From positions 18,465,401 through 18,529,400 of the forward strand of contig OY987299.1 of the NCBI GenBank assembly GCA_963920635.1: DNA of 64,000 nucleotides, given 5' to 3'. Below, one piece after another: positions 1-64,000 of the stretch. The notes beneath the pieces were generated by a model. It saw only the letters and a program-made list of their open reading frames with translations, searched no databases and was not told the DNA's origin. The translations under genes and the position numbers were made by a program. This DNA is from Pseudeuparius sepicola. Taxonomy: Eukaryota; Arthropoda; Insecta; Coleoptera; Anthribidae. Within the stretch, counting starts at the first letter, position 1. Each line of letters opens with the position of its first letter.

Positions 1-2
1 TA

Positions 3-326
3 CTGAAAGATTATTTAACTGACGGCATGAGTGTTCGAGATATGGCAAAATTATTGCTGCAGAAATATGGTGTCCTTGAAAGAGATTTTGACGAAGTTAT
101 TACATTGCTTCTTTTATTCTTGACTTTGCCTGTAACAGTTTCCACAGCTGAAAGATCATTTAGTAAATTAAAGACATTAAAAAAATATTTAAGAAATACT
201 ACAAGTCAACATAGACTGCATGATCTTTCGATTTTAGCAATTGAGCAAAAAGCAGCATCCAGTATGGACATTCATGATCTTGTCAAACAATTTGCTGTGT
301 GTAAAGCGAGAAAGAAACGATTCTAA
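3..326 (+). CDS. hAT transposase C-terminal end (partial, 5' cut by window)
   Basis: The reading frame is open from the left window edge to the TAA at 324-326, so only the last ~107 residues are seen. The segment VSTAERSFSKLKTLKKYLR followed by 'RLHDLSILAIEQ' is the hallmark of the hAT-family dimerisation domain, which lies at the C-terminus of hAT transposases and of domesticated zinc-finger relatives. The family cuts and pastes DNA with 8-bp target duplications. The catalytic core and BED finger lie outside the window, so activity cannot be judged. Three non-coding elements with hAT-type 8-bp duplications occur nearby (3796, 6219, 36598), so such a transposase may have mobilised them; that link is inference. 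The ATG at 27 is internal, not the start. Confidence 0.8.
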   Translation: MKDYLTDGMSVRDMAKLLLQKYGVLERDFDEVITLLLLFLTLPVTVSTAERSFSKLKTLKKYLRNTTSQHRLHDLSILAIEQKAASSMDIHDLVKQFAVCKARKKRF

Positions 327-1445
327 ACAATTCTTTCCGATCGGTAAATTTAATTTTTCTACTCCTATACTAGTAACATACCTATTAAGTAACGGTTTAG
401 GTTATATACGTAAGTCCTTTGTTACGAACACCGACACGTAATGACTGACACGTAATAAAAAAATTACATATCTGTTCTTAATTAAAACACAATTATCACG
501 GGTGCCTTGTTAGCGCGGCATCCGCGCCCTCATAGCAACCAACCATAACATACTAATTGTTGCCTGTCAGATAATCAGAAGTATAGTTTATATATTATAA
601 TAGTTTTTCTTTCGAAGAAGAAAAATTATATACAAAACTCGAATTGTAAGCTTATTACATACTCGTGGAATTACAGCATTCGCCGCTGCGCGGCTCTTGC
701 GCAGCTTTTCCACTCATACGTATTAAGCTCTTTACAACTCTCGCTATGTAATATACTATTACTTATTTACTAATAGTCAATATTATTCTTGACATGAGTT
801 CCTTTGATGTTATCTGAATTCAGAATTTTATTTTATTACCTAAGTAGTTTATGGGCGAAAAGTGGGTTTTTCGTAAATTAATCGAAAATTACTGCATTTA
901 GGTGTAGGAAACCTTACACAAAGTTGTCATCATTTTTAGTGGCGAATAAGATCGCATTAAAAAAATGGGGGTTTCCATTTGAAAATTTCGAGATTTAAGC
1001 ACATTTTGAATGTAATTTTTATTCATATTTTGTGAACACCCTGTATAATAACGGATTTATTTCTCAGCAGAGATCACTAAGTCAGGGCTTCTTTTACACG
1101 ATGCCAAAAATTCGTTTTGAAATTTCGCGGTTTCCTCGTATAAATTGCTAATTGACTTTAGGTCTGCACCTGTAATTTTTTTCGGAAAAATGCAAATATC
1201 TCAAAAATGCAATAATATATTAGTTGAGCAGCGCCCATCGGCATTGGTGAGGTGCCAAATTTTCAGAATTTTCCTTCTTTTAGTTTTCCATATATAGATC
1301 GATGCAGTTCGTGGTGGGCCACCCTGTATATATAGGCTTCCGTAGTTACCCATGAAATTAATAAGGCTAATTTTTGATAGTTGTGCTAGATTATTTTTGA
1401 TGGCAATAAATATCTATTAAAACTTTCTTCCTACCAAGGTATATA
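327..1445. other. Non-coding: 3' flank of hAT element and AT-rich TE debris
   Basis: No credible gene. A GC-rich imperfect palindrome (gcgcggcatccgcgc) lies near 513-527. Decayed ends reading 'gaacaccctgtataat' (~1034-1049) and 'ccaccctgtatatata' (~1320-1335) show remnants of foldback elements of the type found throughout the window. Confidence 0.5.
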
Positions 1446-2661
1446 CAGGGTGTCCAACTTTAAAACTGTACAAATCCGTAAAATCTTCATTTTTGGAGAT
1501 AATCGCCTAAACTTTTTTTTGCTTAAAAGGCCTTCAAAAACCGCTTCTTTTGACCCTCCTGCCATTTTCAAAATGCAAATCCAGGGCCGGCTGCGATTTT
1601 TTTATACCCCCGATTTTCACGAAAACCATTTAGCGATTTTTTTATTTAAAATCTGACCCCCACAGCGTTAATAGCACACCCCAAAATCCCTATATACCAA
1701 ATTTGAGCAAAAAATATACAGGGAGTTCCATTCTGCTAGGTGTCAAAGTTGAGCAAAATAGACATTTTAAATTCATCTGGCCCTTCAAAACAGTTGAATG
1801 GTCAACAGGACCACTCAAAATATTGGTGTGAAAATATTTACTACAAAAATATACAGGGTTTTTTTTTCTGAGCCATCTCAAAATTCTGAAATTTTATTAA
1901 ACTTATACGGATCAAGAGTGCTCTGGAATCATTGAAAAAATATTGATAAACAAAAAAGTAATGTATTTCTTTACAAAATGCCAACTAATAAATGAAAACA
2001 ATTTAAATTATTGGACTTTTCTCAACAAAGTCACTGTCTAAGATGAAACATTTTCTGTGCGTTTCCTGTTGTGGCACACCAGCCACCTTAACTAATACCT
2101 ATGGACTTACTAACTGGCAGGCTTCTGTATTTTTTAGATTTAGTTCATTTATAGTGTGTGGAGCGGTTTTGATATACTCGATTTTTGACCCGTATAAGGT
2201 CCAAAAATTCAGTAATTTGAGATGGCACAGATAAGAACACTCTGTATATTTTGTATTGGACCTTTGCACACCAACACCTTGAGTGGTCCTGTTGACCATT
2301 CAACTGTTTTGAAGGGATTCCATGGCACACTTGACTCGCCAGATGCCTATTTTACTCAACTTTGACACCCCGCAGAATGGAACTCCCTGTATATTTTTTG
2401 CTCAAATTTGATATATGGGGGTTTTGGGGTGTTCTGATTAACGCTGTGGTGTCAAATTTTAAATAAAAGAATCGCTAAATGGTTTTCGTGAAAATCGGGG
2501 GTATAAAAAATCACAGCCGGACCTGGATTTGCATTTTGAAAATTGCAGGAAGGTCAAAAGAAGGGGTTTTTGAAGGCCTTTCAAACAAAAAAAAGTTTAG
2601 GCGATTATCTCCAAAAATGAAGATTTTACGGATTTGTACCGTTTTAAAGTTGGACACCCTG
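1446..2661. mobile_element. Foldback (long-TIR) non-autonomous element, family FB-1
   Basis: The element begins CAGGGTGTCCAAC and ends GTTGGACACCCTG, with TA directly outside each end (1444-1445 and 2662-2663), as for Tc1/mariner-type insertion. The two arms (about 1446-1890 and 2215-2661) are imperfect reverse complements for roughly 450 bp, leaving a loop of about 330 bp. The loop at about 1912-2070 is the same sequence as the ~162-bp tandem unit at 41007-41467. No transposase is encoded; the ORFs inside are by-products of the arms. Other copies: 30570 (one arm), 40538 (one arm), 47067-47858 (both arms). Confidence 0.85.
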
Positions 2662-2666
2662 TATAT

Positions 2667-3787
2667 GAAGGTTATGACATTCGACGACTTGGAAGGGAAG
2701 GGGGGTGAGAGAGGTAAGGGGACGAAAAGGTGAATTTAAGTTGGTAGCATTTTCACATAAAGGGCACTTTACTGGTGCGAAAAATTATTTTTTTTCAAAA
2801 TTTCCAAGACACATGATTTTTCGAATCTAGAAACCCATTTGGTAAGTTTTATGACAAAATGTTATTAGGGAAAATTGTTCATAATTAAAACCTGTGTAGG
2901 TATGGAAAATTTCAAGAACTTAGACCTACTTTAATTTTCTACTGCTAAAAAAACGCTCGAAAATGAATTTTTCAAAAACGGTACCCACATTTTTCGATAG
3001 AAAGTCAAAAATACTTTTATCTTAAAATTGGTTGTGAAATTGAATGGAAGTAAAAAAATTACTTTTCCAGTGGCGTACCATTTTTTTATTAAAAAATATG
3101 ACGGTTGACCCCCGTGTCTCCGGCACTGGTGGAAGTAGGGAGGTCAAATTATGTTTAATTTATAGCACTTAATGTGTGTCTAAACTGTGCGAAATATGTC
3201 TGCCATAGCTGTCGTCCTTTAGGAAAAATAAAAGAAAAGTAAAAAATGAACTCCTAGCGGATTTCGATACATGTTTATATGAAAAAAAATCTCCTTTTCT
3301 GAAATTTTCTAGCAGTTTTTAAAGTATTGCTGATAAAGTTTGGACCACCCTGCATATAGTAGGCTAAAATAATCAAGCTGCTGAAGATGTCAATTTCTAC
3401 GTAACTCACAGAGGGCGTCATTTACTCGTAGTTTTTTCGATATCACTTTCTTATGGTCTTGCAAATTTATCATTTTAGTGCATCTTTTCAACAATTCGAA
3501 CCAAAAAAGGTACCTAGGTTCCTATTCCTATATCACCTCTTAAAAGTCGAAACAGTCAATATAATAGCATTTCAGTGTTAAGTAAATGTAAAAATTCAAT
3601 ACGCAGACCCGACAACGCGACAACAACATAACATTTGTAATGTGGATGGGTGGATGGATGGCAGCACAGCATTAGGTAAGGGAGGGGTAGGGCTAGTTAA
3701 CGTGGTTAAGCCAGAATGCTTGTAACAAAGAATTAGGCTTCTTTTTAATACCTACTACTGTAATGATTTTAAAGGTGCATAATATGT
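2667..3787. other. Non-coding: partial MITE family F and TE debris
   Basis: From 2669 to about 2750 the sequence matches the left half of the short TIR element at 56191-56396 (ttatgacattcgacgacttgg against ttaggacattcgaggacttgg). The remainder is AT-rich with a decayed end 'ggaccaccctgcatata' near 3343. I see no gene. Confidence 0.5.
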
Positions 3788-3795
3788 GTGATTAC

Positions 3796-4493
3796 CTCAG
3801 ACTAATGAATAAAGGGGACACCGCATTATAGCGGCTTTATACAGATGTAAACAGTAAGCTGAACCCTCTCACTTTATGAAAGAGATAAATGTATTTACAA
3901 ATACTACCTATGGAACGAAATATTCTCTTTTTTCACTTTAGAGGAAAGGCACTTGCACTTTATGCACCTTTTTACTATTTTTTTAATATTTTAAACTTGG
4001 AACCGCACGAAAAACTCGAATTTAGCGTTTGTTCTCTGGTAAAACTAAGCAAATACCGAAGCACATACCAAAACAAACAAAATGGAAAACAAACAATTTG
4101 AGCAAGCGCTAACTTTGGTCCCTGTCAAACTGCCGCAACGATGCCGATTAATGCGAAGGCAAAGAGTAATGGGTGTTCTCTACTATAACCATTTTGTCAA
4201 TAATAAAACACCTACATAATCTTTCTTGAACACGAAAAGGTTGTTTTACTTTACTGTTCCGCCTGAATTTTATAAGTGGGGGCAATTTTACGTTCAATGC
4301 ATCTACTAAAGAAATTGCCGGTTTTACTTATGATATTCCTATAGTTATTGTTACTCTTAAATGTGACAACATGTTTGGGGCAGGTCAGTAAAGGACCAAT
4401 ATTTGTAAACATGGGGATAGATAAACAACTATGCCTGTCAACAATTCACTTAAATTTGTAAACAAATTCGTCCCCTTTATTCATTAGTCTGAG
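3796..4493. mobile_element. hAT-type MITE with 8-bp target-site duplication
   Basis: The ends are CTCAGACTAATGAATAAAGG and its reverse complement. The 8 bp GTGATTAC are repeated exactly at 3788-3795 and 4494-4501, which is the hAT signature. Length is 698 bp with no transposase. A second copy in the opposite orientation lies at 60532-61217. Confidence 0.9.
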
Positions 4494-4539
4494 GTGATTA
4501 CCTATAGCTGCATGGCTCAACTGCAGCCAGCTATCGCTC

Positions 4540-4900
4540 TATTACGTTGAAGACCATTTGAAATCCTTCGAAGCCCCAAACGATAGAACCAAAGTGAGTC
4601 TTATTCATGTTGGATAGAACCGAAACGCCAAGCCGAAGGCCGCTGGTGATTACGCAACGGCGGCGGCGGCAGTGGCTGCTCGCTGCCCACATGATGGTGG
4701 CCCCCGAGCGGGAGGCGCGGCCGCCAACGGACGGGGGGCCGGCCGCCCCGCGGCCCGCCAATCGCACCCGCTGATCCACACCTGTCTTCGCGCGGAAGCG
4801 CGCTTCTTCGCCTGCGGCGGTGCTCCTTCGCTCACGCAACGCAGGTATAAGAACGCGACGTTGGGTGCAGGCTTCAGGAACGAATCAAAAGAACACCTAC
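4540..4900. promoter_or_regulatory. CpG-rich island with TATA-like box
   Basis: A sharp GC/CpG-rich block (densest 4630-4830) interrupts AT-rich DNA. It ends with 'ggtataagaacgcgac' at about 4841-4856, which could be a TATA box. Long ORFs on both strands here are what high GC content produces by chance and show no known domain. It may be a host promoter, a first exon or a conserved non-coding element; none can be decided from this sequence. Confidence 0.4.
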
Positions 4901-6210
4901 CATAGACAAACGCAAAAATAAGATGCACATGACAATACGCGATTGAATATAAGAAATACGCCCCCTGTAGGCTCAATGCTAAACTAAGTCTATGGGCCAT
5001 GCCATTTTGTTGATCCGTATATTATGTTTTCTGTTTTGTTCAAAATCAGTCAAAAAAGCTTTATTTTCAAAGTTGACTAGTATAATAATGTGGTAAATAA
5101 CAACAGTTGAATTCAAATGTTTAAATATTCCCGCCACGCTTGTGCCAAAAAAGAGAGAAGAGTTAAAGAAGAGTTGTTAGAAAATGAAATAAAGCAAGTA
5201 AAATGTGATTTTTATTATGATTACCACGCCCAAAAGGCCTCCCACAGTTATCAGAAGTGGAATTTGAACATGCTAAAGTGTTATGCAGTGTAATTACGAA
5301 GTTTTAGTGCGAGATTCGGACGAAAAACCGTCTTTATTCGATCGCCGAGGTCCTAACCTAAACATTTTTTGTTCGTTTGTTCCTGAAAACATTTTCGAGA
5401 TGGAACAAGTTTCGAATCAATTTAATTTAACCAACAAAGTTCTCTATTTCGAATTCTGCTTTTAGTTCATTTTTAGTTGCCTGTTGCCTTTGCAATTACA
5501 TAAATCATAAACAGTAATGTTTATACTTTATAATAACCGGTAAGTACAGTTTCCCGCGGTGTACCTACTCTAATGTCTGCCCCGATTTTTTTTGAAATTT
5601 TGGCTACCCCTCTATTTTCGAGGTTCCTGAACACGAATCTGACCTCTATTTGTGGTTCTCGGACGTAGTTTCCGAGAAAATGAATTTTCAAATTTCCTTT
5701 GACACCTCACTTTTCATGGCGATATTTGTGGTTATAATCCGGATGAATTTTTACTATATGCAAAATTTGGAAAGATTTGTGCCGTGTTTACGTCCGGCCC
5801 GGCCGCTGTTTTCGCCGCACAATCGGCGGGCGCCGATTGTCGGGGGGGGGGGGGAACTTTTACCTAATAACCAAATAACTTTATGAAGACGACCACAAAA
5901 TATATAGAAGACGACAATAACAATGAACAAGAACAAAGAACAACGCAGTGAAAACCCAAAGTGTGCCCAAAGCTAGAGGTGACAATGGCCCATATAGTTA
6001 GTTCGCATAGTGCCCGTCGGGGCGTTGGCATCTTAAATTCAGTCGCGTATAATTCTAATAATGTAGCACAAACGCGCCATTCACAAGTTCTAATACACCA
6101 ATGACTGTGAAGACTGTTTTTCAACCACTACATTATGCAGTAATGAAGTATAGAAGGCACACAAAATGTTTGAATGTAGGTATTTGTCTCAAATAGTATA
6201 CATAACCATA
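4901..6210. other. Non-coding, AT-rich, with a GC hairpin and poly-G run
   Basis: No gene is supported. At about 5817-5839 a perfect inverted repeat CAATCGGCG-ggc-CGCCGATTG-type hairpin is followed by a run of about 13 G (5841-5853). Confidence 0.5.
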
Positions 6211-6218
6211 GCAGCACT

Positions 6219-7353
6219 CAGAGTTGGGCAAGTAATTAGGCGAAAGTAATTGAACTGTCAATTAATTCCTTTTCATGGAATCGTACTTAGTTGGAATTAC
6301 TTTTGAAATAGAGACAGTAATTGTAATTTAATATCAAGTACTTTTTGAAAAGGAATTGTGCTTGTAATTTAAAATCAATTACTTCTGAGAATTGCAATTC
6401 CTTTTTAAAATTCCTTTAATGCAATTATTACTGTTTCAATTACAATTACTTTTCCAATTACATCAATTACTTCTCCAATTACAATTACTTACACAATCTC
6501 CTCTTGCGGTGCCGGCCGGCGACGGCCCGAGCTGATTAATCGGGGAAACCGGAAACCTGGATTGATTTTGGAAATATTGCAACGTTGTTTGGGCCAACCT
6601 CGCCAACAAAATGCAATGCAAAATAAATGCGTCATCACTAACAAAGTCCGCAATAATGTTTTCTTTCTAATGCCACTCCCATTTACTATTTACGTGTCAC
6701 TGGCAAGTCATAACAATTGTTCTGTATTCTCTATCTCTATATTAATAGTCAATTCGTAATGCCTATTGCCTTATATCTTTTGTAAAGCCCATATGGCATG
6801 GCCTTAAGATTTTTTTGTATAAATTTTAAAAGATTTATTTCTCTATTCATGTAGCCGTTTATTTTCAGTTTTATTTTCATAGAAACTGAGCTGTGACTCT
6901 GTGAGGCCATTGTGTTTTTAGACATAGGTATTACTATATTATACCTACTGTTACCTATACTGAATATAATTCGTTTTGTTCATTAAAATACTGTACATTT
7001 TATTTATTTTAATTTGAATATTTGCTATTTACAAAGACACAAATACTAGAATTTTTTTGCATCGCAGAACTAATGCTTAATATAGTTAAGTTATCAGTTA
7101 TGGTTTTTTAAGTAACTAGGTAAGGTAGGTACCTTATTTTGATGTCTAGAAATTTATTAGAAAATAAAGCAAACAAGAAGTAATTGAAAAAGTAATTGTT
7201 CACATCAATTCCAATTCCAAATACAAGTAATTGTAATTGTAATTCTATACATTTCAAAATATCAAAGGAATTGTAATTGGATCTAATTAAATTCCTACAA
7301 AAGTAATTGGAATTGTAATTGGTCAGTTTTTAATTGTAATTGACCCAGCTCTG
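6219..7353. mobile_element. hAT-type foldback MITE with 8-bp duplication
   Basis: The ends are CAGAGTTGGGCAAGTAATT and CAATTACAAT...GACCCAGCTCTG reversed. GCAGCACT is repeated exactly at 6211-6218 and 7354-7361. Both arms are packed with degenerate (G)TAATTG/CAATTAC repeats that can fold on each other, around an AT-rich centre. The CAGAG(C/T)TGGG terminus plus an 8-bp duplication is typical of hAT elements. A GC block 'gccggccggcgacggcccg' sits at 6511-6530. Confidence 0.9.
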
Positions 7354-7580
7354 GCAGCACTGTGGTAAAAAAAAAGAAATAAATTAGAAAAACAAAAAGC
7401 TGCTTATTTTGTGCTTGCTTGTCGCATTATCTACATTATACATTTACATAATCTCCCCATCAGCTTGATTAATGTTATTTAGGTTTTGTTGTCGTTTTTT
7501 TTTGAGACAACCAATTTTTCCATGCGAGTTGCTTTAGGAAAAAAAGAAAAAAGCTGTAGTAGTTGGTAGTCTAAGATTCC

Positions 7581-8245
7581 AAATAAGCTCGACCTACTTT
7601 CATCTATGTAGGTAATTCTAATGAAAGTTATTTTTTTTATAAAACATCATGTATAAACAAACAAATCGCGCATGGATTGCCTATTCATATCCTTGCACAG
7701 CTACCTTTAATTAAAAATTATTAAACTAACTTTTTTCCGCGTTAGAATGTTATTGTTCATGATGAAAACTTGGGTAGGTGCGTGAAAAATTTGAAAAGCC
7801 CAAGCCCACTTTGATTTTGTTCCCTAAAAAACTAAGTTTTCATACCAACAAAGGGACCTTTTTTTGTAGGTTTTACGACAGAATGTTATTGAGGAATCTT
7901 GTTCAGAATGAAAAACTGAGTAGGTTTGCAAAAGTCTAAGCCTAATATATAATTTGTAGCCTGTTTCCCAATTTTTTAGAAGTGTCCTTTCTGTAGCCTT
8001 AAGGAAATTTATTCATGATGAAAACTTGGGTATATAGGAATAAAAATTTTAAAAACGTTTATGGGCACTCTTCTAAAAAAACTTAGTTAAATAATTTTTA
8101 ATTAAAGGTAGCTGTGCAAGGATAGATATATGATTTGGCAACCCATGCACGATTTGTTTGTTAATACATTATCTGTTATAAAAAAAAAAACTTTCTGTAG
8201 GAATTAGGAATACAGATGATGAGGGTAAGTTGAGCTTATTCGAGA
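7581..8245. mobile_element. Foldback element, family FB-2
   Basis: Arms of about 165 bp (7581-7745 and 8085-8245) are imperfect reverse complements, both including 'ccttgcacagctacctttaa' and 'aacaaacaaatcg'. Exact ends are not visible. Inner sequence resembles that of the foldback at 34375-35049 (shared 'gttcagaatgaaaaactgag'). A related decayed copy is at 21735-22215. Confidence 0.65.
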
Positions 8246-10379
8246 TCTTGTACGAAGGTATAGATGTAGATAGCTTACCTAATTGTCTAGAACTGTCAAA
8301 GCATCAAACCACAACCTTCTCAAACTTTACAAGCCCTGTCCAAACATGTGGCAACGCCGCAGCGGGACGGTTCAACGGGTCTATGCAGTCTAGAGCAGTC
8401 TGAACTTTGGCTTAGTTTATCTTTTCTAATAAACGTTCAACCCTCTTTTTAATTATAATTAGATACATTTGTGACCTTCGTTTTAATAATTCAATAATTG
8501 GGTACCTAAGTAAGTAGGCACGTTTGTTTAACAGACAATAAAAGCTGTAACAAGTAACAAAATATACACATGGAAGTAGTATTTATAATAAGTATACGAT
8601 TCCTGGTGTGGATAGGTACATTTTCGACAAATAATATGGTAAATTTGGGCAAATAGAAGGAACTACCTTTTGTTGTAAGTCGAATTTTTGTGAGAATTTT
8701 TCGCAAAGTGCGCTGTCCGGCAAATGATGATTACCTCTCTTCCCTTACGGTTAAATTTTCATAAAAATACAAACAACAAGCGAACAAAGAACTGCATGTT
8801 GTGAAGGAGAATAATAATCTCTTGTGATTGAAATGGCAGTTAGGGTCAATTTCATAATACATTCAACTAAAATATATTTTGACTTTAAAATTAGGTAAAG
8901 AAACTTTTGCAACAATATTAAACAAATGTTTTGTTTGAAAGCTCCTTTAATTTTAAAGGGTATTTTAGTTTGTCTATGCAATTGGCCCGTAATCATTTCA
9001 TTCGCTTAAATTTTCGTCCTTTGGAAAGCCCAAAACGAATACAAGTCTACCTACCGCCTGCCGTCAAGCAAAGAAAACCTAGCTACTTCAAGTTATTATT
9101 ACGATTTCACTTATAGCCAGTTATATAACTAAGTTCTAGCATCCCTCGGCAATTCTAGGCATCTCGTGGCTTGAAATTGTAAATGCACGATTCTTCACTT
9201 AGAACTTTTATAGAAATGTTTCACTTTTGCACAAACAAAACAAATTTATAAAAAAGCTGTCGCCAGTACTTTGGGCTGTCTGTTTCCACCCAGAGACACA
9301 ATGCCTCGTCGTATAGCAATCTGGCGACGATAGCACTACCCGCACTACACAAATTAATTCTGGTAAATTTCTTGTAAAATCAACTGACAGGGAGTGACAG
9401 ACCACGCCGCGCAGACCCACAAGCCATGTTGCCAGCTTTCTCAACTTTCAGGGCCTTTCCTAGAGTCGGCTGTGATCAAACCTTTATGTGAAAACCAGTT
9501 CTAATAATTCATTGTGATGGTTCTGAAGACTTTGTTTTTAACGACTTGTATTGTGAAAAAATTCAGGGAATTCACAAAATTTCCTGCAAATATTGCAATT
9601 TTTGTATTATTTTTAAATAAATTACGTTTTGAGTAATATTTTTCAAATTTAATTTTTGTGCAAGTTCCCCGTTATAAGAACAAATTTTCATATAAACATG
9701 ACAATGTGTCCAAAAATGCTTCTTTTTCGATGTAAAATCGTTTTTCCCCATAACTTTTTTATTCTTATTATGGGATCAAATTATAGTCGTGTTGCCTTGA
9801 ATCCCCCAAAATTTGGTGTAATTGAGAACAAGATCGTGATCTTTTCCCTATACGATTTTTAAAATACAAATTTAATAAATCCAATTTGTCACGAAACGGC
9901 GATAGATACAAAAATAAGTCCAGAGACACTTTTTGTTCAGATTTAAATGCTCCATCCAAAACTATTACCTACATTAATTTTGTATAGAGCTGTATTACTG
10001 TTTTCTTAAATTTGTCGTACGACTTACCCACATCTCCACCAATGGTTCAATCTAGAGCTTAAAAATAACACATTTAAAAGGATCCTAGCCAAGTATGACG
10101 TGTACCAAGTTTAGTTAAAAATGCTCTACAAATATATAAATATATAATATAATATAATTATAATATAATAACTTATGGAGGAAAAAGACGATTTGAGGAT
10201 CACCACTCTGAAATATGTTAACGAACTTAAGTTACACCCTGTATAGTAGAAGCTTGCTGGACATGTGGAGAGAATAATTTTTGTGAAACATGGGGAAGAA
10301 AGAGACACCTTTGGACAGATTCATATCCTTACGCGTTCTGGAGTTTGGTACTTATGTATGACCATAGCTTAAGGAATAA
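8246..10379. other. Non-coding, AT-rich
   Basis: No gene, RNA or well-bounded element is recognisable. A decayed foldback end 'acaccctgtatagtag' lies near 10227 and a simple (tataa)n stretch at about 10134-10172. Confidence 0.5.
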
Positions 10380-10429
10380 CTAGCTGCGACACTCTCTTTT
10401 TTTACATGCTTTCTGTGGGAGCATTTTAG

Positions 10430-11480
10430 GGGGAGCCAGTTTTGGCGGCGGTGGGGCAGACGGCTGGTTGATTCGACCCGGTTGGACTGCGGACGTGACG
10501 AATCGGACAGGGTCGTATTGCAAAATATTTCAGGTTTAATTTTCAACTCAAAATATTAAGTGAAAAATGAATCATTAGACAAAAAATACTATCTATACGT
10601 TGTAACTAAATACGTGTAATGATTATGCGTGGCTCGTTCAACCAGCCGCTGCACAAGCCTCTCTGCCTTTGCCCATCCTTGGGAGAAAACGTTTAGTCCG
10701 GCCCCGATTATACGCTTCACTCCGGCTTCATTCCGCCAGACTCTGTTTTGACTCCCGCCGGGGGCTCGAGTGTCGCAGCTACCTATTACTTAAGCTATGG
10801 TATGACGAATGTGTTCGATGATATAACTAATGGGGCCAAGTACGAAACCTTGAGGGACTCAGGCTTGTATGGGCGTCACCGCAGAAATGTTATAGCCCCA
10901 CGTCGTAGGCAGGACACAAATTCATCCCTTTTATACATGAAACCCAAAATGCTCGCATTATGTTGTTCCTTCGTTCGGCTACACTACCTATACGATTAAA
11001 ATACAAACTCCTCTAAACCTAATTTAATTTCCTTAACAAATACCATCTTCATCCCCGACCAATTACATAATAGTCTTCGGACCGCGGCTCGCACAGGAAG
11101 CACAATTTAATCCGGGCGTAGGTATCGCCCGCGCGTGAAATCCAGTCCATTCCGTAAATAATTGCCATAATAACTGGTGCAATTGCAGGGCCGCCTTTGT
11201 CGGCGGGCCGGCAAAAGAATTTCAATACCGGCGTTCATTTGTTGCCGCGCGATAATACAATGGCGGGGCCATTAAACAGCGCGCCGGTGCCGCATTGTGC
11301 GGCCTAATGTATTTTTATACACGACGGCTGCGGGCCACCAATGGCGGTGATACTAATTTCCAGGTCCCAGAATCGGAGAACTCTTTCGGACAACGGCGGG
11401 GGCGCGGAACGGGGGGGGGATTCTGTGGAGTCACGGTCGGAGCAGGCCGCCGGCCCATCCGGGGTATATAATCGAAAATG
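10430..11480. promoter_or_regulatory. Cluster of CpG-rich islands
   Basis: GC-rich patches occur at about 10430-10510, 10640-10780 and most strongly 11080-11470, with CpG preserved and several TATA-like strings (for example 'gtatttttatacac', 'gggtatataatcg'). No splice-consistent or domain-bearing ORF is apparent. A host regulatory or conserved non-coding block is possible. It lies immediately outside the left end of the viral cassette. Confidence 0.35.
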
Positions 11481-11631
11481 GTTCGGCGGTCTAATTAAAT
11501 TTAAAAATAGAATTAAAAGTGACGTGTTAAAGCTGCTCTAAACAGAGATTACATGTCATCAGTACCTATTACTCTCCGGTTCAACGAATGTTCATACCTA
11601 CGTCACAACTCCCGTCCTTGTCTTACTCATG

Positions 11632-11712
11632 AATATACGATGGATATCGGTCGTATATCGTCGTATACTCATGAATATACGATGGTATATCGACCGATAT
11701 CCATCGTAAGTA
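11632..11712. repeat. Nested palindrome near cassette end
   Basis: The arms TACGATGGATATCGGTCG and CGACCGATATCCATCGTA enclose a second, smaller imperfect palindrome around 'ctcatgaa'. The right copy has only 'ctcatgaatatacgata' at this point (about 27070-27087), so roughly 66 bp differ between the copies. It may be a hairpin expanded here or collapsed there. Confidence 0.8.
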
Positions 11713-11740
11713 GTAATACAAAGAGAGTACGGGACCACTT

Positions 11741-11985
11741 TGACCTCAGTTGACCCCTTGATCCTGAGAGTCCCCTACGGCCCGAGGTCACGGGAGCAAA
11801 GTGGCTACGTCATGCCCGAGGTCACGTGACGTCACCGGATGACCCCAGTTGACCCCTAGATCCTGATAGGTTAACCTTTGACCTTTGGGCCACGTGTGAC
11901 CCCCAGTTGACCCCCCCCCCCCACTCCAACGACGGGGCAACCCCCACTCCAACGGCTTGGTGGGGTGAGGTTTATATATTCGTGC
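11741..11985 (+). promoter_or_regulatory. Upstream control block and TATA promoter of small gene
   Basis: Three spaced repeats of TGACC(T/C)-CAGT-TGACCC occur at 11741-11756, 11840-11856 and 11897-11913 (half-site spacing 4, 4 and 5). TTAACCTTTGACCTTTGGG at about 11871-11889 reads on the other strand as two AGGTCA-like half-sites one base apart. CACGTG (11823-11828) overlaps TGACGTCA (11827-11834). The TATA box tttatatatt is at 11971-11980, about 25 bp before a possible initiator agcagtt, with the ATG at 12050. The same block exists in the right copy. Nuclear-receptor or bZIP/bHLH binding is inference. Confidence 0.6.
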
Positions 11986-12049
11986 GCAAGAGCAGTTTTC
12001 CCGTTATATACACTTACAATTTCATACAGTCTGATTTGCCGAGTTCAAA

Positions 12050-12355
12050 ATGCAGTCGTTCCTGAATCACCTGAACAAGAATTTGATCGTCAAGAAATTC
12101 GAAAGCGTTCAAAATATGGAGGTGGATGAAAATTTTCAAATCACGAGCGTGGACAAAGTGAACACGCAATACGGAGAGAAGGTCTACGTCGAGTTCGAAG
12201 AATTTAAGACGGTGCTGCCGCAACGATACACGGCCGAGTTTACGCCCCAACGGATCGAAGAAATTAACAGGGATATCGGTAACGGAAGGAGGTATTACAT
12301 GAAGAGTCTTGTGCCCGTCGGCCTATCTACAAATATCGAATTTATTGTAGAATGA
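12050..12355 (+). CDS. Small virus-derived protein (101 aa), left copy
   Basis: This is an intact ORF from the first ATG after a TATA promoter, followed 84 bp later by AATAAA, so it looks like a complete one-gene unit. I do not recognise a named family with certainty. The middle segment, 'VNTQYGEKVYVEF' followed by a basic/aromatic stretch 'TVLPQRYT', resembles small beta-rich proteins encoded beside Polinton-like genes in arthropods, possibly single-strand-DNA-binding OB-folds; that is a guess from pattern only. No signal peptide or membrane segment is seen. The right copy (26430-26735) differs at one residue (Val for Gly near position 88), so both versions remain open. It lies upstream of the capsid genes on the same strand. 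Confidence 0.7.
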   Translation: MQSFLNHLNKNLIVKKFESVQNMEVDENFQITSVDKVNTQYGEKVYVEFEEFKTVLPQRYTAEFTPQRIEEINRDIGNGRRYYMKSLVPVGLSTNIEFIVE

Positions 12356-12439
12356 GAAAACTGGACATTTGAAAAATTTGAATGTGATATGCTGTAGTTA
12401 ATAGGAAAATATAACAAATATATATAATAATTGATTTCT

Positions 12440-12445
12440 AATAAA
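12440..12445 (+). terminator. Polyadenylation signal of the 101-aa gene
   Basis: AATAAA lies inside TAATAAACGTTTAAAA. The identical 16-bp string recurs at 15376-15391 after another ORF end, so it looks like a shared module of the viral genome. Confidence 0.65.
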
Positions 12446-12489
12446 CGTTTAAAAGCCATTTGTTTGTTTTTTCAACTCTTGGAAAAAGG

Positions 12490-12528
12490 TATAAATAAAA
12501 CTCATCGTTGTTCGTTCAGCTCAGTGTG
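12490..12528 (+). promoter_or_regulatory. TATA promoter of phospholipase-protease-penton unit
   Basis: TATAAATAAAA starts at 12490. An arthropod-like initiator TCAGTG is at 12521, about 31 bp downstream, and the ATG follows at 12529. The predicted leader is only about 6-8 nt, which matters for how the downstream genes are translated. Confidence 0.6.
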
Positions 12529-13317
12529 ATGTCGTCTTTCGCTGGAAGTGGATTGGTTAATAGCGTCATCAATAGGTTGCCAGAATTACACCTTCCCGGC
12601 TACCAGTACTGCGGTCCAGGAACAAAGTTGGAGAAACGCCTTGCTCGTGGAGATCCCGGCATCAATAAGCTAGACGCCGCTTGCAAAGATCACGACATCG
12701 CATATTCCAAAAATAAGTCTCTGGAAGAGAGACATAAAGCAGACAAAGAATTGGAAAATCGAGCGTGGGAGCGAGTGGTATCGAGGGACGCTAAATTCGA
12801 CGAAAAAGCTGCCGCGTGGTTCGTTACAAATACGATGAAGGTCAAACGCAAGGTCGGTATGGGCATAAATAAGCGCCCGGTTTCGTTTAAAAGAGACATC
12901 GTCAAAAAAGTTGAAAGATCTCTGAAAAAAACTTTGAGCAACAGTCAGTTGAATGACATGAAGCACTTGAAGAAAGCGTCGTTGGTTGCTTTAAAAGCGG
13001 CACGAATAGCCGTTAAGAAGGCGGGTGGAAAGAGGAACGTGAAAATTCCTCGCACAATTCCGTTCCAGCATACCGGCGGATTTCTTCCTTTACTGCCCCT
13101 CCTAGGTGCCTTGGGCGCCCTTGGTTCGGTGGCAGGCGGTGCCGGTGCTGTAGCCAAGACAATTATCGACGCAAAAAATGCGAAGAAGCTTTTGGAAGAA
13201 CAAAAACGGCATAATCGGTCGATGGAAGCCATCGGAAAGGAAGGCTCCGGCTTATATTTACGTAAAAATAAGAATGGATTAGGACTGTTCCTTAAGAAAC
13301 AAAAAAACTCCCAATGA
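12529..13317 (+). CDS. Phospholipase A2-domain virion protein, left copy (262 aa)
   Basis: The N-terminal part carries the parvovirus-type secreted PLA2 signature: calcium loop YCGPG at residues 27-31 and catalytic pair H55-D56 within DAACKDHDIAY. In viruses this domain acts on endosomal membranes during entry. Residues ~100-175 are very basic. Residues 183-212 form a Gly/Ala/Leu-rich hydrophobic stretch, and the C-terminus has a GLYL...GLGLFLKK repeat (241-257), a layout seen in PLA2-like proteins of Polinton/adintovirus elements and reminiscent of adenoviral core/membrane-lytic proteins. I chose the ATG at 12529 because it follows the TATA/initiator; the longer frame would start at a TTG. 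The stop overlaps the protease start as ATGA. The right copy has one extra residue and one Lys/Arg change. Confidence 0.88.
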   Translation: MSSFAGSGLVNSVINRLPELHLPGYQYCGPGTKLEKRLARGDPGINKLDAACKDHDIAYSKNKSLEERHKADKELENRAWERVVSRDAKFDEKAAAWFVTNTMKVKRKVGMGINKRPVSFKRDIVKKVERSLKKTLSNSQLNDMKHLKKASLVALKAARIAVKKAGGKRNVKIPRTIPFQHTGGFLPLLPLLGALGALGSVAGGAGAVAKTIIDAKNAKKLLEEQKRHNRSMEAIGKEGSGLYLRKNKNGLGLFLKKQKNSQ

Positions 13318-13685
13318 AGCTACCCAATAGACCGCTGTCCGACGAAGATATATTGAATTACGTCGAAATTTTAAAAATACCATATTTCAGAGGCGTCTTT
13401 ATGAGAGATACACTTCAGTCGACGCCGAAAAATTACGAAGCGGCCATTTTAAATTTAGACGTGCAACGCAACAAAGGAACGCATTGGGTAGCTTACAAAA
13501 AAAGAGGCTGTGCCGTAGAATATTTCGATAGCTTTGGCGCTTTGAAACCGCCCAAAGAACTGATTCGATATTTTGGAAAGGGTGTCAAGGTCACGTACAA
13601 TAACGACGCCTATCAAAATTTTAACGAAATAAATTGCGGTCATTTGTGCATTGAATTTCTCTATAAAAGGTGGGGGACAACTTAA
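13314..13685 (+). CDS. Adenain-type cysteine protease, left copy (123 aa)
   Basis: The predicted role is virion maturation by cleavage of capsid or core precursors. The order of visible catalytic residues fits the adenovirus-protease/Ulp1 fold: His57 in GTHWVAY, Asp72 in VEYFDSFG, Gln101 (oxyanion) and Cys108 in NCGHLC. At 123 residues it is shorter than adenoviral adenain (about 200) but matches the compact proteases of Polinton-like elements. The start codon overlaps the PLA2 stop (ATGA, 13314-13317), and the penton-like gene starts 12 nt after its stop, so all three probably share one transcript. The right copy differs at two residues. All catalytic residues are kept in both. Confidence 0.88.
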   Translation: MKLPNRPLSDEDILNYVEILKIPYFRGVFMRDTLQSTPKNYEAAILNLDVQRNKGTHWVAYKKRGCAVEYFDSFGALKPPKELIRYFGKGVKVTYNNDAYQNFNEINCGHLCIEFLYKRWGTT

Positions 13686-13697
13686 AAGTCGCCAGTC

Positions 13698-14426
13698 ATG
13701 TCATTGTTGTTTACTCTACACGGACGCACATCCACGCTCTCCATCGATTTTGACAGTCCGATAGTTTTGGACCCAAACGCCGAGTACGGTTTAGCTTTGC
13801 TGGGATTCCACACGTTCAACAGCATACCGAATATCGAAGAGGAGAGCGGCGACAACAATTTTCGTTATCTAACCGGTAGTTTCGGTGCTAGCAAAGAAAT
13901 ATCACTTCCCACCGGTTCATACGAGATAAAGAATATAGAAGAGCACATACGGAAGAATTTGAAAAAATCGGAAGACGAAAACGATAGCGGTAGCATATCG
14001 ATACAAGCGAACAAGAGCACTCTGCAGTGTGAGATCTACAGCGATCAATATACCATAGATTTTGTTACAGCCGGGTCTATTGGAAGACTTTTGGGGTTTT
14101 CCGAACGATACTTAGATAAAGGGAAAGTACACGTTTCAGATTTGCCGGTAAATATCATTAAAGTTAGAACGATACATATAGATTGTAACATCACAGCCGG
14201 TGCTTATTACGTAAACCGACCTACGCACACGATTTACGAATTCGCCGTTGGGGTCGACCCCGGTTACGCCATAGACGAAACCCCTAAAAATTTACTATAC
14301 GTGCCTGTCACGAAACGTGAAATAAACAACCTGACCATAAACATCCTCGATCAGAATTTCAAGCCTGTCAATTTCAGAGGTGAAGAAATTATCGTTAGAT
14401 TGGAAGTGAAACGACTGTCTATGTGA
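13698..14426 (+). CDS. Penton-like minor capsid protein, left copy (242 aa)
   Basis: The ORF is intact, with its ATG 12 nt behind the protease stop. The pattern 'YGLALLGFHTFNSIPNI', a later 'LPTGSYEIKNI', 'IGRLLGFSERYL', and a C-terminal 'NFRGEEIIVRLEVK' matches the single-jelly-roll minor capsid (penton-like) family found next to double-jelly-roll capsid genes in Polintons and adintoviruses; the family assignment is from remembered pattern, not from a search. In the virion it would form the five-fold vertex. It is mostly beta-strand-like with no membrane segment. The right copy (24356-25084) differs by a single Val/Ile. Near identity with no stop in either copy argues that the duplication is young or the genes are maintained. 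Confidence 0.8.
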   Translation: MSLLFTLHGRTSTLSIDFDSPIVLDPNAEYGLALLGFHTFNSIPNIEEESGDNNFRYLTGSFGASKEISLPTGSYEIKNIEEHIRKNLKKSEDENDSGSISIQANKSTLQCEIYSDQYTIDFVTAGSIGRLLGFSERYLDKGKVHVSDLPVNIIKVRTIHIDCNITAGAYYVNRPTHTIYEFAVGVDPGYAIDETPKNLLYVPVTKREINNLTINILDQNFKPVNFRGEEIIVRLEVKRLSM

Positions 14427-14460
14427 AATGCGTTTGGTTTTTGGAGGCAACTACCAACCG

Positions 14461-14468
14461 TATAAAAG
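14461..14468 (+). promoter_or_regulatory. TATA box of major capsid gene
   Basis: TATAAAAG followed by GC-rich sequence lies 114 bp upstream of the capsid ATG at 14582. The open frame at 14428-14634 spanning this site is therefore best read as promoter and leader rather than a gene. Confidence 0.6.
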
Positions 14469-14581
14469 GCGGTTTAGTGACCTCCGACCCTCATTGACGA
14501 AGACGTCATCGAAGTGGAAACACCATTGCAACTTGAATCTAACGCCGGAAAACCGTCGATTTCTAGAAGCACTCGGCTACC

Positions 14582-15316
14582 ATGTCGTTAACGCCGCAAG
14601 TATTCGACGTGCACCGCACTCCAACCTTCGATGAGTCCATTCAGCGATTAGAGCAACGAACATATTACCCGTTTGTGAAATCTTTTCTGAATAATGACAT
14701 TGTGGAAATAACGATTAACCAAGGAGACACTTGGTTATTGATGTATGACGCTGCAATTTATATCAAAGGTAAAATAGAGAAGAAAACGGGAACGGGGAAA
14801 TGTAGTTTTGCTAATAATGGAGGTGCGTTTCTCTTCGATTCGATTTCATATGAACTGAATGGAAAGGAATTGGAAATAGTTCGAAATCCTGGAATTGTGA
14901 GTGCTATCAGAACATATCTATGCTACGCCCCCAGCGATGAAAAATTCCTGGTAACTGCAAGTTGGTCTGGTCCAACCAAGCCTTTGACCGTAAATTTGGA
15001 TGGAACATTTAGCTTGAGAATACCTCTGAAACAATTGTTTGGAATATTTAACGATTATCAGTTGGCCACTTGCGGAAAACAAACTTTAAGATTAACACGA
15101 GCTAGAAACGATAACAACTCTTTACTTCTGGAAGATGATCCTGCATCTGCTGCTGAATTGACGGCAGAAATAACAGTTTCCAATGTCGAGTTAAAAGCGA
15201 AACATATTCAACCTAGCGATTTCATTAGATTGGATCTGCTTCAGAACCATGACGAAGCTGGAGTACAGAAGAAAACTGCAACAATATTTGAAGAATTTAG
15301 AAGCATTGAAATATGA
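14582..15316 (+). pseudogene. Major capsid protein (double jelly roll), 3'-truncated left copy
   Basis: Residues 1-221 match the right copy and belong to the double-jelly-roll (hexon-like) major capsid family of Polinton/adintovirus-type elements. The pattern includes 'INQGDTWLLMYDAAIYIKG' with repeated beta-rich segments, and 'SISYELNGKELE'. After codon 221 (base 15244) the sequence switches to DNA unrelated to the capsid gene, giving 23 foreign residues before a chance stop. The second jelly roll's latter part, present on the right, is missing. The protein would not assemble normally if made; that is inference. A TATA box lies at 14461. The break shares 'cttcag' with the intact order on the right. 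Confidence 0.82.
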
Positions 15317-15391
15317 ACTTATGTTATATGAAATTAAAATGAAGATAAAACATATTGACTTACACAATTAATTTTTAATAAACGTTTAAAA
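15245..15391 (+). pseudogene. 3' end of an unidentified coiled-coil ORF with polyA signal
   Basis: In the frame +1 to the capsid fusion, 15249-15371 is open for 40 codons and reads as a basic/Leu-rich helix (KLEYRRKLQQYLKNLEALKY), ending in TAA six bases before AATAAA (15377-15382). The terminator string TAATAAACGTTTAAAA is the same as behind the 101-aa gene, so this was probably the last exon of another gene of the same virus, brought next to the capsid gene by a deletion or rearrangement at 15244/15245. The 5' part is absent from the window. Similar helices end MADF/SANT-type proteins; I cannot assign a family. Confidence 0.6.
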
Positions 15392-15439
15392 ATCTTTTGT
15401 TGTGTTTTTTTATAAGAATCTTTGTGTTGAAGGGAAAAC

Positions 15440-15513
15440 ACCTGAAGCATCATATTATAATAAAACTCTCACTCTAAGCAATAATATCACTCTATTCCAC
15501 TGTTATGTGTATA
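15440..15513 (+). promoter_or_regulatory. Possible orphan TATA promoter at end of viral remnant
   Basis: Downstream of the polyA module the string 'catattataataaaactctcactct' (15448-15472) resembles the layout before the phospholipase gene (polyA, T-rich spacer, TATA). No gene follows: a foldback-type end CAGGGTGATTCTTC begins at 15514. Confidence 0.3.
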
Positions 15514-16980
15514 CAGGGTGATTCTTCACTTATACACATAAATTTGGAAAATTGTAGGTTGTCAAGTAATGGCTAATAATGAAAAAAAAAGTCTAATAAA
15601 ATTGTTATCGATAAGGTCTGCGTTTGTGATCTTATGAACCATAATTTTTAATTTATTTGTGCAAATAAACCCCGAATTGTTCAAGTACACAAAATTATAA
15701 CTCAGCTGTTGCGTCGCATCGGGTTACTCGCTGCGAACGCGTGACCGCATAGTAAATATATAGTAAGAGAAAACACGTGGAATAGTTCACGACAGACGCC
15801 TGCTTTGTTTGGTCGAGCACTCAGCGATTTTGCTGAAACCGCATATAGAACAATAGGCTACAAATTTCACCCGAAGGCCTCCGTCCGACTGGCATGTAGT
15901 TGCCCGAACAAAATCCACCCTTCCCCCTTGCACGCGTTTCGCGCATGCGCAGTTCCGCACTTTTGATACCTATGAAAATTCGAAAAATTTTGAAAATTTT
16001 TTATTCAAAAAATGTAATTTTAAAAAGGTCCTGATCCTATAATCCCGATAACATTTTGGGAAATTTTCATTTTTTGACGGTAAAATGTACAAGACAAGAC
16101 TCAGACGAATGTTTTATATACAAGTGCAGATAGAATTTTTTCGAGTGACTGATAAAAACAGTTATTATAATAGTTAATCGGAAGGCCCCAGATAACATAG
16201 GAAATTTTGTTTGAACAAAATCTGTAAAAAAATCCAAGACGTGAAAATGTAGGTAGAATTTTCGAATAAGTTTTGTATACCGGTAAAAATATATGTAAAG
16301 GTAAAAATAACGTCAGTTTCACTTGGAAAAAAATGATGAAAAAATTTCAGTAAAAAAAATACGATGTAGAGGTTGTGCCAAAAAAAATTGGAAATAATTA
16401 TTTATTCCAGTAAAATATACACAAGACCGAAAAAGGTAATTGCGCGGCTGTCCCATTTTATACACCCTAGCTGTTTCAGTTCATCTCGTTTGGAAAAATT
16501 TTAGGGGTTATTACTTTTTTAAATACCGGTTTCCTCAACCTTATTTGAAAGTAAATATTTTTTAGTTCCCCACAGAAGGAAATAATGACGATATTTTATA
16601 CCGGTGGATTCAAAAAATATATAAGGTTAGGAAAAAACCTTGGTAGGCAAACGCGGCTCTGCTGACCAGACAAAAAAAAACCTTAGTCGACAAATAATGG
16701 CCTATAAGAAGGGTGCGTGATTCCACTGCGTATCAGTTCGAGTGCTCCAAGATGCAAGTAAGTATATACCAGCTGTCTCATTTTTAAACAGCTAGATATT
16801 TGGAAACCTTTCGTAAAAAAATTCCCAAGGATTACATGAGCAAAAGAAAGAAAAAAATGTAAATATACCAGCTGTCCCATTTATAAACCGCTTGATATCT
16901 TGGAAACGAAAACTTATATAAAGGAAGTAAAAGCCATATCTTAATAGGCGGAGGACCGACTGTCATTCAGACAGGTGAAA
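15514..16980. other. Non-coding TE debris
   Basis: It begins with a single foldback-like end (15514). Repeated strings 'gctgtcccatttta' (~16448, ~16772, ~16867) and 'tcttggaaac' suggest decayed repeat units. No ORF with a recognisable domain is present. Confidence 0.5.
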
Positions 16981-16989
16981 AATTTTTGT

Positions 16990-17250
16990 GATTTTTTGTA
17001 GAAGTTTTTTGCCAAAAATTTTTTTTGTCAATTTTTTTTTGCCAAAATTTTTTTTTGGCAGAATTTTTTTTTTGCCAAAATTTTTTTTTGCCAAAATATT
17101 TTTTGCCAATTTTTTTTTTGCCAAATTTTTTTTTTGCCAAAATTTTTTTGTCAAAATTTTTGTTTGTAAAATTTTTTTTGACATTTTTTTTTGTCGAATT
17201 TTTTTTGCCAATTTTTTTTTGCCAAATTCTTTTTCGACAAAATTTTTTTT
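16990..17250. repeat. Poly-T/GCCAAAA minisatellite
   Basis: About 17 degenerate units of the form (T)6-10-GCCAAA(A) lie in a row. Open frames across it encode only Phe/Leu/Pro or Lys/Asn/Ile repeats and are artefacts of the low complexity. Confidence 0.85.
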
Positions 17251-17260
17251 GATACAAATA

Positions 17261-18851
17261 TAATTGCTAACGTTTAATTTGTTTACCCCATTTACGAAAA
17301 TGATAACAAAATTGGATCAGACAAGATGTTTTTTCGAAGTATAGTTTTTAAACACAGGGTGCCACCACCGGTTTTACGATATAGGTTTCAAAATGCGACG
17401 CAAGTACATAAAAAAATACCCTAGAGATAAGAAAACAAAATACAACTCACCGAAAGATCCTTGATGATGTATAAAAAGAAATCAGGTTACATCTAATGCC
17501 CCAGACAGTAAAATAAACATCCCCGAGCTATCAGATATAACCAAACATCATTTTTCTAACGGCACAGTCATTTTCACGGGAAAAACAACCAGTAACCGTT
17601 CAAATTCCATAGATAGGTACTGCCGTAATCCAAAATTTCACTGAACTACGCGTATCTATTATACTGAAGTAGGTACTGATACACTTCCATCTTTCCAAAG
17701 AAAAACAAACACGAAACTCAGACTTATCATATATTTATTACAACGCCTCGATAGAGTCTTTATCTGTGGCCACGACCGAGAATCTACTGAAGCAAGTGCG
17801 ACGCATAGGACGTGAAAAGTGCCGAGTTGGTTTTATTAAACAATGAAACTTATACCTACGTATATATAAAATAAATGAGAAATATGCCAGAGATGTGAAA
17901 CCTAATTGTGTTGCAAGTTTGAGCGTCCAAAAAAAAATATTGGCTTTAATTTTTTAAGGTGAGAAACACATCTAACAGCCAGTTTGGAAATATACAAGGC
18001 AAAAAAAGTAGTGATGTGGCTGTCCCATTTTATGTTTTATACAGGTTGGGTTATTTTAGAATAGTTGTTCAATAGACCGAGACAACATCATAAACGCTTC
18101 CCGTTAGAACAGAATGTGATGAAAAGAAAAATTCCATCTGGGTCAAGCTACTACATAACCAAAATAAAAAATACTGAACGTTATAAAATTTAAAAAATCA
18201 TATTTTCAACGGATTTTTATCCTCTGAAAATTGTTCTTGTGTAAAATTCAGTTTCTCTGGGTCAAGCTAGGTGGTAACTATATAACCAAAATAAAAAATA
18301 CTGAACGTTATAAAATTTAAAAAATCATATTTTCAAGGGATTTTTGTCCTCTGAAAATTGGTTTTGTGTAAATTGAGTTTCAATAAGTTACTAATTGAGA
18401 TAATAGGAAAAAAATCTTAAGAATCTCTTATAGAATTCTGAGACAACGACCCTGAGAGTAAATATCATACAAAAATCTTTGTGCGTTGACTTTCAACTCA
18501 ATTTAATAATTAGGTTTAATAATGACAATTTTCTCGATTATCTAGAATCAAAAATATTGCGAGTGGCAATTTTCTAGATATCATGTGAAGCCTTATTATT
18601 GCGTCGTAAGTTAGAGGATCCAAAAATATTGGCTTAAATTGTTTAGTAAATGCGATTAAAATATGTTTAGTTTATCAACAGTTAATTGTAACAGCTTATA
18701 ATCTTAGAAGCTAAACTCTTTAAAAAATTTTTTAGACAAAAAGTTGTAGTTTAATAATGGTCAGTTGGATTCCTTTTGAATCATGTTTGCATATTACCTA
18801 CAAGGAGTTACAACCTCAAAACATAGAAATCGCTCATTTTAAACCGATTTA
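17261..18851. repeat. Non-coding, with a ~120-bp tandem duplication at 18139-18380
   Basis: Two adjacent copies share 'gggtcaagcta', 'ataaccaaaataaaaaatac', 'tgaacgttataaaatttaaa' and 'ctctgaaaatt', with units starting at about 18139 and 18258. The remainder is AT-rich without genes. Confidence 0.6.
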
Positions 18852-19216
18852 ATAAAAATTTCACCAAAACAATACTTTCACTCATATGATACACTTCTGA
18901 TTAATAAAAAAGGCACCATAGGTAGTAATAATAAGATATTCAACGGAATTTTTATCGACTGTTTGCCCATTTTGCTAGCTTTTGGGGGTATTCCTTGATA
19001 TTTTAGACTGATAAAAATGAATAATAAAAATTAAAAATAAAAATTTCACCAAAACAATACTTTCACTCATATAATACACTTCTGATTAATAAAAAAGGCA
19101 CCATAGGTAGTAGTAATAAGTTATTCAACAGAATTGTTATCGACTGTTTGCCCATTTTGCTAGCTTTTGGGGGTATTCCTTGATATTTTAGACGGATAAA
19201 AATGAATAACTAAAAT
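18852..19216. repeat. Tandem duplication, ~183-bp unit, two copies
   Basis: Units 18852-19036 and 19037-19216 both contain 'tttcaccaaaacaatacttt', 'aaaaaaggcaccataggtag' and 'cgactgtttgcccattttgc', differing by scattered substitutions. Confidence 0.8.
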
Positions 19217-19399
19217 ACAAAACGCACTGTTGACTTTACTTACGTGAATAGTAAGCCTATAATACGTATCGAAAACAGAGAAATATTCAGGTCAAGAAAA
19301 AAATGGCCTAATTTACAATAAAAAATATAGCAGACAACATAGCGATGACACCGATTGACCCGTTTTGCTGGTAAAAAGTAAACAAAGGTACCTATTGCG

Positions 19400-19645
19400 A
19401 TTCTAATCAGGCATTTCCAACGGAGATGCCTTCAATACGCCCACGTGGGAGAGCCGCCGGTGTTTCGTCACATGCAAATCGCCGCTCGAGATAGAAGCAT
19501 CTCGGCCTTTCGACGCATTGCGCGCCACTTCGTTTGCTGAAATCTGGCCGCCGCGCCGCCGTCAACTTGCCCGGAGATGCCTCGCTACGTGGTGCGTCGC
19601 ATACTCGCCGTCGCGTGGTGTATGGGCGCCAGCTTTTGGCCAATT
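19400..19645. promoter_or_regulatory. CpG-rich island
   Basis: A short GC-rich block in AT-rich DNA, containing two inverted copies of 'ggagatgcc' context (19420 and 19573). The 80-codon frame across it has no recognisable domain. Confidence 0.3.
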
Positions 19646-20415
19646 TCAAGGGAATCGTTTTTCATATTTTTGACGGATTTTCGTCCTTTTTGCAGACGTT
19701 ACACTGCTAAATTGATCCGTTTTGCTGGCAAAAAATATTTCTATCGCCATGACTGAGTCACGACGCTTGGCCTTATGCGATAAACAATGTGTGTGGGTAG
19801 AGACATTCGCGGGAAAAGGTGTAACATAATATGCATGCTTTCTTCATGCAATGAATTGTAAATAAAATTCATACATCGAACTGTGACTGGTGACTGGATA
19901 AAAATGCCGTAATAAGAATCGACTGTTTTCATGAATAACCTCATTGAATTTTATGCAGTTTTAGAAAGTTAATGTGGGTTGGAAAATTTGTATTATATGC
20001 TGGATGCAGAGAAAAAGTGGAAATTTCATATAAGTTGAGCTGTTTATGAATGAAAAAAAGTTGAGAGAACAATACCTACTTATACAAACACAACAGAACG
20101 AGACAGTCTTAAAGAAAATGGGCAATTCACTCTTTGTGTATAGGACTCGAACAGCGACTTATTATTTTAATCGGTACTGTTGTAAGAAATTCAGAAATGG
20201 AATTTTGGTTTATTTAATAAAAATGTATACTTACACATTTTATCTTTATCTTTTTATGGTGCACTTTAACATATTTTCAGTTTGTAACATGTTTCTCAGG
20301 AGAACAAAATCAGGAAATACTTGTCTCTAGGATTATATTATTATTACATTTTAGTTTCAACATGTTTTTGCACTTATAAGGGAGGATAGAAAAAAACCAA
20401 AAATATACATAAAAC

Positions 20416-20424
20416 ATATTTATT
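20416..20424 (-). terminator. Polyadenylation signal of spacer gene
   Basis: On the - strand 'cacaataaatatg' provides AATAAA about 150 bp after the stop at 20568. A nearer alternative, 'tctttattt', reads in the wrong orientation. Confidence 0.35.
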
Positions 20425-20567
20425 GTGTATAAAAATATAAAAGAAAATATACTTAAAAGCTAAGAATACGTATTAAATTTAAAACTAAAAGAAGGATAGG
20501 TATCTATAAACAACGTTGGAAAATAAAGACTCAAAAATTTTTTAAAAATATTTAATGTGAGAAAAAA

Positions 20568-21310
20568 CTACTTTTTTACCACATTAAATCTTTTTAAAAT
20601 ACCAGCAGACAGCCGTTTATCCCTCTCCATTTTCTCAATTTTGGCTATAGATACCTGCTCCCTTTTTCTCAGTCGTTCTTTCTCTCTCCTAATAGTCGCC
20701 AGTCGATGTTGCTCCTCTCTCAAGGATTTTAGATTTTCGGCGTCCTTTTGTTTCAGCCCTTTTGAGACCTGTAATATATAGGAACCGAGTCAAGTACTCC
20801 CAGGACTAGTCAGCTCCTCGAATTCATCCTCGCTGTCCATCTGCTGACTAACACTAATGTGCACGTCACTAAAGGAGTCCTCGCTGTCCATGCCCAACTG
20901 ACGCATGTCTTTACCACCATTTCCTTTCAACTGTGGGTTATTCGTGTTTTCCACACCACACTGCTCGACGTCCTCTTGCCGATGAACCGGTGAAATAATG
21001 GAATTCGGACAGAATGCCATTATCTCGTCGTAACAAGGCACTTGGGAGGGCGACACGAAGGACGCACTATTCAAATCGGGCATGTTGTATGACTGTGCAG
21101 AGTCGATGGTTGGCTGAAAAGAAAAAAAATAATAAGTTTAATTTAGAAAAAAAGTATTTTTCAGAAATAAAGTTTAAAAAATAATTTTGTATGAAAAAAA
21201 TTGTTGAAGATTACCAGAAAACCAAGATTTATACTTACAGGCATTATTAGCATATTGCTAAGGATAGTAGGTTTCTTTGTCGAGAGAGACAACTTCTTAG
21301 GGTGCTGCAT
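20568..21310 (-). pseudogene. Two-exon gene in cassette spacer, with one in-frame UGA
   Basis: Exon 1 is 21310-21239 (24 codons), ending CCT|GTAAGT. The intron is 21238-21114 (125 bp) with a pyrimidine-rich acceptor ending TTTTCAG. Exon 2 is 21113-20568. Splicing keeps the frame. After ~131 codons there is a UGA (20792-20790, context ACT TGA CTC), after which the same frame stays open for 73 codons to TAG at 20568. The product has an acidic Ser/Asp/Glu middle (DSEDSFSDVH, DSEDEFEE) and a strongly basic coiled-coil tail (REEQHRLATIRREKERLRKR). No family is recognised; transposon accessory proteins often end in such helices. The UGA may be a disabling mutation, read-through, or a boundary of a very short intron (an AG lies at 20769-20770). 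A TATA box and polyA signal flank it. Confidence 0.5.
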
Positions 21311-22905
21311 TGTAAGTATCCAAAATACACAAAAAACACACCACTGGAACTACTATTGTGAATCAAGAAACTTATAAGAGAGGAGGCTGTGAACTGGCTA
21401 ATGGCCATTCAACAAACCTCTTTAAAGGGAAAAAATTCGATGTCAGTCAAAAAATATAGTAGGAGAAAAACGATTTGCCCACTCTAGAATTTTTAAAAAA
21501 CTTGTTTATTGATCTGAGCGAGACTGTGTGGCGTTATGCGTGGTCATTAAATTTAATATGTGGTAAACAAGAGGCCACGGGGATGAACGATATAATGCAA
21601 TGTAATCAAAAAAAAATTAGCTAGACTGTATGGCGTTATACACGTTCTTTAGGGCCGGACTGGGCTGATGGACTAGGGGGAATTAGATTGTTAATACATC
21701 GCAGAGTCTTTGCGAAATTGAATGTGATAATGTTTAAAGAAACAAATCGCGCATGGGTTGTCCAATCATATCGTTGCACAGTTAATTAAAAATGTAGACG
21801 CAAAAACATATCTCCCAAAAAAAAAGTTCAACCTACTTTCCGCTTAAAAATCGAACAACAGAGGTATCTCCCATCGCTCACAAAACCAATTCCAGAAAGG
21901 ACAAGAACGCCAAGGCCGGGCGCACTCAAATTTCGTATCGGTGTTTTCTTTTAGTCGAAAAATATTTCCAAGGTAAAAGCTGAACTTTTGGGGTGTATGT
22001 TGAAAATTTACATTTTGGGGTACGAATGAGGTTGATCGCGGCGTCTCGGCTAGAAGGTCAAAATGGGTCAAAATGGGCCTAAGGTTTTGAAATTTTTTTT
22101 TACACCTACCTAATTCTTCATCTTGAACAAGTTTCATTAACAACATTTTAACGTGTAAGCTACAGAAAAGGCACTCTTCTAAAATAGTATAATATTTTTA
22201 ATTAAAAGATACCTCTGTAAGGATATTAGGCAGACTTTTAGGCTATGTGTTCTCTAGAAAAATTGTTAGAGTGCTTGCTTTAGGTAGCGAAAATCGCAGG
22301 GGTAGAAAGTCACGGTGGAGTCATTGATAAACGGTTCCACTTATCGAAATTTGGAAGGAAGTCACTGTGGTAATCATCGTTAAAATCTTCTATTACCTAC
22401 GCTGCTATAATTAAATATTTATCTACGGCTTGGTTCTGTTTCTTTTCCAATGCCTAAATAGTACATTTTATAATATTAATTTTGTTTCCTCTCCAATATA
22501 TTGTACGGTGTTTGTATCACATATATCTGTGAAAACCAACGTTTCAGATATTTCTCAGTTTTTAAGAGCGGTGTTTGGTCAGAAACGATCTAGTGGATGA
22601 TGGGGTAGTAAAAAGGCCGCCGTTTTTCCAGAGCCTGTTTTGAATACACCCCACCAAGTCTTGACTTGTCATTATGATAGGTATTGCATACTTTTGTATA
22701 GGAGTCAGCTTTTGTTAACCCAACTTCTTTCTGTTATCTTCTTCCACCATTTTAATCTCAATTCATCTACCCGACGCCACAATATGTTACTAATCGTGAA
22801 TCCACTACGGCGACTTTCATCTTAATGGGGATCTGTCTACCCCAACCACTTTATTTATCGATTTCGGAAAATGTATGGTAATGGGAGGGAAACTAAACAC
22901 CGATA
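21311..22905. other. Non-coding; decayed FB-2 copy at 21735-22215
   Basis: The part 21735-21850 shares 'aaacaaatcgcgcatgggtt' and 'cgttgcacag' with the foldback at 7581, and 22195-22215 carries the mirrored 'attaaaagatacct' end. The rest shows no gene. Confidence 0.5.
21373..21382 (-). promoter_or_regulatory. TATA box upstream of spacer gene
   Basis: On the - strand 'cttataag' lies about 70 bp before the ATG at 21310, and a possible initiator 'attcac/ttccagtgg' follows by ~25-40 bp. Confidence 0.4.
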
Positions 22906-22928
22906 TTTTATTTTTTATTATTTTATTA
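22906..22928 (-). terminator. Polyadenylation signals of major capsid gene, right copy
   Basis: On the - strand 'taataaaataataaaaaat' lies 60-80 bp after the capsid stop codon (22986-22988). It supplies the 3' end that the left copy has lost. Confidence 0.55.
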
Positions 22929-22985
22929 GGTCAAGTACAAGTACAATAATACCTTACACCTAAAAAAACTCTCCGTAAAATTAAA

Positions 22986-24200
22986 CTACATAAGTTCCCT
23001 AACTACTTCACTTAATGGTAAATATTCGATGGTACTATCATGTATAATAATACAATAAGCTCGGGTTGAGGCTGGAAATCCTTCGTTACTCTCGATGTCC
23101 AGCTTTACGTCAACCGTGGTGCTTTTCATGGACTCTATTCGTCGGGAACAGTCGATGACAAAGAGAGCTGCGTTATTTTTGTATTCGGTGTAGCTAAGCA
23201 AGGGATGCCTCTCATTCATATAACTAGAGCAAAAGTCTACGTAATTATGGTAGGCCTATAGATAGTCATTGCCATTAAAATCCAATCTCAGCCGTTCAAA
23301 AGGAAAATATTCACCATTTAACATCCGCTATATTTATATTATCGAATACGGAAGGGTCCTTTCTAGCATTTTCATTGCGAATCCTTTGAAATCCCACTAT
23401 AACGTATCGAGGACTCGACACGGACATTGAAGTTTTGACTGACCAAATTTCTCTGTTGGCATTGACTGTAAGACTTGGCAGTTCGTGAAGTTCCCATTTA
23501 CGATACGGTATAATTATAGGGCGATCACGTTTAATAGACTGAAGCAGATCCAATCTAATGAAATCGCTAGGTTGAATATGTTTCACTTTTAACTCGACAT
23601 TGGAAACTGTTATTTCTGCCGTCAATTCAGCAGCAGATGCAGGATCATCTTCCAGAAGTAAAGAGTTGTTATCGTTTCTAGCTCGTGTTAATCTTAAAGT
23701 TTGTTTTCCGCAAGTGGCCAACTGATAATCGTTAAATATTCCAAACAAATGTTTCAGAGGTATTCTCAAGCTAAATGTTCCATCCAAATTTACGGTCAAA
23801 GGCTTGGTTGGACCAGACCAACTTGCAGTTACCAGGAATTTTTCATCGCTGGGGGCGTAGCATAGATATGTGTGATAGCACTCACAATTCCAGGATTTCG
23901 AACTGTTTCCAATTCCTTTCCATTCAGTTCATATGAAATCGAATCGAAGAGAAACGCACCTCCATTATTAGCAAAACTACATTTCCCGGTTCCCGTTTTC
24001 TTCTCTATTTTACCTTTGATATAAATTGCAGCGTCATACATCAATAACCAAGTGTCTCCTTGGTTAATCGTTATCTCCACAATGTCATTATTCAGAAAAT
24101 ATTTCACAAACGGGTAATATGTTCGTTGCTCTAATCGCTGAATGGACTCATCGAAGGTTGGAGTGCGGTGCACGTCGAATACTTGCGGCGTTAACGACAT
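22986..24200 (-). pseudogene. Major capsid protein (double jelly roll), right copy, full span but broken
   Basis: The gene keeps its natural start (24200), TATA box (24314-24321), C-terminus and polyA region, spanning about 405 codons, which is the compact end of the double-jelly-roll capsid range. It is interrupted three times: a one-base frameshift near 23873, a second frameshift beside the TGA at 23313-23311, and a TAG at 23258-23256. Open pieces are 24200-23829, 23799-23311 and 23219-22986. The last piece has the typical end of the family, with 'ALFVIDCSRRIESMKSTTVDV' like strands (positions 23170-23100). Compared with the left copy over codons 1-221 there are about four residue changes. 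The other four genes of this copy have no break. Confidence 0.82.
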
Positions 24201-24313
24201 GGTAGCCGAGTGCTTCTAGAAATCGACGGTTTTCCGGCGTTAGATTCAAGTTGCAATGGTGTTTCCACTTCGATGACGTCTTCGTCAATGAGGGTCGGAG
24301 GTCACTAAACCGC

Positions 24314-24321
24314 CTTTTATA
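24314..24321 (-). promoter_or_regulatory. TATA box of right major capsid gene
   Basis: TATAAAAG on the - strand, placed as in the left copy, 114 bp before the capsid ATG. The frame 24148-24354 across it is the mirrored leader, not a gene. Confidence 0.6.
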
Positions 24322-24355
24322 CGGTTGGTAGTTGCCTCCAAAAACCAAACGCATT

Positions 24356-25084
24356 TCACATAGACAGTCGTTTCACTTCCAATCTAACGATAATTTCTTC
24401 ACCTCTGAAATTGACAGGCTTGAAATTCTGATCGAGGATGTTTATGGTCAGGTTGTTTATTTCACGTTTCGTGACAGGCACGTAGAGTAAATTTTTAGGG
24501 GTTTCGTCTATGGCGTAACCGGGGTCGACCCCAATGGCGAATTCGTAAATCGTGTGCGTAGGTCGGTTTACGTAATAAGCACCGGCTGTGATGTTACAAT
24601 CTATATGTATCGTTCTAACTTTAATGATATTTACCGGCAAATCTGAAACGTGCACTTTCCCTTTATCTAAGTATCGTTCGGAAAACCCCAAAAGTCTTCC
24701 AATAGACCCGGCTGTAACAAAATCTATGGTATATTGATCGCTGTAGATCTCACACTGCAGAGTGCTCTTGTTCGCTTGTATCGATATGCTACCGCTATCG
24801 TTTTCGTCTTCCGATTTTTTCAAATTTTTCCGTATGTGCTCTTCTATATTTTTTATCTCGTATGAACCGGTGGGAAGTGATATTTCTTTGCTAGCACCGA
24901 AACTACCGGTTAGATAACGAAAATTGTTGTCGCCGCTCTCCTCTTCGATATTCGGTATGCTGTTGAACGTGTGGAATCCCAGCAAAGCTAAACCGTACTC
25001 GGCGTTTGGGTCCAAAACTATCGGACTGTCAAAATCGATGGAGAGCGTGGACGTGCGTCCGTGTAGAGTAAACAACAATGACAT
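24356..25084 (-). CDS. Penton-like minor capsid protein, right copy (242 aa)
   Basis: The ORF is intact and identical to the left copy except for Ile instead of Val in the segment 'IYEFA(I/V)GVDPGY'. Domain and role are as for 13698-14426: a single-jelly-roll vertex protein of a Polinton/adintovirus-like virion. The start is 12 nt after the protease stop. Retention of an open 242-codon frame next to a capsid gene with three breaks is notable; with so few silent and replacement changes, age and selection cannot be separated by eye. Confidence 0.8.
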   Translation of the reverse strand: MSLLFTLHGRTSTLSIDFDSPIVLDPNAEYGLALLGFHTFNSIPNIEEESGDNNFRYLTGSFGASKEISLPTGSYEIKNIEEHIRKNLKKSEDENDSGSISIQANKSTLQCEIYSDQYTIDFVTAGSIGRLLGFSERYLDKGKVHVSDLPVNIIKVRTIHIDCNITAGAYYVNRPTHTIYEFAIGVDPGYAIDETPKNLLYVPVTKREINNLTINILDQNFKPVNFRGEEIIVRLEVKRLSM

Positions 25085-25096
25085 GACTGGCGACTT

Positions 25097-25468
25097 TTAA
25101 GTTTTCCCCCACCTTTTATAGAGAAATTCAATGCACAAATGACCGCAATTTATTTCGTTAAAATTTTGATAGGCGTCGTTATTGTACGTGACCTTGACAC
25201 CCTTTCCAAAATATCGAATCAGTTCTTTGGGCGGTTTCAAAGCGCCAAAGCTATCGAAATATTCTACGGCACAGCCTCTTTTTTTGTAAGCTACCCAATG
25301 CGTTCCTTTGTTGCGTTGCACGTCTAAATTTAAAATGGCCGCTTCGTAATTTTTCGGCGTCGACGGAAGTGTATCTCTCATAAAGACGCCTCTGAAATAT
25401 GGTATTTTTAAAATTTCCACGTAATTCAATATATCTTCGTCGGACAGCGGTCTATTGGGTAGCTTCAT
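25097..25468 (-). CDS. Adenain-type cysteine protease, right copy (123 aa)
   Basis: Same architecture as the left copy, with His57, Asp72, Gln101 and Cys108 preserved. The two differences (Gln/Pro at residue 35, Thr/Lys at residue 122) are outside the catalytic motifs. The start overlaps the phospholipase stop by ATGA at 25465-25468, so coupled termination-reinitiation is the simplest way to translate it from the shared transcript; that is inference. Confidence 0.88.
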   Translation of the reverse strand: MKLPNRPLSDEDILNYVEILKIPYFRGVFMRDTLPSTPKNYEAAILNLDVQRNKGTHWVAYKKRGCAVEYFDSFGALKPPKELIRYFGKGVKVTYNNDAYQNFNEINCGHLCIEFLYKRWGKT

Positions 25469-26256
25469 TGGGAGTTTTTTTGTTTCTTAAGGAACAGTCC
25501 TAATCCATTCTTATTTTTACGTAAATATAAGCCGGAGCCTTCCTTTCCGATGGCTTCCATCGACCGATTATGCCGTTTTTGTTCTTCCAAAAGCTTCTTC
25601 GCATTTTTTGCGTCGATAATTGTCTTGGCTACAGCACCGGCACCGCCTGCCACCGAACCAAGGGCGCCCAAGGCACCTAGGAGGGGCAGTAAAGGAAGAA
25701 ATCCGCCGGTATGCTGGAACGGAATTGTGCGAGGAATTTTCACGTTCCTCTTTCCACCCGCCTTCTTAACAGCTATTCGTGCCGCTTTTAAAGCAACCAA
25801 CGACGCTTTCTTCAAGTGCTTCATGTCATTCAACTGACTGTTGCTCAAAGTTTTTTTCAGAGATCTTTCAACTTTTTTGACGATGTCTCTTTTAAACGAA
25901 ACCGGGCGCTTATTTATCCCCATACCGACCTTGCGTTTGACCTTCATCGTATTTGTAACGAACCACGCGGCAGCTTTTTCGTCGAATTTAGCGTCCCTCG
26001 ATACCACTCGCTCCCACGCTCGATTTTCCAATTCTTTGTCTGCTCTATGTCTCTCTTCCAGAGACTTATTTTTGGAATATGCGATGTCGTGATCTTTGCA
26101 AGCGGCGTCTAGCTTATTGATGCCGGGATCTCCACGAGCAAGGCGTTTCTCCAACTTTGTTCCTGGACCGCAGTACTGGTAGCCGGGAAGGTGTAATTCG
26201 ACTGGCAACCTATTGATGACGCTATTAACCAATCCACTTCCAGCGAAAGACGACAT
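25465..26256 (-). CDS. Phospholipase A2-domain virion protein, right copy (263 aa)
   Basis: YCGPG calcium loop and the His-Asp pair in CKDHDIAY are intact, followed by the same basic middle, hydrophobic Gly/Ala/Leu stretch and GLYL...GLGLFLKK tail. Compared with the left copy it has an extra Val near residue 19 (a 3-bp indel, so the frame is kept) and Arg for Lys at residue 71. The start at 26256 is chosen because TATA (26288-26295) and an initiator precede it as in the left copy. Parvoviruses carry this domain at the N-terminus of VP1, but here the protein ends after a hydrophobic region and has no parvoviral capsid jelly roll. Confidence 0.88.
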   Translation of the reverse strand: MSSFAGSGLVNSVINRLPVELHLPGYQYCGPGTKLEKRLARGDPGINKLDAACKDHDIAYSKNKSLEERHRADKELENRAWERVVSRDAKFDEKAAAWFVTNTMKVKRKVGMGINKRPVSFKRDIVKKVERSLKKTLSNSQLNDMKHLKKASLVALKAARIAVKKAGGKRNVKIPRTIPFQHTGGFLPLLPLLGALGALGSVAGGAGAVAKTIIDAKNAKKLLEEQKRHNRSMEAIGKEGSGLYLRKNKNGLGLFLKKQKNSQ

Positions 26257-26285
26257 CACACTGAGCTGAACGAACAACGATGAGT

Positions 26286-26295
26286 TTTATTTATA
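26286..26295 (-). promoter_or_regulatory. TATA box of right phospholipase-protease-penton unit
   Basis: TATAAATAAA on the - strand, 32-39 bp before the ATG at 26256, mirrored from 12490. Confidence 0.6.
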
Positions 26296-26339
26296 CCTTT
26301 TTCCAAGATTTGAAAAAAAAAACAAATGGCTTTTAAACG

Positions 26340-26345
26340 TTTATT
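26340..26345 (-). terminator. Polyadenylation signal of right 101-aa gene
   Basis: AATAAA inside the same TAATAAACGTTTAAAA module as in the left copy (one base differs at the 5' edge). Confidence 0.6.
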
Positions 26346-26429
26346 AGAAATCAATTATTATATATATTTGTTATATTTTCCTATTAACTACAGCATATCA
26401 CATTCAAATTTTTCAAATGTCCAGTTTTC

Positions 26430-26735
26430 TCATTCTACAATAAATTCGATATTTGTAGATAGGCCGACGGGCCCAAGACTCTTCATGTAATACCTCCTTC
26501 CGTTACCGATATCCCTGTTAATTTCTTCGATCCGTTGGGGCGTAAACTCGGCCGTGTATCGTTGCGGCAGCACCGTCTTAAATTCTTCGAACTCGACGTA
26601 GACCTTCTCTCCGTATTGCGTGTTCACTTTGTCCACGCTCGTGATTTGAAAATTTTCATCCACCTCCATATTTTGAACGCTTTCGAATTTCTTGACGATC
26701 AAATTCTTGTTCAGGTGATTCAGGAACGACTGCAT
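26430..26735 (-). CDS. Small virus-derived protein (101 aa), right copy
   Basis: Intact and one residue different from the left copy (Gly for Val near position 88). It sits first in the cassette behind its own TATA box (about 26805-26812) and control block. Family unknown; the pattern and the uncertainty about an OB-like fold are as for 12050-12355. Being separately promoted and terminated, it may be expressed at a different time from the capsid genes; that is inference. Confidence 0.7.
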   Translation of the reverse strand: MQSFLNHLNKNLIVKKFESVQNMEVDENFQITSVDKVNTQYGEKVYVEFEEFKTVLPQRYTAEFTPQRIEEINRDIGNGRRYYMKSLGPVGLSTNIEFIVE

Positions 26736-26800
26736 TTTGAACTCGGAAAATCAGACTGTATGAAATTGTAAGTGTATATAACGGGAAAACTGCTCTTGCG

Positions 26801-27045
26801 CACGAATATATAAACCTCACCCCACCAAGCCGTTGGAGTGGGGGTTGCCCCGTCGTTGGAGTGGGGGGGGTCAACTGGGGGTCACACGTGGCCCAAAGGT
26901 CAAAGGTTAACCTATCAGGATCTAGGGGTCAACTGGGGTCATCCGGTGACGTCACGTGACCTCGGGCATGACGTAGCCACTTTGCTCCCGTGACCTCGGG
27001 CCGTAGGGGACTCTCAGGATCAAGGGGTCAACTGAGGTCAAAGTG
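26801..27045 (-). promoter_or_regulatory. Control block of right cassette
   Basis: Mirror of 11741-11985: GGGTCA-ACTG-(A/G)GGTCA repeats, CACGTGACGTCA-type overlap near 26945-26960, AAAGGTCAAAGGTTAA near 26895-26910, and the TATA box within 'cgaatatataaacc' (26804-26817). The homopolymer here is 8 G against 12 C on the left. Confidence 0.6.
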
Positions 27046-27146
27046 GTCCCGTACTCTCTTTGTATTACTACTATCGTATATTCATGAGTAAGGCAAGGAC
27101 TGGAGTTGTGACGTAGGTATGATTGGTATAAACCAAAGTCTATCTA

Positions 27147-27749
27147 CAGGGTGTTAGTAAATAAGTGCGACAAACTTTAAGGGGCGATTCTACATGAAAA
27201 AATAATGACAATTTGCTATATAAACGTAGGTCCGCAAATGCTTCGTTTCCGATATACAGGTAGTCAAATTTAAAAAAAAAATCATAATTTATTTATTGTT
27301 ATAGCTATTGCGCACCTAACTAAAAATGTTTTATTCGAGGTATTTTTATTTTCATTTGTTGTTTTGATTTATTGTTGCTGTATAGGATAGGTTTTTGATA
27401 TTGTAATAGAAATTAAAAATAAGCGTTATGTTGTTTTATTTTTTTGCATAAAAATGGCGGCCCCTGTGAAAAAAAGGTAAGAGAGCTTTTTTGTCGCACG
27501 CCACTGATTAACATAAAATTTTTAATCGGGTGTCAAAAAATGCGCTTTCTATTCCTGTTAAAACCCCCAAATTTCATTTGAATATCTGAATCCGTTTCAG
27601 CGCAATAAATAAATTTTTTTTTTTTACTTTGACTCCCTGTATATCGGAAACGAAGCATTTGCGGACCTACGTTTATATAGCAAACTGTCCTTATTTTTTC
27701 ATGTAGAATCACCCTTTAAAGTTTGTCGCACTTATTTACTAACACCCTG
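27147..27749. mobile_element. MITE inserted in right cassette end
   Basis: The terminal inverted repeats are over 100 bp: CAGGGTGTTAGTAAATAAGT at the left and its reverse complement at the right, both continuing through 'gcgacaaactttaa' and 'aacgtaggtccgcaaatgct'. It lies between 'gttcata' and 'cctacgtcac', which are adjacent in the left copy, so it arrived after or independently of the duplication. Clean target duplication is not visible; about 40 extra bases accompany it. Confidence 0.8.
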
Positions 27750-27785
27750 GGGGTATTGGGTATGAACATTCGTTGAACAGAGAGA

Positions 27786-27935
27786 TCAACAGTTATCAGA
27801 GATAGTCCATGAGTTTTCCATAATAGGTGTGATCACTAAGTAATTATTGTAACCAAAAACCATAGTTTTAAGCAGTGGCGTAGCATCACACAATTTCATG
27901 TAGGTAGTAAAAAATAATTAGTAATAATGGTGATG
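27786..27935. other. Unique flank between cassette and satellite
   Basis: No feature seen. Confidence 0.4.
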
Positions 27936-29958
<2,023 letters not shown>

Positions 29959-30297
29959 CTAATTATCTATACTAACTTCTCTTTGAATAACTGGCAATAT
30001 TTTACTGAATTCCACTGAACATTCAGCAACACAGTTGTCTCTATTTCCTACTTCTCCTTTGGTAATTGGTTTGGACCTATCCCACAAAATCTTATGATTG
30101 TTATTAAAAGAATGTTCGTTCACATATTTTTGACTTCGAAATTTGATTTTGCCTGGGATATAATTTTTATGTTCTTTTAAACGAACGTTAAATGGCCCAC
30201 AAGTCTCCCTAACATAGAACTTTCTACATTCGCAAGGAATTTTAATATAAATGCGTTTTTTTGAACTTTGTAACCAGTTTGGTGGCGAAAAACCCAA
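29959..30297 (-). pseudogene. GIY-YIG endonuclease domain remnant, Penelope-like retroelement
   Basis: The translated segment 'YIKIPCECRKFYVRETCGPF' followed by 'VRLKEHK' and later 'EHSFNNNHKILWD' matches the GIY-YIG endonuclease that forms the C-terminus of Penelope-like reverse transcriptases. The first motif has decayed (IYIK for GIYxI) and the second reads FYV instead of YIG, so catalytic competence is doubtful. The reverse transcriptase is not found upstream on this strand, so the copy is 5'-truncated, as is usual for such retroelements. Confidence 0.75.
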
Positions 30298-30569
30298 TTA
30301 AAATTCAACGGATCTGTTTGCGCCAAAAATAAATTTTAGAAAATATTTAGTATCTATTATTGCTTAGGTCAAATTAATAATTTATTTGAAGATTGTCGAA
30401 AGTGTGACAAATAAACCAAATATGTGGCATTCAACACTATTATATGAAGTTTTATATCCCCGCACTGGATGATAAAAAAATCGTATAGAGAGCGAACTTT
30501 TCTCAAGGAGTCCAAAAAATTAGGTAAATGTGCTAAAATAACAGATTTTTAATATCATCAAAACACATA

Positions 30570-31010
30570 CAGCGTGTTCACTTTTAAGTGGACACAAATC
30601 AATAAAAAATTGATTTGTTGGGATATTTTCAAAAAAAATTTTTTGATACAAAGGTCTTCAAAATGCGGAACTTTCTACGTGAACACATTTGTCAAATTGC
30701 AATTCCAGGGCCGGCTAAGAATTTTTTTAAACCCCGATTTTCACAAAATCTATTTAGGCATTTTTTTTATTTAAAATCTGACCATACAGCGTTAATTAGG
30801 ACCCTCTAAAACCCTTTAGTTCAAAATTTGAACTAAAAACATACAGGGAGTTCGGTTTTACAGCGCCTTAAAGTTGCGCAAAGTAGTGATTTCGAGGGCC
30901 CCTGGAGAGTCAAGCGTGCCATGGAATGATTTTAAAACAATTGAAGAATTAACAGGACCACCCAAAGTATTGATGGACGAGACTGCAAGAAAAAATAATA
31001 CAGGATGTTT
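30570..31010 (+). mobile_element. FB-1 foldback, single arm
   Basis: From 'cagcgtgttcacttttaa' through 'ccagggccggctaagaattt', 'tacagcgttaattaggaccc' and 'aacatacagggagttc' it follows the left arm of the element at 1446. The second arm is missing. Confidence 0.65.
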
Positions 31011-31064
31011 TTCTCTACCGATGCTGAAAGTTCAGACTTTTTTCGAATTTTATTCTGATCAAGT

Positions 31065-31150
31065 TTGCCGTGCTCGGCCAGAGGCCTCAGCAACTAAACT
31101 CCACATGAGTCATAAAAAGTTGAACTTCAGTGCCTTGGTACATAAATAAC
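31065..31150 (+). repeat. Family D end fragment
   Basis: The string 'ggccagaggcctc(a/g)gcaact' followed by 'ccacatgagtcataaaaagtt' and 'cagtgccttggtacata' is shared with 39830-39900 and, reversed, with 44680-44770. Confidence 0.65.
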
Positions 31151-32110
31151 TATTAAATTTTAACATACCCATTTTCAGCGATTTTATTTTTTAAATATCA
31201 TAAATATCATTGTTGACCCTTCGTCATGTGACTTCATTTGAGCGAGCCATTTTTAATCTTTTTTAAAGCGAAAGGTACGAAAGCCTGGAAGGGACACTCT
31301 CCTTTTTTTCTAGATCCGTTCCTAATATTTCTACTTATAAGTCGAAATATTGACTGTCAATTTCGAGACTTTTTGTAACACCCTTATGTTGTTTCAGCTA
31401 AAATCTGATAAGAAAGATTCAACGAATCAAATGTAAGTATTTATTGATAAAAAAAAGGCATAGAATATTACTATATTTACTCTGGTGTCATTTAGGTGCG
31501 CAACCCTCTGTTGACACATGAATTCAGAGCGTATATATAGGAATAAGGGCAGTCCCCCGGGTGGTAACTTTATTGCCTTTCCCCGATCCATCATTCAATT
31601 TACCCATAAGTGAATTGTCATTTGTTTTTATCGAACACATCGACACTCCTTTCTGGACAAAGAAAAACAAGGAAGACGTGAAAAATGATAGACGTTCAGT
31701 TGTTCTACTACGAAATAGAACTCGGCAATAAATACCACTTTAATTTAATAGGGTTCCATAAGTAAACTTCAGCGGGCTCACGAGCGCAATTTGTTTTCTA
31801 TATTAGATTATTGTATGGTGGTTGTAATAAAGTCGAGTGAGAAATTGATGGTAATTTAATTGAATGCTGGGTATTTGTAATTTCTACAACTACCGCGTGC
31901 CCTTCACTTCGATTAAGCTTTCTCCTTTTAAGAGATGTGCGATTGGATTAGAAGTAATAAATAATAAAATGCGGGTACCATAAAATAATGTAGCGACTAA
32001 GCAGCCCGTTGCAGATTTTGACAGTTTGTAGAATATTACGTAAGAATACTGGATCAATAATAATAATAATATATTGGCGTCCTATAGAATAGCCGCGGTG
32101 GCGTCGCTCG
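31151..32110. other. Non-coding
   Basis: No gene or element with visible ends. Confidence 0.4.
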
Positions 32111-32111
32111 T

Positions 32112-32250
32112 ACCGGCGCTGACTTTTTAGACTGCATGTTTTTCTGCCTTCGATCGACCTTGGTTCGAACCGATGTCGAGGCAGGGGCATGCACATGTCT
32201 TTAAAGAAAAACACCGCTATGGCCAAGAGCGCTGGACAAATGTGGGTTCA
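32112..32250 (-). repeat. tRNA-derived SINE-like sequence
   Basis: On the - strand a box A-like 'ttggccatagcgg' is followed about 70 bases later by the box B GGTTCGAACC. The spacing is longer than in a tRNA and no cloverleaf forms, so a SINE head or a decayed tRNA copy is likelier than a gene. Confidence 0.35.
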
Positions 32251-33317
32251 CGGCAATGCTCCTAAATAGCTTTATACGTGTGATTTACTAATTGTCCTAC
32301 ACTCACTGGGATTACTACGGTTTTCTAGGGTTTTCCGTAGTACTTGAGCGAATGCTATCCTAGTTCTATCGGGAAAAAAGTCGGCCTGGGGTACTCTTAG
32401 TTTGGAGTATTGTTGTGTTGGGGGGTGCATAACCTTGGCAAGTAAGACAACTCCAGAAAAACAAATATAATTTATTATAAAAAAATGAAAAATAAAAGTA
32501 GAAAAAGAATAATAAAAATAAAAGAAATACTTACAAATACATTAGTAACTTAAACGTCGACTTGGACCCTCTTGACATTTGATGTGGGGAACAACCCCTG
32601 CATGGTGCTTCCCACCAGGCAGGCCACCTTTCCCCGAACACCACTAGCACCCAAGTGTCGAGCCAATTCGTGCTCTCGATACGCGAGGCCACCAATATTG
32701 TTTTGTCAGCAGGATAAATTTATTAATGTTTGTACTAGTTAAAAATCTCATCTACAGGGGGATTGTAATTTTACGACATTATTGTGAAAATTATTATTAT
32801 TATGGTCAAAAATTTCTTCATTTTCGATATAGAGGGGAAACTTGTTCACTTGTTCTTTAATGGAATGTTCTGAAGGATGTTCCATAGTCTGTTATTTGTC
32901 ATAACAGGTTTTTTGGCAATATTATGGTTTAATTCAAAATTTTGCGCAAAGCAGCGTATATCATCCTAAATTCTGTGTCTCTTTAGCGCCGTTTCAAAAC
33001 ACTGATTACCGGTGTCGCTGTTTTTTTTTATTTTAAAAAACGAGGCATCGTTGCTTGCAGACTAGGGACGCAAAACATTAAAATGACCGATTTTTTAAAA
33101 TCCAACATGGCGGCGATGTTTAAATTTAGCCCTTTGTTTGGGCTAATTCTTTTTAAAAAAATATCGGAATGATGCAACCGATACAAAAAGTAAATAGTCA
33201 ACCTTTAAATACGAATAATTATTAAATGAATTATGCCAAAGAAAAATAATTAATAATATATCAGTGTTTCCCCCAATGTCAAATAACAGTGGCCTAATAA
33301 CTAAAATCGATAAAGTA
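32251..33317. repeat. Non-coding; segment 32310-32420 shared with 56960-57160
   Basis: The strings 'gaatgctatcctagttctat', 'cgggaaaaaagtcgg' and 'actcttagtttggagta' recur in reverse complement at about 56968-57120, marking a dispersed repeat. A GC-richer patch without a domain lies at 32555-32690. Confidence 0.5.
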
Positions 33318-33392
33318 GTTACTTAGCGCAAGGCTAAAGCATCAGACTAGTATACCGTAGGTCCCGGGTTCGAGTCCCACATAAAGGCCACA
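33318..33392 (+). repeat. tRNA-like sequence (SINE or tRNA remnant)
   Basis: Box A-like TTAGCGCAAGGCTAAAG and box B GGTTCGAGTCC are 40 bp apart, as in a tRNA, followed by 'cac' and a T-run. The acceptor, anticodon and TpsiC stems pair poorly (only three T-stem pairs), so I do not call a tRNA gene. Confidence 0.4.
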
Positions 33393-34374
33393 ACATTTTT
33401 TTTATTATCACTGCATTCTGCCTCTTAAATTTATCAGTTATTATCATTTTTAGTAATTGAACAATGGTTATTATGAAGACTATTAGAACAAATTAGTTAA
33501 ATGAGGCATAGGAAATTACAAGATTAGGTACATCATCATGATTTCTTTTTCCTTTTTTTTCTCAATGGGGGTTCAACATAACTACATATTCATTGGTTTG
33601 CACCACATTTTTGGGAAATATAATTTGGGTCGATTTATACATTTTTCTTTACGAATGAACAAATAGGTAATCAAAAACTGAAATTAGGCATGAAACCAAT
33701 CGAGTAAGTATCATGTATTTTTTGAAATTTTAACGCCGTAGGCATGCCTTAAAAATGAAGCCGAGAATGAATCATTTGTAGACCTAATTGACATTAAATT
33801 TTCGTTTTAATGTTAAAGTCCTGTTACAAAAAAACAGACTTACTCTGTGTATGTAATTTTCAACGATATAGTAGCATATTAAATAGTTATTTTATAGATT
33901 TGTATATCGTACCTATTATGCTTTGAGATTCTTGATACTTATATTTAGAAATAACCTAAATCGTATAAATAAACCGGAAACTTTGAATGTGCCGACAATA
34001 AAATATTTTTAAAATCATAAACAAAACAATTTGAAGTTGGTAATGTATCTATTCCTAGATATTGTTGGTAATATTTGTTTATTGTGGGTTTACTGTTAGT
34101 TGTCTGTTTTAATAACAACATGTTTTTCCTTTCCCGTATGTTCGGGGAGCGTATGCTTTCCAGGGGGGGGCGCCCCCCCTGGCTCCCTCTTAGTTACGCT
34201 AATAAAACCCGGCTAATAAAGAATTATTTAACTTTTCTACCTCATTACAGACCCTACAACAATTTAATCTGTCAGTATGAGCAGTTCGATAGATTTGACC
34301 AATGATAATAATAATTACTGTAATAATCATTTCCAGTTTGGGCTAGAACTAGAAATATTTTTTATAATAAAATA
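33393..34374. other. Non-coding, AT-rich
   Basis: No gene. A short palindromic GC patch 'aggggggggcgccccccct' occurs at 34161-34179. Confidence 0.5.
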
Positions 34375-35049
34375 CAGTGTGTCCCAATTTGATACTGGAC
34401 ACCTCAGAAATATATGAAGGGCAAGGGAAACAAATGGTCTCTATTTTTTTATTGGTAGTTCCAACGGAGAGTATCTCATAGGCGGTGGTATTTGGATGGG
34501 GTAATTGGCTGCTATATGATTGTTTAAAATAGCAAATTTTCAAGAAATCCTATTAGGGATTTTTCTACGACAAAATGTTATTCAGAAAACTTGTTCAGAA
34601 TGAAAAACTGAGTAGATTTGCAAAATTTCAAAAGTCTAGGCCTACTTTGATTTTTAGCTTTTTTGCATTTTTTCCCCAATTTTTTCTTAGAAATGTGTCC
34701 TTTCTGGAGCTTTCACGTCAAAATATTATTAAGGAAACTTGTTCATAGTGAAAAAATAAAATGTTGACGTGAAAGCTCCTAAAAGGATACTTTTCTAAGA
34801 AAAAAGTGGGAGATAAATCTAAAAATCAAAGTAGGCCTAGACTTTTGAAATTTCACGAATCCGCTCAGTTTTTCATTCTGAACAAGTTTTCTTAATAGCA
34901 TTTTATCGTAAAAAAATCCCTAATGAAATAATACCCCATCCAAATACTACCGCCTATGAGATACTCTCCCTTGGGACTACCAATAAAAAAATAGAGACCA
35001 TTTGTTTCCCTTGCCCTTCATATATTTCTGAGGTGTCCAGTATCAAATT
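34375..35049. mobile_element. Foldback element, family FB-3, right end truncated
   Basis: The left end CAGTGTGTCCCAATTTGATA follows TA. The arms carry 'caaatggtctctattttttt' and 'gagtatctcataggcggtgg', mirrored at 34940-35045, and inner 'gttcagaatgaaaaactgag' mirrored near 34865. The terminal ~15 bp of the right arm are lost where the next repeat begins. Confidence 0.8.
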
Positions 35050-35067
35050 TGTTTTTGTTTCAAGCGA

Positions 35068-35824
35068 TCGCCACTGGCGCTACACGACGAAACATATTTA
35101 CCCGGTGGTTTTAGTTAAAACACCATTGTTGCAGAATCTTTTATAAAATAAAAACATGCAAATATGTCTGTTACAACGAAGTGAATATTCAAAATAAAGT
35201 AAAATATTTGTTTGTTAAGTCCCTCTAATTTGACAAGTTCACATGGCATATTTCCATACATTTTCTTAAGAAAAGCGAGTCTAAAAAGCAAGCAAGAGCA
35301 TTTGGTACCTTTTGGTTTGAAACGCAGTCTGGCTAGTTGTAGTATGTGAAAGCATAAAACGCATTAGATTTTTCAGTTTCTTCTTTATATGGAGGACTAT
35401 TAGTTCGCTTTGGAGCTATAAACAAAATTTTCTATTTTCATTCCTGCATACGTTAAAAAATACTCTTCCAAAATAATATCTTTAATTTTCGCTTCTTCAG
35501 CTGGTTGACCAGAACCATAATTCCAAAATAGTGTTTATTCTTCTGCAATTAACCTAATGGTCTGTGCATACCATTTTCTTCATGTGCGCGAAAATTTCAT
35601 GTTATCACAAACAAATCTACCTCGGAAAGCCGTATTAATAGGATAAAACTGCCAAATACTAGACGCAAAGACAATTCGTTACCGTAAAAAGAAAGTAAAT
35701 CGTAATAAAGCTGGATATTTAAAATGTTGGATTTTTTAAACGTCAGAAACTGACATCCCAATAGCCACAGAATACCCCCCTATAACCTATAATAAGTCGC
35801 CATTTTTTTCGTCGTGTAGCGCCA
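35068..35824. mobile_element. Repeat family C, copy 1, with short TIRs
   Basis: It begins ggcgctacacgacgaaa and ends tttcgtcgtgtagcgcc (17-bp inverted ends). The inside matches 41930-42645 ('agaaaagcgagtctaaaaag', 'ttagatttttcagtttcttc', 'cagaaactgacat'). No ORF of note, so non-autonomous. Confidence 0.75.
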
Positions 35825-36589
35825 CCCCGATCCGTAAACAACAATGAAATATGACGGCATGCTCGGGTCTTTAATATAGTGTTGGTCCAGGTCTAACGAT
35901 TCCAAACATTACAATAGAACAACTGTTGTTTATTAGATTATGATAAATATAAGCAGCTAAATCTAATATCCGTCCCAAATGTTGTTTAGCTCCCGAACCT
36001 ATTCGATTCATGCCCAATGTTTGCTTGCGACTTTGGAGCTCAGACGCCGTCGTCGCGTCGACGTGGGTTTCGGGGGGGGTCGTATAAGTTTGCACAGGGG
36101 ACCGACCCTCGCGCCTCGCTCACCACCCACCCCAAATAAGGAATTCATTACCGGCTATAAAACAGTGCAGAGCAAACCGACTTAATAACCGTTTAAGCGC
36201 GATGATCTATCACCCCCGTCGACGTCCTCCTCTTTGTGTCCCGGTGTATCGCTGCCACGCAAATCCGAGATATAGGGCCGCCATGGGCGTCCACGGAGCA
36301 CACAGCATTAGGAACAATATTTTTATTACTATTATCCTTTGAATAAAAAACCTCAGGAAGGAGCTTGTTTGGGATTAACGTGCGACCGGAATATAATGGC
36401 GGAATGTCATTTCCGGTTCTCACCCTTAAAGGTCATTAGGTTGGGTTTCACTTTAAAACATAATAACTTTGATGTGTACCACGCTAAATTAAAGTTCCAC
36501 AAATAATTATGTTCTAGATTTACTATGGACTAAACTAATGCGAAATTTAAAAAACTACTTTCGAGAATAAAAGAAACTTTCGTAACTTT
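35825..36589. other. Non-coding with GC-rich patch 36000-36130
   Basis: The patch contains 'gacgccgtcgtcgcgtcgac' and a G8 run. No supported gene. Confidence 0.4.
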
Positions 36590-36597
36590 AGAAATAC

Positions 36598-37602
36598 CAG
36601 GGACTCTTTAAAGTAAGGGGACCCAGCATTATACTTTCCAAAGTGAAGCCCATTCCTTCCTCCTAATGGTCTCAGTGATGCCATAAGTATTGCATTTTAT
36701 TGGAGAATCTACTTTGATTGTTAGTAAAAATTAATAATGGTTTCCATGATTTCCAAAAATTAGACTTGACAATGTTGTGTCTACAAGTGCAGAATATTGT
36801 AACTGTCAAATGAAAGAAATTTATTTTATAGTTGAAATTGATTTCCAGCAATTATTTCCATGAATTTAAGTAATAGCAGGTAAGTATGGTAAGTCAGTGC
36901 CGATTTTGCTTATTTAAGAATTTGTCGCTATTGCACTTTCTTACCAGGTAATACCAGGTATACTTGAACTTTCTTCCCTTGTTGACGTGTCTACCCAAAG
37001 AACTTTCACAGATTTCGGGATGGACTATAAGATTAGGTCTAGTCGTTCTAATCATATAGTTTTTCTAGGTGTTCATTATAAAATTTTTGTAATTTTGTTT
37101 CTCTCCCAAGGTACCTCACCAACTTAAAATAAACTTGTAGTCGTAGATAAAAATTCTTTAAAAAAAGAACTGAAGCTACCTGATTAATGGTTTAAAATTT
37201 ACGAAATACGATTTTTGTTTTGAACTACCTACATATACGTTATGCCCACGTAATGGAAATTGTAGGATTATATAAGGTGATACAGGAAAAATCTGGTTGC
37301 AATTATTGGGACTACTACAGGGGGCCGCATTACCTTTAATTGACACATCTGAGTATCTGGAAGTTAGAAAACTTAAAAATTCTGAATTATGATGAGAAAT
37401 ATTTTGCCTCCTTTAAAATCTATAGCACTGGCATGTCACATAAAACCTGATGGCAGTTGGACACTGACATATAACATAACCTTGTACCAGCCCCCTTGTG
37501 GTCTCCTTGAAGTCGACAGAAAACAAACTTCCCCTCAAGGCTTCACTTTTCCTATGTGATAGACTGTGACATGCTGGGTCCCCTTATTTTAAAGAGTACC
37601 TG
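36598..37602. mobile_element. hAT-type MITE with 8-bp duplication
   Basis: The ends are CAGGGACTCTTTAAAGTAAG and, reversed, CAGGTACTCTTTAAAATAAG. AGAAATAC is repeated exactly at 36590-36597 and 37603-37610. Length is 1005 bp with no transposase. Confidence 0.88.
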
Positions 37603-37704
37603 AGAAATACTTACTTCCTATATATATGTTTTGGAGAAACTGTTAATACATTTTCCTTCTCAACCCTTAATACAAAAACAAACGGCTATTATTTTTCTTA
37701 ATTT

Positions 37705-37792
37705 ATCACTCATTATAACCCCAATGCTAAGAAAATACCACTCCTGCTGCGCAGTCGTGGTATTTTCAGCTTTGGGATTATAATTCGTAAAA
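37705..37792. repeat. Imperfect hairpin
   Basis: 'cattataaccccaatgct' with 'gaaaataccac' pairs with 'gtggtattttc' and 'agctttgggattataa' around 'tcctgctgcgcagtc'. Confidence 0.7.
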
Positions 37793-37799
37793 TTAACGA

Positions 37800-39294
37800 A
37801 ATGTATTATCGATAATAGGCAGACCACTTGTTATATTACCCCTGAATATATCGCAGTATCCTTTTAATAGTTGATATTTTCGAAAATATCGCAAGTAGAA
37901 AGTACAAGTGGTGTCAGGTGTGGGGTCAGGTGTGGGGTCTTTCAATTCATAGATTAATAAAATAAAGTAGTGTGGCCTATAAAATGCGACTGGAAACAGG
38001 GGAAGTTTGTTTCAATATGCAGAGGTCTAGGGATATTTGTTTTCATACAGAGTTCCGGAATATCTTGTGGAAAATAAAACGTTAGATCCCTATCTCTTCA
38101 TTTTGATTTTTGTTTCCCCTAAAATTATTGCTAAACCCATATGTAACTCGGCTATACTGAGCGACTTGGAACTGTTCCTGTATTTTTAAAGAGGCCAAAG
38201 AATGTGCATTTAAATTTATGTTTTTTTATGGAAAAAAATGAGAGACAGAAAACCTAAGGTTCCTATTTTTTTCGAAAATGCAAATGGCAATGAAGGAAAT
38301 GTTGTACCTATTAGTAAATGCCACCTCTTCCCCTCACAATCAGTCAAGCATGTGATGCTTCTCAGGGTAGTTTCTCCAACGGTAGATTGTAGATTCAAGT
38401 TTCCGGTACATCTCTAATAAGTGCCCAAACGCTCTACGCTCTGAAGCAGGCCACACACCGAAGAAACAGGAAGCACGAAATATACTATATTTCGTAAAAT
38501 AGGACGACATAGAGAAGCGAACTCTGTTGAAACTTGTTGCATGAAATAGATTCTGTTATATATATTATTCTTCTTGGTTTCGAGTTATTCGTATTATTTG
38601 ATTATTTGAGCAAAGCCTAATGTAGTAAATGTCTGCAGACATTTTATAAAATGATTTAAAATTGTCTGGATTTTCACTAAGTTCTTTTGACACTACATAG
38701 AAACAATTTTATAGAGGGATGTTTCTTAAGTTCTTGAGTTGTGAACAGGATATACCTATAACTTCCTAAAAGAAACGGTTTTTTTTTGTACCATATTTGA
38801 CAAAACTCAAAAATAAGGTAGATATAGAAATAGAAAGTTACAATTTTAAATACTACACCTGAGAATTAAAAATACTCTTATACAGGGTGATTTTCAGTTG
38901 TATTCTATTTTATATAACTTTTTATCCACAGCCGCCTTGTTTTCGATATACCTACATGGTGTTTAAATTCTCAGCAATTTTAACGTTTAATTCTTTATTT
39001 TTCTAACCGTTAAAGGTGGATTCGTCAAGTTCCAACTGAGATTTAATTTCTAAAAAAAAACCTTCAGTTGTGGCTAATAATTTTCAAGAAAGTGAAATAA
39101 TTAAAGTGGACAAATGTGTTGTGGGAGGAAAACACCTAGGCTTAAGGAAGGTGCTGTCCCAACAATTTTTGAGAATGTGCCAAAATATTTGAGTGCATTG
39201 CCGTTTAACTCTCAGCCCAAAACAGCTGAGGCAGGTTGAAAATTTTAATAGATGGAAGAAGACTCGACAAATTGTTAAGAAATTTGTTTTTTTT
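37800..39294. other. Non-coding
   Basis: A foldback-like end CAGGGTGATTTTCAG starts at 38883. A short direct duplication 'gtggtgtcaggtgtggggtc' occurs near 37909-37940. No gene. Confidence 0.45.
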
Positions 39295-39905
39295 TTTTAA
39301 TCGGCAGTGAAGTGTCCCAAAATCGTCATTAAAAGCTCAGAAATCGGCACTGAAGTAGCCCATTATTGTACGATTTTTTCAATAAGTAGGCCTTGGCGAG
39401 ATGTAAGCATCAAACGTCAGACGCGGAGCCATCGCCCGTCAAAAGTGACCAAATATTCAAAACTCGGCCAATAAAGGCCCATTTAACTATTCGTACACAT
39501 TGCTAAATTGTTACCTATAAATATAGCAGCGCAATCTATCAGTATAAATATTTTAGTAGGTTTGAGTATCAATAGATTTATTATGGAAGCTGCACAACAA
39601 GCAGCAGTTTGGTCTTTCTGTTCGAAGGTCCCGTGTCTTGTCATACTTGACCTAGGTAGATCGATCGTCAAAGTCAAGCAACGCCGCGCGCAGTTAGTTC
39701 ATGGCCGGGTGATCCCGTATGATTATTTTCTTGCCTAATTAAACATTTTTTTTTCCGATTTCAAAAAAATATAATATGTACCTCGGCACTGAATTTCTTT
39801 TTATGACTCATGTGGTTTATTTGCCAGGGCCAGAGGCCTCGGCAACTAAATTCCACATGAGTCATAAAAAGTTGTACTTCAGTGCCTTGGTACATACATA
39901 AATAA
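39295..39905 (+). mobile_element. Repeat family D, copy 1
   Basis: Shared with 44675-45245 (reverse), 52355-52570 (reverse, partial) and 31065-31150. It contains 'aatcgtacaataatgggc'-type, 'cttttgacgggcg' and 'gcaacgccgcgcgcagt' blocks. The end has an interrupted inverted repeat: 'tgactcatgtggttta' ... 'cagaggcctcggcaacta' ... 'ccacatgagtca'. No coding capacity; class not determined. Confidence 0.6.
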
Positions 39906-40189
39906 CTATTTTCTACCTATCTCCAAAAATGCCTTTTATTATATGTATAGGACTAAGTTGGTCACGTGACTACGCGATTATGCGTTAGCGCCATGGCCTG
40001 TCTTTATCGTTGGCCTCGGCAACTGGGACAGTGACGTCAAGCTATATGATACAGCTATCCGCGAATTCAAACACATGCATCAGGTTATTGCTGTTGCCGC
40101 AAGTTTTTCTACGGAAAATATTGTTCGATTTTGTTGTATTTCCCAGATTATCGAGTACTATACGCGCGCTTATTGTTTCGCCTCAGTTT

Positions 40190-40520
40190 CTGGCTACGCG
40201 TCCCGGCGCCCATGCGTCGCGGGCGTCGTAATCCGCACGGCTAACGGCCGCGTCCGCCAAAATAATTTAATTAAAATCAGATCGGATCGGGCGGGGGTCG
40301 GTTTTTAATTTCGACCGGGGTCGTAAACAACGCGCCGATCGGGCCGGACGGGGTTGGGATATTGGATTATGCTGTCAATACGGCCGTGACCCGACGGGCC
40401 CCGCTCCGTCGTGTTATTATCGGCGGATTAGGGGCACGTCGCACGCGTAATCGGGCTGAACGCGGAAAGGCGATTAGTTGGTGCTGGCGGAATAACACCA
40501 GTCTTGGTTTTTGGCGTGTG
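40190..40520. promoter_or_regulatory. CpG-rich island
   Basis: GC/CpG-rich with 'cgatcgggccggacgggg' and repeated 'cggatcgggcgg'-like strings. It ends where an FB-1 arm begins (40538). No supported gene. Confidence 0.3.
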
Positions 40521-40537
40521 CTTAAAATTCAGCTATA

Positions 40538-40990
40538 CAGGGTGTTTCATCCCCGTAAAATTTCTATTCTCCATCCGATTTTAGCCGCGTTTTTTTCTAA
40601 AAATATGCCACAAAAAACGTTGGTGCAAAATTTCAGGTCTTAATGTCAATTTTCAAGGCCTACTACAATTTTTTTTTCTAGTAAAAAATGACGAAAACCA
40701 TTTAGCGATTTTTTTATTTAAAACCTGACACAGCGTTAATTAGAACAACCTAAAACCCCCGTATACCAAATTTGAACAAAAAATATACAGGGAGTTTCAT
40801 TCTGCAGGGTGTCAAAATTGAGCAAAATAGGAATTTTAAAGGCATCTGGAGAGACAAGTGTGCCATGGAATCCCGTCAAAACAGATGAATGATCAACAGG
40901 ACTACTCAAAGTGTTGGTGTGCAAAGATTCAATACAAAAATGTACAGGGTATTTTTCTCTGGGCGATGTCAAAATGCTGATTTTTTTATT
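40538..40990 (+). mobile_element. FB-1 foldback, single arm
   Basis: It starts CAGGGTGTTTCATCCCCG after TA and follows the FB-1 arm through 'aaccatttagcgattttttt', 'tatacagggagtttcattct' and 'tcaacaggactactcaaagt'. It runs directly into the loop-derived tandem array at 41007. Confidence 0.7.
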
Positions 40991-41006
40991 AAACTTTATT
41001 TTGGTC

Positions 41007-41467
41007 AGGAGTGCTCTGGAATCATTGAATAAATATTAATAAATACAAAAGCAATTTATTTCTTTACATCATCCAACCAACAAATAAAAATAATTCAAAT
41101 TGTTGGACCTTTATCAATAAAGTCACTGTCTAAGATTATACATTTTCTGTGCGTTTCCTGTTGTGGCAGGAGTGCTCTGGAATCATTGAATAAAAATATT
41201 AATAAATACAATAGCACTTTATTTCTTTACATCATCCAACCAACAAATAAAAATAATTCAAATTGTTGGACCTTTATCAATAAAGTCACTGTCTAAGATT
41301 ATACATTTTCTGTGCGTTTCCTGTTGTGGCAGGAGTGCTCTGGAATCATTGAATAAAAATATTAATAAATACAATAGCACTTTATTTCTTTACATCATCC
41401 AACCAACAAATAAAAATAATTCAAATTGTTGGACCTTGTTCAATAAAGTCACTGTCTAAGATGATAC
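41007..41467 (+). repeat. Tandem array of the FB-1 loop, ~162-bp unit x 2.9
   Basis: Units start 'aggagtgctctggaatcatt' at 41007, 41168 and 41331, each running through 'aaattgttggacct' and 'aagtcactgtctaagat' to 'cgtttcctgttgtggc'. The single-copy form is in the loop of the element at 1446 (about 1912-2070). Confidence 0.9.
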
Positions 41468-41929
41468 ATTTTTATAATGATTATGATAATAATCTACGAG
41501 AATGAAAGTCACGTTTTCAAGGGCTTTTGGTGCATTTAGATATCTACCAGTAAAATTTTCATAAATGCCAATTATTTATTATTTGCGTGCCTAGATACAA
41601 CTAAATTCAAATGAATAAAACCATAAAACTTCCTGATTTCAAGGTGGTTACGTTTAATCGCGTAAAATTGTTAGGTATAACACTTTCCAACGGTCCAAAC
41701 CAAAACCCTGGAAGACAGTATAGGAACAATGTCTCTTTTGATGGCCTTAACCCACTTTTGGGGTCATTAGGGAGGAAAAAGCGGACATTTTAGGACCGCC
41801 TTTGTAGTTTCCCTTGCAGTTGGGAACGGAACACGTCCACGCCATTATTTAAAAAAGTAACCTAAAACCTATAAACTAAAATTGAATTTTAATCACTTTA
41901 TTCTGAATCACTGCTATTTTACCACCGTA
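41468..41929. other. Non-coding
   Basis: Nothing recognisable. Confidence 0.4.
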
Positions 41930-42645
41930 TTAATAAAACTACATGTCCTATATATCGTGTTAATGAGTGTTACAACAAATTTAACATCCAAAATAAAATA
42001 AAATGCTTGTTTGTTATGTTCTTTTAATTTGACAAGCTTACAAGGCATACATTCATAGATTTTATTAAGAAAAGCGAGTCTAAAAAGCAAGCAAGGGTAT
42101 TTTGTCACCTTTTAATGAAGTCCATGGCTAGTTGTAGTGTAAGTAAGTATAGAACCTCCGATCTAGATATTTGATGGGAGTATAGAACGCGTTAGATTTT
42201 TCAGTTTCTTCTTATTAGTGGACCATTGGTTCGCTTTGGGGCTATAAACAAATTTTTCTATTTTCATTCTTGCATACGTTACAAAATACTGTTCCAAAAT
42301 ATAATATCCAGAATTCTAGCTTTTTCAACTGGTTGAACAGATCGTCCCTTAATTCCAAAGTGGTGTTTATTCTTCAGAAAATCACATAAAGGTCTGTGCA
42401 TACGATTTTCTCCATGAGCATGGAAATTTCATGTTATCACAAACAAATCTACCTATAAAAGCTCTGTTAATATGACAAAACTGCGAAATATTGAAAGCGA
42501 AGAGAATTCGTGACCGTAAAAAGGACGGAAAAGCTGGATATTTAAAATATCGGACATTCAAAACGTCAGAAACTGATATACCAATAACCACAGAATACCT
42601 CCCTATAACCTATAATAAGTTGCCATTTTTTTCGTCGAGAATTTT
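41930..42645. mobile_element. Repeat family C, copy 2
   Basis: Collinear with 35100-35815 at moderate divergence, ending 'gttgccatttttttcgtcga'; its first TIR is degraded. Confidence 0.65.
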
Positions 42646-42680
42646 TCTCTATCAGTAGGTATACGTTTTTCGATTTTTTT

Positions 42681-42720
42681 GTAGCTCCGAAGAAGACGCG
42701 GAGTGTGTCGAAACGTCACT
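42681..42720 (+). repeat. Penelope-type 3' motif, hammerhead-like remnant
   Basis: 'ccgaagaagacgcggag' followed by 'tgtgtcgaaacgtc' has the layout CxGAAGA-stem-GAAAC of a degenerate hammerhead core (stem GACGC/GTGTC with one mismatch). Similar strings occur at the ends of Penelope-like elements. The conserved CUGAUGA box is mutated. Confidence 0.35.
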
Positions 42721-42729
42721 ATTGATTCG

Positions 42730-43610
42730 CACAGTGTGTCCAACTTAATGCTCGATATTTTAGGAATTAACAAAGGCATCGTATCACTAGACCCCTTTAT
42801 TTACCTATTTCGCGCTTCCAAAATATGCCTCACATCCTAAACGTCTAGCGGTACTAACTTGTGCATGTTGTCAAATTTGCAAAATAATATTTCCTATAAA
42901 CATATTGTTTTGTAGATAGCTAATGTTACGCAACAATTATTGACAGTCTTATAGATGGATATTTATTTATTTATTAAAAAAATAAAAAGTCTAAACAAAT
43001 ATAGGTAATGAGCTGTAATAAATAAAGACATTCCAAGAAAACATATTTTGCACTTTGTTTCTTTCAATTTATCACTTTACCTCATTCTCATTACATGGGG
43101 AGTGTCGAAAGAATGCATTAAGTATGTCAAAAACCCAATAAAACGAAAAAATTTCCGAATATAAGATTTGAAAAAAATACCTGTTGTACCAAAAAAAAAT
43201 CTAACCAAGATAGTATCCAATAACAAATAATTTTCTTACGTTTTGCATACATTATATAACTTACTCCCATCTTCCCCTACTCATATAACTTCAAAGTAAA
43301 AAATTGACATTTTCAATTAAGAACACTTGGTTTAACCTGGTTTAATCGTAATGTGTAATATATGGGTTAGTAATTAATTAAAATCTCACGTATTATAACT
43401 TTTAACTAAATTATTGAATTACCAACTTCATGTTACGCCACTGGCGAGAGATTTGACTGGGGTCAATGACACGCTAGTTCATGTAAACAAAAAAGACAGA
43501 GAAATCATAGGAATTGGAGAGAGATGAACGGAACATTGTGTTTGCCGCAGGCTAATTGTATTTCAACAATGAGTTGCTGGGTCTAGTGGATACGATGCCT
43601 TTGGGAATTA
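42730..43610. mobile_element. Decayed foldback
   Basis: 'ggaattaacaaaggcatcgt' at about 42764 is mirrored by 'acgatgcctttgggaattaa' at about 43590, flanking ~800 bp of AT-rich sequence. Confidence 0.5.
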
Positions 43611-44200
43611 ATGACTTTATGGCTTATCGTGCCTTTGAATAAAGAAGAAGAAGAAGCCCAGGAAGGAGCAAATTTGGACCCGGGACAGTCTCTGCATATG
43701 GCTGGATGCCGTTTCCGTTTTACAGTGGCGCGCACCTTTGAGTTGTTTCGACGAACTAATCGAGGCAGAAATCCTCATTTTTCGTGAAATCAGTATCTAC
43801 AATACAGGCAAAAAATTATAAGGCACGTTTATGTCTTTAAGTTTAGGAATCCTTCATAATATAGCAATTCTAATTTAAAATTGTGTATGGTGTATGGTCT
43901 CAAAAGTTAATTTCAATTAAAAAATTACCTACTTACCGATGGATTATTATCCTCAAACATTTTAGTTTTGGCCTTCAGGGAAGTGCCACAAGCCGCACAG
44001 CTAAGCATAATCATTGATTAAGGTATTATTCAATGGCATAATGACTCGGAAAAGTAAATACCACACCACATACCATACTACTAACGGCGATTTCCGTCTC
44101 ACGAATTTTATAATACACATATAGAGCTTTGGCTCCTTTCCGGGATTCTTTATTTAAAGTACCTATCGTGCAAATCGCATAGATTTAGAGAGCAACATCG
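43611..44200. other. Non-coding
   Basis: No gene; short (gaa)n run near 43650. Confidence 0.4.
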
Positions 44201-44204
44201 TTTC

Positions 44205-44450
44205 GATTCCGCGAAGGAGCGACAAGCGCCGAGTACGGCGGGACCGTCAGTAAATATCCGGCCACAAAAGGGCTGCGCGTTCGTCTGTCAAAAATATTTA
44301 TTTTAATTTGAAATACGGCCGCCCCGGCGACGTGGAAAAATCGGCCCGGCTCAATTTGTTCGCCGTTATTTAGTGATCGGAGGCACGCGAGCGCGCGCCA
44401 GCCAACATGGCCGCCCGATGGGCGCCCAGCCAGCGATTTGTAACACGAAT
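44205..44450. promoter_or_regulatory. CpG-rich island
   Basis: Contains 'cacgcgagcgcgcgcc' and 'gcgacaagcgccgag'. A 121-codon - strand frame spans it but shows no known domain and reflects base composition. Confidence 0.3.
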
Positions 44451-44674
44451 TTTGTATAACATATAAACCGCAGTAGCGTATAGCTGTGCGATGGGGTCTT
44501 GTTAAAGAAGCTTCTGTGTGAGGTTCCCATTGGACCGAGAGAAAATTCACTAAGTATATCTACGATTTAATGAAGAACAACTAAAGAGTTAGACTTTTTT
44601 GTAATTTGGTTTACGAGGTCATTTATACAGTGTGCCAAATAAAGTCTAAATCATATGGGAACAGTTATTTATGT

Positions 44675-45400
44675 ACCATAAGGCACTCTAGTTCAACTTT
44701 TTATAACTCGTGTGTAATTTAGTTGCCGAGGCCTCTGGCCTAGGCAAATAAACCACATGGGTCATAAAGGAACTTCAGTGCCGAGGTACACATTTTTTTT
44801 AATCGGAAAAAAATGTTTTATTGGGCAAAAAAATAATCATAAGGGAATTGACTGTGCGCGGCGTCGCTCTATTACCTATAGGTCAAGTATGAGGAGGCAC
44901 GGCACTTCCCAACATAAACTCTAAACTGCTGCCTGTTGTGCAGCCTCCATGAAAACTAGATTGATATTCAAACCTATACTAAAATATTCATAGGTACTGA
45001 AAGATTGCTCTGCTATATATGTAAATTTCGCAATGTGTACGAAAAGTTAAATGAGCATTTATTGGTCGGGTTTTGAATATTTGGTCACTTTTGACGGGCG
45101 GTGGCTCCACTTTTGATGCTTAGATCTCGTCAAGGCCTATACTTATTGAAAAAATCGTACAATAATGGGCTAGTTCAGAGCCAATTTCTGAGCTTTTTAA
45201 TGACGATTTTGAGACACCACTGCCGATTTTAAGAAAAAAAATTTATTTGTAGAATTATTTAAAATTTAACTTTGCCAGCAGTTTGTGCTTCTATAGGGTC
45301 AAAAAATGACGTAAGTATTCAAAAAATGATCACGTGACTATCGAAAAACTTATTAGAGTTATTTTGTGCACCAAGGCACTGAATAAGTTAAACTTTTTAT
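44675..45400 (-). mobile_element. Repeat family D, copy 2
   Basis: Reverse complement of 39295-39905, with the same terminal inverted motif and internal blocks ('tattgaaaaaatcgtacaat', 'cacttttgacgggcgg'). Confidence 0.6.
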
Positions 45401-47066
45401 ACCGAATGTGCTTCAAGATAGCGGTCACCCATCCATGAGCTAACCGCGACGTTGTTGCTTCTTCATATACAGTGTCTCCCACTTAAGGACTGACCACCCC
45501 TGTAACAAATTTTTTTATGGCTCGATTTCCATAAACTTTTTTTTGTTGGATAGAGCTTCAAAAATGGCATTAAATGTATAATTCAGGTACCTCGTGCCTT
45601 AAATTCATGGCCCACTGAGACGGTGTTTTAGTGCTGAAATTTCGAAAAGTACTATTAGGGATTTTTTTAGAGGAAAATCAATGCCGGATTCTTATTAGGC
45701 GTTGTTCGAAACCAAAACTTACCAATTTGCATTACCATAGCTCTACAGGGTGTTTCAAAATTTTTAGTGTCCCACTTAATTAGTGACCACCCCTTTAAAA
45801 TTTTTATTTTTAGCACGATTTCATAAACTTTTTTTTTGTTGGATAGAGCTTCAATAATGGCATTAAATGCATAATTCAGGTGCCTCGTGCGTTACATTCA
45901 TGGCCCACTGAGACGAAGTTTTAGTGCTGAAATTTCGAGAAGTACTATTAGGGACTTTTTTAGAGAAAAATTAATGCTAAATTTTTATTCAACGTTGTTG
46001 GAAACCCAAACGTACCAATTTGCATTAGAAAATGGAGGACTAATTGAAATGACTGAAATTTGAATTTATGTTATGTATGATATTAAATTAAATAAAAAAT
46101 TTGTTCGTTAATAAATTTTTGAAAGAATATGAGTTCCTCATGAATATTTTAGTGACCAACTTATTACCAGAAATTAAGAAAATTAATTACAAATTAGTAC
46201 TTTTTTTATTGGAACCTCTCACTGCATATAAGAATCCGGCCTTACTTTTCCTTTCCTTTTTTTAACACCCTGTGGAGCTATGGTAATGCAAATTGGTACG
46301 TTTGGGTATCCAACAACGCTGAACAAGAAACCGGCATTAATTTTCCTCTAAAAAATCCCTAATAGTACTTCTCGAAATTTCAGCACTAAAACACCGTCTC
46401 CATGGGCCATGGGCCATGAATTTAACGCACGAGGCACCTGAATTTTGCATTTAATGTCATTTTTAAAGCTCTACTCAGTTTATGAAAATCGAGCTATAAA
46501 TAAAAAAATTACGGGGGTGGTCAGCCCTTAAGTGTGGCAATAAAAATTTTGAAACACCCTGTAGAGCTACGGCAATGCAAATTGGCAAATAGTACAGTCG
46601 CGGACAGTTGGTATCGAACGACCTGAAGAGGTTTCTCGTGGCTATCGTTACAGGGCGCGCGGAGACGGCAACATCGCGCTGGAGTCTGCAGCCGGCCGGT
46701 CTGCTAAAAATAGAACCATAAAATGCAAATTACAGCCTCCAGCCTCTCACAGCAAAGGAACAAAATTCGAGGAAAATGCAACTTTTTGCTGGTAATAATT
46801 CCAACCCCAGTGTTGGTATTTAATATTTCGTACTATTTTATCATGTTACTATACCGTCTAGTATTTATGATAATGAAATAAAAAAATAATAAATATCAAG
46901 GCTGAGATTAGAATCAACACCACAATAAAAGTTGCTTTTTCTCGAGTTTCCTTCCTTTGCTGCCAGCACCCTGTATTAATTAGGAATATGAAATTAGGTA
47001 AATCCATAGTCAATTTGAGCCACAATAGAATTCCGAAGAATTTCTCAAAAACAATAATTTAATATA

Positions 47067-47858
47067 CAGGGTGTCTACTTTTAAACATATGCAAATTAAT
47101 AAAATCTTTATTTTTGGAGATAATCCCTGAACATTCTTTGTGTGAAAGGCCTTCAAAAATCGCTTCTTTTAGCCTTCCTATCATTTTCAAAAGGCAAATC
47201 CAGGTCCGGCTACGATTTTTGAGTGTTTTTTTATTTAAAATCTACCAATACAGCGTTAATCAGGATCCCCCTAAAACCCCTTTATATACCAAATTTGAAC
47301 AAAGAATTTAGAGAGAGATCTATTCTACAGGATGTCAAGGTTCAGCAAAATAGGAAATTTACAGGCATTTGGCGAGTCAAGTGTGCCATGGAATCCCGTC
47401 AAAATAGTTTAATTGTCAACAGAACCACTCAAAGTGTTGGTGTGCAAAGATTCAATACAGGGTATTTTTCTCTGCCCCATCTGAAAATGCTGAATTTTTA
47501 TGACTTGACTCGCCAGAGATGCCTGAAGAGGTTTCTTTAAATGTCCTATTTTGCTCAATTTTGACATCCTGTAGAATAGAACTCTCTCTATATTTTTTGT
47601 TCAAATTTGGTATATAAAGGGTTTTCGACTGTCCTGATTGACGCTGTGGTGTCAGATTTTAAATAAAAAAATGGCTAAATGGTTTTTGTGAAAATCGGGG
47701 GAATAAAAAAATCGTAGCCGGCCCTGGATTTGCAATTTGAAAATGGCAGGATTGCTAAAATAAGCGGCTTTTGAAGTCCTTTCGGACAAAAAACAGATCA
47801 AGCGATTATCTCAAAAATTAAAGATTTCAAGGATTTGTATAATATGTTTAAAAGTAGA
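47067..47858. mobile_element. FB-1 foldback, both arms, nested
   Basis: The left end CAGGGTGTCTACTTTTAA follows TA; the right end has decayed to 'ttaaaagtagatatgg'. The arms mirror each other around about 47500, with 'gtgtgccatggaatcccgtc' on the left and the usual 'tcgtagccggccctggattt' on the right. It lies inside the 5.4-kb element. Confidence 0.8.
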
Positions 47859-48167
47859 TATGGGGGCTCTTAATATTAATTAGAAAATGTATGGCACAAA
47901 ATTAATGGATTATCGGATTACCTGAGTTGAAATATTTTAGCATAGATATTTATATCTTTTTAAATAGGTATTTATTAATTATACCTACCTGCACTTAATA
48001 TAACTAAATTTAGGGGATTAACTTAATAATTGTAATATTGAATTGGATGTAGATTTTGAAAATATCGATTATACCTGCTCCTAGCCCTTTGTATAAATAC
48101 TAAGGTGGGTGGGCTAAAATTATTTAGTCAGTATCCTAATTCGAGAGAGTAACTAACAGTGTTCGTT

Positions 48168-49172
48168 ATGCCTCGTTTGAGTGAATCCGTCAAGCACCGT
48201 ATCATCGCCAAACTAGAAAATGGTTGGGCTATTTCCCGACTGGCCGAAGAATTTGGTGTATCTAAAAGCACCATTTTCAATATAAAGAAGAAATATGACG
48301 AAACCGGAAGCGTGGAAAACATACATAGAGGAGGAAATGTGAAAATTACGTCTGACCAACAAGATGAGCAAATAGCTAATTTTTGCCTTGCAAATCCGTT
48401 TAAATCCGCCGTTGAAGCAGTATCTGCAACACAATTTCCAGCAAGTGTTAGAACTGCCCGAAGGAGATTAGATGCAGCCAATCTGAAATCTCGCACGGCC
48501 AGCAACAAAATTCAGCTGACCGAGGCTAATAAGGAAGTCAGGTTGCAGATATGCCGAGAGTTTCAGCGTTTACCGCCACATTATTGGGAGAAGGTAATAT
48601 TTAGCGACGAAAAGATCTTTCAAAGCCATTACAATGGCAAAGTGCGAGTATATAGACCTTCGGTGAGTTCAAGATATGACGAAAGATTTGTGTCACCCAG
48701 GAAAAGGAGTGGGCATTTTTCCGTCAACATATGGGCCTGCATAAGCTACCGTGGACCTGGCATTTGTTGGAGAATCGACGACCGCTTCACAGCAGCTCGC
48801 TATTGCGAGATACTCGAAGGCGGATTGTTACCAACTGCAACGGAAATGTATCCCGATGGCTTCGTTTTCCAGCATGATAACGCTCCTGTGCATACAGCAA
48901 GAATAGTTCGCGAATGGTTCACCGAAAACAACGTAGAAAAGTTGCAATGGCCGGCGAAGAGTCCTGACTTGAATCCCATTGAGAATGTGTGGGGCAGAAT
49001 GGCGCGGACAATGGAGAACTTCGTACCCGAAAATAGGGAGGCACTTTGGCAGAAGATTCAACAAACGTGGGATGAAGTCGTAACCCATGATCTCTGCTGC
49101 CAACTCATAGATTCGATGAGCAGGAGAGTTCAGAAAGTCATCCTATCCCAAGGTGGGTATACTAAATATTAA
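48168..49172 (+). CDS. Tc1/mariner DD34E transposase, intact (334 aa)
   Basis: This is a complete cut-and-paste transposase. N-terminal paired-type DNA-binding region: helix-turn-helix at residues ~20-42 (AISRLAEEFGVSKSTIFNIK) and a second at ~92-112. The RNase H-like catalytic triad is Asp147 (IFSDEKIF), Asp237 (FQHDNAPVHTA) and Glu272 (SPDLNPIENVW), with 34 residues between the last two, that is DD34E, typical of Tc1. Length matches the family (about 340). The ATG at 48168 is chosen; the frame extends to a GTG nine bases upstream. 'tataaatac' at about 48093-48101 could be its TATA box. No stop or frameshift is present, so it may be recent or active. The matching ends are probably the identical TIRs at 46595 and 52008. 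Confidence 0.93.
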   Translation: MPRLSESVKHRIIAKLENGWAISRLAEEFGVSKSTIFNIKKKYDETGSVENIHRGGNVKITSDQQDEQIANFCLANPFKSAVEAVSATQFPASVRTARRRLDAANLKSRTASNKIQLTEANKEVRLQICREFQRLPPHYWEKVIFSDEKIFQSHYNGKVRVYRPSVSSRYDERFVSPRKRSGHFSVNIWACISYRGPGICWRIDDRFTAARYCEILEGGLLPTATEMYPDGFVFQHDNAPVHTARIVREWFTENNVEKLQWPAKSPDLNPIENVWGRMARTMENFVPENREALWQKIQQTWDEVVTHDLCCQLIDSMSRRVQKVILSQGGYTKY

Positions 49173-49460
49173 TATACATATAATATAATAATGGAAAATG
49201 CATTTGATTTCTTGCCTTTATTTAATTATGTTATAGTCATAAAGATTTTAATGGGTTTATAGTTTTTTCGGATTCTTCCTGTGTCGGTGGTTCTAATAAA
49301 ACTTCGTAATCATTATATCCAGCTTGTGGAAGTCCTCAATCACCTGAAATTATTTTATTTTATCCAGGTAATCACATTGAGGTCCAGGGAGGTGTGTAAA
49401 GCTTGACACGTGTCCCTGCTGTGTGTCTTCTGATGTTATTGATAAAGGTATGCAATTTAA

Positions 49461-50004
49461 TAGAGAGTTATTGCAGAAATAAATAACGTCGCGCTCTTTT
49501 TTGACGTTATTTTGACATTTGAGCATGCGCAGTCGTAGTTTGACATAAGGTCGTCCATAATAAGGTTATTTTCCTTTATTTTTGTTTATTGTGTATACCA
49601 TAATATACGTTATTTTTACCTTATTTGTCACAATTCTTAAAATAAATTCTGATTTGTCAGAAAACGCTAGTGTTCGGTGAAAGTAGGACTTAACCTAAAA
49701 TGTTCGTTGCTTGTTTGCGTTTGCACCTTGTTTGTTTTCATTAGTCTTTCACCTTGGTGTTCCGTGGTTATTTGGCTGTTTTCCCAGTTTTTTCCGGAGC
49801 AAAATTATAAAAGCACATAATATTCTAGTGAAAGTGTAGAAATACAAAACAATAAAGTAAACGTAAACAAGCCCTTAATTTGGATACATAAATTACGACT
49901 TGCAATAACTATTGTCAGAATCATAAATAACGTATGAGAGTATTCAAATAAGGTCGTCTTAAATACTGCTTAATGCCAAAAACAGTTTCTGCAATAACTC
50001 TCTA
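49461..50004. mobile_element. piggyBac-like MITE with TTAA duplication
   Basis: TTAA flanks both sides (49457-49460, 50005-50008), and the ends TAGAGAGTTATTGCAGAAA are perfect inverted repeats of 19 bp. No transposase. Strings 'aaataacgt' and 'aaggtcgtc' occur near both ends as subterminal repeats. Confidence 0.75.
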
Positions 50005-50416
50005 TTAAGTTACAAGGGTAATTTTATGTCTGTGACCCCCTAATCTCATTTATCTGTTGAAGGGCATTTTATGAGAAACAATGGAGCATTGCAGCACCAC
50101 GAAAACCAATTTATTAAAACTTCTGACCAATTTCTTCAAAAATAAGAAAAAATAAATAAAAGGGACACCCCTTTTATTTTATAATCATTTATGTTTAGGA
50201 CTACGAGACCTAACAACTAAATGTTGGAACAAATACTTATTTTGCAAAGAAAAGAATAATTTATGAAAATCCTTTTAATTAACTTTTTTAATTCTAGGGT
50301 TATTAGCTAAATATATTTTTAGTGTTACTACATATTTTTTTATTATAACATAAAAATACATTTTTGTTGCAACGCAAAATATTTATTAACTTAATGTCTA
50401 AAACCGCTGACAACTA

Positions 50417-50652
50417 TACTTAGTGTATTTGGAAATGAAAGGAGGCCATAAATATTGATTGAGAAGGAAAATTCGACCATTTCAGTGGCGTGCTCTTTTG
50501 CTAAAAATCTGATGAGGATAAATACGCAAATTAATATTCGGGCGAGTTATGTAGTATTTTATGACGGACTCTCGAGCCTCTGATAAAGAATTTGCATTTA
50601 TATTTATAATAAGCCATAAACCTTCCTTTCATTTCCAAATACACTATGTATA
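50417..50652. mobile_element. Short TIR element
   Basis: 'tagtgtatttggaaatgaaa' near 50421 is mirrored by 'tttcatttccaaatacacta' ending at 50645, with ~170 bp between. A single FB-type end 'cagtatgtccacagaagagg' follows at 50656. Confidence 0.75.
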
Positions 50653-50959
50653 TACAGTATGTCCACAGAAGAGGTGTTGAATAGGAACACTTTCTTATCT
50701 TTAATTTTACCGCAAAAAGTTACTCTTGATAAAAACTTTGCTAACATTTCTTATGTGGAAATAAGTTGCTAGGAAAAGTTGTTCAAAAGTAAAGGATACT
50801 CCATACTACCAATTTTAGAAACAATTGGCACACTTTGATTTATTTGAAAAACATTTTTCGCTTTGGCCCTATCACTGCATTAAATATATTTTTTTTATGT
50901 AAGTAAGCTTATATAAGCATAATAAATATGGCAATTTTAGACGGCTAGGTGATGTTAAA

Positions 50960-51680
50960 AAATAAATCGGCATCCATAACCAACTTTTCACGCAATACAA
51001 AAAAAAACTCAAGTCGACAAAAATGTGAAAACAAAACTATCAATTTATTTAATTTTTTTTTGATCAAACAAGATCTTTAATATGAGAAAATTTGTCTTTA
51101 ATTTGAATAACTGTTGATGTTTTTAATTGCTATTTCGACTTCACACTTTAAACAAATTAGCGGGAAAACTAGTACAAATTGTATGAAAATTTTCTTTTGT
51201 CAATGTTCTTGCGTGATCTAATTGCCGCTAATCTCCAATTAAAATTTTCCCTCGACTTTCAAAATAAATTGATTGTTTTCAGATTCTTGTTGATTTAAGT
51301 TTTTTTTGGTATTGCGCGAAAAGTTGGCCATGGATACCGACTTCTTTTTTTAACATTAACCAACTATCTAAAATTTACACGTTTTTGTTTCTTAAGATTT
51401 TTCAGTAGGGAGCCAAATAACTACTTTAATAAACTAAAACAATGGCCTTTAATAACTAAAACAATGGCCTCAACAGAGCCGAAGAGCCTGTGTAATTTTC
51501 AGAAACTATCTGAGCACCCAGTTGCATAAAGCTTCTCAGTGCCATCAATTTTCAATATAAAAGTTTTCTTCGGTATCTTAAAATAAATAGGTATGTTACG
51601 GCTATTTAATAATTTTGCTCAATTGGAGGTTTTTTTATATTGCGCGACAAGTTGACCATGGATGTTGATTACTTTTGCAG
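50960..51680. repeat. Inverted and direct repeat cluster
   Basis: 'accaacttttcacgcaatac' (~50978) is mirrored by 'gtattgcgcgaaaagttggc' (~51309), and a direct variant 'atattgcgcgacaagttgac' appears at ~51636. Remnants of one foldback family inside the 5.4-kb element. Confidence 0.6.
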
Positions 51681-52354
51681 GGCCACTTAGCTGTCCAAAA
51701 TTGTCACCTTTTTGTTTCTCATGTTTTTTTTGTAGGGCGCAAAATAAGCGAGGAAATCGCGGTGGTAGTTTAAAAAATCATACTGTATACTTGTGAACTG
51801 TTTTAATAAATAGTTTAATACTGATTCCTTAATTTTTTTTAACCCTTTCGGTGACATCGGCTTAATCGCTTGCAAAGAATTCTCGGAACAAGACACCCGT
51901 TCGAACCATCCGATGCCGAAGGCGCGCGCTGTTGCCGTCTCCGCGCGCCCTGTAACGATAGCCACGAGAAACCTCTTCAGGTCGTTCGATACCAACTGTC
52001 CGCGACTGTACTTCTCGAAATTTCAGCACTAAAACACCGTCTCAGTGGGCCATGACTTTAACGCACGAGGCACCTAAATTATGTGTTTGATGCCATTTTT
52101 GAAGCTCTATCCAACAAAAAAAAGTTTATGAAAATCGAGCTATAAATAAAAATTTTATAGGGGTGGTCAGTCCTTAAGTGGGACACACTGTATATCTACC
52201 TAGATCGAGCACGATGCGGTACGACGCAACTGCATGACCTGGAGGTGTTCTCTGGCCACTCTCTTGCAGTCTACATTATAGAATATTATGGTCGATCAAA
52301 CCGACCGAACTGTTCATATTGAAAGATTCCGTTGTTTTAGATAATAATTCCGCA

Positions 52355-52570
52355 ATGAAGTTGAAGAGTTAAATTATACTTTATTGGCTGGGTTTTGAAT
52401 ATATGGCCATATTTGACGGGCGACGGGCACGTCTGGCGGTTGGTTCCCAAATCTCACCATGGCCAACTTATAGAAAAAAAATCGTACAATAATGACTTAC
52501 TTTAGCCTCGATTTCTGAGCTTTTATCGGCGATTTTTGAGACTATGCCGATTTAAAAAAATGTTTCCCTT
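52355..52570 (-). repeat. Family D fragment
   Basis: Shares 'gctgggttttgaatat', 'tttgacgggcg' and 'aaaatcgtacaataatg' with 45060-45180. Confidence 0.6.
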
Positions 52571-53529
52571 GCAATTCGTTATCCATAATATATCAATTTT
52601 CGTGAATTTCCAAGAACATTCATTTTTACCACGTTTTTATTAACTTGCTTTCTTGATCTTTCATCTGTTTGTCTGTTCGTTAAATTTTGCAATCGATTTT
52701 AATTTCCCGATGAGCTAGAGACTTGAAACTTTAAACATAGCTCAGAACTGGATGACAATGTAATATTAACTCGCTATATACATATCGTTATTATGTTATT
52801 TGTTACTATAAAAAAAATATGAATATTAATAAAAATATTTGACTAGTGGAAATTTAGGAACAGATAAGAACATGCCAAAAGCTGGTAATAATTAAAAATA
52901 ACGGGTTAAAAACGCGTTAAGAAGAAAGGATGACAAACTAAGTAACTAAGAAGGATCTCGAATTAATTTTCAATTTCAAATATGATCAGGTAAAGGGAAA
53001 CTGAAATAAATCTGAAATTTGCCACATGTCTCTGTCATAATCTCATCAAGATGTTTAAAATCGATTGCAAAATTTCAAACACAAGACTAAAAAGCAGAAA
53101 ATAATAAAATTTTAATGTACCACGTTTTTTTTGTAATTTTCTAAATTATACATTATGTGTATATATATTATGTGTATAATTATAATAATTACTATGTCGC
53201 CGCATACGCCAGTATATGAAATCATTTAATAATGAACCCTATTAACTTCTATAGTCACTGCTATTAATTAATTATTTCCGATTTTCCTGAAATCTACATG
53301 ATTTTTTTGCAATATACCAATTCCAACACGTCAACAACGCGCCAAGGCAAGCTCAACTCTGACTGGTTAATTTGCCACTGACTAAAACAAATGAACAAAA
53401 TCATCATTATTTTTAATGTTTTGACATTACCAGAGAATGTGAAAACAACCATGTTCATCACATTTTTTGATTTTTACATCAAGCATTAAAATTTTTCCCA
53501 AAACTCTCGTTTTATACGTTAGGTAGGTA
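52571..53529. other. Non-coding, AT-rich
   Basis: No gene or bounded element. Confidence 0.45.
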
Positions 53530-54148
53530 CAGGGTGTCCCAGTTAAGACATTACGATAACGATTATCTCGGTAAGTTTTGAGGTAAATTATTGCTTCAAA
53601 AGCCAAACTTGTGTAGTTTTTTTCCAAAGAATTGAATGCTATCAAGAAAAAACCAATTGAACTACAAACAAAAAGTTATCGCAATCGCCTATTCTTAATT
53701 TTATTTTTTTCAAAAAAAAACCGTTATTAGGCAATGTTTTCTGAAATTCAACTGCTTTTTTCTTGGTAGTATTCAATTCGTTAGAAAAACTACATAAGTT
53801 GGAGTTTCAACCATATCAGTTAATCTTAAAAATTAGCGAAATAATCGCTATTTTTAGTAACATCTTAAAGAAACAAAAAACGTCAGTTCAGGATAAACAG
53901 GCAGTGGTATTCAAGTGTGCGGTACAGATTTATCCACTTTAAGACCCTAATGAAAAAATGCAACAAAATTGCCATCTTGATTGTTCACAAAAATCTGTTA
54001 TTTTGCTATATCTTTTTTGTTTTAAACATTTGTTTTTCTTGGCAGCATTCAATTTCTTGCAATAAACTACACAAGTTTAGTACTACCACAAATTTGTTTT
54101 AAAAATTATCGAGATAATCGCTCGTAACGTCTTAACTATGACACCCTG
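53530..54148. mobile_element. Foldback element FB-5
   Basis: CAGGGTGTCCCAGTTAAGAC after TA at the left is mirrored by 'cgtcttaactatgacaccct' ending at 54148 before TA. Arms include 'gattatctcggtaa' / 'aaattatcgagataatcgct'. Confidence 0.8.
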
Positions 54149-54303
54149 TACATACATGGGAGTAGAAAAAGGTCTTTATCCGACATTATTCAGTAGTTAC
54201 CTACTGTCCCGGTATTAAAAATAGTGTCACTGCGTTTTAGTTGGTTTTACTTTTTTTCTGATTTAATTTGATAGTTCGGTACTCCCGAAGTAAGTATAAT
54301 ATA

Positions 54304-55171
54304 CAGTGTGTCCCCAGATGAGGTACCGCACTCTTGTAAAGTTTCTTATATTTGATTTTTCGAGAAAAAGTCATTCTTTATAAAAAGTTTTGCTTGTTCT
54401 TAAAAGAAGATTGGCATGGAAAAAGTTAACATTACTTACACTGGGTGACCGGAACATTGAAAAAACGTTAATTATCTTAAGAGTAAACTGCCTCTATTTG
54501 TAAAGATAGTGAAAAAAGTTATAAAGAAAATTTTTTCAGCGTAGTAAGTTACTTACGAGTACAAAATTTCAAAGAGTTAGGCGTACTTTGATTTTTTGAT
54601 TTTTTCTCGTTTTTCCTTAAGTAAATGGTTTTCTGTAAATAGTATGACTGTATTAACAAAAGTTACCCAGAATGGAAGACTGCGCCTGATGACAAAATTT
54701 AACAAGTCTAGGCCTACTTTGTATTTTGGAAAATATTGGAAGAAACTCAAAGTAGGCCAGGATTGTCAAAATTTTTTCGTCGTACATAGTTTCCTACTCT
54801 GAGTAACTTTTGTTAATACAGTTTTGTCATACTATTTACAGAAAAACATTTAATCGAAGAAAAACAAGAAAAAAAATCAAAAATCAAAGTAGGCCTTACA
54901 CTTTGAAATTTTGTACACCTAAGTAACTTAACACGCTGAACAAATTTTCTCTATAACTTTTCAGTATCTCTACAAATAGAGGCAGTTTACTCTTATGTTA
55001 ATTAACGTTTTTTTTTAATTTCCTGGTCACCCAGTATAAGTAATGTTAACTTTTTCCATGCCAATCTTATTTTAAGAACAAGCAAAACTTTTTATCAAGA
55101 ATAACTTTTTCTCGAAAAATCAAATATAAGAAACTTTACAAGAGTGCGGTACCCCATCTGGGGACACACTG
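54304..55171. mobile_element. Foldback element FB-6
   Basis: CAGTGTGTCCCCAGATGAGG is mirrored by CCCATCTGGGGACACACTG, each beside TA. The arms are about 400 bp, carrying 'gtttcttatatttgattttt' and 'ggcatggaaaaagttaacat' in mirror. Confidence 0.85.
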
Positions 55172-56190
55172 TATGTGTATACGGAATAATGACATTTACT
55201 ATATGACCTAAAATAATTGTTTCTCCAAATCATTTTTTTTTGTTGTGTTGGCGAGCCTATATGAACATTTTCAGCAAATTCAATAGGATAGCTAAAAGGT
55301 GGCCAATAAATATTTAAATGCATTTTATTCTAAATATTTTTCCTATAAAATGGCACCTTACTTTTTCGAGAAGCAGAACTCGTCGAGAATAACTTTTATA
55401 CTATTTTACACTATTTAACAAATATGGTAGTGGTCAAAATGGAATTTCAAAAATAGATTCACAAAAATCAATAACCTAGCCCAATGCTCGACTAAATGTT
55501 CCTGTGCCTGGATTAGTTTTAATATGGAATCCACGTCCCTGTTAAGTCTTGATTAATAATGGAGGATGAAGCGCGAATACCAGTGTCGCATAAATCCAAA
55601 TTACTTATAATTTCTATTTTCAGTGTGCGCATATAAATTAAGAAAGCTGCTCAGCATCAGGGTTCAGGATATTGCGGTGTGGCGAAGCTTGTTTCTTACC
55701 TTTAGAGAGTTCCTTCTCTTTACAGGGGCGTCGTCATTTCAAAGCTTACCTATATTATGACTCGTGCGAGAAACTTCTACACAGCCAATAAAACAATTTA
55801 ATGTACCTAATCTAATTATTTAATCTTGTCAACTGGCCAAACTTTGCAATTTGATAGATGATGTCCCATGAGCCACTAGATAATTGATAGGTACCTATAC
55901 CCATACTTATTTATAACTTCTTACCTTATAGTTTTTCATTTGGAAAACTGATGACTTGACAAGACTGCCGCTAGCGCTCTAGGTCCAAGCAAAACCCATC
56001 TCACACTCAACTGCCTTATACAACTTATAAGATCATCGGCAGATAAAAGCTTGTGGCATGTAGGAAATTACAATTATAGCAAACTAATTATAGCATTAAT
56101 TATAAAAACTAATACAACAATCGACCCAAGTTTGAACCTTGCAAGAGTCTTGAGCCCAAATCGCACATCTCAGACTTGGTGACTTGGAGG
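55172..56190. other. Non-coding
   Basis: No gene recognised. Confidence 0.4.
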
Positions 56191-56396
56191 GTTAGGACAT
56201 TCGAGGACTTGGAAGGGAAAGGAGGGTGAGAGAGGCAAGGGGACGAACGGCGAATTTAAGTTGGTAGCATTTACACGTGAATTGACGATTTAGTAATTCC
56301 CTAAACATTTAACGCTTGGCATATTCATTTGACGCTTGCAGTCAAAGGAGTGTTTCTTCTTTACTTGAGTGGGGGAATGTCCTAACTTTCCTATAA
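56191..56396. mobile_element. Short MITE, family F
   Basis: GTTAGGACATTC and GAATGTCCTAAC are perfect 12-bp inverted ends of a 206-bp element. The left half also occurs at 2669. Confidence 0.7.
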
Positions 56397-57115
56397 ACTA
56401 ACCTTGGTGCCTCCTGAATATCAACATACTAAATATCATACGTATTATTAATTATTAGTAATAATTACCAGTGTCGGTGTCATCCAAAAATTCAGCAAGG
56501 GGATTTTTTAATTGCACCAATTTTTCAGGAACACAATACTTACTTGATTATAACAATTTTCTAACTGTTATGCTTAATTGCTTAAATGTTTAATTTCCTG
56601 CACCTACACCACTGTACTATATGCTGGGAGGCCGTCAGTTAAAGAGATAAGAGAAGTGATGGTGATGATACATTGCTTTAATTGCTCGACTTCAAACTGC
56701 GTTGATTATTTTAATGAATTTTACGTCGTGTTTCTCACATCCGCAGCCAAACCATTAGATGAGAGTTTGGAGATTGCAAAGAAGATACACGCCAGTAGCG
56801 GGCAGATTACGTAGGTATGTTTCGTAAAAATGTAATCACAAAAGTAAGAATATACAATGTGTAGGTACTTGAATCTGAATTAAGTCGACAAAAAAAGTTT
56901 GAGCTAAATCATGAAACACATCGAGTAGTAACAATAATAGTTCTCACCCTCAACCCTCAGGATAGGTACCTACTCCAAACTAAAAGAGTACCCCTCCGAA
57001 GCAACCATATTATGCTTGAGTGGGCGAGGGGTGGCAATTACTATTATTTCGGCTTCATAGTTGTTTGCCTAGCACCGACTTTTTCCCGATAGAACTAGGA
57101 TAGCATTTTTACTCA
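56389..57115 (+). repeat. Segmental duplication, copy 1
   Basis: Repeated at 61218-61967 with high identity. It contains a 78-codon open frame (56578-56814, opening at a TTG) kept in both copies, which differ there by one silent and three replacement changes; I see no domain. A run shared with 32310-32420 lies at its right end. Confidence 0.8.
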
Positions 57116-58500
57116 AGTAGTATACGGAAATTCTTATAAAACCATAGTAATCCTAGTCAGCACAAACAATGGGGACGAATTAAGTTGTCAAATTCCTATT
57201 TACTATTTTGAAATAATAACATTATATATGTACCTAATAAACTAAGTAACAAATGATTAAAATTAAAATATATAATTAAAATAAAACTACTTATATTTTG
57301 TTCTCGGATTATATAGATTTTATTTTAAGTTTTTCTACCTACCTTGGAAATATTCTATATTATATAGGGAGTATTATAGCGTAGCTTTATAAAAACGCAT
57401 TTTATATTACATAGTAATATATTTATCTTGATATTTATATTACAAAATATTTTCCAAAGAAAATATTTATTAAGGTATAATAAAAAGGAGAGCGTTTTTT
57501 AGCAATATTCCTATACCTACCCTTATCTACTAATTGCCTTAAATATAAAATCTTACCATAGCTAAAATCTGTCTGGTGCACTAGTAAAAAAACATCACGT
57601 AACGTCGCAGAAGTAATGTATTGGTTAAGAACTCAAAATTCCGCTATTTGTCCTAATAATACGCCAATTTTTAAGCTAAAACGAAGCTACCAACGCAGGG
57701 ACAGGCGGCCTCCTAATCTCAAAGCGGCCCGTAACTTGGACGAAAAAATAAATCGAAAATTTGCTTTTAAAAATTAGCTCTTTTACCGGTGTTGTATGAA
57801 GTATAAATTAATTTCAGAAAAATTTATCTAGGTAAATAAAGGATGTGAGAGAATTGACACGCTATCCGCTACTAAACGGACAACCGGCCGGCAAAAGCCC
57901 TAAAAATTGGTCAAAATATGCAGGGAAGATAAAAATCATGACACATAATAGGTTAATACAAACAAGCACAAATCTTAATTCGCAGTAACAGAGTGTACAA
58001 AAGTACTCAACAATAGAAGTGAATATTACCTCTATAACAGTTTAAAAGATAATCTAAAGAAACATCAAATAAACGCACAATATTTGACAAAAAAATGCAT
58101 TTTGTTGTGTTTTTCTGGGTGTTTCTGTCCATAAATCTACGACGTTTTTAGAGCAAAACTAAGGATAGGCTAAGCTTATTATTAAAGCAAAATAAATATT
58201 TGCCAGCTGTTAAAAAATAAAATCCAAATTCTACGAAAAATTGTCAATATTCGTTGAATAAAATACCGGTTAGAATATCCGATATTAAGACAATAATTCA
58301 CAAATATATTGTGACGCAAACATCAAAATGTAGTTGTTAATAAGGCCTTAGCTAGCTAAAGATGGTAGTATTCTATATAAAGTCAAATAAGAAATATTTT
58401 GACCTAATATCGGATAGACAGTGCGACCATCCGACATTAGCCAAATTGTCTCATGCTTAAGGTTAAGTTTATGGAACAAAGGAAAGACATAATCATCCAG
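57116..58500. other. Non-coding, AT-rich
   Basis: No gene. GC patch at 57885-57900 only. Confidence 0.45.
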
Positions 58501-58502
58501 GT

Positions 58503-58716
58503 TGACGGAAAAAAGATGGAAAATCAAAAGGTCGAATCACAATCGGCCGAATCACAAAATGTCGAAAACAAAATATAGAAACTACAAAAGATCGAATCAC
58601 AAAAGGTCAAATCAAAAAAGATCGAAAGACACAAGGTCGAAACTACAAAAGGTCGGAACACAAAAGGTCGAATCACAAAAGGTCGAAAATGCAAAGGTCG
58701 AAAATCAAATGTATAA
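58503..58716 (+). repeat. Minisatellite of GGTCGAATCACAAAA type
   Basis: About 14 degenerate units of 12-17 bp. The 88-codon Lys/Arg/Ser-rich frame across it is a product of the repeat. A similar array in reverse (cgaccttttgtg) is at 59940-60165. Confidence 0.85.
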
Positions 58717-58744
58717 ACACAAAAGCGGGAAAAGCTTCTTGTAT

Positions 58745-59015
58745 GTAAACGAAAATTATTGTCAGTAGGTAGCCATTACTGACTTCAGCTTAGACCAGAA
58801 GTGAGCGTCCCAGTTTTTTGAGACACCCTGTATATTTTGCGGCAAAATATACAGGGTGTCTAAAAAAACTGGGACGCTCACTTCTGGTCTAAGGTTTTTG
58901 AGACATCCTGTATATTTTGCGGCAAAATATACAGGGTGTCTCAAAAAACTGGGACGCTCACTTCTGGTCTAAGCTGATGTCAGTAATGGCTACCTACTGA
59001 CAATAATTTTCGTTT
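58745..59015. repeat. Near-perfect palindrome with internal MITE ends
   Basis: Outer arms 'cgaaaattattgtcagtagg' / 'cctactgacaataattttcg' continue through 'cttagaccagaagtgagcg' and 'tgagacaccctgtatatttt' into the centre. There the unit 'acaccctgtatattttgcgg' + mirror is present twice, giving a palindrome of palindromes. Confidence 0.9.
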
Positions 59016-59204
59016 AAACATAAGAAGCCTCCTGCATCGGCGTATATAGTAAAATTATTTTAAGAAGTCCTTACCGGGACTGTCAAATGGTAATTTCGCC
59101 ATCCTAAGTTGGCATCAATGCAGCAAAAAATGCAACCGGGTCATAAGTCCAGGTCAGTAGCGAGCCCATTTGCACAATTAATAACTACTAATAACACGAA
59201 CAAG

Positions 59205-60530
59205 AACAACACAGATAACGGTAAAAGTGACAAAACGTACAAAACCCACGAATATGTTCACTGCCCAAAGTTTGATCATTTTTGAACGATCCGGAAAACC
59301 TTCACTGTCACTTTCACAACACCGAAACAAAATTTGCCTGAGTCCGCCCCATAGACGCTGGCGCAAGTGGCTGATTTTAACAAAATACCAAAATGAAAGT
59401 GTTTCCATGACGTTTGAAATTATTATTAAAATGAGTTGTAGTCATAGTTATTTTTATTTGTAACGGTATAATCGTGATTGCAATAGGGTTTTTATTTTAT
59501 TATGTTCTTTTTTCGTATTACTTGGGTAACTTTTCACATTATAAATCAATGAGTGACGTCATTAACTGGGTGAGACACATATACCATTGTTATGCCCATC
59601 GTTAACAGAAAATTCCTAGGGATTTTGTGGAGACTGTCATCTGACAAAATCGGGACTTCTTACAGTAATCGGGGTATACCTGCAGTTTGCCTTTTTGGGC
59701 TCAAAATGTATATACCTTCAATGGAAGACGACCTATTATTACATACCGAGTTTTAAGTCTGTCTATATCTCTTTTCGTTCCAGATATTAAAAAATATATG
59801 AAAAAACTAACGAAAACTAAGTAACTATATCAGTATAAGCATGTTTGTGGGATTTTTTTTTGTCTCAAAATGGCCCTTTCTACCAAATGTCAGTTTGTTT
59901 ACAAAAACGGGGTACCTTGTATAATTAGTTTCTACTGTTTGTTTTTTGACCCTTTGTTTTCAAACCATTTGATTTTCGAACTTTTTTAGCCAACATTTAT
60001 TTTCAATTATTCGGTCATTTCATTAAGTATACTCAAACTTTTCTGTTTCCGCCTTTTTTTTTAATTTCGACCTTTTGTGCTTCTATCTTTTGATTATTCG
60101 ACCTTTTCTGTTTTCGAGATTTTTAAAAATTTCGACCTTTTGTGTTTCGACCTTCTTTCCGCCAATCGTCGCAACCAGTTGTTAATGACGTCACTCATTG
60201 ATTTATGATGTGAAAAGTTACCCAAGTGATACGAAAAAAAGAACATAATAAAATAAAAACCCTATTGCAATCACGATTATACCGCTACAAATAAAAATGA
60301 GTACAACTCATTTTAATAATAATTTCAAACGTCTTGGAAACACTTTCATTTTGGTATTTTTGGTATTTTGGTATAATCAGCTACTTGCGACAGCGTCTAT
60401 GGTGCGTACTCAGGCAAATTTTATTTCGGTGTTGTGAAAATGACAGTGAAGGTTTTCCGTATCGTTCAAAAAGGTTCAAACTTTGGGCAGTGAAAATATT
60501 CGCGGGGTTTGTACGTTTAGTGAGTTTTAC
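59205..60530. repeat. Large inverted repeat, ~360-bp arms
   Basis: Arms 59205-59575 and 60176-60530 mirror each other ('aatcaatgagtgacgtcatt' / 'aatgacgtcactcattgatt', 'gggtaacttttcac', 'accaaaatgaaagtgttt'), with several indels. Frames in the arms (59178-59408 -, 60334-60558 +) are mirrored copies that differ by frameshift-free changes but show no known domain. The right arm stops exactly at the hAT-type MITE at 60532. Confidence 0.8.
59940..60165 (-). repeat. Inverted minisatellite
   Basis: Units of the 'tttcgaccttttgtg' type, the reverse of 58503-58716 and more decayed. Confidence 0.7.
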
Positions 60531-60531
60531 C

Positions 60532-61217
60532 CTCAGACTAATGAATAAAGGGGACTAATTTGTTTACAAATTTAAGTGAATTGTTGACATGCATAGTTGT
60601 TTATTACTATCGCCATGTTTACAAATATTGGTCTTACTGACCTGCCCCAAACATGTTGTCACATTTAAGAGTAACAATAACTAGGAATATCATAAATAAA
60701 ACCGGCAATTTCTTTAGTAGATGCATTGAACGTAAAATTGCCCCCACTTATAAAATTCAGGCAGGACAGTGAAGTAAAACAACCTTTTCGTGTTCAAGAA
60801 AGATTATGTAGCTGTTTTATTATTGACAAAATGGATATAGTAGAGAACACCCATTATTCTTCGCACTAATCGGCAACGTTGCGGCAGTTTGACAGGGACC
60901 AAAGTTAGCGCTTGCTCAACTTGTTTGTTTTTCATTTTGTTTGTTTTGGTGTGTGCTTCGGTATTTGCTTAGTTTTACCAGAGAACAAACGCTAAAATCG
61001 AGTTTTTCGTGCGGTTCCAAGTTTAAAATATTAAATGGTAAAAAGGTGCATAAAGTGCAAGTGTCTTTCCTCTAAAGTGAATAAAGAGAATATTTCGTTC
61101 CATAGGTAGTGTTTGTAAATACATTTATCTCTTTCATAAAGTGAGAGGGTTCAGCTTACTGTTTACATCTGTATAACGACGCTATAATGCGGTGTCCCCT
61201 TTATTCATTAGTCTGAG
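60532..61217. mobile_element. hAT-type MITE, second copy
   Basis: Same element as 3796-4493 in opposite orientation, with intact CTCAGACTAATGAATAAAGG ends. Flanking 8-mers differ (gttttacc, gtcctaac), so this copy sits on a rearrangement breakpoint or was moved after insertion. Confidence 0.85.
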
Positions 61218-61967
61218 GTCCTAACCTTCCTATAAACTAACCTTGGTGCCTCCTGAATATCAACATACTATTATTATCATAGGTATTATTAATTATTTGT
61301 ATATAATTACCAGTGTCGGTGTCGTCCAAAAATTCAGCAAGGGGATTTTTTAATTGCACCAATTTTTCAGGATCACAATACTTGATTATAACAATTTTCT
61401 AAAAACTGTTATGCTTAATTGCTTAAATGTTTAATTTCCTGCACCTACACCACTGTGCTATATGCTGGGAGGCCGTCAGTTAAAGCGATAAGAGAAATGA
61501 TGGTGATGATACATTGCTTTAATTGCTCGACTTCAAACTGCGTTGATTATTTTAATGAATTTTACGTCGTGTTTCTCACATCCGCAGCCAAACCATTAGA
61601 TGAGAGTTTGGAGATTGCAAAGAAGATACACGCCAGTAGCGGGCAGATTAAGTAGGTCTCGTAAAAATGTAATCACAAAAGTAAGAATATACAATGTACA
61701 AGTACCTAGAATCTGAGTTGAGTGGACAAAAAAAAGTTTGAGCTAAATCATGAAATTCTGTGAATCACTCTTGTGCTTGCTCTCAAACCGAGATGACGTG
61801 GAAATGGGACACATCGAGTAGTAACAATAAATAGTTCTCACCCTCATAATAGGTACTGCAAATTAAGAGAGTACCCTCCCGAAGCAACCATATTATGCTT
61901 GAGTGGGCGAGGGGTGGCAATTACTATTATTTCGGCTTCATATTTATTTGGCTAGCACCGACTTTTG
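61218..61967 (+). repeat. Segmental duplication, copy 2
   Basis: Matches 56389-57115. It has about 58 extra bases at 61755-61813 and carries the same short frame (61419-61655). Confidence 0.8.
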
Positions 61968-62879
61968 CCTCTTATCGAACGTGAAACCATAAGCACAATT
62001 AATAATATTATATCTCCTGCATCTTATTACTTGACCTGTAGGAGGCTAGCAAAAAATAAGAATCATCGATTCCCATACGTTACTTCGGCGTGTTTGATAT
62101 AATGTCTATTCATTGATTGGTTCGTTTTCAAGTAGGTGTTCGCCAGACGACTCGAACACAAACAATCCAACCGAAAACGCACCCGCTTTGTTCCTCAGAC
62201 CACCCACCGAAGCGCCGCGCGCCGCCTTCTAGAAACCCTCACCAATTTAAAATTCCCATTCTTTCGCCGACGCCTCTTTGTCTAGCGAAACCCACAGATA
62301 ACAATCGGAGATTCACACAAAATCTCCACATTTCTTCTCCTACCTAGCACCTGCGAAGCCCCTTCAGTTGCTGATCAGCCAGAAAAAGGGAGGCTGATCG
62401 GACGCGTTCACGGTTATTCTAGGCCGATGAGAAATGACGGCCGTTTAAAACAATTTATCAACCACAAAAGGTATTCGAGAGTGGACGGGTCTTCTGGCTC
62501 CTTTATTATGAAAAATAAGGACGTTGTATTTTGTGAATAGTAATAATAATAAATTACTTTTCGGGACCGGGACCGGTGATGGATGTTCAGGATTACCTGT
62601 ACACCGTTCGGGACTAAAGTGTGGCATTTACATTTTAGTTCCAAGGGAGTAAACAATTTTAGTCCCTTGGGATTAAAAGTAGGTATAATAAAAACAATAG
62701 AAACTATGACCAACTATATGTATACTTTATTCAAAAACATTAATTAAATGAACAGTGTTGAAAGGCAGTAGATAAACAAATTAGGATTATACGGAAAATT
62801 CTAAATACATCCCTGAAGAATGTAATTTAAAAAAACTAGTAGATTCTGAGTCTGAGGTATATGAATAGTTGGAAATAGT
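61968..62879. other. Non-coding with GC-richer patch 62150-62420
   Basis: The patch is CpG-bearing and has no recognisable domain; repeated 'agtcccttgggatt' / 'agttccaagggag' at 62635-62680 forms a weak hairpin. Confidence 0.35.
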
Positions 62880-62881
62880 CA

Positions 62882-63152
62882 TTATTATGATTACTTTGCA
62901 CCGTTGTAGCGATAAAACTTTTTGAGATAGATCAAAATGAATTTCACATTCTTTTCAAGAGCTATCCGGTAGTGTAACTGATGGTTGGTACCAAGGTACC
63001 AACTTTTGGTACCAGTTTGGCACCATGGTACCAATTAGTACGAGCACCATTAGGCCCCAGCCTTTGAAAAGTTAAGATAGAAATGTGAAATTAATTTTGA
63101 TCTATCTTAAACAGTTTCCTAGCTACAACGGTGCGAATTAGTAAATTGGTAA
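62882..63152. mobile_element. Small foldback with GGTACC cluster in loop
   Basis: Arms 'gcaccgttgtagcgat' and 'agatagatcaaaatgaattt' are mirrored at 63065-63134. The loop has five GGTACC/GGCACC-type words (62987-63040). Confidence 0.7.
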
Positions 63153-63164
63153 TGTCGAATGTTC

Positions 63165-63235
63165 CTTTTTAACCGACTTGAAAAAACTAGGAGGTTATCA
63201 ATTCGGTTGTATTTTTTTTTATTGTTTTTATGTTT
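63165..63235 (+). repeat. Dispersed insect repeat fragment
   Basis: 'accgacttgaaaaaactagg' + 'aggttatcaattcggttgta' + T-run resembles a common dispersed repeat end I know from insect genomes. Confidence 0.45.
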
Positions 63236-64000
63236 GAGTGACCGAGTCGGCAACTGGGGAACGTAGTTTTCCAAAGTTAAAGTTTATCAAAACGTACTTT
63301 GTACTTAGGATCAATGATGGCCCAACAGAGACTAAGCGCTCTAGATTTTACTGATATTACAGTTTATATTTTACCTCAAAGAAATAACAAAGGATAGAAG
63401 GAGAAAGATCAAAAAGTAAACAGAGGCAATATCTTCCATTATTTACAGAAATTCATTGCAAAATTGACGGGTTTAATAACGGTATTAAATAAAGACCACG
63501 CAATATTAAATTTAAAAATGTAGCTATTAATTTCTTGTATGTGACAATTTTAGACTAAAACTAAATTGCGATAATTATCGCTCTAATAAAATCGTCCCCA
63601 ACATATGGCAATGCAGCCGTCCGCGGCCGCATTGTTGTTTACTCCAGCGTGTCATATTCTTTGTTTACGTGTGTGTTTAAAGTGTTTTTTTTGTTAATTT
63701 ATACCTATTTATTTGTATTTAGGATACAGTGTCTGGTTTTGTAAACAATGGGACGCAGAAATTGTGTAGTGTGTTGCGTGTTGCCAAATTGATATTTCTC
63801 AGGATATTACAGGTAAACTTTGTACTCACGGCACGGGCGTAATGTTTGTTTACTTCGGTAAATTTCCGCTAGATGTTGGTTGACTACAAACGTGTGCATT
63901 TTGATGCTTGTGCTCCCTCTATCCTTGGTTATTTATCTGAGAATTTTACTGCTATTAGCCGCGTTCCTTTTGCCACTTTTCTTAAGAATTCTTACTTATC
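63236..64000. other. Non-coding to window edge
   Basis: GC patch 'gccgtccgcggccgcattg' at 63616-63634 followed by a possible transcription start region. A 14-codon frame from ATG 63748 ends in a stop. No gene is supported. Confidence 0.35.

Follow-up and report, generated by a model that had tools for sequence, protein, structure and literature searches.

A chimeric Polinton-type element with two left ends in the genome of the beetle Pseudeuparius sepicola

A 64,000-nucleotide stretch of the Pseudeuparius sepicola genome (assembly GCA_963920635.1, contig OY987299.1, positions 18,465,401 to 18,529,400), referred to here as the window, carries two nearly identical sets of virus-derived genes in inverted orientation on either side of a spacer. 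Is this a gene duplication that arose in the chromosome, or are these the two ends of one mobile element whose terminal repeats enclose genes? To our knowledge, little is understood of how linear virus-like transposons maintain their ends or restore them. A single genome that holds normal elements, abundant forms with a right end on both sides (R-R) and two left-left forms, whose joints and target duplications can be read, allows end copying to be studied as a series of events.

Boundaries of the inserted element

Self-comparison of the window bore out the inverted pair of gene cassettes reported in a preliminary description. Positions 11709-15244 and 27072-23539 form one inverted repeat, first detected as four blocks, with 99.12% identity over 3,539 aligned columns (23 mismatches and 8 gap positions), a similarity far beyond chance. 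Both arms carry a small gene, a phospholipase A2 gene, an adenain-like protease gene, a putative minor capsid gene and major capsid sequence (Table 1). The arms measure 3.5 kb, less than the 3.7 kb or more that had been claimed.

The region between 11709 and 27072 is a single inserted element of 15,364 bp. It has AG...CT termini of the Polinton type, and a 6-bp target site duplication, ATCGTA, flanks both arms externally; together these features indicate one integration event and sustain the earlier proposal of an element with giant, gene-bearing terminal inverted repeats. The left terminus of six of the seven other copies compared is identical to the outer ends of the window element, the seventh (L021) having a variant first 100 bp. 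The structure had previously been drawn out to 11572..27785; the similarity outside the element belongs to a palindromic host repeat. Joining the host flanks without the element produces an inverted self-match across the join (162 columns, 92.6% identical), and the palindrome restored in this way is an internal record of the empty site.

Table 1. Positions of the element, its parts and its host flanks within the window
Feature	Positions	Strand	Remark
Host flank, left part of host palindrome	11593..11708	.	joined-flank self-match
Target site duplication ATCGTA, left copy	11703..11708	.	
Left arm, left end of capsid-bearing Polinton-type element	11709..15244	+	starts at family left terminus
Portion equal to normal 645-bp terminal inverted repeat	11709..12352	+	begins AGTAGTAATACAAAG
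Small gene, 101 aa, inside terminal repeat	12050..12355	+	ORF
Phospholipase A2-domain protein, 262 aa	12529..13317	+	PF08398 (Phospholip_A2_4), E 6.4e-14
Adenain-like cysteine protease, 123 aa	13314..13685	+	weak matches
Putative minor capsid protein, 242 aa	13698..14426	+	position and size only
Major capsid gene, cut at codon 222, fused to foreign sequence	14582..15316	+	
Junction A, capsid gene to right-end sequence	15243..15244	.	2-bp microhomology AG
Right-end subterminal region (Rsub), here inverted	15243..16980	+	
T-rich tandem array, normally adjoining Rsub	16985..17265	+	
Core of R-R element type	17271..22801	+	17271-19778 in both R-R arms; 19778-22801 in R-R centre
Junction B, R-R core to capsid-side sequence	22801..22802	.	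1-bp microhomology
Right arm, longer piece of same left end, reversed	22802..27072	-	23539-27072 pairs with left arm
Major capsid gene, broken (three pieces, two frames)	22986..24200	-	
Putative minor capsid protein, second copy	24356..25084	-	
Adenain-like protease, second copy	25097..25468	-	
Phospholipase A2-domain protein, second copy	25465..26256	-	
Small gene, 101 aa, second copy	26430..26735	-	ORF
Target site duplication ATCGTA, right copy	27073..27078	.	
Host flank, right part of host palindrome, then interrupted	27079..27122	.	
Another inverted-repeat insertion splitting right host palindrome	27123-27758		

Gene content and chimeric core

The 123-aa protease matches Peptidase_C5 weakly in Pfam (E 0.04) and has weak matches in the PDB to the cysteine protease S273R (E 0.0099) and adenain (E 0.58). 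A Pfam scan gave no convincing family for the 242-aa protein, which has 633 homologues; among the 120 listed, one, a longer protein (P0234), bears a double-jelly-roll name and the remainder are unnamed, hypothetical or uncharacterised. The 101-aa gene of the terminal repeat is an orphan for which a homologue search found no match. A double-jelly-roll capsid match (PF21738, E 1.4e-19) is present in the window, and neither capsid copy of the element is intact. Between 9 and 30 kb, the window has no stretch of DNA that matches the integrase-polymerase region of seven normal copies, a profile scan of 10 frames returned no PolB or rve integrase family in the element, and an ATPase was not found there either. 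The element is, to judge from its sequence, a non-autonomous derivative, short of a complete Polinton with PolB and rve integrase.

The spacer of about 8 kb noted earlier does separate the arms, but it is heterogeneous: 15243-22801 represents the core of a different element, of the abundant R-R type, and the right capsid gene reaches 22986. The window element is a chimera in which a capsid-bearing left end caps the R-R core on either side, and it has two left ends where an R-R element has right-end arms with normal terminal repeats. The core (17260-22801) recurs at 26 further places, the main matches being 99-100% identical (27 scored of 1,987 candidates), and continues into capsid sequence at none of the 26. 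Junction A was found nowhere else in the genome, either among 40 places scored of 977 candidates or in a search with an odd-joint pattern that detects joints at one point only and with three of the four possible preceding bases, and neither search turned up the same chimera elsewhere, bounded by a target duplication of its own. The pattern gave two matches, with the long form in the window only. A candidate second odd joint at C2:39933731 proved, on direct reading, to be a normal end with one substitution.

Relatives and the origin of the two left ends

Normal relatives of the element are numerous, about 15-18 kb long, with 645-bp terminal repeats (seven read) that already contain the small gene. 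The one normal copy scanned for integrase (L010) encodes an rve integrase (E 7.5e-12) with a Chromo match over residues 285-312 of 313 (E 0.0031, below the Pfam cut-off). A frame of copy L016 matches DNA_pol_B_2 at E 2.2e-6, above the Pfam cut-off, over profile positions 12-76 of 468 only; the match is absent from the frame beside it (502 aa) and from a frame of L010 (691 aa). Normal copies further carry the capsid (PF21738, E 2.8e-70, L010) and the ATPase (Pox_A32, E 2.3e-11, L016), and their protease is indicated weakly, from the window copies. A search of viral contigs for relatives yielded one stretch that matched a pattern, and none was confirmed. The preliminary description had held that copies of normal layout would speak against an inverted structure; all seven other capsid copies read at both sides do have that layout, yet the window locus is a genuine derivative, and another element with two left ends is present in the genome.

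That second element (C1:67231415-67250708) has other breakpoints, its own duplication (CAGCTC) and the interior of a normal element, and is independent of the one in the window; two outward-facing left-marker pairs had been chosen by eye from 98 places. R-R elements are numerous, and in the first 89.7 Mb of C1 there are 38 R-R against 16 left-right pairs among the exact markers listed. The counts rest on exact 26-base markers, neighbours no more than 40 kb apart and the first 100 of 414 right-end matches; one of the R-R pairs counted spans 33.5 kb and could represent two separate elements, and 11 of 119 markers are unpaired.

The chimera with its joints, ends and duplication, and the normal and R-R relatives around it, can be read directly in the assembly, and they probably reflect one integrated element of the Polinton family, adintovirus-like, in which the opposite end type was copied to replace a lost or damaged end before integration. 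One or both ends of a free linear DNA would have been lost or left unfinished, and a new end would have been copied from the opposite end type through micro-homologous template switching. Such copying would extend the 645-bp terminal repeat to 3.5 kb and enclose genes, after which an integrase would insert the extended molecule in one piece, duplicating 6 bp of the target. The core comes from an abundant R-R relative that appears to be non-autonomous, and both ends come from the left, capsid-carrying end of normal elements. We infer that the end was copied while the DNA was free and replicating, not during repair of the chromosome, and that normal elements supply the proteins in trans. End copying before integration is favoured by the outer ends, the target duplications, the restored host palindrome, the core that recurs elsewhere only in the absence of capsid sequence, the 1-2 bp of microhomology at both joints, a junction A found nowhere else in the searches above, the rare base common to both arms at 13176, the second two-left-end element and the R-R elements, the mirror case of those with two left ends. 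Against it stands the position of junction A, no more than 4 bp away from where the terminal repeat normally has its inner edge, which random template switching does not predict. Also against it, the arms overall are not mutual closest relatives: they differ by 0.55% and 1.09% in two stretches, and in the first of these three other copies are closer to the left arm, at 0.38-0.45% (L013, with large indels, was left out of the first-stretch site counts).

A rare base at 13955 is present in the left arm and at C1:144.42 Mb and absent from the right arm; at positions 12466 and 14129 it is the right arm that agrees with L017 and L019, and the left arm differs. Because of these differing states, and because the arms are not closest relatives, two donors may have supplied them. 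This would suit an ordinary R-R element that inserted first and whose two ends were later replaced within the chromosome, through conversion or repair templated by capsid-bearing copies at other loci; the R-R core is present, the terminal repeats offer common homology, and such a change would preserve the duplication. Replacement requires, however, two separate events, each with a non-homologous inner joint of 1-2 bp microhomology. The arms also share a rare base at 13176, for which an exact 23-base match occurs at three places genome-wide, two of them the window arms, and a base at 12422 absent from the eight other copies compared, which makes later end replacement unlikely.

Alternatively, long gene-bearing repeats joined to Rsub could be ancestral, the 645-bp right repeat having arisen by deletion between two AG-containing sites. 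One deletion would suffice, and the window joint and the normal repeat edge are no more than 4 bp apart on the Rsub side. The short form is nevertheless found in seven other right ends, in three R-R ends compared and in L037, and the odd-joint search, with its single joint position, found the long form at no other place. The arms diverge by no more than about 1.3% from the copies compared, and the core is nearly identical to others (99-100%); an ancestral long form is quite improbable. A false inverted duplication, assembled from two capsid-bearing copies, is conceivable in a large and nearly identical family, which can mislead assemblers, but the arms hold private differences over about 3.5 kb (9 in the left and 11 in the right, against 6-7 other copies), the outer ends coincide with the terminus of the family, the target duplications agree, the flanks join into the host palindrome and the second two-left-end element has its own duplication, so that mis-assembly is very improbable. 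The inverted duplication of an ordinary Polinton after its integration, also offered in the preliminary description, is disfavoured by the AG...CT ends and was rejected as first choice, since the target duplications lie outside both arms and the core comes from another element type.

Known systems and target sites

The window element shares AG...CT ends and 6-bp target duplications with Polintons/Mavericks, and normal copies of its family also share the rve integrase, the DNA_pol_B_2 match, the A32-type ATPase, the protease-like gene, the double-jelly-roll capsid and the length of 15-18 kb, whereas no polymerase, integrase or ATPase was found in the window element. Intact vertebrate Mavericks are given repeats of 46-1,447 bp, with a mean of 402, in the available text of PMC8097293; those in the window are 3.5 kb and hold four genes and part of a fifth. 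Adintoviruses combine an rve integrase with a C-terminal chromodomain, and some have duplicate hexon ORFs, as described in parts of PMC11071296. A normal copy's rve integrase, with its weak C-terminal chromodomain match below the Pfam cut-off, may share this combination; the window element, in contrast, shows neither polymerase nor integrase. Other marks of adintoviruses are a PolB with an N-terminal OTU-like domain and a hexon that BLASTp can recognise.

A precedent for end regeneration is offered by truncated virophage elements (EMALEs), said to have TIRs that 'must have regenerated' (PMC8547959), and like them the window element is truncated yet has terminal repeats at its ends, EMALE TIRs being 0.2-2.3 kb (PMC8547959). 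EMALEs differ in their protist hosts, and capsid genes within repeats and two symmetric types are not described in the available text of PMC8547959. Polinton-like viruses of cryptophytes and metagenomes have TIRs that run from hundreds to thousands of bp, in a set filtered for 100 bp-8 kb (PMC12220804, in part), and long TIRs and duplicated MCP genes are described for Polinton-like viruses in sections of PMC4642659. Such long TIRs resemble those of the window element; the host groups are others, and the cited passages describe no gene content for the repeats.

In symmetric defective adenovirus genomes, which are linear protein-primed DNA, a copy of one end can occur at the opposite end. The window derivative differs in being an integrated genomic element. 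It indicates that terminal repeats with genes inside can move, and suggests that such elements can restore a lost end by copying the other; annotation of such loci as inverted gene duplications would overlook the element. More tentatively, the ends might be interchangeable modules, and their regeneration an evolutionary engine that makes symmetric satellites from an autonomous element: abundant R-R forms that draw on a helper for polymerase, integrase and possibly particles, alongside rare left-left forms that double capsid-side genes and any left-end packaging signal. If true, interchangeable ends would be an animal-genome counterpart of the symmetric adenovirus genomes. In adenoviruses the packaging domain is located close to the left end (PMC5033970, in part).

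Target duplications are identical in all nine elements tested, the window's included, a count that leaves out L011/L024 and L032/L033. A family-wide preference for palindromic target sites was considered and rejected, as among nine sites the long palindrome occurs at the window's only; the sole other inverted match, at the L034/L035 site, spans 20 columns.

The inserted element and its host palindrome

The window corresponds to C2:18465401-18529400 in an assembly of 769 Mb and 16 contigs. Its element starts with AG, ends with CT and is flanked on both sides by ATCGTA; identical 6-bp duplications accompany all nine elements tested. Comparison of the window with itself reveals a single long inverted repeat with 99.12% identity over 3,539 columns, its arms differing by 23 mismatches and 8 gap positions. 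The outward-facing, near-identical blocks of the preliminary description, with capsid, phospholipase A2 (PLA2), adenain-type protease and a small gene, are thus confirmed, each arm bearing from outside to inside a 101-aa ORF, a PLA2-domain protein, a short adenain-like protease, a 242-aa protein and double-jelly-roll capsid sequence. The protease displays a weak Pfam match to Peptidase_C5 (E 0.04) and weak structure matches to the cysteine protease S273R of African swine fever virus (E 0.0099) and to adenain (E 0.58). The 242-aa protein has 633 homologues and no convincing Pfam family (best E 0.93), and its position suggests a putative minor capsid protein.

The earlier repeat limits, 11572 and 27785, are too wide because a host palindrome surrounds the element, and the outer similarity belongs to that palindrome. 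When the host flanks are joined with one ATCGTA, the sequence matches itself in inverted orientation across the join (162 columns, 92.6% identity) and a hairpin of -129.5 kcal/mol is predicted (RNA parameters), so the palindrome was most simply intact before insertion. A paralogous piece of it lies in L011, a stretch read around another copy. In the window, the right half of the palindrome is split by a further inverted-repeat insertion with arms 92% alike.

Coordinates of features in the window and at related loci
Feature	Location	Position
Window element	window	11709-27072
Inverted repeat, left arm	window	11709-15244
Inverted repeat, right arm	window	27072-23539
Junction A	window	15243-15244
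Subterminal region (inverted sense)	window	16980-15243
Middle part	window	15243-22801
Core shared with R-R elements	window	17260-22801
Junction B	window	22801-22802
Insertion in palindrome (arms)	window	27123-27758 (27147-27298, 27603-27749)
(TCTA)n array	window	27886-29097
Tc1/mariner-type frame	window	48165-49172
BIR plus RING gene	L010	1993-2496
GNAT-type ORF	L033	1315-1827 (-)
Second two-left-end element	C1	67231415-67250708
Its left-marker pair	C1	67232253/67249820
Paired R-R cores	C3	31611233, 31618434
Left markers, same orientation	C6	49288660, 49291811
Left markers, facing	C2	93449335(-), 93456180(+)
Second capsid subfamily, examples	C2; C1	31500311; 43756519

Normal and right-right elements of the genome

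For the capsid protein, 150 of 2,293 candidates were scored, and the genome contains at least that many matches. Its organism-named relatives among the best 120 of 255 hits belong to beetle genera, which makes a beetle the probable host, although elements of this type are able to move between species. The genome also has a second subfamily of capsids, which shares 74-75% identity with that of the window; its near-identical copies are numerous, and most have 415-aa frames.

The normal (L-R) element was delineated by pairwise comparison of seven other capsid copies, with three neighbouring stretches each. The left terminus of six equals the outer end of both window arms, and the seventh (L021) shares the first 20 bases before entering a variant stretch. 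The right side of all seven features a T-rich tandem array, a right-end subterminal region (gapped in some) and a terminal repeat of ~645 bp. Where both termini were located, in six copies, the computed element length is 14.8-18.4 kb. Over its first 1.6 kb, the capsid stretch has a longest open frame of 413 codons in every copy. Frames between capsid and right end were scanned in two copies. Those of L010 include an rve integrase, which also weakly matches a chromodomain, and a BIR-RING protein; L016 has an A32-type ATPase and, on the opposite strand, a partial DNA_pol_B_2 match. The Pfam scan yielded no polymerase match for the polymerase frame of L010. The BIR plus RING gene is of inhibitor-of-apoptosis type. 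Judged by the ends, repeats and gene content of these normal copies, the family is Polinton-type and, by the integrase criterion of PMC11071296, possibly adintovirus-like, the chromodomain match being weak.

The 101-aa ORF is part of the normal terminal repeat. Its full-length versions end E-stop in left copies and E-P-stop in right copies, placing the inner repeat edge at the last codon. It is full length in 17 of 21 versions found via the exact start, and a search of 5.8 billion proteins returned one word-sharing candidate and no homologue.

The core of the window element has main matches of 99-100% identity at 26 other places (27 scored of 1,987 candidates), none continuing into capsid sequence. 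The right-right (R-R) structure comes from two copies, both read in part and one at both ends. That on C1 at 59.27 Mb bears the terminal repeat, subterminal region, tandem array and the equivalent of 17271-19778 on both sides, with arms of ~5.2 kb and the 6-bp duplication GACGTT. The copy on C2 at 73.63 Mb displays this arrangement on one side (L033), while on the other (L032) the match ends within the subterminal region; its centre holds a GNAT-type acetyltransferase-like ORF, a part missing from the window element, whose core stops at 22801. Exact end markers occur at 414 (right) and 98 (left) places genome-wide. On C1:0-89.7 Mb, with 100 right and 19 left markers, pairing of neighbouring plus-then-minus markers up to 40 kb apart yields 38 R-R pairs and 16 of L-R type and leaves 11 markers without a partner. 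By marker-pair count R-R is the majority form there. Two same-orientation R-R cores lie 7.2 kb apart on C3.

Chimeric make-up and kinship of the arms

By its sequence, the window element is a chimera of the normal and R-R types. A left-end arm extends to capsid codon 222, followed by subterminal region, array and core, ordered and oriented as in R-R elements, and then by the capsid-side sequence of a normal element, reversed, down to the left terminus. Both joints share microhomology with both parents (AG at junction A, one base at junction B), and junction A falls within 4 bp of the usual inner edge of the right terminal repeat. At the DNA level, nothing in window 9-30 kb matches the integrase-polymerase part of normal copies.

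Junction A turned up at no other place: the window alone spans it among 40 scored of 977 candidates. A second two-left-end element with other breakpoints is present. An odd-joint pattern search at the junction A point returned two places, the window and one rejected on direct reading as a normal end with one substitution. Two outward-facing left-marker pairs up to 40 kb apart exist among the 98 places, the window and the second element on C1 (duplication CAGCTC). The latter contains a 3.5-kb interior piece ~97% matching the integrase-polymerase part of normal elements, and its right end carries left-end sequence to the window-13636 equivalent, including the PLA2 gene and the greater part of the protease, before returning into the right repeat at 12158. 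Since these breakpoints differ from those of the window, end replacement occurred at least twice. Elsewhere, a pair of left-end markers 3.15 kb apart on C6 shares one orientation, a different left-end rearrangement, and two on C2 face each other across 6.8 kb.

Relative to six other copies, the first 2.9 kb hold 5 sites private to the left arm, 9 private to the right arm and 2 that are shared and derived, and 641 bp of capsid hold 4 left-private and 2 right-private sites relative to seven. An exact 23-base match at shared base 13176 occurs at three genome places, both arms and C1:144.42 Mb, and shared base 12422 is in both arms and none of eight other copies compared. Against these rare bases, 13955 unites the left arm with C1:144.42 Mb without the right arm, the right arm alone carries the L017/L019 state at 12466 and 14129, and the arms differ by 0.55%, compared with 0.38-0.45% between the left arm and three other copies. 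The arms are not clearly nearest relatives; a shared sublineage is supported in part, short of proof that one arm was copied directly from the other.

Possible mechanism and published repeats

In a linear DNA that is probably protein-primed, one end may serve to rebuild the terminal repeat of the other, and copying past the repeat would generate R-R and two-left-end elements. A precedent comes from truncated virophage elements, whose terminal repeats, according to PMC8547959, must have regenerated. The common ends and duplications suggest that proteins of normal elements could move both forms in trans. Long repeats as such are already known, given the lengths published for intact vertebrate Mavericks (46-1,447 bp; PMC8097293), EMALEs (0.2-2.3 kb; PMC8547959) and cryptophyte PLVs (reaching thousands of bp, with a filter to 8 kb; PMC12220804). 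Duplicated capsid genes are likewise on record for adintoviruses (PMC11071296) and Polinton-like viruses (PMC4642659). In literature outside most subscription journals, neither a Polinton with capsid-side genes at each end nor an abundant right-right partner was found described.

Elsewhere in the window are a tetranucleotide array of ~1.2 kb and a transposase frame of Tc1/mariner type, open over 335 aa (DDE_3, E 1.8e-16; HTH_Tnp_Tc3_2).
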